A stretch of 36,926 nt of DNA from Saprospira grandis DSM 2844 (GTDB taxonomy: Bacteria; Bacteroidota; Bacteroidia; Chitinophagales; Saprospiraceae), in NCBI RefSeq assembly GCF_000275825.1, contig NZ_JH719942.1, positions 309,354-346,279 on the forward strand. The letters run 5' to 3'. Position numbers and translations under genes: made by a program. Positions within the stretch are counted from its first letter, which is position 1. Every line of letters begins with the position of its first letter. Below are positions 1 to 36,926 of the stretch, in pieces. The notes beneath the pieces were generated by a model. The model made no database searches, was not told where the DNA came from, and saw only the letters and a list, made by a program, of their open reading frames with translations.

Positions 1-44
1 TGCAGCATTTTTTTTTGCCTTAGTCTAGCTGCTGACTAAAAAAT

Positions 45-1121
45 TTAAACAAGCTCAATAATAATCATCCCGGTAGCGGCGGCCAAGCCCCCCAAAAAAG
101 AAAGCAAAGCCAAGGCATCTTGGCCCTCTGCCAAAGGCAGACTCAAGACAAAAGAATCGGCATCATAGGCTTGGCCCTCAAAATAGAGCCGGCCAGCAAT
201 AGCAATTATTGGCACAAAAAGGTTAATCAGCAACAAATAGAGCGGAAAAAACCAACTGGCCATTTTGAGGTGTTGCTCATGGCTATTTTCTACTACCGCC
301 ACCTGAAACTGCCGAGGCAGAAACAAAATAGCCGACATAGAAATGAGGATAAACCAAGACCAATCCCAATAGCCCAAATTGTCATTTCCCTGCATGCTGA
401 GTAAAGGCCTCAACTCTTCTTTATCCAAAGCCGCCTGAAAAATACTTCCGGGTCCATCATACAGCCCATAAGCCACATAAAAGCCAAGCGCCAAAAAGGT
501 CACTAACTTAAAGACCGACTCAAAGACGATGACCGCCATGAGCCCATCTCGGCGTTTACTGCTATCTAGGTTTTGTGTACCAAAAAAGATGATAAAAATG
601 GCTAGAATAATCGCAATAAAGAAAGCGGTATCGCCCAAAATGGTCATCTGGCTAAAGTCTGTGCTAACAGGGTCATAGCCAATTAGGATATTTAAGCTAA
701 CCGTAATGGCCTTTAGCTGTAGCGAGATATAAGGGACCACGCAAGCAAAGGCAATAAAGGCAACCAAACCACCCAGAAAACCGCTTTTTCCGTAACGAGC
801 CGAGATAAAATCGGCAATAGAACTTATTCTTTGCTTTTTGGAAACTCGAACCATTTGGCGCAAAAGCAAATACCAAACAGGCGAAAGCAGAAGCGGCCCC
901 AAATAAGTTGTTAAGAAAACGGGCCCACTGCTGCTTGCCTTCCCCACACTGCCGTAGAAGGTCCAGGCTGTACAAAATACAGCTAAAGACAGGCTATAGG
1001 CCAAGGGGTTATCGGTCCAGCTCCGCCCCTTCTCTGCTCTTCGGTTGGCCCAATAGGCCAGCACAAACAGCAAAGCCAAATAGGCTAGAGCCACCGGAAT
1101 GGCAAGTTGGGCTGCGCTCAT
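45..1121 (-). CDS. Truncated sodium:solute symporter (SSS) protein, probable remnant of a symporter/histidine-kinase hybrid
   Basis: 358 residues of a polytopic membrane protein. The N-terminal part (NPLAYSLSLAVFCTAWTFYG near residues 38-57, then ISSIADFISARYGKS near 100-115) resembles SSS/PutP-like domains that are often fused to histidine kinases in Bacteroidota and Proteobacteria. The chain stops at ATGMIIIELV. In the family this motif normally runs on (GMIIIE followed by a further transmembrane helix), so the protein ends inside the transport domain. SSS proteins are usually about 500 residues and the kinase hybrids about 900. After the TAA (45-47) the remaining 44 bases show no continuing coding sequence. 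The start overlaps the stop of the upstream small gene by ATGA (1118-1121), so the two are translationally coupled. Either a pseudogene cut by an insertion beyond the window edge or a shortened protein. Confidence 0.7.
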   Translation of the reverse strand: MSAAQLAIPVALAYLALLFVLAYWANRRAEKGRSWTDNPLAYSLSLAVFCTAWTFYGSVGKASSSGPVFLTTYLGPLLLSPVWYLLLRQMVRVSKKQRISSIADFISARYGKSGFLGGLVAFIAFACVVPYISLQLKAITVSLNILIGYDPVSTDFSQMTILGDTAFFIAIILAIFIIFFGTQNLDSSKRRDGLMAVIVFESVFKLVTFLALGFYVAYGLYDGPGSIFQAALDKEELRPLLSMQGNDNLGYWDWSWFILISMSAILFLPRQFQVAVVENSHEQHLKMASWFFPLYLLLINLFVPIIAIAGRLYFEGQAYDADSFVLSLPLAEGQDALALLSFLGGLAAATGMIIIELV

Positions 1122-1315
1122 TTAGTGGTTTCGTCTTCTTGCTTTAAGATCCAATATAAACCTAGCAATAAAAGCAGCCACAAAGCAAGCACATAGGCGT
1201 AGAAGAGCGGTAGCACTCCAAAGACCAAAGTTGGCTGATTGAAGCTCTTGGCAATTGGGTAACTGAAGAGCAAACAACAACAGCCAAACCAACTAATCAA
1301 TCGCTGCTTTTGCAT
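1118..1315 (-). CDS. Small two-helix membrane protein coupled to the SSS gene
   Basis: 65 residues with two hydrophobic segments: about residues 7-20 (ISWFGCCCLLFSY) and 31-58 (VFGVLPLFYAYVLALWLLLL). The tail is short and charged (KQEDETTK). Its stop codon overlaps the start of the following symporter-like gene (ATGA), which indicates co-translation. Small membrane proteins of this kind often precede SSS transporters or SSS-kinase hybrids, by analogy with the DUF4212 partner at 3503-3787, but I cannot assign this one to a named family. It starts just downstream of the terminator at 1405-1451, so it is probably the first gene of its own transcript. Confidence 0.6.
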   Translation of the reverse strand: MQKQRLISWFGCCCLLFSYPIAKSFNQPTLVFGVLPLFYAYVLALWLLLLLGLYWILKQEDETTK

Positions 1316-1404
1316 AGGTTAAAATCATTTTTCCCAATATATAAAAAATTAGATACCTATATAATTTTAGAGAAAAGATTTATTGGCTATAAATAGTTGG
1401 AGGC

Positions 1405-1451
1405 CGAAAAAAAAGGAGAAATAAAGTAGCCTCCGCTACTTTATTCTCCTT
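1405..1451 (-). terminator. Rho-independent terminator of the porin/symporter operon
   Basis: A stem of about 17 bp (GGAGAAATAAAGTAGC pairing with GCTACTTTATTCTCC, one bulged A) sits at 1413-1451. It is followed on the minus strand by a run of eight T (the A run at 1407-1414). It lies downstream of the symporter that ends at 1657, beyond a GC-rich repeat. Confidence 0.8.
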
Positions 1452-1502
1452 ACAAACCTACTAAACAGAATAAGAACTTTTGGTCCCATTTTTTGGGTTT
1501 TG

Positions 1503-1647
1503 CAGGGGGCGAAGCCCCCGCAGGCCTAGCGATGTGTAGGGGTGGCCCGCAGGGCCAGACCGAGGCGGCTTTGCCGCCAAAGGGCCGAGCAGACTTGCGA
1601 GCCCCGCAACGTAGCGCCGAGGAGCGCAGCGAGGCGGAGGCCCCAAA
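1503..1647 (-). repeat. GC-rich hairpin repeat, copy A (minus orientation)
   Basis: Belongs to the recurring intergenic family. It carries the conserved blocks GGCCTAGCGATG, GGGCCAGACC, GGGCCGAGCAGAC and TTGCGAGCCCCGC and ends in GGAGGCCCCAAA. The variable hairpin between blocks is GGCGGCTTTGCCGCC. The 341-base gap 1316-1656 holds this repeat, the terminator at 1405-1451 and an AT-rich leader for the 1118-1315 gene. Confidence 0.85.
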
Positions 1648-1656
1648 TCCTGAGGA

Positions 1657-3477
1657 TTAGTGATCTTGTGCTTCGCTAGCCCCAGAAGGGATGCGAATCT
1701 CTTCTACAATTTGCTGTACTTCTAGAGGAGGAGCCGGCGTAAACTGGCAAATCACGATAGAGACGACAAAGTTGACGACCATAGCGACTGTTCCGAAACC
1801 TTCGGGCGAGATGCCAAACCACCAGTCATCGGCAGTAGTGGGGCCAAACATATTAAATTTGTAGTTGAGCATATAGAAAAGCATGAGGCCCAAACCGATG
1901 ACCATTCCAGCAATTGCGCCTTCTTTGTTCATCCGTTTGTAGAAGATCCCCAGGATGATGGCTGGGAAGAAGGAGGCCGCAGCCAAACCAAAAGCTAGGG
2001 CCACAACGGCCGCCACAAAGCCCGGAGGATTGATCCCGAAATAACCGGCTACGACCACCGCAAAAGCGGCACTAATTCGGGCGGCCAAAAGTTCTCCTTT
2101 TTCAGAAATATCGGGCATGAGCTGCATTTTGAGCAAATCGTGCGCAATAGAAGTTGAAATGACGAGCAGTAGACCTGCTGCTGTAGAAAGGGCCGCGGCT
2201 AATCCGCCCGCTGCCACCAAGGCAATTACCCAATTGGGCAGCCCGGCAATTTCTGGATTGGCCAGTACAATAATATCGCGGTCAATATAGAGTTCGTTTT
2301 TGCTCGACTCATCGGGGTTGGTCACCAGACGTTCGCCATTGGCGCCATTGTCTTCGGCAAAAACAGGCGTTTTTCCTTTGATGGCGGGACCAGCTACATA
2401 CTGAATGCGGCCATCATTGTTTTTATCGGACCAAGCCACTAGGCCAGTTTCTTCCCACTGCTTGAACCAGTCGGGCATGGCTTTGTACTCTACATGCTCT
2501 TTGGTCTCTTCATTATAGACCGTTTGCAAGAGGTTGGTGCGAGCAAAGGCCGAAATGGCAGGAGCCGTGGTGTATAGAATAGCGATTAGGATAAGCGCAT
2601 AGCCGCCAGAAAGGCGAGCCGAGCGCACATCGGGCACCGTAAAGAAGCGCACAATTACGTGAGGAAGCCCAGCCGTACCCACCATTAGGGCACAAGTAAT
2701 GGCAAAGACATCAATCATGCTCTTTTTGCCCGAGGTATACTCATGGAAACCAAGGTCTCGATGTAAACTATCTAGTTTATCTAAGAGAAAGGTGCCATCT
2801 TCTAGGGTTCCGCCAAAGCCAAGCTGGGGAATAGGCGTTCCAGTCATCTGAATCGCAATAAAGATAGCCGGCACCATAAAGGCAAAAATCAAGACGCAGT
2901 ATTGGGCCACCTGGGTGTAGGTAATCCCTTTCATCCCGCCCAAAACGGCATAGAAAAATACGATCAGCATCCCGATGACTACCCCCCATTCGATAGAGGT
3001 TTCTAGAAAGCGAGAGAAAACTACTCCTACCCCACGCATTTGTCCAGCTACATAAGTAAAAGAGACAATAATAGCGGCCAAAACAGCCACCAAACGAGCA
3101 GTACCCGAATAATAGCGATCTCCGATAAAATCGGGCACCGTAAACTTACCAAACTTACGCAGATAAGGCGCAATGGTTAGGGCCAACAGGACGTATCCAC
3201 CGGTCCAGCCCATGAGGTAAACTCCACCATCATAGCCCATAAAGGAAATCAGTCCCGCCATAGAGATAAAGGAAGCAGCAGACATCCAGTCGGCAGCAGT
3301 AGCGGCCCCATTGGTGAGGGGCGAAACCCCTCCGCCAGCAACATAGAAATCTTTGGTAGAAGAAGCTCTTGACCAAATGGCAATAAAAATATAGAGGCTA
3401 AAAGTCAGCCCAACTAAGATATAGGTCCAGCTTTGCACCGATAAAAGCGGCAAGCCAGCAAATAGATAATTCATCAT
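1657..3477 (-). CDS. Sodium:solute symporter, VC_2705 subfamily (large subunit, acetate/monocarboxylate-like)
   Basis: 606 residues with about 13 predicted transmembrane helices. Family signatures include FYVAGGGVSPLTNGAATAAD (about 43-62), WMSAASFISMAGLI, a GQMRGVGVVFSRFLE stretch and the VLGGMKGITYTQVAQY block. These match the ActP-related SSS branch whose members pair with a DUF4212 small subunit, and that subunit lies immediately upstream (25-base gap). The protein is a little longer than ActP because of a hydrophilic insert (about residues 325-395, acidic and glycine-rich) before the ALVAAGGLAAALSTAAGLLL helix. It is likely a Na+-driven carboxylate uptake protein. The substrate is not readable from sequence. 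Third gene of a porin - small subunit - symporter operon. Confidence 0.9.
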   Translation of the reverse strand: MMNYLFAGLPLLSVQSWTYILVGLTFSLYIFIAIWSRASSTKDFYVAGGGVSPLTNGAATAADWMSAASFISMAGLISFMGYDGGVYLMGWTGGYVLLALTIAPYLRKFGKFTVPDFIGDRYYSGTARLVAVLAAIIVSFTYVAGQMRGVGVVFSRFLETSIEWGVVIGMLIVFFYAVLGGMKGITYTQVAQYCVLIFAFMVPAIFIAIQMTGTPIPQLGFGGTLEDGTFLLDKLDSLHRDLGFHEYTSGKKSMIDVFAITCALMVGTAGLPHVIVRFFTVPDVRSARLSGGYALILIAILYTTAPAISAFARTNLLQTVYNEETKEHVEYKAMPDWFKQWEETGLVAWSDKNNDGRIQYVAGPAIKGKTPVFAEDNGANGERLVTNPDESSKNELYIDRDIIVLANPEIAGLPNWVIALVAAGGLAAALSTAAGLLLVISTSIAHDLLKMQLMPDISEKGELLAARISAAFAVVVAGYFGINPPGFVAAVVALAFGLAAASFFPAIILGIFYKRMNKEGAIAGMVIGLGLMLFYMLNYKFNMFGPTTADDWWFGISPEGFGTVAMVVNFVVSIVICQFTPAPPLEVQQIVEEIRIPSGASEAQDH

Positions 3478-3502
3478 TGTTCTAAGATTTTAAGGCAGTA
3501 AT

Positions 3503-3787
3503 TTATTTGTCTAGTCCATACTTTTTGTCCAAGCGGTTCATCAACCAGACATAGGCAAAAACCAAAACCACAAAGGCATAAATAGAGCCCTGTTGGGCAA
3601 ACCAAAACCCTAGTTTGAAGCCCCCTAATCGGATGCTATCTAGACTGGGCGCAAATAGAATTCCGGCCCCAAAAGAGACCAAAAACCAAATCACTAAAAG
3701 AATAAGTAGATAGCGCAAGTTCTCGCGCCAATAGGCCTTCATCTTTTTGTTGTGGGCCTCTTTATTTTGCAAGTTGTTCTCTTCCAT
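3503..3787 (-). CDS. DUF4212 sodium/substrate symporter small subunit
   Basis: 94 residues, two transmembrane helices (about 27-48 and 66-84). It has the family motifs YWRENLRYLLILLVIWF and GFKLGFWFAQQGSIYAFV, and ends in YVWLMNRLDKKYGLDK. DUF4212 proteins are the conserved small partners of VC_2705-type SSS symporters. Here it lies 25 bases upstream of that symporter and 20 bases downstream of the porin gene, so the three are probably one transcript. Confidence 0.92.
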   Translation of the reverse strand: MEENNLQNKEAHNKKMKAYWRENLRYLLILLVIWFLVSFGAGILFAPSLDSIRLGGFKLGFWFAQQGSIYAFVVLVFAYVWLMNRLDKKYGLDK

Positions 3788-3807
3788 AAGAGTTAAATAT
3801 TTAAGGG

Positions 3808-5040
3808 TTAGAGGAATACAGCAGCCTGCATACGAACCAAGCCTTTGCGCTCGGAGCCCGTAGTTGCTGCTTTATTGGATTGATATTCTAATGAAATTTT
3901 TGCATGATGCCCCTGGATAAACCAGTTGGCGCCAACGGTCAAGCCATTGGCCGCCTCTTCAAAGGCTTCGAGTTGGCGATAAGAGCCCGCCAAATAAAAT
4001 TGTAGTCGGCCCAAATCCGTAAATTCAGGCAAGAGGTAACCAGTCTGTAGATAGACGATATTTCCAGTTCCAATTACATCACTGCTGCCCGTTAGGCGGT
4101 AATTTGGTCCAAAATTGTAGCGATAATAGACCCCATAGGCCGTAATCGCCCCCTTGCCCTCTCCTAAGGGCGCATCATAAAAGGCATCTACACCAAAAAG
4201 AGAAACATTATGAGAAACCGTATCGCCTTGCGTATCTAAACTGCTGCTGCCTTTGGGGTGCAAATTGAAACCCGCCCCAACATTAAAGACCTTCTTTTTG
4301 CCTAGGTAGGTCCCCACCATATAAGGCAGTTTGTTCGACTCTTTATCCAAAAATTGATAGTTCAAATAACCCGCATAGACATAGCCCCCATCATTGAGGT
4401 AGGTCGCCTGGGCAGTATCTGGCGCAATGCCTTGGTCCAAGTTATTGACCAAAGCCTGATTCACCGCCAAACGATAATCCAAACGGTCAATTTTTCCTTT
4501 GGCATAAACGCCCAAATGCCGAGCAAATTGGTCTGTCGTCCCAATCGTGGGCCAATTGAAACGAGGCGCATCTATCGTGAGCATGTTCAAGGTGCTCTGG
4601 TTGCTCAGCCGAGAAATTCCGTTCCAATAGTGTAGACCGGCCCCCATCGATAGATAATCCTTATAGACCTTGTACTCGGCCCAGGCGTCATGCATAAATA
4701 AACTGCTTTTGGTCGATTGGCCCACAGGATGCAGACTCGAGGCAGTTAGGCTGTTCAAGCCAAAATGCGTCAAAATTAAAAAACGAGGAGATACCTGCGC
4801 ATAGGCCAAAAAACGAGAGCGACGCAGCATTAAATCTACTTCTACTTGGTCCTGACTGTTCATCTGGGCCGTTCCCCAGACCTGATGCCAAGTAATAAAA
4901 CGAATGTATTTACTGCCGTCTTCATTCAAATTTAATTTCAACGGCTTATAGCTATGGTCCACTTCCTGAGACCACAATTGGCTGGAGCTACTCAATAAGA
5001 GCAGCAGTGCAATTAAGCGTAATAAGGTTTTCATAGGCAA
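3808..5040 (-). CDS. Outer-membrane porin-like beta-barrel protein
   Basis: 410 residues with a signal peptide (MKTLLRLIALLLLLSSSSQLWSQ, cut near residue 25). The mature part has alternating aromatic and polar strands, e.g. RFLAYAQVSPRFLILTHFGL and YVYAGYLNYQFLD, and the C-terminus is hydrophobic (MQAAVFL), as in outer-membrane barrels. The Met-Pro-Met start allows initiation at 5040 or two codons later. It resembles porins of the OprP/phosphate-selective type found near transporters in Bacteroidota, but the exact family is uncertain. As first gene of the operon with a DUF4212/SSS transporter, it probably passes the same solute across the outer membrane. Confidence 0.75.
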   Translation of the reverse strand: MPMKTLLRLIALLLLLSSSSQLWSQEVDHSYKPLKLNLNEDGSKYIRFITWHQVWGTAQMNSQDQVEVDLMLRRSRFLAYAQVSPRFLILTHFGLNSLTASSLHPVGQSTKSSLFMHDAWAEYKVYKDYLSMGAGLHYWNGISRLSNQSTLNMLTIDAPRFNWPTIGTTDQFARHLGVYAKGKIDRLDYRLAVNQALVNNLDQGIAPDTAQATYLNDGGYVYAGYLNYQFLDKESNKLPYMVGTYLGKKKVFNVGAGFNLHPKGSSSLDTQGDTVSHNVSLFGVDAFYDAPLGEGKGAITAYGVYYRYNFGPNYRLTGSSDVIGTGNIVYLQTGYLLPEFTDLGRLQFYLAGSYRQLEAFEEAANGLTVGANWFIQGHHAKISLEYQSNKAATTGSERKGLVRMQAAVFL

Positions 5041-5083
5041 TGTTTTGAGTGCGTTCTTTTATCTGGGTATAAATGTATATAAA

Positions 5084-5097
5084 TATCTATATAGATA
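5084..5097. promoter_or_regulatory. Perfect 14-bp palindrome upstream of the porin operon
   Basis: TATCTATATAGATA lies 44-57 bases upstream of the porin start, in an AT-rich leader. It could be an operator or simply part of the promoter. No clear TAnnTTTG box is visible beside it. Confidence 0.3.
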
Positions 5098-5250
5098 AAA
5101 GTCTATACTCAACTTTTTTCGCCATTTAGGCCAATTTTTTTCTACAAAAGTGCTTCTAGGCCAAATTATCCTTTAAAATAGGGGCTTGAGCTAATAATTA
5201 TTTGGTAAGCTTTTTTCGCCATTTTGTCTATTTTGCTTCTAAGCGAGCTG

Positions 5251-5488
5251 TTTTTTGGGGTTTGGGGCGTTACTCCTTTCAGTCATCGAACTGCGCCCTA
5301 AAGGGCTTGTTGTCGCTTTGGGGCCTCCGCTGCGGCTTCGCCTTGCGGCGCTACGCTTTGGGGCTCGCAGGTCTGCTCGGCCCTTCAGGCTACACTTCGT
5401 TTCGCCTTCGGTCTGGCCCCACGGGCCACCCCTCCGCATCGCTAGGCCTGCGGCGGCTTCGCCGCCTGCTAAACCGCCTAAAGGCCTT
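5251..5488 (+). repeat. GC-rich hairpin repeat, copy B (plus orientation, with extra 5' module)
   Basis: Contains GGGGCCTCCGCTGCGG, GGGGCTCGCAGGTCTGCTCG, GGTCTGGCC and GCATCGCTAGGCCTGCGGC. It is preceded by an additional module (GTTACTCC..TCGAAC..CTAAAGG.CTTGTTGT) that also occurs in copy K. The 741-base gap 5041-5781 holds this copy, the three-hairpin element (5534-5606) and copy C. I see no convincing gene there. Confidence 0.85.
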
Positions 5489-5533
5489 GACTAGCCTGAA
5501 ATTTTTATCAAAGGATGGCCGATAAGTTAATTT

Positions 5534-5606
5534 CATGAGGGTTTCAACCCTCATTTAGAGATCATTGCGAAGCAATACCATTATTGCTGTAGGTTTCAAC
5601 CTACAG
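5534..5606 (+). repeat. Three-hairpin element, copy 1
   Basis: Three successive perfect hairpins: ATGAGGGTT-TC-AACCCTCAT (5535-5554), ATTGC-GAA-GCAAT (5564-5576) and CTGTAGGTT-TC-AACCTACAG (5587-5606). Spacers are 9 and 10 bases. The same architecture recurs inverted at 30857-30930 with compensatory stem changes. Confidence 0.75.
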
Positions 5607-5612
5607 TAAAAA

Positions 5613-5756
5613 GGGCCGAAGGCCCGCAGGCCTAGGGGCCTGAAAGGGGGCCGCGCAGCGGCAGACCTAGGGCGAAATGAAATGAGCCCGCAGGGCCGAG
5701 CAGCCCTGCGAGCCCGGCAAGGGCCCGGCCGCCGAAGGCGGCAGGCCCCAAAAAAA
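5613..5756 (-). repeat. GC-rich hairpin repeat, copy C (minus orientation)
   Basis: Shows GGGCCGAGCAGCCCTGCGAGC and terminal GGCAGGCCCCAAAAAAA. It follows directly on the three-hairpin element and stops about 25 bases before the end of the SUKH gene. The middle part is more diverged than in copies A or I. Confidence 0.75.
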
Positions 5757-5781
5757 CTCAGCCTATATATATAGTATCAAA

Positions 5782-7050
5782 TTAGCGGAGGACGCCCTCT
5801 AGTTGGGCACCTGGAAAACGGGCATCGGTAAGGATGGCGCCACGAAAGTCCACCCCTCTAAGGTCAGCCAGTTCAAAATCGACGCCTTGCAAATTGGCAT
5901 TGACAAAGCTGGCGCCACGGAGACAAGCCCGAGAAAAATCGCTACCGGCCAATTGGGCCTCGGCAAAGATGGCTTTTTCTAGCATGGCGTCGGTAAAGAG
6001 CGAAAACTGCAATTGGGCCTCGCTAAAATTGAGATATTTGAGCCAGGCGCCACAAAAGGAGGCATAAGGCATTTGCAACTCTTCAAGGTCCAGCTGGCTA
6101 GAGAGTCGCCGCATATCTAAAATAGCCTGTTGGCCCTTGCTTAGCTCTCGGCCCAATTGGTAGGCGCCAAAGACCTGCCCCATCAGTTGCATCATCTTCC
6201 ATTGGCCGCCGGCCCCACCGGCCCGCAAAAAATCTTGATGGGCCAACAAAATGCGCTGCCATTCTTCTTCTGTTATAGCTGGCGACTGCTCGGCTCTTTG
6301 GCGCATAGCCGCACTTTTGATGGTCGAGCAATCGCTGCCGGCTTGTCCCGCCAAGGGAAACTGCTGTTCAAAAAGCAATTGTTTGAGCTGATGTTTTTGG
6401 GCCAATTTGGTCCAGTCTTTTTTGCTCCATTGGTTAAGGGGCGGGCTAGGCGCCTGCAGATAGGCCTGGCGGGCGCTTGTTAGGGCCTTTGTTTGCACAA
6501 CAAATTGAAAATACTGGGCTGGCGAAAGGGGAAAAGCCGCCTCAAAGTGCAGCCCATGCTCATCGGCAAAATAGAGCGGGGCCCCTGCTTGGCCAAAATA
6601 AATAGCCTGTATACAATAGGAAGAAAAGGCATCGAGGGGGTACATTTGGCTATAAAACTGGCCTAGAGAAAGAGCTTGGCCCGCAAACTGAATTTGCTCT
6701 TGGGGGAGCAGCAGCTCTTGGAGGTAGGGACTGGGAGAAAAAAGCCGCTCTATGGGCAAGAGAAAAAAGCAGCCTTCCTCCTCTCGAAACTGCTGTAGCG
6801 GATAATCCCAATCTTGCTGGCCTTCGGGCCCAGCCAAAGCATTATTTTTAAAGGCCCAACGCAACTGCAAGCCATTTGTTTGCAGATAAAAGGCCTTGAG
6901 CTCCGGAGCTAAAACAATCCCCTTTTCGGTCTCCAACTCTTCTATTTTTTTGGCCGTGACGGGCGCAAAAACGTCAAAACTAAGGAGTCTAATCGTCTCT
7001 TCCTCTGCCAGCTCCTGGGCCAAGCGCCTAAATTCTTCAAACTGTGACAT
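5782..7050 (-). CDS. SUKH (SMI1/KNR4-like) and pentapeptide-repeat fusion protein
   Basis: 422 residues. The N-terminal 170 or so look like a SMI1/KNR4 (SUKH) domain: an acidic helix, then EELETEKGIVLAPELKAFYL and QTNGLQLRW, which matches the family's 'lP..l..fy...NG' pattern. The C-terminal 110 residues (about 310-422) are pentapeptide repeats of the A(D/N)LxG type, e.g. CLRGASFVNANLQGVDFELA and DLRGVDFRGAILTDARF, which would form a right-handed beta-helix. The middle (about 190-300) is helical and unassigned. SUKH proteins often serve as immunity or regulatory partners of polymorphic toxins in bacteria, but no toxin is adjacent. No signal peptide, so probably cytoplasmic. Isolated between a repeat cluster and a divergent gene. 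Confidence 0.75.
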   Translation of the reverse strand: MSQFEEFRRLAQELAEEETIRLLSFDVFAPVTAKKIEELETEKGIVLAPELKAFYLQTNGLQLRWAFKNNALAGPEGQQDWDYPLQQFREEEGCFFLLPIERLFSPSPYLQELLLPQEQIQFAGQALSLGQFYSQMYPLDAFSSYCIQAIYFGQAGAPLYFADEHGLHFEAAFPLSPAQYFQFVVQTKALTSARQAYLQAPSPPLNQWSKKDWTKLAQKHQLKQLLFEQQFPLAGQAGSDCSTIKSAAMRQRAEQSPAITEEEWQRILLAHQDFLRAGGAGGQWKMMQLMGQVFGAYQLGRELSKGQQAILDMRRLSSQLDLEELQMPYASFCGAWLKYLNFSEAQLQFSLFTDAMLEKAIFAEAQLAGSDFSRACLRGASFVNANLQGVDFELADLRGVDFRGAILTDARFPGAQLEGVLR

Positions 7051-7162
7051 GCTACTGCTTAATATTCTGTTTTTTCTGCGAAAAAAGAAATGGCTAGTGG
7101 ACTAAACATTCTATTTAAAGTACTTGTTAAATCCCCAAATATTGTTGATTCAGCAACCACAG

Positions 7163-7196
7163 GCAGAGAGTTTATTGTTAATTCTCTGCTTTTTTA
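7163..7196 (+). terminator. Orphan rho-independent terminator-like hairpin
   Basis: GCAGAGA (7163-7169) pairs with TCTCTGC (7183-7189), followed by TTTTTTA on the plus strand. No plus-strand gene ends nearby, so it may end a short untranslated transcript from 7051-7162. Confidence 0.5.
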
Positions 7197-7249
7197 TTTG
7201 CCAAATTGACTTCCTAAGCCCAAAGGCCCAAAAGATAAGCTAAAAAAAC

Positions 7250-7257
7250 TAAATTTG
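7250..7257 (+). promoter_or_regulatory. Putative Bacteroidota -7 box for fni
   Basis: TAAATTTG fits the TAnnTTTG consensus, 49 bases before the TTG start of fni. I see no good TTG -33 element at the expected distance, so the call is tentative. Confidence 0.35.
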
Positions 7258-7305
7258 TTGTTCTTAGCGTTAAACTGATTAAAAAACGACCAAATACCTA
7301 CTAAT

Positions 7306-8331
7306 TTGTTTGAAGACCAAGACAAAACTGCGGTAAGCCGCAAACAGGACCATATTGCGCTAGCTTTCTCTTCTCAGGTAGCGGCCAATCAGCTCGATTC
7401 TCGCTTTAGTTACGAGCCCTTGCTCTCTAGCCATCAGGCTAAAGGCCTGGCTGAACAAGAGTTTTTGGGCAAGCGTTTTCGAGCGCCGCTTTGGGTCTCT
7501 AGCATGACTGGCGGTACCGATTGGGCCAAAACAATTAATGAAAACTTGGCCCGAGCCGCCAAACAATTCGGTTTTGGAATGGGCCTGGGCAGCTGCCGTG
7601 GTCTCTTGACCGATGATAGTTTTTTAGCCGATTTTCAGATGCGCCCCATTTTAGGCTACGACCTTCCGCTCTATGCCAACCTAGGCATTGCCCAGCTAGA
7701 ACAACTGCTAGACGATAACAAAACAGAGCTCATTCTCCGCCTTATAGATAAACTTCAGGCCGATGGACTAATTGTACATGTCAATCCTTTTCAGGAATGG
7801 TTGCAACCAGAGGGCGACCGTTTCCGTTATGCTCCTATAGATACAATTGAGCGCCTGCTCGACCAACTGCCACAAATTCCACTCATTGTAAAAGAAGTAG
7901 GCCAAGGAATGGGCAAAGAAAGCTTGCGAAAGCTGCTCCAACTCCCCATAGCCGCTGTAGACTTTGCAGCCAGTGGAGGCACTAATTTTGCGCTTCTAGA
8001 ACTACTTCGGGCCGACCTAAGCCTGAAAACAGCCTATGAGCCCCTAACTTATATTGGGCATTCGGCCCCGCAAATGCTGCAATTTGTCAATGAATTAGTG
8101 GATGAGCTAGGCGATAAATTGCGCTGCGAACAGTTAATCATCTCTGGAGGAATCAAAAACTTTCTAGATGGTTATTATCTTTGCCAAAAATCTAAACTCC
8201 CCGCCGTTTATGGGCAGGCCTCTGCCCTACTCAAGCACGCCCGTGGTAGTTATGAAGATTTAGAACGCTTTTTACAACAGCAAATTCAAGGACTTGATTT
8301 GGCCCATCAGTTTTTGCGGGTTCTAGACTAA
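7306..8331 (+). CDS. fni: Type 2 isopentenyl-diphosphate delta-isomerase (FMN-dependent)
   Basis: 341 residues, about the usual length. It interconverts IPP and DMAPP using reduced FMN. Recognisable motifs: RKQDHI (12-17) at the N-terminus, APLWVSSMTGGT (60-71, FMN/substrate site), FGFGMGLGSCRGLL, then the barrel strands LPLYANLGIAQLE, DGLIVHVNPFQEWLQPEGDR (catalytic Gln/Glu region), PLIVKEVGQGMG and AAVDFAASGGTNFALLE. The start is TTG at 7306: an in-frame TGA lies 30 bases upstream and there is no ATG before the RKQDHI motif. mvaA follows 82 bases downstream in the same direction, so isoprenoid synthesis by the mevalonate route is indicated. Cytoplasmic. Confidence 0.92.
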   Translation: MFEDQDKTAVSRKQDHIALAFSSQVAANQLDSRFSYEPLLSSHQAKGLAEQEFLGKRFRAPLWVSSMTGGTDWAKTINENLARAAKQFGFGMGLGSCRGLLTDDSFLADFQMRPILGYDLPLYANLGIAQLEQLLDDNKTELILRLIDKLQADGLIVHVNPFQEWLQPEGDRFRYAPIDTIERLLDQLPQIPLIVKEVGQGMGKESLRKLLQLPIAAVDFAASGGTNFALLELLRADLSLKTAYEPLTYIGHSAPQMLQFVNELVDELGDKLRCEQLIISGGIKNFLDGYYLCQKSKLPAVYGQASALLKHARGSYEDLERFLQQQIQGLDLAHQFLRVLD

Positions 8332-8413
8332 TCCCTTTTCTAAAAGGAAGCATTCTAGACGAGCTTGTCGTTCTAAAGCAAACAAGACTATTCTCTATAA
8401 AAAAATATAGCCT

Positions 8414-9796
8414 ATGAAAAATCCAAAAATTGTTTCTGGATTTTCTAAAAAATCGAAACGTGGAAAACTACGCTGGTTGGTCGAAAACTTTTTCAAACAC
8501 CCTGAAGAAGTAGCCCGAGAGCTCAAAAGCTTTTGGTATGGCGACCCTCAAAAACAAAAAATATTTGATGAGTTCAGCGAAAATACCATTACCAATTTCT
8601 ATATGCCTTATGGCCTGCTGCCCAACCTCAAAATTAACGATGAGGTCTATTGCGTGCCCATGGTCATCGAAGAAAGCTCGGTAGTAGCCGCCGCTTCTGC
8701 CGCAGCCAAATTTTGGCTGAACCGTGGCGGTTTCAAAACCGAAATCCTAGCCACCAAAAAGGTGGGCCAAGTACATTTTGACTGGAAAGGCAAGCGCAAA
8801 ACCCTAGATGCGCTAATGCCCAAAATTAAACAGCTCATCCATACCGAAACCTCACATATTACAGCCAATATGCGCAAAAGAGGTGGCGGTATTCTAGATA
8901 TTGAGCTGCTCGATATGAGTGACCTAGAGCCCAACTATTTCCAGCTCCAAATGACTTTTGAGACCTGCGATTCGATGGGGGCCAACTTTATCAATTCGGT
9001 CCTTGAAGAATCTGCCCGCAGCCTCAAACAGTTTATCGGTAGCCAAGAACAACTGCCTGCCAAAGAAAGAGAATTGACCATTATTATGGCCATTTTGTCT
9101 AACTATACGCCAGAATGCCTCGTTCGCGCTAGTGTAGAATGCCCCATTGAGGAGCTTGGCAATTTCTGCGATGGCGATATGCCCGCCGAAGAGTTTGCCC
9201 GCAAATTTGAAAAGGCCCTCAATATTGCTCGCATCGATACCTACAGAGCCACCACCCATAATAAAGGCATTTTTAATGGCATTGATGCCGTGGTCATTGC
9301 TACAGGCAATGACTTTAGAGCCGTAGAGGCTTGTGGACATGCCTATGCCGCTAGAGATGGGAAGTACCGCTCGCTCTCTTTTGCCGAATGCAAAGACGGC
9401 ATCTTTAAGTTTTGGCTAGATATCCCACTGGCAGTGGGCACAGTTGGCGGCCTAACCGCCCTTCACCCCATGGCCAAGCGCTCGCTAGAAATGCTCGGCC
9501 AACCTCCTGCCGAAGAACTCATGCAAATTATTGCCGCTACGGGCTTGGCCCAAAACTTTGCCGCGGTCCGCTCTTTGGTTACTACCGGGATCCAAAAGGG
9601 CCATATGAAAATGCACCTGATGAATATCCTCAACCATTTGGAAGCCACCGAAAAAGAGGTCAAAGAGGCCTTGGTCTACTTTGCCGATAAGTTGGTTTCT
9701 TTCAGCTCGGTTCGAGAGTTTATCCAGCTCTTGCGCAACACCCCAGAGGGAATGCCACTCCCCCTTCCCATTATGATTGAGCGCAAGAAATCCTAA
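8414..9796 (+). CDS. mvaA: Hydroxymethylglutaryl-CoA reductase, class II
   Basis: 460 residues. It reduces HMG-CoA to mevalonate (or works in reverse in degradative species). Class II hallmarks are VPMVIEESSVVAAASAAAKF (81-100, catalytic Glu in EESS), the CoA-binding and dimer region, THNKGIFNGIDAVV (catalytic Lys near 283), ATGNDFRAVEACGHAYAAR (catalytic Asp near 300) and the C-terminal KGHMKMHLMNIL (catalytic His near 397). It lies in tandem with fni. Bacteroidota that use the mevalonate pathway carry this class as the biosynthetic enzyme, so a biosynthetic role is likely here. The ATG at 8414 sits after an AT-rich leader with no Shine-Dalgarno. Confidence 0.93.
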   Translation: MKNPKIVSGFSKKSKRGKLRWLVENFFKHPEEVARELKSFWYGDPQKQKIFDEFSENTITNFYMPYGLLPNLKINDEVYCVPMVIEESSVVAAASAAAKFWLNRGGFKTEILATKKVGQVHFDWKGKRKTLDALMPKIKQLIHTETSHITANMRKRGGGILDIELLDMSDLEPNYFQLQMTFETCDSMGANFINSVLEESARSLKQFIGSQEQLPAKERELTIIMAILSNYTPECLVRASVECPIEELGNFCDGDMPAEEFARKFEKALNIARIDTYRATTHNKGIFNGIDAVVIATGNDFRAVEACGHAYAARDGKYRSLSFAECKDGIFKFWLDIPLAVGTVGGLTALHPMAKRSLEMLGQPPAEELMQIIAATGLAQNFAAVRSLVTTGIQKGHMKMHLMNILNHLEATEKEVKEALVYFADKLVSFSSVREFIQLLRNTPEGMPLPLPIMIERKKS

Positions 9797-9842
9797 AAAA
9801 AGATAGGCCTTTGGCCCTTAAAGCTCCAGACCTCGACTTGGT

Positions 9843-10019
9843 TTGGGGCTTTTTTTCTTTTTTGGGGCTGCCCCTCGCTTCGCTCGGGTCGGGCTGTGCC
9901 GGGCTCGCTCTTCGCTCGGCCCTTCGCTTTTTTCGCTTTGCTCAAAAAGCTCGGTCTGGCCTTCGGCCACCCTTTCCATCCCTCAGCCGAGGCGCTTCGC
10001 GCCTACTAGACGCAAAAAA
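9843..10019 (+). repeat. GC-rich hairpin repeat, copy D (plus orientation, diverged)
   Basis: Begins with two tttggggct units, then GGGCTCGCTCTTCGCTCGGCCC, and ends CGGTCTGGCCTTCGGCCACCC followed by GAGGCGCTTCGCGCC. The CATCGCTAGGCC end is missing or degraded. It fills the gap between mvaA and aroK. The open frame continuing upstream of aroK through it is not real coding sequence. Confidence 0.7.
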
Positions 10020-10026
10020 ATTAAGT

Positions 10027-10551
10027 ATGCAAAAAATCGTTTTAATGGGCTTTATGGGCGCTGGCAAAAGCTATTGGGGCCCTAAACTGGCCCAAGCCTT
10101 GGGCTACTCCTTTATTGATTTGGACCAATATATAGTGCAGCAAGAAGGCAGCAGCATTCCCGAATTATTTGCCCAAAAAGGCGAGGCTTATTTTCGGGCC
10201 CAAGAGAAAAGCTATTTATTAGACCTATTGGAGCAGAAAGCGCCCTTGGTTTTGGCTTTGGGCGGAGGCACGCCTTGCCAAGCAGGCATTTTGCCTCTTT
10301 TATTGGAGCAAAAAGGGCTACAGCTCATTTTTATAGACCCGCCTTTGGCTGTATTGCAAAAACGCCTAGCCCAAGAAGCCGAGGGACGACCCCTATTGGC
10401 CCAAAAAAAAGGTCCAGCACTGCAAAAAATTATTGCGCAGTACTGGACCCAAAGGCGGCCTTATTACTTACAGGCCCCTTATCGCTTTAGTGGGAAGCAA
10501 TTAGATGAATTATTGGCCCTTATTCCTCGGCCACCCAAGCCTGAGCAATAA
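10027..10551 (+). CDS. aroK: Shikimate kinase
   Basis: 174 residues, typical for the family. It phosphorylates shikimate at the 3-hydroxyl with ATP (chorismate pathway, cytoplasm). Motifs: P-loop GFMGAGKSYWG (8-18), shikimate-binding FIDLDQYI (Asp33) and YFRAQE (Arg57), Walker-B-like LGGGTP (78-83), lid/adenine region GRPLL and the C-terminal RRPYY. The residue after Lys-Ser in the P-loop is Tyr where most members have Thr or Ser. I chose ATG 10027 because the frame upstream is the GC-rich repeat and the P-loop must begin within about 10 residues of the start. The 3' end overlaps the convergent SPOR gene by 32 bases. Confidence 0.92.
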   Translation: MQKIVLMGFMGAGKSYWGPKLAQALGYSFIDLDQYIVQQEGSSIPELFAQKGEAYFRAQEKSYLLDLLEQKAPLVLALGGGTPCQAGILPLLLEQKGLQLIFIDPPLAVLQKRLAQEAEGRPLLAQKKGPALQKIIAQYWTQRRPYYLQAPYRFSGKQLDELLALIPRPPKPEQ

Positions 10552-11578
10552 CTTCTTGGCGGATGCGGCTTAACTCTTGCTCAAAGCGGCTATGCGGATG
10601 AGCGGGAAGCAAAGCGGCCACACGGTAAAGGCCTGTATAGAGTTTTTTGACCTGGACCTTATAGCCCATAGCTTCTAATTGGGCCTTATTCCGTTCTGTA
10701 TTAAAGTCTTCTTTAAAGACGCCAATGACCACAATTTTTTGGTCCAAATGTTTAGGCGAGATTTCTTCTTGATTTTCCTTGGCTGTTTTTTCGGCCACAA
10801 CTTCTTCTTGGGCCAAAGGGCTGCTCAAGCTTCCAGCCGAATTCTTTTGCCAAGGAGAAGTTTGTTCTTCTCCGCTGCTTTCCTCTAAAGCAATGCCCAT
10901 TTGCCCTTGAGCCTCTGCCTGGGCTAATGCTTGGCTGGCCATTTCATTTTTCAGTTGTTGGCGTTGCATCTGAATAAGGCCAAAGTAAGTTTCTTGTTGT
11001 TCTGTGACCAATGGCAAGATAGAAGGCATAGGCCTAGTATTGGCGGCTGGTTGTGGGCCCCACCAAGGGGCGGTAGCCAGACCAGTGGCTAAAAGTAGGC
11101 CCAAAGCGGCCATCAAATACCAGCCTCTTGTTGTTTTCTTTTTGCGGCCCTCTAAGATTACGCCTTTTTCTAGATAAGACTTTTTGCGTAAAATGGGTTG
11201 GCAGTTAATTTTGGGATAATGATTTTGGGCCAAAATGGCATGCTCCTTAAAGGTCGCTTCTAATGTAGGGAGCAGGCCTTCCTTGGCCATAATGGGCAGG
11301 GGCGCTTGTTCGGCCACAAACTGATCAATTGTTTTTTTGGCCTCTTGAGCGGCTAAAAACTCTTTTTGGACCAATTTATTTTCTAATAGCTGCAGCGGAT
11401 CCTCTCGAAGATCGGGATTAAAGACCAAGCTATAGCTAGGAGGCAATAAAAGCTGGCCCTTATTTTCTAAACTTGCCGATTGGTACTGCCACTCAAAGGC
11501 ACCTAGGCCTGGAACAATCAGGCGGGGGTAGCGCTCTAATATCTCGGCCATTAGGGGGAGTAAATTGGGGGTAGACAT
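10520..11578 (-). CDS. HU-CCDC81 / SPOR-domain membrane protein
   Basis: 352 residues. The N-terminal part has two HU-like CCDC81-type segments: YPRLIVPGLGAFEW at 17-30, then SLVFNPDLREDPLQLLEN, the typical 'l.Fn..l..nD..L...l' pattern. A single transmembrane helix follows (about 154-172), then a glutamine/alanine-rich coiled-coil region, and a C-terminal SPOR domain (about 275-352: KIVVIGVFKEDFNTERNKAQ to YRVAALLP). SPOR domains bind denuded peptidoglycan glycans, and the pairing with HU-CCDC81 is a Bacteroidota envelope architecture. It probably sits in the inner membrane with the SPOR domain in the periplasm. A 5-base gap separates it from the upstream secreted protein. The 3' end overlaps aroK convergently. 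Confidence 0.85.
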   Translation of the reverse strand: MSTPNLLPLMAEILERYPRLIVPGLGAFEWQYQSASLENKGQLLLPPSYSLVFNPDLREDPLQLLENKLVQKEFLAAQEAKKTIDQFVAEQAPLPIMAKEGLLPTLEATFKEHAILAQNHYPKINCQPILRKKSYLEKGVILEGRKKKTTRGWYLMAALGLLLATGLATAPWWGPQPAANTRPMPSILPLVTEQQETYFGLIQMQRQQLKNEMASQALAQAEAQGQMGIALEESSGEEQTSPWQKNSAGSLSSPLAQEEVVAEKTAKENQEEISPKHLDQKIVVIGVFKEDFNTERNKAQLEAMGYKVQVKKLYTGLYRVAALLPAHPHSRFEQELSRIRQEVIAQAWVAEE

Positions 11579-11583
11579 AGCGG

Positions 11584-11976
11584 TTAATCGATTGAAATAG
11601 CTTTTTGGATGCGTTCGGTATAGCTATGCAAGACCAAGGTATAATTGCCTTTTTCCAATTTAGACAAATCTAGCTCATAGATAGTATTGCTAGGCAAATC
11701 AAAGAGGTGATCATCAATAGCTACAATTTCTTGATTTTTATCAGAAGAGAGGCTAAGTCGGCTCATTTTTCCTCCTAGGGCCTCAAAGTCGATATATAAT
11801 TTTCTGCGATTTTGGTCCAAATGCAGGCTCCAATTTTCTGAGCTTTCGTCTAGTTCTGTTTCAAAGGCAGCCCAATTAATACTCTCCTCGTTTTGTTGTA
11901 GTTCGGCAATTTGTTGTGCTTGAGCAGAGCAGCCAAAGGCTAGGCATAGTAAGCTAGATAGAAAGAATGCTTTCAT
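11584..11976 (-). CDS. Small secreted protein of unknown function
   Basis: 130 residues with an N-terminal signal sequence (MKAFFLSSLLCLAFGCSAQA). A Cys at 16 makes a lipoprotein conceivable, but the lipobox is poor, and cleavage after AQA is equally possible. The C-terminal 50 residues (YELDLSKLEKGNYTLVLHSY) resemble the beta-sandwich or sorting-like ends of Bacteroidota secreted proteins, where a 'L..G.Y.l.l' strand is common. No catalytic motif. It lies 5 bases upstream of the SPOR gene, so probably co-transcribed and acting in the envelope. Confidence 0.6.
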   Translation of the reverse strand: MKAFFLSSLLCLAFGCSAQAQQIAELQQNEESINWAAFETELDESSENWSLHLDQNRRKLYIDFEALGGKMSRLSLSSDKNQEIVAIDDHLFDLPSNTIYELDLSKLEKGNYTLVLHSYTERIQKAISID

Positions 11977-12180
11977 AGTGGCGAGCGTTGAAATTATTTT
12001 TTGTTAGTTGGCTTGTTTTGGGCTATAGCTATTGAATTTAGCGGTAATTTTTTGCTAAATCGAGCTTGATTATAAGAAAAGCCTATAATAATTACAAAAA
12101 GTTTGGCTAAAAAGGTCCAGAATAAAAATAAATTAACGCCGCCTTTAGGGGAATTGTTTTATTCTTTTACGAATTAGTGG

Positions 12181-12330
12181 CGGGCTCTGCGGTTGGGGCA
12201 GGCTTGGCCTAGCGATGTGCAGCAGTGGCCGTTAGGCCAGACCCAGCCGCTGAAAGCGGCGCAGGGCCGAGCAGACCTGCGAGCTGCGAAACGTAGCGCC
12301 GACGACCAAAGGGAGGCGGAGGCCCCAAAA
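12181..12330 (-). repeat. GC-rich hairpin repeat, copy E (minus orientation)
   Basis: Blocks present: GGCCTAGCGATGTGC, GTGGCCGTTAGGCCAGACC, hairpin GCCGCTGAAAGCGGC, GGGCCGAGCAGACCTGCGAGC and GGAGGCCCCAAAA. The 533-base gap 11977-12509 holds this copy plus the promoter and leader of the VWA gene. Confidence 0.85.
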
Positions 12331-12410
12331 TAAAATAAGCAGAAAGTAGTTAATAAGTATGCTGTATCTTCCTCTCTTAGATTCTTTTTCTCTGGCCTAT
12401 AAAATTCTTA

Positions 12411-12418
12411 TATTTTTG
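12411..12418 (+). promoter_or_regulatory. Putative -7 box of the VWA-like gene
   Basis: TATTTTTG fits TAnnTTTG and lies 92 bases before the ATG at 12510. A perfect hairpin in the presumed leader, GGTCTAAA-GCTTGCAG-TTTAGACC (12452-12475), may be a regulatory or stability element. No clear -33 box is visible. Confidence 0.3.
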
Positions 12419-12509
12419 AATATTATCGTCCTATGAAGAGCTCCCCGCTTTGGTCTAAAGCTTGCAGTTTAGACCGATCCAAAACACACTACCAAAGCAA
12501 TAGAATATT

Positions 12510-14336
12510 ATGCATCAAGTATACACCCTTAGTTTTTTGTTTATGCTCTTCGGTTTTAGCTTGTTGGGGCAGCCGGGTCCTTCGCCGACCAAAGCCCTAT
12601 TGACCTTAGAATTTGTGCATCCGGAGAATGGGGATCGTTTTCCTTCTTTGCCATTTAGGTTGCAGCGGGTAGGGACCGATGAGAGCTGGCAATTTGCGAC
12701 AGATCGGGAGGGGAAGGCCAACTGTTTGTTGCCCATCAATAGTCGTTATGAGTTATATGTTCGGGAGAGTAATTTGATTGCCAACATCAACATTGAGGCG
12801 GGGGAATTTCAGGAGCATCGGATAGAGATTCCCTTTGATGGGGAGGGCAGTCCACTGCTGGAGCACAAAGAGGACCTTTGTCATTTAAAGATTCAGTTGA
12901 TTGACCATCAGCAGCGGCCTTATTCGGCTAGGGAGCGTTTGCGTTTGCAGAACAAGGCTACAGGAGAAGACTCTTTACTTTGGATAGAAAATGGTCGTTT
13001 AGAGATTGATTTGCCGAAGAACAGCCGTTATATTTTGAGTTTTTCCAAGGCGCCCAACTATGCAGAAATTGTATTGGAGGGGCAAGATTACTGGGAGGAA
13101 CAGGTGCTTTTTGAGCGTAAAAAAGGCTATGATAAGTTTCCGAGTCGCAGCCATGGTTTAGTGAACTTCAGGTATATAGATTTGGATGGCAACAGTGTGC
13201 CCAATGAGCCAGTAGAAGCCTTGGACCGGGCTAGTGGCGAGCGTTTTACGGCCTTTACCAATAAGGGGGGGCTAGCGCAATTGCTTTTGCCTTTGGGCCG
13301 CACCTATTTATTTAGCACTGCTTATAATCCACATTTTGAGGAGCGAGAGATTGCTTGTGCCAAGGGCTATGTACTTTATGAATTGGACCTGCTTTATCAG
13401 GCCCCTAGCTCTTCTGATTGGCTAAAAAGTTTTACGCAGCAGGCGGCGCTCAGCCGTCTCAATGACTCTTTGCGGGCCGATTTACTGGCCCAGGCAGAGG
13501 CTAATTTGAAGGCCCAGCAAGCGGCAGAAGAAAAGCAAAAGGCCCTAGACCCCATGCTCACTAAGCTAGACCTAAAAGGAATAAAAACCTTTAAGATTCG
13601 GAAATTGATTGAGCGAAAAAGCCGTATACTCAAAGACAGCCTCCAACTCAACCCCAAGGTTTTAGAGCATCATTACAATAAACCCGTTTTGGCCAGCCTG
13701 CTCCGTTTGCAAGATGCTTGGGAAAAGCGGATTATTGTTACGGATGTCACCGCCAGCATGTCGCCTTATTTTGAGGAAATTTTGCTTTGGCACAGCCTCA
13801 ACCTCATGAAAGCCACCGATAATAAGTATATTTTTTTTAATGATGGCGACAATGAGATGAACAGCCATAAGGTATTGGGGCGCACCGGCGGCTTGTACTA
13901 CTGCCAGGGCAAGGTAATTCAGTTGGACCAAATTATTGGCCGCTTGAAAGAAGCCTCTGGGGTTCGTAGAGCGGGTGGAGATGCGCCCGAAAATGACATT
14001 GAGGCCCTTTTGGCGGCCCAGGCGCTTCGAACAGATAGCTTGGAAGAAATTATTTTAATTGCCGATGCCTTTTCGCCTGTTCGCGATATGGCCCTACTCT
14101 ATCAGCTCAATTGCCCCATTCGAGTAATTCTTTGTGGCTGGGAAGAAGGCAATGAGTTTTATCCTAAAACCCCATTGCCCAACCCAGAGTACCTCACTAT
14201 TGCCCACCGAACAGGAGGCTCCGTGCATACGCTAACCAAAGACCTCTGGGACCTATCTAAAAGGGATGATGGAGATGTCATTGAGCTGAGCGGCCTGCGC
14301 TTTTTACTCAAAAATCATCAGTTTATTAAAAACTAG
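12510..14336 (+). CDS. Secreted VWA-like protein with beta-sandwich repeats
   Basis: 608 residues. Signal peptide (about 1-21, ending FSLLGQ). Three or more beta-rich, carboxypeptidase-regulatory-like segments (about 28-110, 125-205, 218-300) share the pattern 'D..G.a.l.lp....Y.l', e.g. DREGKANCLLPINSRYELYV and NKGGLAQLLLPLGRTYLF. A charged helical linker (about 320-400) leads to a C-terminal von Willebrand A-like domain: IIVTDVTASMSPYFEE (MIDAS-like D412, T414, S416, i.e. DxTxS), RAGGDAPENDIEALLAA (about 487-503) and EIILIADAFSPVRD. Probably periplasmic or surface-exposed and metal-dependent in binding. The ligand is unknown. Its stop shares the CTAG with the convergent 57-residue gene. Confidence 0.7.
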   Translation: MHQVYTLSFLFMLFGFSLLGQPGPSPTKALLTLEFVHPENGDRFPSLPFRLQRVGTDESWQFATDREGKANCLLPINSRYELYVRESNLIANINIEAGEFQEHRIEIPFDGEGSPLLEHKEDLCHLKIQLIDHQQRPYSARERLRLQNKATGEDSLLWIENGRLEIDLPKNSRYILSFSKAPNYAEIVLEGQDYWEEQVLFERKKGYDKFPSRSHGLVNFRYIDLDGNSVPNEPVEALDRASGERFTAFTNKGGLAQLLLPLGRTYLFSTAYNPHFEEREIACAKGYVLYELDLLYQAPSSSDWLKSFTQQAALSRLNDSLRADLLAQAEANLKAQQAAEEKQKALDPMLTKLDLKGIKTFKIRKLIERKSRILKDSLQLNPKVLEHHYNKPVLASLLRLQDAWEKRIIVTDVTASMSPYFEEILLWHSLNLMKATDNKYIFFNDGDNEMNSHKVLGRTGGLYYCQGKVIQLDQIIGRLKEASGVRRAGGDAPENDIEALLAAQALRTDSLEEIILIADAFSPVRDMALLYQLNCPIRVILCGWEEGNEFYPKTPLPNPEYLTIAHRTGGSVHTLTKDLWDLSKRDDGDVIELSGLRFLLKNHQFIKN

Positions 14337-14506
14337 GATTTGGCCCTTAGAGCCTCAATTTTTAGCTGCAGCGCTTCGGCAGCCGCAACTTTATCGGCAT
14401 AGAGACGCAAATCGCCAGATCGTTGAATATCTCTGGCTTCTTGCATCAATTTTTCATACTGCTTTTCGAGTTTTTTGATGGGGTCTTTTTTGAAAAAGGA
14501 AAACAT
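14333..14506 (-). CDS. Small DUF6435-like protein
   Basis: 57 residues, start ATG at 14506, stop TAG at 14333-14335. It begins MFSFFKKDPIKKLEKQYEKL, continues with MQEARDIQRSGDLRLYADKV and ends with an alanine-rich helix AAAEALQLKIEALRAKS. The MFSFFKKDP..KLEKQY start, the central 'Q..GD...Y' and the ~57-residue length match the DUF6435 family as I remember it. Entirely helical, charged, cytoplasmic, function unknown. Its stop codon and that of the convergent VWA gene overlap in the same CTAG. Confidence 0.8.
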   Translation of the reverse strand: MFSFFKKDPIKKLEKQYEKLMQEARDIQRSGDLRLYADKVAAAEALQLKIEALRAKS

Positions 14507-14561
14507 AGGCATACTATTAAGAAAGTGATTTAGGAGCTTAACAGTAAGGCCAAAATAGAGT

Positions 14562-15281
14562 TTAGAAAATAATCAAGAAGTCTGTTAATAACTGCCGATA
14601 GCTATCGGCATAGGCATAATCTGGCGGGCCCTGACGCATGATAATTTCTTGCTGTTGGGGCTTTTCTATGGGCGCCTGCCCCCATTGCAAAAGCAGCCGC
14701 TTGGGCGCCTTGCCCAACCTGCTGATAAAATCGCAACGACGATGCAAAAACAAGCCTGCCTCTTGAGCCAATTCATGAAAATAAAGGGCCTGGGCAGTGG
14801 GTAAAATAATAGCCAATTGGCCAGCTGGCGCCAAAAGCGCTAGGCTGTGTTCTAGGAGTTCCTCAAAGCCTAGACTTAGGCTGGATCGGGCTTGCCGGCG
14901 GTCTTTATTGAGGGCCTTAGAAAACTGCGCTTCGGGATAAAAAGGGGGGTTGCTCACAATCAAATCATAGCCCTCCGAAGCGCTAAAGCTTTGCAGACCT
15001 TGGGCATACAGGCTGAGGCGGTTGGACCAAGGACTGGCCGCAAAGTTTTTTTGGGCCTCTTCTGCTGCCTGCAAATTGATTTCTATCGCATCAATTTGGG
15101 CCTGAGCAAAACGCTGGGCCAACATCAAAGCCACTACCCCCGTTCCAGAGCCAATATCCAAAATCCGCTGGCCCGAACAATGCGCCCAAGCCCCTAATAA
15201 AGTCCCATCGGTCCCCACTTTCATAGCCGCCAAACGCTGCCGAACTACAAATTGCTTAAATTGAAAGTCTTGCATAAGCAA
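14562..15281 (-). CDS. trmN6: tRNA1(Val) (adenine(37)-N6)-methyltransferase
   Basis: 239 residues. It transfers a methyl group from SAM to N6 of A37 in tRNA-Val (TrmN6/YfiC family). Motifs: FKQFVVRQRLAAMKVGTDG (8-26, family N-terminus), SAM-binding ILDIGSGTGVVALML (40-54), acidic AIEIN (65-69) and the catalytic NPPFY (111-115). These are followed by the family's RRQARSSLSLGFEELL segment. Translation can start at either Met 1 or Met 3, and the second gives MQDFQFKQF. It lies 40 bases downstream of a minus-strand terminator, so likely its own transcript. Confidence 0.92.
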   Translation of the reverse strand: MLMQDFQFKQFVVRQRLAAMKVGTDGTLLGAWAHCSGQRILDIGSGTGVVALMLAQRFAQAQIDAIEINLQAAEEAQKNFAASPWSNRLSLYAQGLQSFSASEGYDLIVSNPPFYPEAQFSKALNKDRRQARSSLSLGFEELLEHSLALLAPAGQLAIILPTAQALYFHELAQEAGLFLHRRCDFISRLGKAPKRLLLQWGQAPIEKPQQQEIIMRQGPPDYAYADSYRQLLTDFLIIF

Positions 15282-15316
15282 AAATAAAAAAGCAGGAGCT
15301 TCTCGCTTCCTGCTTT
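15280..15316 (-). terminator. Terminator of the poly-Asp DUF2158-like operon
   Basis: AAAGCAGGA (15289-15297) pairs with TCCTGCTTT (15308-15316). On the minus strand the stem is followed by TTTTTTATTTT. It lies between the gene ending at 15322 and trmN6. Confidence 0.75.
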
Positions 15317-15321
15317 ATCTA

Positions 15322-16191
15322 TTAAAAATCTAGGTCCAAATCAAAGTCATCCTCATCATCCATTCCTAAATCATCATCATCATCTCCAAAGTCGAAGTCG
15401 TCATCATCGTCGTCCTCCTCATCATCGTCATCATCATCCTCATCATCGTCCTCCTCGTCTCCAAATAAATCATCATCATCCAAATCTAGACCGAGGTCGT
15501 CATCATCGTCATCATCGTCATCTCCGAATAAATCGTCGTCATCATCTCCAAAGAGGTCATCGACATCATCATCCATATCAAAGCCGAGATCATCATCATC
15601 ATCGTCAAAATCCAAATCATCTAGGTCCAAATCATCGGCTAGATCGTCTAGATTGAGGTCATCAAGGTCGAGGTCTAAATCATCATCATCCAAACCGAGG
15701 TCCAGATCGTCATCATCATCGAGGTCGAGGTCCAAATCGCCAAGATCGAGATCGTCTTCATCCAGATCCAAATCGAGGTCCAAGTCTAAATCATCATCAT
15801 CAAGGCCCAAATCCAGATCATCCAGGTCCAAATCATCATCATCCAAACCGAGGTCGAGGTCCAAATCATCTAGATCAAAATCATCATCCTCTTCAATGGC
15901 GGCGCCAGCCGCCGCAGCAGCTACGGCAGCCACAGCTACCCCCGAGCCACCAGCTTGCTCGACTTGTACAATCTCTAGATCTTCTTGCTTGAAGAGGCCT
16001 TGTTTGAGTTGGCGGCCTTCAAACCAAATACAGTTGGGGTCGCCAAAGCTAAAGCCTTGTAATTCGAGGCGGCGATCCATGGCCTTAAAAAGCTGTCCAC
16101 TTCCATCATCATCATGATTGTCTCCAATCAAACGAACAACGGTCATGAGTATATCGTTTTCTTTGTGGCGAACCACATCTCCTACTTGCAT
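15322..16191 (-). CDS. DUF2158-like protein with a giant aspartate-rich tail
   Basis: 289 residues. Residues 1-80 form a small globular domain starting MQVGDVVRHKENDILMTVVR, like the 'vGDvV.lksGgp.MtV' start of YodC/DUF2158 proteins, and include CIWFEGRQLKQGLF near 55-68. A short Gly/Ala/Val linker follows (about 81-97). Residues 98-289 are almost only Asp with Leu, Gly, Phe and a few Glu, in loosely repeating DLDLDDLDLG and LFGDDDDD units, ending DFDLDLDF. The tail must be disordered or metal-bound and carries a huge negative charge. DNA of the tail is a GAT/GAC microsatellite-like tract prone to length change. A second, shorter DUF2158-like gene lies 43 bases upstream on the same strand. 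Function unknown. Confidence 0.8.
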   Translation of the reverse strand: MQVGDVVRHKENDILMTVVRLIGDNHDDDGSGQLFKAMDRRLELQGFSFGDPNCIWFEGRQLKQGLFKQEDLEIVQVEQAGGSGVAVAAVAAAAAGAAIEEDDDFDLDDLDLDLGLDDDDLDLDDLDLGLDDDDLDLDLDLDLDEDDLDLGDLDLDLDDDDDLDLGLDDDDLDLDLDDLNLDDLADDLDLDDLDFDDDDDDLGFDMDDDVDDLFGDDDDDLFGDDDDDDDDDLGLDLDDDDLFGDEEDDDEDDDDDDEEDDDDDDFDFGDDDDDLGMDDEDDFDLDLDF

Positions 16192-16234
16192 ATTTTTTGG
16201 TTTAAACAGGGATTAAACTAAGTAAAAGCTGGGG

Positions 16235-16519
16235 CTACCAGTCGTCATCATCATCGTCATCATCATCGCCTCCGGCTCCTACTTCGGCCAAAAACTTACC
16301 ATCGGGCGTTTTGAGGCAAACGGCCTTAAAGGTTTGGACCTTTCTTTTGGTGTTTCCCTTGGCATCTTCGGTCTGGAACTCGCAGGTGATGTCTCCTTTC
16401 TTAAATCCCTTGAGCAAAGCGGCCTTTTCGCGGCTACTTCCACTACCCGTCAAAATATTTTTAATAATCATTTCTGGGCCTCCAGATTTTAAGAGGACCA
16501 CATCTCCTATTTCAGCCAT
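16235..16519 (-). CDS. DUF2158-like protein with poly-Asp tip
   Basis: 94 residues. It opens MAEIGDVVLLKSGGPEMIIK, a clear DUF2158 (YodC-like) start. The middle is basic and carries EFQTEDAKGNTKRKVQTFKA, then CLKTPDGKFLAEVGAGG. It ends in nine Asp and a final Trp. The same plan (small domain, glycine linker, acidic tail, terminal aromatic) occurs in the downstream neighbour, so the two are probably paralogues in one operon (43-base gap). Cytoplasmic, role unknown. Confidence 0.85.
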   Translation of the reverse strand: MAEIGDVVLLKSGGPEMIIKNILTGSGSSREKAALLKGFKKGDITCEFQTEDAKGNTKRKVQTFKAVCLKTPDGKFLAEVGAGGDDDDDDDDDW

Positions 16520-16612
16520 ATCTTTATTTTTTTGTTGTGGTTCTAAATATAGAAGATTCGCCCACGATTTACAAAGGAGATGTTAATTTTTTTCCGCAGA
16601 CTTTTAGTGTAC

Positions 16613-16648
16613 AAAAAAAAAGCGCCCAGAATTTAAATTCTGGACGCT
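16613..16648 (-). terminator. Terminator of the small secreted-protein gene
   Basis: A near-perfect palindrome AGCGCCCAGAATTTAAATTC... at 16621-16648 has one mismatched pair and is followed on the minus strand by a run of nine T (A run 16613-16621). It lies 9 bases beyond the stop of the 16657-17157 gene. Confidence 0.85.
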
Positions 16649-16656
16649 CTATAAAT

Positions 16657-17157
16657 TTATTTGTTCATTAGCAACAGGGCAGCCGCTCTGGCTTCCTCTA
16701 AAAAGGCGCAACTATAGCTTTCTTTTTTGAGTTCGGCCAGTTTAGCAGCCAATTTCTTTTCGTCTTGGAGTTGCTCCGCAGCCAAAACCTCCCAGTAGTT
16801 GGGGTAATCTTCCAAAATAGCGGCCTGCGCTTCTTTTAGCGAGCAGTTTTCTTTGGTCGATTTTAGGTAGGTCTTAATGTTTTCGGCCCATTTCTGGGCA
16901 TCTTCGGCAGAAACATCAGCCAAAATGGCCTTAACTTCCTCCTCCCCTTCTGCATAGGCCAAATTGCCAATTAGGTCCTGCAGTTCTTGCGAAATTGCAG
17001 CCGTATAAAGATCATTGAGGCAAAAACAATGCACATCTAACTGAGCATTGAGCAAGTCTTCCGCAGTCAAGTCTACGGCTTCTTCTACTTCTTCCTCTTG
17101 GGCCCAAATTTGGGGCAGTTGTAGGGCCATCAAGGCCAAAATCAGGAAAATACGCAT
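16657..17157 (-). CDS. Secreted helical protein of unknown function
   Basis: 166 residues, signal peptide MRIFLILALMALQLPQIWAQ (cut after about 19). The mature part is acidic and helical (EEEVEEAVDLTAEDLLNAQL...). Four cysteines at spaced positions (HCFC near 43-46, ENCSL near 107, YSCAF near 152) could form two disulfides in the periplasm. No enzyme motif or known family recognised. Transcribed alone: a strong terminator follows and the upstream gap is a repeat region. Confidence 0.6.
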   Translation of the reverse strand: MRIFLILALMALQLPQIWAQEEEVEEAVDLTAEDLLNAQLDVHCFCLNDLYTAAISQELQDLIGNLAYAEGEEEVKAILADVSAEDAQKWAENIKTYLKSTKENCSLKEAQAAILEDYPNYWEVLAAEQLQDEKKLAAKLAELKKESYSCAFLEEARAAALLLMNK

Positions 17158-17310
17158 GGCTTAAAAAGATTAAATGCTAAGATAAAAAATGCTTTTTAAG
17201 CTAGTTGGGCGTTCAGCCGTTTCCGGCCAAGCTAGGGAGCCCAGGGCTCCTGTCTTTTCGCTTTCCTAGCAGGGTCAAAGAACTATATAAAAAACTGATT
17301 AACAGCTTTT

Positions 17311-17345
17311 AAGAGCAGTTCAAAAAATTAAGATTAACTGCTCTT
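17311..17345. other. Perfect inverted repeat in the 17158-17822 gap
   Basis: AAGAGCAGTT (17311-17320) pairs perfectly with AACTGCTCTT (17336-17345) and is followed by TATTTTTAAT. It may act as a weak terminator. The rest of this 665-base gap is GC-rich repeat copies F1 and F2 and AT-rich spacer. I see no gene. Confidence 0.4.
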
Positions 17346-17423
17346 TATTTTTAATAAAGCTACTACTCTTTTTCTATTCTCCTCGCTTTTCCCTACTTTT
17401 TTTTGCCTCTTTTTTAGTTAATG

Positions 17424-17572
17424 TTTTGGGGCCCGCGGCCAGCTTCGCTGGCCGCCGCTATGGTCCGGGGCTCGCAAGTCTGCTCGGCCCTCCTTTTTTT
17501 GCGCCAAAGCGCAAAAAAACTCGGTCTGGCCTAGCGGCCACCCCTCCCCAGCGCTGGGCCACTCCACCCTCC
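17424..17572 (+). repeat. GC-rich hairpin repeat, copy F1 (plus orientation)
   Basis: Starts TTTTGGGGCCCGCGGCC, carries GGGGCTCGCAAGTCTGCTCG, CGGTCTGGCC and GGCCACCCCTCC. Its variable hairpin is TTTTTTGCGCC..GGCGCAAAAAA-like. It faces copy F2 as an inverted pair. Confidence 0.8.
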
Positions 17573-17618
17573 TTTTTGCTTTTGGCCTTGGGCTTCGGTG
17601 GCTAAATTTGGTCCAGAA

Positions 17619-17814
17619 CAGGCGGCTTCGCCGCCTGTAAAGGGCCGAAGGCCCGCGGCTGAGGGGCTGTAGCAGGGCCGCCAAAGGCGGCAGACCAAGG
17701 AGCAAAGCGACGCAGGGCCGAGCAGGCCTGCGAGCTGCGACAACCAGCCCCAAAGGGGCGCCAGTTCGACGAAGTAAATGGCCCGCCCCGACCAAAGGGA
17801 GGGGCAGCCCCAAA
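17619..17814 (-). repeat. GC-rich hairpin repeat, copy F2 (minus orientation)
   Basis: Begins with the hairpin CAGGCGGCTTCGCCGCCTG, includes GGGCCGAGCAGGCCTGCGAGC, and closes GGGGCAGCCCCAAA just before the end of the DUF1501 gene. The centre between the blocks is shuffled relative to copy A. Confidence 0.75.
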
Positions 17815-17822
17815 TCCTCCTC

Positions 17823-19019
17823 CTAAAAAATATCGAGCTTGGGCAAACTGCGGCCCAAAACGGCCTGAGCATCCCCTTGCAACCAATCGGAAAGGATGGC
17901 CTGATAGACCCGCCGAAAATCAATATCATAAATCAAATCGCCCTGATCGAGTTGGCTTAAAGAAGCCGGAGCATTATAAATTCCCGCCTTTTTAAGGCCC
18001 CCACCCATCAAATAGAGGTTGTTGGCCGTGCCATGATCACTGCCGCCACTGCCATTTTCGGCCAAACGCCGCCCAAACTCCGAAAAGGTCATGATAAGCG
18101 TGTTTTCCCACTCTCCTGCCTTGCGCAACTCTTGGCGAAGGGCAGCCACCGCCTGCGCATATTGGCCCAAAAGCTGGGCCTGCTTATTCTTTTGATTGGC
18201 ATGAGTGTCAAAGCCCGTCAGACTGGCATAATAAATCTGGGTTTCGCAACCCGCCGCAATCAACTCGGCCATTTGCTTGAGGTCCTTGCCAAAGCCCGTT
18301 TTGGGGTAATCGCCCGAAGAAGTGTAGAGCTGGGCTTTCTCCATTAGGTAGTTGGCCGAAGACTCGGTTTCGCCCAAAGTTTGATATAAATAGGCCAATT
18401 GCTCATGCTCTGCCGCATGTTGCTGCTCTAAAAGGGCCTGAATAATGGGGCTGTTGAGCTGTCGTTTGAACTGCTTGGGATTATTAACCGCCAAGGCCGC
18501 CATTTTATCTCCTTTGAGGGCCAAACTCAGTTGGTTATCGAGCTCTATGGCGGTATAGGGTTTGGTCTGCGGCAGCTCCTCCAAATAGCGGCCCAACCAG
18601 CCTTTGGACCAAAATTCATTGGCCGCAGAACCCGTCTGCCAAATATCCATGGACCGAAAATGAGAACGGTCGGGATCGGGATAGCCCACGGCATTTAAAA
18701 TTAGGCATTCTCCCTCTTCCCAAAGCGTTTGCAGGGGCTGCATAGCGGGGTTCCAGCCCTGCAATTCATCCAATTTGATGAGCTCCTGCTTGGGAATGGC
18801 CAAGCGGGGGCGTTTTTGGTAGTAAATATCGTCCTCAAAAGGGACCAAGGTATTGAGGCCATCATTGCCGCCCGTCAGTTGTAGGATAATTAGGCGTTTG
18901 TCCTTAAATTCGGTCTTGCCCTTCCAGTCATTTTGATAGGCCTTAAGAAAGGCCGGCAACAGCATGGCGCCCGCCGTTACGACTGCCGATTTTTTTAGAA
19001 AACTTCTTCGATTCAACAT
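17823..19019 (-). CDS. DUF1501 family exported protein
   Basis: 398 residues. It starts with a twin-arginine-like signal (RRSFLKKS, 4-11, followed by a hydrophobic stretch). DUF1501 features: KRLIILQLTGGNDGLNTLVP (about 41-60), the HFRSMDIWQTGS block, TGFDTHANQKNKQAQLLGQY and EFGRRLAENGSGGSDHGTAN, typical of the sulfatase-like alkaline-phosphatase fold of this family. Substrate unknown. It lies 10 bases downstream of a DUF1800 gene. The two families are conserved neighbours in many Bacteroidota and Planctomycetota, so they probably act together in the periplasm or outside. Confidence 0.9.
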   Translation of the reverse strand: MLNRRSFLKKSAVVTAGAMLLPAFLKAYQNDWKGKTEFKDKRLIILQLTGGNDGLNTLVPFEDDIYYQKRPRLAIPKQELIKLDELQGWNPAMQPLQTLWEEGECLILNAVGYPDPDRSHFRSMDIWQTGSAANEFWSKGWLGRYLEELPQTKPYTAIELDNQLSLALKGDKMAALAVNNPKQFKRQLNSPIIQALLEQQHAAEHEQLAYLYQTLGETESSANYLMEKAQLYTSSGDYPKTGFGKDLKQMAELIAAGCETQIYYASLTGFDTHANQKNKQAQLLGQYAQAVAALRQELRKAGEWENTLIMTFSEFGRRLAENGSGGSDHGTANNLYLMGGGLKKAGIYNAPASLSQLDQGDLIYDIDFRRVYQAILSDWLQGDAQAVLGRSLPKLDIF

Positions 19020-19029
19020 AGGGGGAGGT

Positions 19030-20415
19030 TTAGCAAATTTGGAATTCGGGAGTAGATAAAAGCAAAAGACTGCCGGCCTTAATTTTTTCTTCTTTTGTTT
19101 GGGCCAAACTCAAATACGCCTGAAAATTGGGGGCCGATAGCTTGGGGGCCTGCAAAAGCAGATAATCGCTCAATTCGGCCAGGATATCCTTTTCTTGGCC
19201 ACAAAGCTTATTTAGTGGGGCCAAATTGGCCCTAACGGCCAGCTTCCGAAAGCCCTTGCCGCGGCCTGCGGCCTTGGGGTCGTCTTTGGGCCGAAAGACA
19301 ATATTCGTTTTTTCAAAGATTGCTGCGGCCAAATTGAGGCGCATGAGTAGGAGGCTGTGGTCGATCCAGCTACGCCCCCCGGGCCAGCCCGCCACATTGG
19401 GCGGTTTGAAGAGCAATTGGCCCAAGACCTGCTGTGGTTGGATCCAAGCCTGTTCGTTTTCTGCCTGAAGGTCTAGAATGCGGGCCAAATGGACCAGCAA
19501 AAAGACCGGACTCTTAATATTGGCCCCTAAATGCTCTGGCCGATAAAACCATTTGGCCTCAAATAAAAAGCGTAGACTAACTTTGAGATCATAATTACTA
19601 CTATATATAGTATTGGCTAGGGCCGAAATATGTTTTTTATTGGGCTGTCGCTCATTGACAAAAAAGGCATAAAGCTTTTCGGCCAGAAACTCGGCGCAGC
19701 GCTTTTGCTGCAAAATGATATTGATGATGTCTTCTCCGCCAAAATTGCCTGTTTGGCCCATAAAGGTTTTGCTGCCCGCATCATGTTGCCGCTCCTTAAA
19801 TTTAAATTGGGCCTTTTGAGCGTTGCAATGCCAGCCCGTAAAAGCCCTAGCCGATTCCTTAATATCTTGCTCCTTATAATGGCCCCGCCCCAAAGTGAAG
19901 AGCTCCATTAGTTCTCGGGCAAAGTTTTCATTGGGTTTTTTCTTGCGGTTTTGCTGATTATTGAGGTACAAAATCATGGCCGTAGATTTAGATACCGCCA
20001 GAAGCAAATCCTTAAAATTGCCCAAGGCATGCTGCCGAATGGCGGCCAAGTACTCCTCTGCATGATGGTGCAATTTAGGCTCGCAAGCAAAATGCCCATG
20101 CCAGAACAAAGCCATTTTATCAAGCAAAGGGCTCTCCTTTTTGGGCCGAATCATCCGCTCTATCCATTGGTTATTCACCTGTTTGCGGAGTTTTCTCGAT
20201 TTTTTGCGCAGCATTCTCCGTTTTTCCTTGCTCAGGCTTTTGGGGTCTTCCGGATAAGCAAAAGCCAGAGGAGCAAAAGGCTGGGCTTCGGTCTGTTTAA
20301 AGAGCGCTGCTATTTGTTGTTTTAGGGGTTCCTTTCTTTTTTGGGCCCATTCTTCGGGGCGTAGGCCAAAGCCCGCCCGAAGATGAAGCTGCTTTATTTT
20401 TTCTTCTGTTTTCAT
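19030..20415 (-). CDS. DUF1800 family protein
   Basis: 461 residues. Matches DUF1800 along its length: the N-terminal LHLRAGFGLRPEEW, MALFWHGHFACEP near the first third, NENFARELMELFTLGRGHY with the following ARAFTGWHCN, HDAGSKTFMGQTGNFGGED and LFKPPNVAGWPGGRSWIDHS. No clear signal peptide at this start; the N-terminus is unusually lysine- and arginine-rich up to residue 90. Function unknown for the family. First gene of the pair with DUF1501. Confidence 0.9.
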   Translation of the reverse strand: MKTEEKIKQLHLRAGFGLRPEEWAQKRKEPLKQQIAALFKQTEAQPFAPLAFAYPEDPKSLSKEKRRMLRKKSRKLRKQVNNQWIERMIRPKKESPLLDKMALFWHGHFACEPKLHHHAEEYLAAIRQHALGNFKDLLLAVSKSTAMILYLNNQQNRKKKPNENFARELMELFTLGRGHYKEQDIKESARAFTGWHCNAQKAQFKFKERQHDAGSKTFMGQTGNFGGEDIINIILQQKRCAEFLAEKLYAFFVNERQPNKKHISALANTIYSSNYDLKVSLRFLFEAKWFYRPEHLGANIKSPVFLLVHLARILDLQAENEQAWIQPQQVLGQLLFKPPNVAGWPGGRSWIDHSLLLMRLNLAAAIFEKTNIVFRPKDDPKAAGRGKGFRKLAVRANLAPLNKLCGQEKDILAELSDYLLLQAPKLSAPNFQAYLSLAQTKEEKIKAGSLLLLSTPEFQIC

Positions 20416-20495
20416 GCCGTTTTATTTTTAGATCCTTTAGGCCATAATTTGTTTAATGCTCCCAATCTCATTTTGTGCCAATTTTGGGCTACGTA

Positions 20496-20526
20496 TAAAA
20501 AAAGGGCGGATATTTTTCTCCGCCCT
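20496..20526 (-). terminator. Rho-independent terminator, minus strand
   Basis: AGGGCGGA (20503-20510) pairs with TCCGCCCT (20519-20526), followed on the minus strand by seven T. It lies 9 bases past the stop of the 34-codon frame at 20535-20639 and upstream of the DUF1800 gene. Confidence 0.8.
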
Positions 20527-20534
20527 AGGCTAGA

Positions 20535-20639
20535 TTAAAGTCGATTTTCTTTTTCAACGAGATAAGTCGTTAAGGAAGGCAAAGACTTATGAATCCGCCT
20601 TAGCTCTTCTTCTGAAATTTGCCCTTTATAGATAGCCAT
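20535..20639 (-). CDS. Short ORF or 3' remnant of a gene cut by a GC-rich repeat
   Basis: 34 codons from the ATG at 20639: MAIYKGQISEEELRRIHKSL then PSLTTYLVEKENRL. Composition is normal for a helical protein, and a strong terminator follows 9 bases downstream, which argues that something is transcribed here. The frame stays open upstream through KKIKRDEL into repeat copy G1, so it may be the tail of a longer gene replaced by the repeat. No family recognised. Confidence 0.35.
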   Translation of the reverse strand: MAIYKGQISEEELRRIHKSLPSLTTYLVEKENRL

Positions 20640-20660
20640 CAGTTCATCTCTTTTTATTTT

Positions 20661-20802
20661 TTTGGGGCCTCCGCTGCGGCTTCGCCTTGCGGCGCTACGT
20701 TCCGCAGCTCGCTCTTCGCTCGGCCCTGCGGCCTGACGGCCTTGGTCTGCGGCTGCGCCGCACTGCTGCACATCGCTAGGCCGAATGGCCTTCGGCCATT
20801 TC
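20661..20802 (+). repeat. GC-rich hairpin repeat, copy G1 (plus orientation)
   Basis: TTTTTGGGGCCTCCGCTGCGG start, GCAGCTCGCTCTTCGCTCGG, hairpin GGCCTGACGGCC, GGTCTGCGGCTGCGCCGCAC and CACATCGCTAGGCCG. It faces G2 across about 45 bases. The 480-base gap 20640-21119 holds only G1, G2 and the leader of dnaE. Confidence 0.85.
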
Positions 20803-20846
20803 TAGGACCAAGGCCTAGCCGCCGAAGAAAACAGCCAAAAGAAAAA

Positions 20847-20990
20847 AAACCGATGAGCGGCCCAGCGCTGCGGAGGGGTGGCCGAAGGCCAGACCGAAGG
20901 CGAAACGAAGTGTAGCCTGAAGGGCCGAACAGCCCTGTGAGCCCCGCAGCATAGCGGCGGCCAGCTTGCTGGCCGCGGGCCCCAAAAAAA
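20847..20990 (-). repeat. GC-rich hairpin repeat, copy G2 (minus orientation)
   Basis: GCGGCCCAGCGCTGCGGAGG, GTGGCCGAAGGCCAGACCG, GGGCCGAACAGCCCTGTGAGC, CCCCGCAGCATAGCGGCGG and end GCGGGCCCCAAAAAAA. With G1 it makes a long imperfect inverted repeat. Confidence 0.85.
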
Positions 20991-21119
20991 CCCGAAAAAT
21001 AGAAAGCCAAAAAAAGGAAGAAATCAAGTCTGAAGGCATAAAAAAAACAAAAAGTTGCAAGCCTTTGGCCATCCCGACGGCCTTTTGTATGTTGCAAAGC
21101 ACTCAAAAAAATAGGAAGG

Positions 21120-24100
21120 ATGGAAGATTTTGTACATCTACATTGTCATACGCAATTTTCTTTGCTCGATGGGGCCTCGAACATTGGGGTGATGATGGAT
21201 AAGGCGGCTGCAGATGGGATGAAAGCCGTAGCATTGACCGATCATGGAAATATGTTTGGGGCCTTTAAGTTTGTGGCCGAGGCCGAAAAACGAGACCTAA
21301 AACCCATTGTGGGCTGTGAATTTTATATGGTAGAAGACCGGCATCGCCGCAGTTTTGCAAAGGCCAAAGGCGAGCGAGACCGCCGTTTTCATCAGTTGTT
21401 GTTGGCCAAAAACCAGCAGGGCTATCAAAACCTATCCAAGCTTTGTTCGCTGGGCTTTATTGAGGGACTCTACTCCAAGTTCCCTAGAATTGATAAGGAG
21501 CTGATTGAAAAATATCATGAGGGCCTGATTGCGACTAGCTGCTGTATTGGGGCCGAGATTCCCCAAGCCATTATGCACGGCAAAATAGAGGAGGCCGAAC
21601 AAAAACTCAAGTGGTGGCTCGACCTTTTTGGGGAAGATTTCTACATTGAAATCCAAAGACACCGAGGGCTAGAAAACATTGATGGTCTGGGCATTAGCCA
21701 AGAAGACATCAACCAGCAGCTCTTAAAGTTTGCCCAAAAATATGAGGTAAAAGTTATTGCCACCAACGACTCTCATTATGTAGAAGAAGACGATTGGACG
21801 GCCCACGATATGTTGCTTTGTATCAATACGGGCTCTTTGGTACAGGACGAAAAACGCTTTAAGTTTTCGAGCTCTGACTACTACTTTAAGAGTCAGCAGC
21901 AGATGAATAACTTGTTCTTAGATCGGCCCGATTCGATTGCGAACACCATAGAGATCTATGACAAAATTGACAAGCTCAAGCTGGCCCGAGATGTCCTTTT
22001 GCCTGCCTTTCCCCTGCCCAAAGAGTTTAAGACGCAGGATGATTATCTGCGGCATTTGACCTATGTGGGCGCCAAACGACGCTATGGGAGCATTACCCCT
22101 GCGATTAAGGAGCGTTTGGACTTTGAGCTGGAGGTGATTCGGCAGTCCGGCTATCCTGGCTACTTCCTGATTGTGCAAGATTTTACCACCGTAGCCAGAG
22201 AATTAAAAGTATCGGTGGGGCCAGGTCGGGGTTCTGCTGCGGGTTCTGCCGTGGCCTATTGTGTGGGGATTACGAATGTGGACCCTATTAAGTACGACCT
22301 CCTATTTGAGCGTTTCCTCAATCCGAGTCGGGTATCTATGCCCGATATTGATATTGACTTTGATGATGTGGGTCGAGAGAAAGTGATTCAGTACGTCATT
22401 GATAAATATGGCCAAAACCAAGTGGCCCAAATTATTACTTATGGCTCTATGGCGGCCCGTTCTTCTTTGCGAGATGTGGGCCGGGTAATGGATGTGCCCC
22501 TACCCGAAGTGGACCGAGTGGCCAAGACCTTTCCGGCTCATCTGAGCGCCACCCTCAAAAAGGTATTGGGCAAAGATGGCGTAGACCCCAAGCTATTGGG
22601 CAAACTCAATAGTGATGAAAAAACCCAAGCCGAGGAGTTCCGCCAATTGGCCGCAGGTCAAGACACCATTGGCGAGATGATCCGCAATGCCAAAAAGCTA
22701 GAGGGCTCTATCCGAAGTACGGGCATTCATGCCTGTGGGGTGGTGATTACGCCCGACGATATTACCAACTACGTCCCGGTGACCGTAGCCAAGGACTCTA
22801 ACCTCTTGGTCTCGCAGTTTGACAACTCTGTGGCCGAGGATGCGGGCTTGCTCAAGATGGACTTTTTGGGCCTCAAAACCCTGAGCATCATCAAAGATGC
22901 CGTGGCCATGATTAAGGAAAACCATGGCGTAGACATAGAACCCGATGAGCTGCCCTTGGATGATCCCAAAACCTATGCGCTCTTTCAGCGAGGAGAAACT
23001 GTGGGGATTTTCCAGTATGAATCTGCGGGGATGCAAAAGCATATGCGGGCCTTAGAGCCCACCACTTTTGCGGATCTCATTGCCATGAACGCCCTTTATC
23101 GGCCTGGCCCCTTGCAGTACATCCCCGAGTTTATTGATCGGAAGCATGGCCGCAAACCCATTGTTTACGATTTGCCCGATATGGAAGAATATCTGGCCGA
23201 AACCTATGGAATTACCGTCTATCAGGAGCAAGTAATGTTGCTTTCGCAGAAATTGGCGGGCTTTAGTAAGGGCGAAGCCGATACCCTGCGTAAAGCGATG
23301 GGAAAAAAGAAGAAAAAGCTCATTGATCAGATGTTTCCCAAGTTTGAAAAAGGCGGAGAAGAGCGGGGACATCCGAAGAAAATTCTCAAAAAGATCTGGC
23401 AAGACTGGGAGGCCTTTGCCTCTTATGCCTTTAATAAATCGCATTCTACTTGCTATGCCTTTGTGGCCTTTCAGACGGCTTACCTCAAGGCGCATTATCC
23501 TGCGGAATTTATGGCTTCGGTCCTTTCGCACAACAAGGATAATATGGAGAGTGTAAGTTTCTTCATTGCCGAATGTAAGGCGCAGGGCGTCGATGTACTG
23601 GGGCCAGATGTCAATGAAAGTAAGCTCGACTTCTACGCCACCCCCAAGGGGCGCATCCGCTTTGGGCTTTCGGCCCTAAAAGGTGTGGGCCAAGGCCCTG
23701 TAGAAGCTATTTTGGAGGCCAGAGAAGAAGCCGTTTTCACGGATTTGGTCGATATGACCCAACGCATCAATCTCCGATCTGCCAACCGTCGATGCTTTGA
23801 GAGTTTGGTCTTGGGCGGCGCCCTAGATGCCTTTGACCTGCCTCGAGCCGCTTATTTTGCCCCCTATGATGACCGCCAAAGTTATTTGGAGGCCGTGATT
23901 AAGTATGGTAACGCCTTTCAGAAGCAGAAAAATGACTTTAGTCAGTCGCTTTTTGGCGCCACCGCCATGGAGGAAAGCATGCCCCCACCCAAGGTTCCTG
24001 AGGCCGACCCCTGGCCCTTGTTGGCCCGCCTGAAAAAGGAGAAAGAGGTGGCCGGTTTCTACCTTTCTGGCCATCCGCTAGATGACTACAAACTAGCCGT

Positions 24101-24650
24101 GCAGCGACTCTGTAAGCCCATCAATGAGATGGACCAATACAAAAACCGCGAAATGGCCATTGGCGGAATCGTAGATGAGGTAGAGCATCGGGTCTCTAAA
24201 AAAGGGAAATCCTTTGCCTTTGTTACCGTAGAAGATTATACGGGCCGCTACCGCATGGGCCTTTTTGGCGAAAACTACCTGAAGTTCCGCCATCTGCTCA
24301 ATCTAGATGCTGTCATTTATATCAAAGGGAAATATCAACCCCGCTGGAATAATCCGCATGAGTTTGAGCTCCGCATCAATGAAATCCGCCTGATGGATGC
24401 TGTTTCTGAAGAGAAAATCCGTGGGGTGACCATCAATTTGCCCATCCAACAACTCAATGAGCAACTGATGGAACAACTGGATTATGTCTGTAGCAAACAC
24501 CCCGGAGAACAAGAGCTGGAGGTCAATTTGCTCGATATAGAAGAACGGCTGAAACTTACCCTGCTCTCCAAAAATCGCCGCATTAGTGCCGATGACGCCT
24601 TTGTGGATGCCCTGAAAAAGTTGGGGCTGGAGTATAAGTTGAGTTCTTAG
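21120..24650 (+). CDS. dnaE: DNA polymerase III alpha subunit
   Basis: 1176 residues, close to E. coli DnaE (1160). Catalytic subunit of the replicative polymerase. Order of domains: PHP domain at the N-terminus (VHLHCHTQFSLLDGASNI, 5-22; ALTDHGNMFGAF), palm with the catalytic aspartates in MPDIDIDFDD (about 407-416) and KMDFLGLKTLS (about 579), the fingers/tau-linked KGEADTLRKAMGKK and NKSHSTCYAFVAFQTAYLKAH, a helix-hairpin-helix region (LSALKGVGQGPVEAIL), and a C-terminal OB fold (FAFVTVEDYTGRYRMGLFGE). Start ATG 21120 gives the conserved PHP start. The gene ends in a strong terminator (24671-24708). The coding sequence looks intact and housekeeping. Confidence 0.97.
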   Translation: MEDFVHLHCHTQFSLLDGASNIGVMMDKAAADGMKAVALTDHGNMFGAFKFVAEAEKRDLKPIVGCEFYMVEDRHRRSFAKAKGERDRRFHQLLLAKNQQGYQNLSKLCSLGFIEGLYSKFPRIDKELIEKYHEGLIATSCCIGAEIPQAIMHGKIEEAEQKLKWWLDLFGEDFYIEIQRHRGLENIDGLGISQEDINQQLLKFAQKYEVKVIATNDSHYVEEDDWTAHDMLLCINTGSLVQDEKRFKFSSSDYYFKSQQQMNNLFLDRPDSIANTIEIYDKIDKLKLARDVLLPAFPLPKEFKTQDDYLRHLTYVGAKRRYGSITPAIKERLDFELEVIRQSGYPGYFLIVQDFTTVARELKVSVGPGRGSAAGSAVAYCVGITNVDPIKYDLLFERFLNPSRVSMPDIDIDFDDVGREKVIQYVIDKYGQNQVAQIITYGSMAARSSLRDVGRVMDVPLPEVDRVAKTFPAHLSATLKKVLGKDGVDPKLLGKLNSDEKTQAEEFRQLAAGQDTIGEMIRNAKKLEGSIRSTGIHACGVVITPDDITNYVPVTVAKDSNLLVSQFDNSVAEDAGLLKMDFLGLKTLSIIKDAVAMIKENHGVDIEPDELPLDDPKTYALFQRGETVGIFQYESAGMQKHMRALEPTTFADLIAMNALYRPGPLQYIPEFIDRKHGRKPIVYDLPDMEEYLAETYGITVYQEQVMLLSQKLAGFSKGEADTLRKAMGKKKKKLIDQMFPKFEKGGEERGHPKKILKKIWQDWEAFASYAFNKSHSTCYAFVAFQTAYLKAHYPAEFMASVLSHNKDNMESVSFFIAECKAQGVDVLGPDVNESKLDFYATPKGRIRFGLSALKGVGQGPVEAILEAREEAVFTDLVDMTQRINLRSANRRCFESLVLGGALDAFDLPRAAYFAPYDDRQSYLEAVIKYGNAFQKQKNDFSQSLFGATAMEESMPPPKVPEADPWPLLARLKKEKEVAGFYLSGHPLDDYKLAVQRLCKPINEMDQYKNREMAIGGIVDEVEHRVSKKGKSFAFVTVEDYTGRYRMGLFGENYLKFRHLLNLDAVIYIKGKYQPRWNNPHEFELRINEIRLMDAVSEEKIRGVTINLPIQQLNEQLMEQLDYVCSKHPGEQELEVNLLDIEERLKLTLLSKNRRISADDAFVDALKKLGLEYKLSS

Positions 24651-24670
24651 GAGGACTACAGGATTTAAGA

Positions 24671-24714
24671 AAAAACGCCTGGGCAACTTGCTCAGGCGTT
24701 TTTGTTTTTGGGGG
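24671..24714 (+). terminator. dnaE terminator; left copy of the 43-bp direct repeat
   Basis: Stem ACGCCTG...CAGGCGT with inner GCAA-CT-TTGC pairing, A run before and TTTTTGTTTTTGGGGG after. Bases 24672-24714 recur identically at 26371-26413. Confidence 0.9.
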
Positions 24715-24842
24715 CCGCTATACAACTCCAAAAGGGATATACACAGCCACCAAACTAACTTTTATAAAGCTTTTTTGCATTTTTCTTTCAAAAAAGCCAC
24801 TTTATCGCTACCATTAGCCCATCAAACACAATATCTACTACT

Positions 24843-26153
24843 ATGCTTATTGACCTCCGTATAGAGAACTTTCGCTCTATTAAATCTGAAGAAGTCTTTT
24901 CTATGCAGAGCATCGGAAAAGTTCAGGAATATCCAGACAACACCATAAACAAGGCTGGCGAAAACCTCCTTAAAGCGGCCCTAATTTATGGGCGCAACTC
25001 TTCTGGAAAAAGCAATCTGCTCAAGGCATTTAAAGCTATTCAATATCTGGTGGACCAATCTAGAAACTTTGAAGTAGATCGCTCTATCCCCTGTTATGAG
25101 CCCTTTCGCTATGATCTAAGCACTAAATCGGCCCCCACTTCTTTTGCCATCCAATTTATTGCTAAAGATGGGATCAAATACGCTTATGAAATAAGCTTTA
25201 CGGCCCATGAAATCACAAAAGAAAACCTCTACTTCTACCCCAATAAGGTAAAGGCTAGTTTATACGAGCGCAGCCCAGAAGGGATTAAGTACGGGGGCAA
25301 ACTCAAAGGCCCCAAAAAGGAAATTGAGCAGCTCTTATATAAAAATCAACTCTATCTCTCTAAGGTTGGCACCTCTAAACAAGAGCAACTCCGCCCCGCC
25401 TATGAGTTCTTAAGTGATTACCTCTATGTGCAAGTCAGCCATGATTCTGATTATGACAAAGAACTGCTTCGCCTTATTAAAAAAATAATTCGAGAGGAAC
25501 CAGAAAGCCTCATTATCAAAAACTTGATCCATCTTCTTCAGCAAATTGATACGGGCATAGACACCTTATCATATCAGGAGCAAGATATTCGTAAGCTTGT
25601 GTTTGCTGAGGGATTTCCTGAAGACCTTAAACAGCCTATTATAGAAGACTGGCAAACAGAACTGCAGGTCAGCCGCCCCATTTACCAAGCAGGCCAGCTA
25701 CTCCAAATGATCGAAAGCCCGCTTAGCGAAGAATCTACAGGCACACAAAAGTTTTTAACAGTAGCTTCTGTTATCTTAGATGCCCTATCTGATGGCAGCC
25801 TGATTGTTATTGATGAGCTCGACAAAAGTTTGCATAGCCAACTAACGGCACTACTCATCGAGCTTTTTCTCTCTACAGAAAATAACCCCTATGGCGCACA
25901 ACTCATTTTTGCCACCCACGACTCTAATCTAATGGACTCCAAAACCTTTAGACGAGACCAAATATGGATAGCAGAAAAAGATGCAGCAGGAAGCACAGAA
26001 CTCTACTCCCTAGGCGACCTCAAAGGGGTGCGCAAAGGCATTGATTATGAGAAATATTATCTAGAAGGGGCCTTCGGGGGCCTGCCTATGCTTAACAGCT
26101 ATAATATTCAACTCCAATTCCCTAGCCTCAAAAATAAAGAACAAAATGCCTAG
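24843..26153 (+). CDS. RloA/AbiLi-like AAA ATPase (anti-phage type)
   Basis: 436 residues. An SMC/OLD-like ABC ATPase: N-terminal LIDLRIENFRSIKSEE, Walker A GRNSSGKS (50-57), signature-like STGTQKFLTVASVIL (about 299), Walker B SLIVIDELDKSLHS (about 318-331) and switch FATHDSNLMDS (about 355). This layout is that of RloA/AbiLi ATPases, which pair with a RloB/AbiLii (TOPRIM-like) partner. The next frame starts inside this gene's end (ATG 26146, stop 26151-26153) with a RloB-like N-terminus and has a RloB-like C-terminus, but is broken. RloAB genes are known as restriction-linked ORFs, consistent with the type I locus nearby. The ATPase itself has no visible lesion. Confidence 0.85.
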   Translation: MLIDLRIENFRSIKSEEVFSMQSIGKVQEYPDNTINKAGENLLKAALIYGRNSSGKSNLLKAFKAIQYLVDQSRNFEVDRSIPCYEPFRYDLSTKSAPTSFAIQFIAKDGIKYAYEISFTAHEITKENLYFYPNKVKASLYERSPEGIKYGGKLKGPKKEIEQLLYKNQLYLSKVGTSKQEQLRPAYEFLSDYLYVQVSHDSDYDKELLRLIKKIIREEPESLIIKNLIHLLQQIDTGIDTLSYQEQDIRKLVFAEGFPEDLKQPIIEDWQTELQVSRPIYQAGQLLQMIESPLSEESTGTQKFLTVASVILDALSDGSLIVIDELDKSLHSQLTALLIELFLSTENNPYGAQLIFATHDSNLMDSKTFRRDQIWIAEKDAAGSTELYSLGDLKGVRKGIDYEKYYLEGAFGGLPMLNSYNIQLQFPSLKNKEQNA

Positions 26154-26366
26154 AAAATCTAAAGGACGAACAAGGAAAGGCGAAGGCAGCATCTCCCTAA
26201 CTATAAAAAAGGAGCAAAATCTATCTTTAAGGCCCTAAAGGCCAATACCTCCACCGCAAAAGCTAATGCCAAAAGACTCCTCCAATCCCTAGATGATCAA
26301 GCCGCTTACCGGCAAAATCCCTATACTTCTGTACATCTGCTACTGCAAGCTTTAGAAGACTTTTAA
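26146..26366 (+). pseudogene. rloB / abiLii remnant with internal deletion and frameshift
   Basis: Frame 1 from ATG 26146 reads MPRKSKGRTRKGEG, the basic start typical of RloB. Frame 3 from about 26190 to the TAA at 26364 reads HLPNYKKGAKSIFKALKANT, then AKRLLQSLDDQAAYRQ and ends NPYTSVHLLLQALEDF, which matches the RloB C-terminus ('lp.YkKg...', 'NPsT.v..Lv..L'). The two parts are out of frame and only about 72 codons remain of a protein that is normally about 200, so roughly 130 codons including the TOPRIM-like core are missing. It overlaps the ATPase gene by 8 bases, the expected operon arrangement. Confidence 0.8.
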
Positions 26367-26370
26367 TATG

Positions 26371-26413
26371 AAAACGCCTGGGCAACTTGCTCAGGCGTTT
26401 TTGTTTTTGGGGG
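26371..26413 (+). terminator. Right copy of the 43-bp terminator repeat
   Basis: Identical over 43 bases to 24672-24714. It begins 4 bases after the rloB stop and separates it from the convergent nuclease gene. Being a symmetric stem with A and T runs on both sides, it can serve both strands. Confidence 0.9.
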
Positions 26414-26424
26414 AGGTGGAGAGA

Positions 26425-26979
26425 CTAAATATTTTTAATTAATGCGGTTAACTGAAAACGGCTAGACCGATAATCACAATAGCCATTATGGTCAAACTCA
26501 TAAGACGTTCTAATATTAGTCCCTTTCTTTTGAGCATATTTATCACAAATTCGGAGCTTACGTATTTCATAATGCTCAATTTCTAAGCCCACTCTAGCTG
26601 CCGTATTTACAATAAAATGTACAAACTCCTGAGCCGCATCTAATTGTGGCTATGCGCTTGTCGGCCCCAGCTTCAACTCAATTAAGAAAATATACAATCG
26701 GTCATCTCCCTGTTCTTCCGCAAAAAGAATATAATCACACATTTTCTTCAAGCCTTTTACCCCCTTCTGCCCTTTTCCCGTTTTAGGAAACTTAAAAAAA
26801 GGAAAGGCATCATCCTCATAACGATATAAACAATGAGCAATCCCAGCCCTTTTATGAATCGGATACTCCATTCGAAAACCCTTCTTTTTGCGGGTCCTGT
26901 TTTCCTCTATCAATAAATCCTGATCTGCCGCTAAATAATTTTCACTTAATATGTCTTTGATTATGTCTAAATTACTCAT
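26425..26979 (-). pseudogene. PD-(D/E)XK-like partner of the 26972-28372 ATPase, interrupted by one in-frame TAG
   Basis: A 185-codon frame from ATG 26979 to TAG 26425-26427, broken only by TAG at 26650-26652 (codon 110). Before it: MSNLDIIKDILSENYLAADQ, a basic RTRKKKGFRMEYPIHKR stretch, then CDYILFAEEQ (Asp82) and LYIFLIELKLG (Glu101, Lys103), the D...ExK pattern of restriction-endonuclease-fold nucleases. After it the same frame stays open: PQLDAAQEFVHFIVNTAARV, then EIRKLRICDKYAQKKGTNIR and FQLTALIKNI, with normal composition. The QL-A-xEF helix after the ExK strand is where such nucleases have a conserved helix, so the two halves belong together. It overlaps the ATPase gene by 8 bases. 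A single C-to-T change (CAG to TAG) would explain the stop. Confidence 0.65.
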
Positions 26980-28372
26980 CGCTGTCTTGGCTTAGGGCGT
27001 CATATAAATCCTCACTAATCATATTTTGGGACTCAATCGTCTCATCTATAGACGGAATCTCAAAACCAGTCTTGGTCACCTCTAACCTACGAACGCTTAA
27101 CTGCCGATAATTCCTTTTACTAACTGGGTAGTTAAAATAGGAAACAGCAACATCCTGAACGGCAATGGTCTCTTCCAATGAATAGCCATATTGCGCTCTC
27201 ACTCCTTCTATTCCTGCTTCTCGAGCAGACAACATAATCAAGTTATTTAGCTCTCGCACTATATAATCACTATGCGTGCTAATGATTAAACGAAACCCCT
27301 TGGCCATTAAACGTGCAAAAATCCTTGTCAATACAAGCTGATTGTTCGGATGCAAATTGATTTCTGGCTCATCTATGATAATTAAATCATGCTCTTTGGC
27401 TAAGTACTTCAGATAAATAACAAGACTAGCCAAAGATTTTACAATAGATGCTGTCATCTGTATCGGAAGTAATTTTTTGGGGTTCTTGTCCGACTTAAAC
27501 TGTAATTCCCCATCTTCACTTACTTCTACTTTTCCATATAAAAGCGCTTTCTCCAATTCTAAGGCAAAACCAAAAAAAGGACTCCTTACCTTCTTTATCT
27601 CTGCCAAATCTTCCGCAATCAATAAACCATCTCTAACTGCTGAAGGGTATCGCTTGGTCGTTTTAAACAAAAGATCAAAACGATCTACTTTTTCCTTGCC
27701 AGTCATCGCATGAAAATGATCTATTGCCTCTTGTTTTCGTATAGATAACTCTTTGCTAAAGGTAAATATAGAGTTTCGCTCTACCGGAAGAATATACACA
27801 GAACTCACCGGGAAAATAGCCAGCTGAGCAATTAACACCGGCAATAAAAATACCTCCAAACGATTTAAATAGTCCGTAGAAATACTCTGATCCTCTACCT
27901 TCAATGATAAACTCCCCGCCCCCTTTTCCTTGCTTACTTTTACTATACTACCATTTATATCTATCTGAAAATCAAAGGAATTTTTCAATAATCGCTTCCG
28001 CAATTCCTCTTTAGACTCCAAAAACTGAATAGTCGTCCCCTCAAAAAATTTACGCCCCATTTCTTCACTAATCCCAAATATACTATCCAAATCAGCCTTT
28101 AAATCTTCAGCTATTTTATCCCTATACGCATTGATCTCATCAAAATCTAACTGATAACTTGTCTCCTTTTCTTCAATCAATTCCTTAAACATCTCTTTTG
28201 ACAAAGCCGATTTACTTCCGCTTACATAAATACGATTCTTAAAAAGACTATATAGTACATAGGCCAAATAGGTCTTTCCTGTGCCATTCGGCCCAGCAAA
28301 AACATTGAGCGGCTTAGACAAGTCTATGGTCGCTGACTTTATGGCCCCTAAGTCCTTTATCTCGATTTTCAT
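26972..28372 (-). CDS. SMC/OLD-like AAA ATPase of a two-gene putative defence module
   Basis: 466 residues from ATG 28372 (the frame opens 14 codons further up, but MKIEIKDLGAIKSATIDLSK is the usual start of this fold). Walker A FAGPNGTGKT (26-34 region), long helical insert (about 45-250), signature-like MTASIVKSLASLVIYLKYLA, Walker B DLIIIDEPEINLHPNNQ (about 326-342) and switch ISTHSDYIVREL (about 363). The C-terminal 90 residues carry no known domain. The following gene starts 8 bases before this one ends and encodes a PD-(D/E)XK-like protein, which suggests an ATPase that controls a nuclease, as in OLD/Septu/Gabija-like systems. I do not recognise this pair as a named system. Confidence 0.8.
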   Translation of the reverse strand: MKIEIKDLGAIKSATIDLSKPLNVFAGPNGTGKTYLAYVLYSLFKNRIYVSGSKSALSKEMFKELIEEKETSYQLDFDEINAYRDKIAEDLKADLDSIFGISEEMGRKFFEGTTIQFLESKEELRKRLLKNSFDFQIDINGSIVKVSKEKGAGSLSLKVEDQSISTDYLNRLEVFLLPVLIAQLAIFPVSSVYILPVERNSIFTFSKELSIRKQEAIDHFHAMTGKEKVDRFDLLFKTTKRYPSAVRDGLLIAEDLAEIKKVRSPFFGFALELEKALLYGKVEVSEDGELQFKSDKNPKKLLPIQMTASIVKSLASLVIYLKYLAKEHDLIIIDEPEINLHPNNQLVLTRIFARLMAKGFRLIISTHSDYIVRELNNLIMLSAREAGIEGVRAQYGYSLEETIAVQDVAVSYFNYPVSKRNYRQLSVRRLEVTKTGFEIPSIDETIESQNMISEDLYDALSQDSDE

Positions 28373-28446
28373 ATCTTCAGTTTTGTCAAAAAATAGATAG
28401 CGAAATATAAGCATATTTATCTAACTATGCTTTTTGATCTCTGCTG

Positions 28447-28641
28447 TTTTTTTGGGGCCTCCCGCCTGCGGCGGGCGCTACGCTTCAGGGCTCGCAAGTC
28501 TGCTCGGCCCTGCGGCCTGACGGCCTGGGTCTGCGGCTGCGCCGCCCCCTTTCGCATCGCTAGGCCTGCGGCCCTTCGGGCCTGCTATCTGGGCCTGTAG
28601 GTGGAAACCTACAGCTCGGCCCTGCGGCCTTTAGGCTGCAG
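28447..28641 (+). repeat. GC-rich hairpin repeat, copy H (plus orientation)
   Basis: TTTTTTTGGGGCCTCCCGCC start, GCTCGCAAGTCTGCTCGG, GGCCTGACGGCC, GGTCTGCGGCTGCGCCGCC and GCATCGCTAGGCC. It then continues into CTGTAGGTGGAAACCTACAG (28610-28629), a lone hairpin of the GGTTTCAACC type. With the 21-bp array and the 25-bp inverted repeat it fills the gene-free stretch 28373-29314. Confidence 0.8.
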
Positions 28642-28730
28642 AAACAGGGATTTCTGCCCCCAATTGTTAGGAAATTGTTAAAAATGAAAATAATGTAACA
28701 AAATCAAAAAGGGCAAAAGTTCGGTAAAAT

Positions 28731-28996
28731 ACCGAACTGGTTCACCCCCAGACTGAACTGGTTCACCCCCAGACCGAACTGGTTCACCTCCAGACCGAAC
28801 TGGTTCACCTCCAGACCGAACTGGTTCACCCCCAGACCGAACTGGTTCACCTCCAGACCGAACTGGTTCACCCCCAGACCGAACTGGTTCACCCCCAGAC
28901 CGAACTGGTTCACCCCCAGACCGAACTGGTTCACCCCCAGACCGAACTGGTTCACCCCCAGACCGAACTGGTTCACCCCCAGACCGAACTGGTTCA
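28731..28996. repeat. 21-bp tandem repeat array, 12.7 copies
   Basis: Unit ACCGAACTGGTTCACCCCCA plus G, period exactly 21, no insertions or deletions. One copy has C to T at position 3 (28752) and three copies (28773, 28794, 28836) have C to T at the same later position. The end units run into gaattttgtg spacer. The minus strand reads NQFGLGV repeats, but the substitutions change amino acids, so coding is unlikely. Confidence 0.95.
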
Positions 28997-29078
28997 GGGA
29001 GACTGTTCGGGACTGTTCAGAATTTTGTGTATTAGAATAAAATTTTGGCCTTTAGCTGCTTAGGACTCAGCTATTCAT

Positions 29079-29103
29079 CGCCTAGGGACAAGCCCCTAGG
29101 CTA
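29079..29103 (+). repeat. 25-bp inverted repeat, left arm
   Basis: CGCCTAGGGACAAGCCCCTA followed by GGCTA, itself nearly palindromic. It is the exact reverse complement of 29220-29244. The 116 bases between contain a second, imperfect inverted pair (CTCTAAAGGGCCT near 29118 and AGGCCCTCTTTAGAG near 29190). Confidence 0.85.
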
Positions 29104-29219
29104 ATCTAATGGAGTCAGCTCTAAAGGGCCTCAACTATTGATATACAAGGTCTTGATAAATGATTATAGCAAAGAAAAACCTCATCCAAAGGCCCTCTTT
29201 AGAGGGCGGTCTGAAAAGC

Positions 29220-29244
29220 TAGCCTAGGGGCTTGTCCCTAGGCG
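29220..29244 (-). repeat. 25-bp inverted repeat, right arm
   Basis: Exact reverse complement of 29079-29103. The nested arms would fold the whole 166 bases into one long stem. It lies 70 bases past the end of hsdS. Confidence 0.85.
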
Positions 29245-29314
29245 CAGGAAGAGCAGGGCCGCGGGAAACAAAAAAGGCCCAAACCCCTCGGTTTGGACCT
29301 GCTCGATCTCTATG

Positions 29315-30523
29315 CTATTTCCCCTCATAAAAGTAGGCCTGCAATAAGGCCCCAAATAAATCCTCCGCCGATTGCTGCGCCGACTGAATGAGCGCCTTTT
29401 GCCGCTCTATCCGCTCCACCAATTGAGCAAATTCCTGCTGTAAAGAAAGTGGGGGAATTAAAATTTTTATGTCTTGCATTTCCTGTGCATTGATATTGGC
29501 CATCCCTACAATGCTTTTACACATTCCTTGCAATGTTTGTTTTCCATGACTAGAATTCAAATAAGCTGATATATATTCTGGTAAGGCCTTTTCATTAGTT
29601 CTTACCCTAATTAAATAACCTGCAATTGCAACAGCCTCATCTCTTTTATAGACAGCCGTTTTCCCTACTAGCTCTTTACTATTTGTTCGATTAAAAACTA
29701 AATCGCCTTTTTTAATGAGATACTTTGGTTGATCCTTTTCTGTTAGATCAATATATTTTAAGCTTGAAAAATCCCAATTTCCTGAGTAGGTAATATTATT
29801 CATTCGGAGATACTCAAAAGCTCCTTCTGAACTTGCCTTTTGACTAGTTCCATAGCGCACTTCCTTAACCAAATCTCTAATTTTCCCCTTCGGAAACTGA
29901 TGAATATTTGTTGTTGGATCCCCAAACATATCCAGGAAGCTGGCCGCCAGCAAACGATCATAATCCTTTAGGCTTTGGGCCAAGGCCTGCCGTACCTTAT
30001 CCGCCCGATCGAGCTGGGCCGCTATGGCCTTTTGCTCTGATAAGGGGGGAAGGGGGATGGAAACCTCCTTTAAGTATCTTGTTAATTGGAGATTTATAAT
30101 ACCAGTTGTTTTATTCTGGTATAGGTTAGTAACCCCTACCTTATGAATATAAAACAAATAGTAGAATAAGAACTTCTGATCTAATTTCTGATCATTTTTA
30201 GCTCTTAAGATAGATGTAAAATTATTGCACAAATAAGTGCCTTCTTCTTTGAAGAAAACAACCCGTCCAACAGGCTGCTTGGGGCTTCCTCCAGACTTTT
30301 CTATAATTACATCTCTTTTGCGTAGCTGCTTTTTCTCGACTTTGGTTTCTGGAATATCTCGATATGCTACACCTTTCGTTAAATCAACTTTACCTTCATT
30401 GGTAAAATTGGTAGTGCGAATTACACCTATTTTTCTATCTGTTGGGTCTGTTCCCCATTCTCCTGAAATAGGTTTTGTCAGTACCTCCCCCAGCTTTACC
30501 TTTTTCCAATCTCTCTTCTTCAT
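29315..30523 (-). CDS. hsdS: Type I restriction-modification specificity subunit HsdS
   Basis: 402 residues, the usual size. It recognises the target sequence and holds HsdM and HsdR. It has two target-recognition domains (about 5-170 and 210-370), each followed by a conserved helix: VSIPLPPLSEQKAIAAQLDR (about 153-172) and ILIPPLSLQQEFAQLVERIE (about 355-374). The N-terminal WKKVKLGEVLTKPISG and the mid-protein FGDPTTNIHQFPKGKIRDLV are typical of HsdS half starts. Same strand as hsdM and hsdR, but separated from hsdM by two GC-rich repeat copies, so translational coupling to hsdM is lost. Confidence 0.93.
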   Translation of the reverse strand: MKKRDWKKVKLGEVLTKPISGEWGTDPTDRKIGVIRTTNFTNEGKVDLTKGVAYRDIPETKVEKKQLRKRDVIIEKSGGSPKQPVGRVVFFKEEGTYLCNNFTSILRAKNDQKLDQKFLFYYLFYIHKVGVTNLYQNKTTGIINLQLTRYLKEVSIPLPPLSEQKAIAAQLDRADKVRQALAQSLKDYDRLLAASFLDMFGDPTTNIHQFPKGKIRDLVKEVRYGTSQKASSEGAFEYLRMNNITYSGNWDFSSLKYIDLTEKDQPKYLIKKGDLVFNRTNSKELVGKTAVYKRDEAVAIAGYLIRVRTNEKALPEYISAYLNSSHGKQTLQGMCKSIVGMANINAQEMQDIKILIPPLSLQQEFAQLVERIERQKALIQSAQQSAEDLFGALLQAYFYEGK

Positions 30524-30550
30524 TTCTTTGATTTATTTGGCTAAACAATT

Positions 30551-30733
30551 GGGCCTCAGCGGCAAGGGGGCGCAGCCCCCTTGGGCCCGTCAGGGCCATT
30601 GGCCCAGCGCTGCGGAGCGGGTGGCCGTCAGGCCAGACCCAGGCGGCGAAGCCGCCGCAGGGCCGAGCAGACTTGCGAGCCCCGCAGCATAGCGGCGGCC
30701 GCCCCAAATTGAAGGGCGGCCGCGGGCCCCAAA
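30551..30733 (-). repeat. GC-rich hairpin repeat, copy I (minus orientation)
   Basis: Complete copy: CCCCCTTGGGCCCGTCAGGG, GGCCCAGCGCTGCGGAGCGG, GTGGCCGTCAGGCCAGACCC, hairpin GGCGGCGAAGCCGCC, GGGCCGAGCAGACTTGCGAG and CCCCGCAGCATAGCGGCGG, closing with an extra GGGCGGCCGCGGGCCCCAAA. Its two ends recur in copy J. Confidence 0.9.
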
Positions 30734-30735
30734 TC

Positions 30736-30804
30736 CTAAAAATAATCTAGATAATTGGTAATATCTAGTTCTTCATCCAAAGCTTTTTGCTGCAGCAAAT
30801 GGAT
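30736..30804 (-). pseudogene. Possible displaced 3' end of hsdM
   Basis: Between repeats J and I the minus strand reads LLQQKALDEELDITNYLDYF and stop. hsdM itself ends DLQQLLD-stop exactly where repeat J begins. The shared LQQ codons (TTGCAGCAG versus TTGCTGCAGCAA) suggest that this is the former hsdM tail cut off by the repeat, with a short target duplication (TGCAGCA). Confidence 0.4.
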
Positions 30805-30996
30805 GCCCCCTTGGGCCCGTCAGGGCCATTGGCCCAGCGCTGCGGAGGACCGTTTTCGGTAGGTTAAAACCCACCGCAACAAGGCTATCGCTTTGCGATG
30901 ATTTATAGCATGAGGGTTGAAACCCTCATGAATTTAGCCCCGCAGCATAGCGGCGGCCGCCCCAAATTGAAGGGCGGCCGCGGGCCCCAAAAAAAA
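30805..30996 (-). repeat. GC-rich hairpin repeat, copy J (minus orientation, centre replaced)
   Basis: Same left end (CCCCCTTGGGCCCGTCAGGG, GGCCCAGCGCTGCGGAGG) and same right end (CCCCGCAGCATAGCGGCGG to GGGCCCCAAAAAAA) as copy I, but the middle is the three-hairpin element (30857-30930) instead of the GGCCAGACC/GGGCCGAGCAG core. The right end abuts the hsdM stop codon. Confidence 0.85.
30857..30930 (-). repeat. Three-hairpin element, copy 2 (inverted)
   Basis: On the plus strand: CGGTAGGTT-AA-AACCCACCG (30857-30876, one mismatch), ATCGC-TTT-GCGAT (30887-30899) and CATGAGGGTT-GA-AACCCTCATG (30909-30930), spacers 10 and 9. It is the reverse of the 5534-5606 arrangement, with changed but still pairing stems. 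Confidence 0.75.
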
Positions 30997-32502
30997 CTAA
31001 TCTAAAAGCTGCTGCAAATCAGAAAGTTCTTTTAGGCTGCTTTGTAAATCCTGCTGAATCTTTTGGATAATCTCTTGGGGCGGATCATAGGCCACCGCCT
31101 CATACTGAATCTCCTTATAGCGGTTGATGGAGAGATCATAATCATTTTCTTGTAGCTCAGAAAGGGGCACCATAAAGGACTGATCGGTGCGGCTGCGGTT
31201 TTCCTCCTGTTCCAGCTTGGCCCAGCGTTGCAAAATATCGGGCAGATTATTCTCTTCATGGCTTTGGGTTTGGCCCTCTTTGCCCAAAAACTGCCGCTTA
31301 TCATCTAGCGAAAAGCCATCGGCCTGCATATCGTAGAACCAGACCTTATCGGTGCCGCCCGCATTGGTTTTGGTAAAAATTAGGATGGCCGTGCTGACCC
31401 CCGCATAGGGTTTGAAAACGCCCGAAGGCATAGAAATAACGGCCTGTAGCTCCTGTTTTTCTACCAACTGTTTGCGGATTTCCTTATGGGCCTTGCTGCT
31501 GCCAAAGAGAACGCCATCGGGGATAATGACCGCCGCTCTACCGCCATTTTTGAGTAGGCGAAGGATTTGGGCCAAAAAGAGCAACTCCGACTTCTTTGTA
31601 TTGACCACCTTGGTTAGTTCCTCATCCAAATCATCCTTGTCCACCGTCCCCTTAAAAGGCGGATTGGCGAGGATGAGCGAGCAACTCTCTTCTAGGTCGG
31701 CATTTCGGGGCGAAAGCGCATTGATATCGCGCAACAAAGGTTGCTCGATGCCGTGCACAAAAAGGTTCATGGCACCCACACGGACCATAGTGGGGTCAAA
31801 CTCTAGGGCCGAGAACATCTTGCTGCGGAAATGCGCCTGGTTTTCGCTTTTGACCAAGGCCTCCTGATGGTTTTTGCGGACATAATCGGCGGCCTCTACC
31901 AAAAAGCCTGCGGTACCTGCCGAGGGGTCGCAAATGGTATCTTGTACATTGGGTTGCATCATATCCACCATCAGGCGGATGATATGTCGGGGCGTGCGGA
32001 ACTGCCCATTTTTCCCGGCCGAAGAGAGTTTAGACAGTAGATATTCATAGAGGTCTCCCTTGGTATCCGAGTCCTTATAATTGACCGAAGAAAGGGCCAA
32101 CACCACCTGATCCAGCAACTTAGCGGAGGGGATCATAAAGCTGGCATTTTGCATATATCGGGCAAAGATCGAGACATTCTCCTTAGACTTTCCTTGAGAG
32201 AGTTCTTCTCGCATAAAGGGAAAAACCTCATCGCGCATCTTTTCGAAGCGGGCTTCAGGGGTCATTTCCTTAAGGTTGGACCAGCGGAGGCTTTCTTGAT
32301 CCTCTTCAAAAAAGACCTTTTTCTCATAGCCTTCGCCAAAGAGAGCGGCCAGTTGGTCTTGTGCATTTTGGCGGTTATCGAGTTCCTGCAAAAACATCAG
32401 GTAAGTCAGTTGCTCGATCACGGTCACGGGGTTGGTCACTCCACCCGACCAGAAGTAATTCCAAATTTTATCTATATCGTTGCGTAATTCTCCAGTAATC
32501 AT
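30997..32502 (-). CDS. hsdM: Type I restriction-modification DNA methyltransferase HsdM
   Basis: 501 residues. N6-adenine methyltransferase of the type I complex: N-terminal HsdM_N helical domain (LRNDIDKIWNYFWSGG, IEQLTYLMFLQELDNRQ), LYEYLLSKLSSAGKNGQFRT and PRHIIRLMVDMM linking region, SAM motif I CDPSAGTAGFLV (191-202), catalytic motif IV ILANPPF (277-283) and GGRAAVIIPDGVLFGS. Start ATG 32502. The C-terminus ends abruptly at LQQLLD where a GC-rich repeat begins, and a possible lost tail lies beyond it. Catalytic parts are intact, so methylation is probably functional. Confidence 0.95.
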   Translation of the reverse strand: MITGELRNDIDKIWNYFWSGGVTNPVTVIEQLTYLMFLQELDNRQNAQDQLAALFGEGYEKKVFFEEDQESLRWSNLKEMTPEARFEKMRDEVFPFMREELSQGKSKENVSIFARYMQNASFMIPSAKLLDQVVLALSSVNYKDSDTKGDLYEYLLSKLSSAGKNGQFRTPRHIIRLMVDMMQPNVQDTICDPSAGTAGFLVEAADYVRKNHQEALVKSENQAHFRSKMFSALEFDPTMVRVGAMNLFVHGIEQPLLRDINALSPRNADLEESCSLILANPPFKGTVDKDDLDEELTKVVNTKKSELLFLAQILRLLKNGGRAAVIIPDGVLFGSSKAHKEIRKQLVEKQELQAVISMPSGVFKPYAGVSTAILIFTKTNAGGTDKVWFYDMQADGFSLDDKRQFLGKEGQTQSHEENNLPDILQRWAKLEQEENRSRTDQSFMVPLSELQENDYDLSINRYKEIQYEAVAYDPPQEIIQKIQQDLQSSLKELSDLQQLLD

Positions 32503-32629
32503 AAAGGTATTTTTGTGAGGGGGAAATATAGGAAGTTTTTTGTTGGGATGTTTTTTTTGTTGGGGGGTTTTTGTGGGGGGTGGGCTTGGGTCATATATCT
32601 CATTTTTCTTATTATCTCCCTTCCATGCT

Positions 32630-32860
32630 TACAGCCCTAGGCTGAAGCCCAGGGTTGTTGACTGAGCGAACTGACGGACTAAAGTCCTTGTTCGCTTTTC
32701 GACCCTGAAGCTATTCACTATAGTAAGAAAATGATCCCAAGCCGTTTATTAGTACTCGTTATGGGCCGATGGTTTTAACCTTCGGCTCATTTTTATTGCG
32801 CCTAGTATGGCCTCTTTTGTTGCTGTGGGTTTCAACCCACAGGTACTATAAAATGCCAAT
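32630..32860. other. Cluster of short hairpins between hsdR and hsdM
   Basis: In the 377-base gap: CCCTAGGCTGAAGCCCAGGG (32636-32655), GCGAAC..GGACTAAAGTCC..GTTCGC (about 32668-32696), GGGCCGATGGTTTTAACCTT then CGGCTC (about 32763-32788) and the perfect CTGTGGGTT-TC-AACCCACAG (32831-32850). The last two have the GGTT..AACC core of the three-hairpin elements. Near the hsdM start (32503-32580) the sequence is T/G-rich with no clear promoter. Confidence 0.6.
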
Positions 32861-32879
32861 AGTCGCCTAGGGGCTCCCC

Positions 32880-35800
32880 CTAAGCCGGTTCCGTATTCTT
32901 ATTTATGGCCTTAATGAGCTCTACAAGGCCATGAGCATGCCCACCGAAGAGGTCGACCAAATTGCCATGGCGGTTAAAGGGCTCGCCCGTAATATCTTGG
33001 GGTTGCAAATAGCCATTGGTTACAAAATGCTGCACAATCAATTGGACCAAGGCCAGTTGTTGGGCATTCCATTTTTGGTCTTGCAGATAATCGGCAAAAG
33101 TGCTCTGGACGGCGGCGGGGTCTAGCCCAATAATCGAGCGGATGAATCGGCCCAAAGAGAGTTCGCCTTGTTCGGCTTGCAGTTCTTCTTTTTTGCCCTG
33201 GGTTTGCTCCAGGATAAAGCGTTCTAGGGCTTCTACCTCGGCTAGGGTTAGGGGTTGATTGCTATGCAGCTTTTGTAGATAAAGCTGCTCCTTATTTTCG
33301 GTTAGTAGGCGGTAGAGCCGTTGTTTATAGGGCTCGGAATAGCCGCCATAGCCCTGCATTTCTCTTTCTTCGGCTCCAGTCAGCTCATCGGCAAAATGGC
33401 TATAAATGGCTTGTTTTTGTTTTTTATCGAGCAGGCGGAGCAGTTCCCGCAGTTCTAGGCGGGCCTCCTCTAGTCCCCAAAAATCGAGGGCCTCAATAGC
33501 GCCGAGTTGGCGCAACTGTCTGATGAGTGGCGCTTTTTCTCGAATCTGTTTGATATTGCCTTTTTGGGCCAGCAGATCGAGGCTTTCTCGCAGGCGGTTG
33601 GCCTTTTTGCTTCGGTCTTTATTTTTCAGGAAAAGCAATTGCAGTTGCCAAATCATTTGATCAAAGCGGCGAGCGCCTAGATCGCTATCCTGATCTACCT
33701 GCGCGGCAACAGGGGCCAGTTCTTCGACAATCTCCTTCAGTTCTTTGCTATTGAGCTGATCCCAGCGGCTGCGCTGCTCATACTTTTTGTAGAGCGGATA
33801 AATGGCTTTGACCTCAATTTGGTGTTGATCTAAATCCATTAGGGCCTGCCAAGCCTCATCTCTTAGGGCCTTTTGATGGGCCAAAAAGCGTTCATCTTCC
33901 TGATAATCCAGATGATTGAGGGCTTGGGCAATTTCTAGCTTAAGCTTATAGGCCCGCTCCTCCATAGAGGGGCTGCGGCTGCCTTGGCCCTTCTCAAAAC
34001 TCTCCTCGAAGAAGCTCACATTATCGCAGACATCAAAGATGTAAAAGAAGGTTTTGTCTTGGCCGGGACCAAAGAGGTCGGGAGACAAACGAGTTCCCCT
34101 ACCGAGCATCTGCCAGAACTTGGCATGAGAACGCAGCTTTTTGTAAAAGACCAGATTGACAATTTGGGGTACATCTACCCCCGTATCGAGCATATCTACC
34201 GAAATGGCAATTTGGGGCAATTGGTTGGGGTCTTTAAAACGATCGTAAAGTGATTCTACATGATCCTTGCTGCCATAAATGGTTTCGGCTAAGTCCGCCT
34301 GGGCCGGAAAAAGCAAATCAAAGCGCTTTTTGAGAAACTTAGCATGCTTGATATTTTTGGCAAAGATGATGGTTTTGCCCAGTTTATCGCCTTGTTCTAC
34401 CTTAAGGCCCTTTTCCATCAAGAGATGGAGGACTTTATCGGCTGTGGGGGCATTAAAGAGGCGAACATCTAGCTCGCTATTGGCGATAGATTCGGGCATT
34501 TCCTCCTCTTCTTCATTCATGAAACTATCTTCATACTCTTCTTTTTCGGCGGGACTAAGGTCCTTATAATGCACCCCCTCATTAGTAATTTGGGTGCTAC
34601 CATCTATAATGATGGGCGGAACCAGATAATTGGCTGCCACCGCCTCTTTGAGTGGATACTCAAAGGTGGGGTTTTCATTGGCACAATGAAAAAGCTGATA
34701 GGTATTGCGGTCCACCTGATCTTGGGGCGTAGCCGTTAGGCCGATTAAAATTGCATCAAAATAATCAAAGATGGCCTTATACTTTTTATAGACCGAACGG
34801 TGGGCCTCATCCACCACAATAAAATCGAATTGGGCAATGCCAAATTTTCGCTCCTCTGTTCTATTCAGATAATTGAGCATGCTGGGATAAGTAGAGAAGA
34901 CCAAGCGGGCATGCTCCTCCCCTTCTTCCTTTTTATCGAGCAGACTAATGCTGCTGTAGTTTTCTAGATGATCTTTAAAAGCATGCTGGGCTTGTTTGAC
35001 TAAAGTGCGGCGGTCGGCTAAAAAGAGGATGCGTTTGGCCCAGTTATTTTCAAAAAGGACCTTAGCTAAAGCCGCAGCTGTACGGGTTTTCCCGCTACCC
35101 GTGGCCATAGATAAAAGCACCGCCCGCTCTCGGTTTTCTAGGGCTTGGTTCACACTGAGCACGGCCTGCATTTGGTAGGGGCGGCCCGCAATCTGAGGGT
35201 CGGGCCCTACCGTCGAAATGGCTTTTCTATTTTTGTGTTTATAGTGTAGATGCTCTAGCTCTTCTCGGCTATAAAAGCCCAAAATAGAGCGCTCTGCCTT
35301 ATAAAACTGATCATCGATGATCGTGGTTTCTAGGCCATTACTCAAAAAGATAATGGGACGGCAGCCCGTAGTTCGTTCTAGGGCATCGGCATATAGTTTG
35401 GCCTGTTCCTTTCCTTTTTCGGGGTCTTTCGTAATGGATTTGGCTTCGAGAATAGCTAAGGGCAATCCTTTTTCATCAAAGAATACATAATCGGCATAGC
35501 CCTTACGGCCAGGATACATCTCATGAATGGTATATTCTTCAACAACTTGTCGATGGTCCTTCAGATTCCAACCCGCTTCTCGCAGCATCTGGTTAATGTA
35601 GAGTTCGCGACTTTCTTTTTCGGTCCGCACCTCTGGGGCTAGGCCAGGTTCCTCGCCTTTTTTCAGCATATTGGCACGGTTGCGTTCTTTTTGCGCCTTA
35701 AACTGTGCGTTTTCTTCTTTTAGTCGCTGGTGTTCCTCCTCAATTTTCTTGAGCCGCTCGAGCTCCTTAAGGATGGTTTTCTGTTTGTCCTCAAAGCTTT

Positions 35801-36278
35801 TTTCTAGTTTGGCCAATTCCTTTCGGCTCAGTTCCTTTTGGGCGCTTCCGCCTAGGGGCAAATGCTCATCGGACCAGCTATGAATGGGCATAGCTTCATT
35901 GGCCGAATAACTTCGGGCCAGCCAATTCATAAAGCGAAAAACATTTTTTAGGGCCTCTTTGGCCTCTTCTCCACTGACCGCCTGAACACTATGGGCAGCC
36001 GCATTTCCAATTTTGCGAATATAGTCAAGGTCCCGCTGCATAGAAGGCCGCAGCATCTGCTTAAAACTGGGCTTTTGCAAAAGACCAAAAAGGGTTTCAT
36101 CGGCATAGCGCTGATCCAAATCTTCATCATGGTCATAAAGCCAATAAACCGTTAATTCTAAAGTCAATCGGCTATAAAAAGCAGCCGTCCGAGGAGCGGT
36201 TAATAGGTGTTTTTCGGCCTCTCTTGCTTGGGTATAGAGCTGGGGCCATTCCTTTTTGAGGAAGTGGAAATTACTCAT
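32880..36278 (-). CDS. hsdR: Type I restriction enzyme restriction subunit HsdR (EcoEI-like)
   Basis: 1132 residues from ATG 36278 (MSNFHFLKKEWPQLYTQARE); the frame is open 18 codons further but those look like leader. Order: DUF4145-like N-terminus (HLLTAPRTAAFYSRLTLELT, IGNAAAHSVQAVS), coiled coil (about 155-225), PD-(D/E)XK nuclease (GYADYVFFDEKGLPLAILEA-KS, with the Asp...Glu-Ala-Lys signature), then SF2 translocase motifs: LLSMATGSGKTRTA (Walker A), IVVDEAHRS (DEAH), LTATPQ, SVDMLDTGVDVP and FWQMLGRGTRLS, then the EcoEI_R C-terminal region. Cleaves unmodified foreign DNA after translocation. All motifs are intact. Two gaps with repeats separate hsdR, hsdM and hsdS. Confidence 0.95.
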   Translation of the reverse strand: MSNFHFLKKEWPQLYTQAREAEKHLLTAPRTAAFYSRLTLELTVYWLYDHDEDLDQRYADETLFGLLQKPSFKQMLRPSMQRDLDYIRKIGNAAAHSVQAVSGEEAKEALKNVFRFMNWLARSYSANEAMPIHSWSDEHLPLGGSAQKELSRKELAKLEKSFEDKQKTILKELERLKKIEEEHQRLKEENAQFKAQKERNRANMLKKGEEPGLAPEVRTEKESRELYINQMLREAGWNLKDHRQVVEEYTIHEMYPGRKGYADYVFFDEKGLPLAILEAKSITKDPEKGKEQAKLYADALERTTGCRPIIFLSNGLETTIIDDQFYKAERSILGFYSREELEHLHYKHKNRKAISTVGPDPQIAGRPYQMQAVLSVNQALENRERAVLLSMATGSGKTRTAAALAKVLFENNWAKRILFLADRRTLVKQAQHAFKDHLENYSSISLLDKKEEGEEHARLVFSTYPSMLNYLNRTEERKFGIAQFDFIVVDEAHRSVYKKYKAIFDYFDAILIGLTATPQDQVDRNTYQLFHCANENPTFEYPLKEAVAANYLVPPIIIDGSTQITNEGVHYKDLSPAEKEEYEDSFMNEEEEEMPESIANSELDVRLFNAPTADKVLHLLMEKGLKVEQGDKLGKTIIFAKNIKHAKFLKKRFDLLFPAQADLAETIYGSKDHVESLYDRFKDPNQLPQIAISVDMLDTGVDVPQIVNLVFYKKLRSHAKFWQMLGRGTRLSPDLFGPGQDKTFFYIFDVCDNVSFFEESFEKGQGSRSPSMEERAYKLKLEIAQALNHLDYQEDERFLAHQKALRDEAWQALMDLDQHQIEVKAIYPLYKKYEQRSRWDQLNSKELKEIVEELAPVAAQVDQDSDLGARRFDQMIWQLQLLFLKNKDRSKKANRLRESLDLLAQKGNIKQIREKAPLIRQLRQLGAIEALDFWGLEEARLELRELLRLLDKKQKQAIYSHFADELTGAEEREMQGYGGYSEPYKQRLYRLLTENKEQLYLQKLHSNQPLTLAEVEALERFILEQTQGKKEELQAEQGELSLGRFIRSIIGLDPAAVQSTFADYLQDQKWNAQQLALVQLIVQHFVTNGYLQPQDITGEPFNRHGNLVDLFGGHAHGLVELIKAINKNTEPA

Positions 36279-36383
36279 GTTTGTCTGTTTTGTTCTGCCC
36301 TGAAAATAATTAAAATGCGTCAAGAAGTACAAATAAAACTAACTTTTGTCCAGCCTATCTAGAATCTAATATTTTTTTTGATG

Positions 36384-36589
36384 TTTTGGGGCCTCCCGCC
36401 TGCGGCGGGCGCTACGTTTCGCAGCTCGCTATTCGCTCGGCCCTGCAGCGGCTGCGCCGCTTTGGTCTGGCCCTGCGGGCCACTGCTGCACATCGCTAGG
36501 CCGCCCCCTACTGCGCATCGGTTACTCCCTTCGGTCGTCGAACGGCGGCCTAAAGGCCTTGTTGTGGCCGGGCGCTTCGCGCCCCCAAA
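36384..36589 (+). repeat. GC-rich hairpin repeat, copy K (plus orientation, with extra 3' module)
   Basis: TTTTGGGGCCTCCCGCCTGC start, GCAGCTCGCTATTCGCTCGG, hairpin AGCGGCTGCGCCGCT, GGTCTGGCCCTGCGGGCCAC and CACATCGCTAGGCCG, then the module GTTACTCC..TCGTCGAAC..CTAAAGGCCTTGTTGT shared with copy B, ending GGGCGCTTCGCGCCCCC. It fills the gap between hsdR and the Rpn gene (36279-36742) together with AT-rich leader. Confidence 0.85.
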
Positions 36590-36742
36590 CCGCAAATTTG
36601 GCCCAAATTTAAAATTAAGTGTATTTAACTGTTGACTATTTGCTTTTTAGTCTTTATAGTTGGTGGTATACGCATTTTTTAGTGCTGCATTTTTTCACCA
36701 CCTCATTTAAATGCCTTAATTTTGGGAAAAGAAGAAAAAAAG

Positions 36743-36926
36743 ATGATCAAGGATCGCTACATCAATCCACTCACCGATTTTGGATTTAAGAAGCTTTTTG
36801 GCGAGGCCGCCAATAAGGAGCTGCTCATCCATTTTCTCAATCAGCTGCTGCCCGAAAAGCATCAGGTGGAGGACCTCGAATACCTCCCTAGCGAACGCCT
36901 GCCCTCCAGCTTTCTGGACCGAAAAG
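36743..36926 (+). CDS. Rpn family / PD-(D/E)XK nuclease transposase-like protein (5' part only)
   Basis: 61 codons before the window ends. Begins MIKDRYINPLTDFGFKKLFG, then NKELLIHFLNQLLP and VEDLEYLPSE. This is the characteristic start of the Rpn/PDDEXK_2 family ('INPltDfaFKklFG...NkelLi.fLN.lL'), multi-copy proteins in Bacteroidota that act as nucleases promoting RecA-independent recombination. The leader has a purine-rich GGGAAAAGAAGAAAAAAAG just before the ATG. The catalytic Asp and ExK region lies outside the window. Confidence 0.88.
   Translation, partial: MIKDRYINPLTDFGFKKLFGEAANKELLIHFLNQLLPEKHQVEDLEYLPSERLPSSFLDRK

Follow-up and report, generated by a model that had tools for sequence, protein, structure and literature searches.

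The window analysed here, a 36,926-nt stretch of the genome of Saprospira grandis DSM 2844, a predatory marine bacterium, contains thirteen copies of an intergenic repeat. A search with a profile derived from these copies recovered 13 of them in the window at E ≤ 0.001, six on the plus and seven on the minus strand and all at E ≤ 1.2e-9; with the same profile, the reversed window sequence used as a decoy gave no match at E ≤ 10. A further 27-nt match (E 0.88) was left out of the count. The number, places and orientation split given by a first-pass annotation were thereby reproduced, with core starts displaced by at most 66 nt (for example, the core of the copy placed at 5251 spans 5317-5448), and the ordered blocks it described as common to the copies are real in the alignments. 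Close facing pairs, of which two had been reported, number three (5317/5629, 17425/17664 and 20661/20859). The features are:

1523..1647, minus strand, copy A (nhmmer 90 bits; orthologous copies in G005, G001 and G002)
5317..5448, plus strand, copy B, facing pair with C (nhmmer 86 bits; arms replaced from one species to another, same place)
5629..5752, minus strand, copy C, facing pair with B (nhmmer 54 bits; cross-species comparison)
9861..9988, plus strand, copy D, closing stem of GGCTG/CAGCC type (nhmmer 36 bits)
12206..12329, minus strand, copy E (nhmmer 86 bits; cross-species comparison)
17425..17560, plus strand, copy F, facing pair with G, closing stem of GGCCC/GGGCC type (nhmmer 85 bits)
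17664..17813, minus strand, copy G, facing pair with F (nhmmer 38 bits; cross-species comparison)
20661..20782, plus strand, copy H, facing pair with I (nhmmer 66 bits; cross-species comparison)
20859..20986, minus strand, copy I, facing pair with H (nhmmer 72 bits; cross-species comparison)
28451..28566, plus strand, copy J (nhmmer 70 bits; served as query against the genome)
30601..30733, minus strand, copy K (nhmmer 74 bits; cross-species comparison)
30831..30991, minus strand, copy L, hybrid (nhmmer 49 bits; repeat family D18; alignment)
36384..36387, plus strand, example of a T run (4 T) ahead of GGGG, copy M (sequence)
36385..36502, plus strand, copy M (nhmmer 73 bits; cross-species comparison)

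Far from being absent elsewhere in the genome, which the annotation had set as a refuting condition, copies are abundant: 126 were found in 20 systematically spaced 20-kb stretches (profile search, E ≤ 0.001). From the 3.1-3.4 copies per 10 kb sampled we estimate a total of about 1,400-1,500 in the 4.5-Mb genome, and the element makes up about 4.3% of 557 kb sampled contiguously. Homologues occur in 28 of 298 Saprospiraceae genomes with an abundance that is patchy across the family (genome G018 has 116 pattern matches). The element is a family of Saprospiraceae, hugely amplified in Saprospira. Its location is intergenic, as first described: after dropping ORFs with more than 40% of their length inside copies, just 10 of 182 copies overlapped a called gene over a stretch longer than 20 nt. 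Some copies do lie within short mechanical ORFs, but a coding sequence or an assembly artefact is scarcely credible given this low overlap, arms that vary freely in length and frame, the silent reversed decoy and the same conserved positions in four genomes, three of which are in 2 contigs.

Full-length cores measure 113-220 nt with a median of 125 nt (n = 256 copies of G000, a set that leaves out cores above 230 nt). Each copy consists of a closing stem, an arm P1, the covarying stem segments J and Z, a small hairpin and the arms P2 and P3, joined by conserved unpaired linkers. Among the 256 copies, pair 45-110 of Z is GC in 168, AT in 71 and CG in 14, pair 34-121 of J is CG in 151 and GC in 101, and pair 50-59 of the hairpin is GC in 238 and AT in 18. 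The 18 listed pairs outside P0 comprise 4,473 cells, of which 4,249 are Watson-Crick, 7 G.T, 32 A.C and 185 other, leaving wobble pairs below 1% in these aligned stems; pair 39-116 is Watson-Crick in just 161 of the 256 copies. P0 is argued from alignments and not from pair counts, because its columns are out of register for copies of the GGCTG/CAGCC type. The hairpin arms are highly variable in sequence and keep their pairing. The cores thus have a common multi-branch fold supported by covariation, which bears out the earlier description of the element as structured. In the aligned copies it has T(n)GGG(G)C at one end and, in most cases, GGCC or AGCC at the other; the T run is 3-4 nt long in 115 and 6-8 nt long in 119 of 276 copies, and T-richness extends over about 25 nt upstream (276 copies).

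The loops of the arms distinguish the two strands. In 401 copies from four congeneric genomes, TGC loops outnumber GCA loops 217 to 1 and TTC loops outnumber GAA loops 181 to 3, so that c(GCA)g, c(GAA)g and c(GTA)g loops characterize the minus strand and are almost missing from the plus strand; outside the elements the control gave TGC 15 against GCA 12. G000 alone presents C(TTC)G 142 times against C(GAA)G 2 times, and C(TGC)G 141 times against C(GCA)G once. Such d(GNA) triloops are described as preferring a CG closing pair (PMC5815330). Of 1,203 arms parsed, 839 have a perfect stem with a 3-5-base loop, and in 696 of these the loop has three bases. Folded with DNA parameters, 241 of 256 copies are more stable on the minus strand, the difference being 2.48 ± 0.10 kcal/mol. 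With RNA parameters 96 of 256 copies have the lower energy on the plus strand, the mean difference is just 0.95 kcal/mol, and the folds contain 4.3 G-U pairs on the plus and 1.2 on the minus strand; global RNA folding energy was accordingly set aside as a strand test, being weak and only slightly tilted to the minus strand. Contrary to what a minus-strand fold would lead one to expect, P1 arms on the plus strand show 33 G.T against 2 A.C pairs (0 against 5 in P2, 34 against 29 in P3). The GNA-loop asymmetry is clear in Saprospira only and is absent in G117, G018, G056 and G014 (31, 20, 6 and 3 copies), save for C(TTC)G at 4 against 0 in G117. Judging by the loop asymmetry, folding seems to occur on the minus strand, probably as DNA. 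In integron attC sites and phage N4 promoter hairpins, likewise, one strand carries the functional fold and stable c(GNA)g triloops occur; the element shares such triloops on its minus strand but, unlike these systems, forms a dispersed chromosomal array.

A covarying multi-branch structure with conserved unpaired linkers is also what structured RNAs present, and the element could act at the RNA level, whether by terminating transcription, by stabilising 3' or 5' UTRs or by giving rise to thousands of small RNAs. Where the T side faces a gene 3' end, the copy begins a median of 16 nt past the stop codon, and some minus-strand tetraloops (GCAA, CUUG) are favoured in RNA too. However, the gene ends that face the T side are 3' ends in 90 cases and 5' ends in 83, and between tandem genes the reading direction is unbiased (42 against 42). 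The plus-strand T run stands before the stem and not after it, and we did not find the arrangement of an intrinsic terminator, a hairpin followed by a T run and facing 3' ends; the Bacteroidota -7 box lies directly ahead of the element in just 4 of 276 copies. A promoter or terminator reading was discarded on the position of the T run and the lack of a gene-end bias. Across the window no Rfam family, and hence no known structured RNA, matched at its gathering score (three matches around copy J, at E 2.7-4.7, are far below threshold). With loops mostly of three bases and so few wobble pairs in the stems outside P0, an RNA-level element appears unlikely.

To address mobility, the copies were compared with those of three congeners. 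In all 97 anchored comparisons a copy is present in place and in the same orientation, and the search for empty sites that the annotation had proposed found none. These 97 species-locus comparisons have common ancestry, and 9, 24 and 26 of the 52 loci per relative were without anchors. Three apparent empty sites had been flagged: one, at 94197, is an anchor artefact, all four genomes holding the copy, and the other two are window copies K and L. That every copy is retained is only a moderate surprise, as the spacer DNA of these gaps can itself be aligned to 76-80%. Copy positions are static at the loci compared. The arms, in turn, are exchanged between loci, and their length and frame change freely between species. 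Copy F has three different P2 arms in four species, and copy G has an additional hairpin module, some 36 nt long, that the three relatives lack. The Z stem of copy D is GGG/CCC in S. grandis and GCAG/CTGC in G005 and G001; in G002, GCAG stands opposite a non-complementary CCCT. In hybrid copy L, a 56-nt T-side part is identical to copy K (repeat family D18) and other palindromes take the place of the middle (alignment).

Flanking target-site duplications showed no significant excess for repeats of 5-8 nt (38 observed at k = 5, where shuffled pairs give 38.2, and 6 at k = 8, where they give 3.3 ± 1.7). Neither of two transposase families, Y1 (18 genomes) and PD-(D/E)XK (19 genomes), follows the element. 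The single Y1 gene of G000 has another repeat on both flanks, the sole copy of the element at this 3.3-kb locus lying about 1.1 kb off, and repeat-rich G018 has no Y1 match; on these grounds the suggested RAYT/IS200-like partner, and with it a RAYT-mobilised REP, was rejected. A PD-(D/E)XK transposase/Rpn partner was rejected as well, being present in G004, G008 and G012, which have no pattern matches, and not found in G056. A PD-(D/E)XK transposase/Rpn-type gene begins at the right edge of the window. Of the proposal of a non-autonomous mobile or structured element, the structured part holds and present mobility finds no support; an ancient mobile origin may still apply.

REP/BIME sequences are described as intergenic palindromes, with REPs that alternate within BIMEs and bind gyrase or IHF (PMC2817692, PMC3733652). 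The element is likewise intergenic, palindromic and present in hundreds of copies, but it is a multi-branch structure instead of a single 20-40 bp palindrome, as its earlier description as far larger than REP units anticipated, it shows no terminal GTAG/CGTC tag, and it bounds no RAYT gene in G000. ERIC/RU-1-type intergenic repeats, described as 127 bp long (PMC2759123), and other MITE-like elements are similar in length and location. Unlike these as described, the element has static positions with no presence/absence polymorphism in the anchored comparisons, no detected target duplication, variable arms, and inverted ends that reach no further than its closing stem (about 5 nt). It has a structure, then, but shows no visible mobility, and it does not belong to the REPs.

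The arrangement of the copies along the chromosome presents a more ordered picture. Neighbouring copies are opposite in orientation in 237 of 283 cases (p 1.8e-32), and, unlike in BIMEs, this alternation runs between intergenic regions that are kilobases and gene blocks apart and not within one cluster. Insertion of tail-to-tail twins was rejected as its cause, as alternation is equally strong among gene-separated single copies (84 against 8 and 54 against 10); twins closer than 450 bp had no common arms in 16 pairs, an uninformative result because random pairs have just 1.6% common arms. An arrangement with accessory genes in plus-to-minus and core genes in minus-to-plus intervals was also rejected, the mapped fractions being alike (0.87/0.86, 0.85/0.88 and 0.82/0.75). 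Within one orientation, mean spacing is 5.6-6.2 kb with a CV of 0.36 and 0.35, against 0.80 ± 0.08 for random subsets, none of 2000 being as regular (tested for plus). The occupied gaps, too, are distributed more evenly than under matched random occupancy (CV 0.49 against 0.77, 0 of 2000). The alternation of neighbours, which takes no account of gene direction, thus results from each orientation being a regular array of its own; shifting the two arrays independently gives an alternation of 0.80, with 0.857 observed, and the two behave almost independently. No other interspersed bacterial repeat is known to have separate regular arrays per orientation. A second genus alternates too (64/90, p 3.8e-5). 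Alternation is not significant in G056 (24/46; short contigs, and a pattern of uncertain sensitivity in this genome) or in G018 (13/22, or 11/16 with matches below 40 bits removed by hand; short contigs), and in G117 the plus array is irregular (CV 0.77; minus CV 0.50).

Because the two arrays are almost independent, the likeliest job for the element is to serve a strand-polar DNA process. We tentatively favour the reading, though it falls short of probable, that these structured DNA elements form an ancient family passed on by vertical inheritance, and that a protein would read their minus-strand fold in the service of such a process. Mechanistically, the minus strand (reading ...GGCCCCAAAA) would fold as extruded or single-stranded DNA, and a putative protein would read it in an orientation-dependent manner. 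The process would require, on each strand, a site in the correct orientation at intervals of a few kb and could be the limiting of end resection or recombination, the bounding of a topological or loop domain, or similar; ectopic gene conversion would keep the copies alike. A more specific version, which we regard as rather doubtful, would make the arrays two interleaved strand-specific rulers that ignore gene direction and that gene conversion maintains, in which a folding element about every 6 kb per strand is read by a putative protein, analogous to orientation-dependent boundary elements. DNA uptake sequences and Chi sites are also many, widespread and orientation-relevant, and an uptake or recombination-enzyme signal grown into a structured element would fit the even spacing and the need for both orientations; such signals are short oligomers (~8-12 nt), unlike a folded 125-nt element in two separately regular arrays, and we judge this origin improbable.

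The same arrays might instead have been left by a selfish non-autonomous transposable element, immobile by now, which has saturated the intergenic space, with spacing set by the purging of deletion-prone direct repeats (nearby inverted repeats merely invert, direct ones delete genes) or by orientation-specific target immunity. We consider this a serious candidate, itself less than probable. Same-orientation pairs make up 6 of 106 below 2 kb, 11 of 59 at 2-3 kb and about 50% beyond 4 kb, a short-range exclusion that avoidance of direct repeats would equally give; near-independence of the opposite arrays, much ectopic arm exchange and the patchy abundance in the family fit as well. The retention at all anchored loci, the missing target-site duplications and the two transposase families that do not follow the copies speak against it. 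In addition, same-orientation pairs at 3-6 kb are scarce in G117 (5/29, against 142/277 in Saprospira), and on a rough argument ectopic exchange would be too rare for effective selection through deletion risk. The idea that deletion avoidance alone sets the spacing is weakened and is retained as a rival, within this selfish-element explanation.

Returning to the protein-read DNA family, even spacing and kept positions look more like chromosome punctuation than leftover junk, the function itself being inferred. If it is under selection, the element points to an unrecognised strand-polar process that relies on marks a few kilobases apart; otherwise it shows how a selfish element can impose order on a chromosome by saturating it. 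The frequent arm exchange is a natural record of ectopic gene conversion. Both readings are testable in Saprospira, of which a complete long-read genome is available (PMC10508125).

The 13 copies (6 plus, 7 minus; E <= 0.001) that the first-pass annotation had described as a likely mobile or structured element were all recovered by a profile made from the copies of the window; the reversed sequence, used as a control, gave no element matches. The window corresponds to G000:C2:309354-346279, G000 being its source genome (4.5 Mb in 5 contigs). Twenty systematic 20-kb stretches of this genome held 126 copies, with a mean of 6.3 per stretch and a variance of 1.59. Using an element model refined in two rounds before density was counted, we found 190 copies in 557 contiguous kb (3.41 per 10 kb), where element cores occupy 4.3% of the DNA, and 112 copies in 18 other stretches (3.11 per 10 kb), which extrapolates to about 1,400-1,500 copies per genome.

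Neighbouring copies were oppositely oriented in 237/283 cases in G000, and in 52/58, 36/41 and 36/41 cases in the Saprospira relatives G005, G001 and G002, counts that share ancestry and are not independent. Gene direction was rejected as the cause: the T side of the element, where a T run precedes GGGG, faces gene 3' ends 90 times and 5' ends 83 times. Copies between tandem genes occur in both reading directions, 42 each; gene distances are approximate, since the gene calls come from a custom caller based on codon usage. Twin insertion was likewise discarded, as single copies separated by genes alternate 84:8 and 54:10.

The key to the alternation is the regular spacing of each orientation on its own. 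Plus copies have a mean spacing of 6.2 kb (CV 0.36) and minus copies of 5.6 kb (CV 0.35), compared with a CV of 0.80 +- 0.08 for random subsets of all positions, none of 2000 being as regular (plus array tested). The orientation correlation runs -0.71, 0.49, -0.33 and 0.14 with increasing lag. Randomly shifting one array against the other gave an alternation of 0.80, close to the 0.857 observed, a value reached by 39 of 3000 shifts; the plus and minus arrays are therefore nearly independent. Same-orientation pairs were rare below 3 kb (17/165), accounted for 28/73 at 3-4 kb, and were normal beyond 4 kb. The occupied gaps were also spaced more evenly (CV 0.49) than when gaps of like type and length were filled at random (CV 0.77 +- 0.06, 0/2000).

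This orientation-specific exclusion fits two readings that stand almost level; a putative RNA role is less likely. A candidate strand-polar function of the element would account for the exclusion; so would the saturation of the genome by a selfish element that either immunity or recombination between direct repeats keeps in check. The selfish-element reading stays in play because the two arrays are nearly independent and no partner for the element was found, but the evenness of spacing exceeds what the gaps impose.

Among family genomes from other genera, G117 showed alternation in 64/90 neighbours within the 100 of its 706 matches that were listed (p 3.8e-5), most strongly at distances under 8 kb (43/53, again among the matches listed), and in 22/30 neighbours along one 262-kb contig scanned with a profile. 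Same-orientation pairs were scarce there below 6 kb (6/38), an exclusion that reaches further than in Saprospira, although regularity per orientation was weaker (CV 0.77 and 0.50). In G018, 13/22 neighbours alternated, or 11/16 after removing weak fragments, and G056 showed no alternation (24/46 opposite).

In plus orientation, the element reads T(n)GGGG, closing stem P0, hairpin arm P1, stem segments J and Z, a small GC/GC hairpin, arm P2, the block GGTCTG, arm P3, and finally the 3' halves of Z, J and P0. P0 occurs as GGCCT/AGGCC, GGCCC/GGGCC or GGCTG/CAGCC, and Z as GGGG/CCCC or GCAG/CTGC; by eye, some G056 and G117 copies carry a C/T mismatch in the closing stem (GGCCA with TGTCC, GGCCT with AGTCC). 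A hairpin follows the 3' end in 136/256 copies, a count made without a control. A mutual-information analysis of 256 copies, made without any assumed structure, placed pairs of P1, P2, P3, J and Z in the highest ranks, along with some correlated columns that are not pairs (53-57, 68-89). The 401 copies parsed from four congeneric genomes contain 154, 226 and 126 distinct P1, P2 and P3 arms, and other genera keep the same frame with wholly different arms. Orthologous copies show the same stem switches as copies within G000: the Z stem of copy D is GGG/CCC in G000 and GCAG/CTGC in G005 and G001, with G002 as an exception (GCAG opposite CCCT). This compensation, too, leans towards function rather than saturation.

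The d(GNA) triloops belong to a wider set of stable DNA loops. Because perfect stems are symmetric, the folding strand has to be read from the loops. On the plus strand of the 401 copies, triloops were TGC 217 times vs GCA 1, TTC 181 vs GAA 3, TAC 15 vs GTA 1 and TTT 124 vs AAA 59, so that c(GNA)g triloops are carried by the minus strand; d(GNA) triloops with a CG closing pair are a known stable DNA motif (PMC5815330). The listed plus tetraloops TTGC (28) and TGAC (16) correspond to GCAA and GTCA on the minus strand, and G000 copies alone give the same asymmetry. Loops of three bases were found in 696 of the 839 arms with a perfect stem (1,203 arms parsed), aligned stems outside P0 hold less than 1% G.T plus A.C and 4% other mismatches, and DNA folding parameters prefer the minus strand in 241/256 copies. 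The loop asymmetry, three-base loops, rare G.T and A.C and DNA-parameter stability favour a minus-strand DNA fold. Against the minus-strand fold, RNA parameters separate the strands little, P1 arms on the plus strand hold 33 G.T vs 2 A.C, and the asymmetry was not seen in the few copies from other genera.

At loci with both flanking genes anchored, a same-orientation copy was present in 43/43 (G005), 28/28 (G001) and 26/26 (G002) cases, the 9, 24 and 26 loci without anchors being left out. Gap by gap, 24/24 copies were kept in G002 and 40/40 in G005, where 80% and 76% of the spacer DNA, respectively, was alignable. Full retention, like stem compensation, evenness beyond gap constraints and the wider exclusion in G117, leans towards function and away from saturation. 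The P2 arms of these static copies were less than 80% identical in 17/39 (G005), 9/26 (G001) and 15/22 (G002) orthologous pairs. Across all arms under 80% identity, not P2 alone, a second sampled G000 copy carries the G000 form in 16/31, 11/20 and 19/39 cases, the signature of modules being exchanged ectopically between copies.

A strict element pattern was present in 28/298 genomes of the GTDB family; read backward as a control, it had no match in any genome. Matches numbered 442-510 in each of four Saprospira genomes, 706 in G117, 235 in G056, 116 in G018 and at most 16 in each remaining positive genome. An exact 25-mer of the core occurred in at least 17 contig stretches of GTDB genomes, every one of which belongs to Saprospira grandis str. 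Lewin. Element profiles work across genera: the Saprospira model gave 38 matches (E <= 0.01) across 304 kb of G018 (34 contigs, 14 of them picked for already holding matches). The dnaE DNA of G000 is 96% identical to that of G001 and G005 and 89% to that of G002. G003 and G004, filed in the same genus, have 70-72% identity over the matched part (G004 70%) and no strict-pattern matches in their fragmented assemblies, so the amplification may be younger than their split, or the element may have been lost there.

We found no description of the element in the titles and abstract beginnings of the top-ranked papers on Saprospira repeats or alternating interspersed repeats, though two earlier Saprospira genome papers might mention it; the string Saprospir- is absent from the main texts of PMC12306157, PMC3733652 and PMC2817692.

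A different hairpin repeat, gccctaggctgaagcccagg...ctgagcgaactgacgg..., lies on both sides of the single Y1 (RAYT-like) transposase gene detected in G000 (3.3-kb locus L021, 1260-2060) and may be the genome's true REP family. Other features of the window are:

15322-16191: gene with long, highly repetitive short units (repeat families D2-D4), with no Pfam match at E <= 1e-5
28710-29000: tandem array of some 13 units of 21 nt (ccgaactggttcacccccaga), arranged head to tail, in the interval from copy J to hsdS
29315-36278: type I restriction locus with Methylase_S, N6_Mtase/HsdM and HsdR domains; copies K and L, which a short stretch separates, break up the locus, and a 56-nt perfect direct repeat lies there; G005 and G001 have one element copy each at this place among the matches listed
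~32630-32730: the hairpin repeat that flanks the Y1 gene
36743-36926: beginning of a gene for a transposase of the PD-(D/E)XK nuclease family (PF12784), which has four matches in G000 (this edge and three further places) and whose presence in 19 genomes showed no correlation with that of the element
5450-5628, 28600-28640, 30860-30935 and 32815-32860: short palindromes of the GTAGGTTTCAACCTAC and GAGGGTTTCAACCCTC type, apparently a further repeat family between or inside element copies
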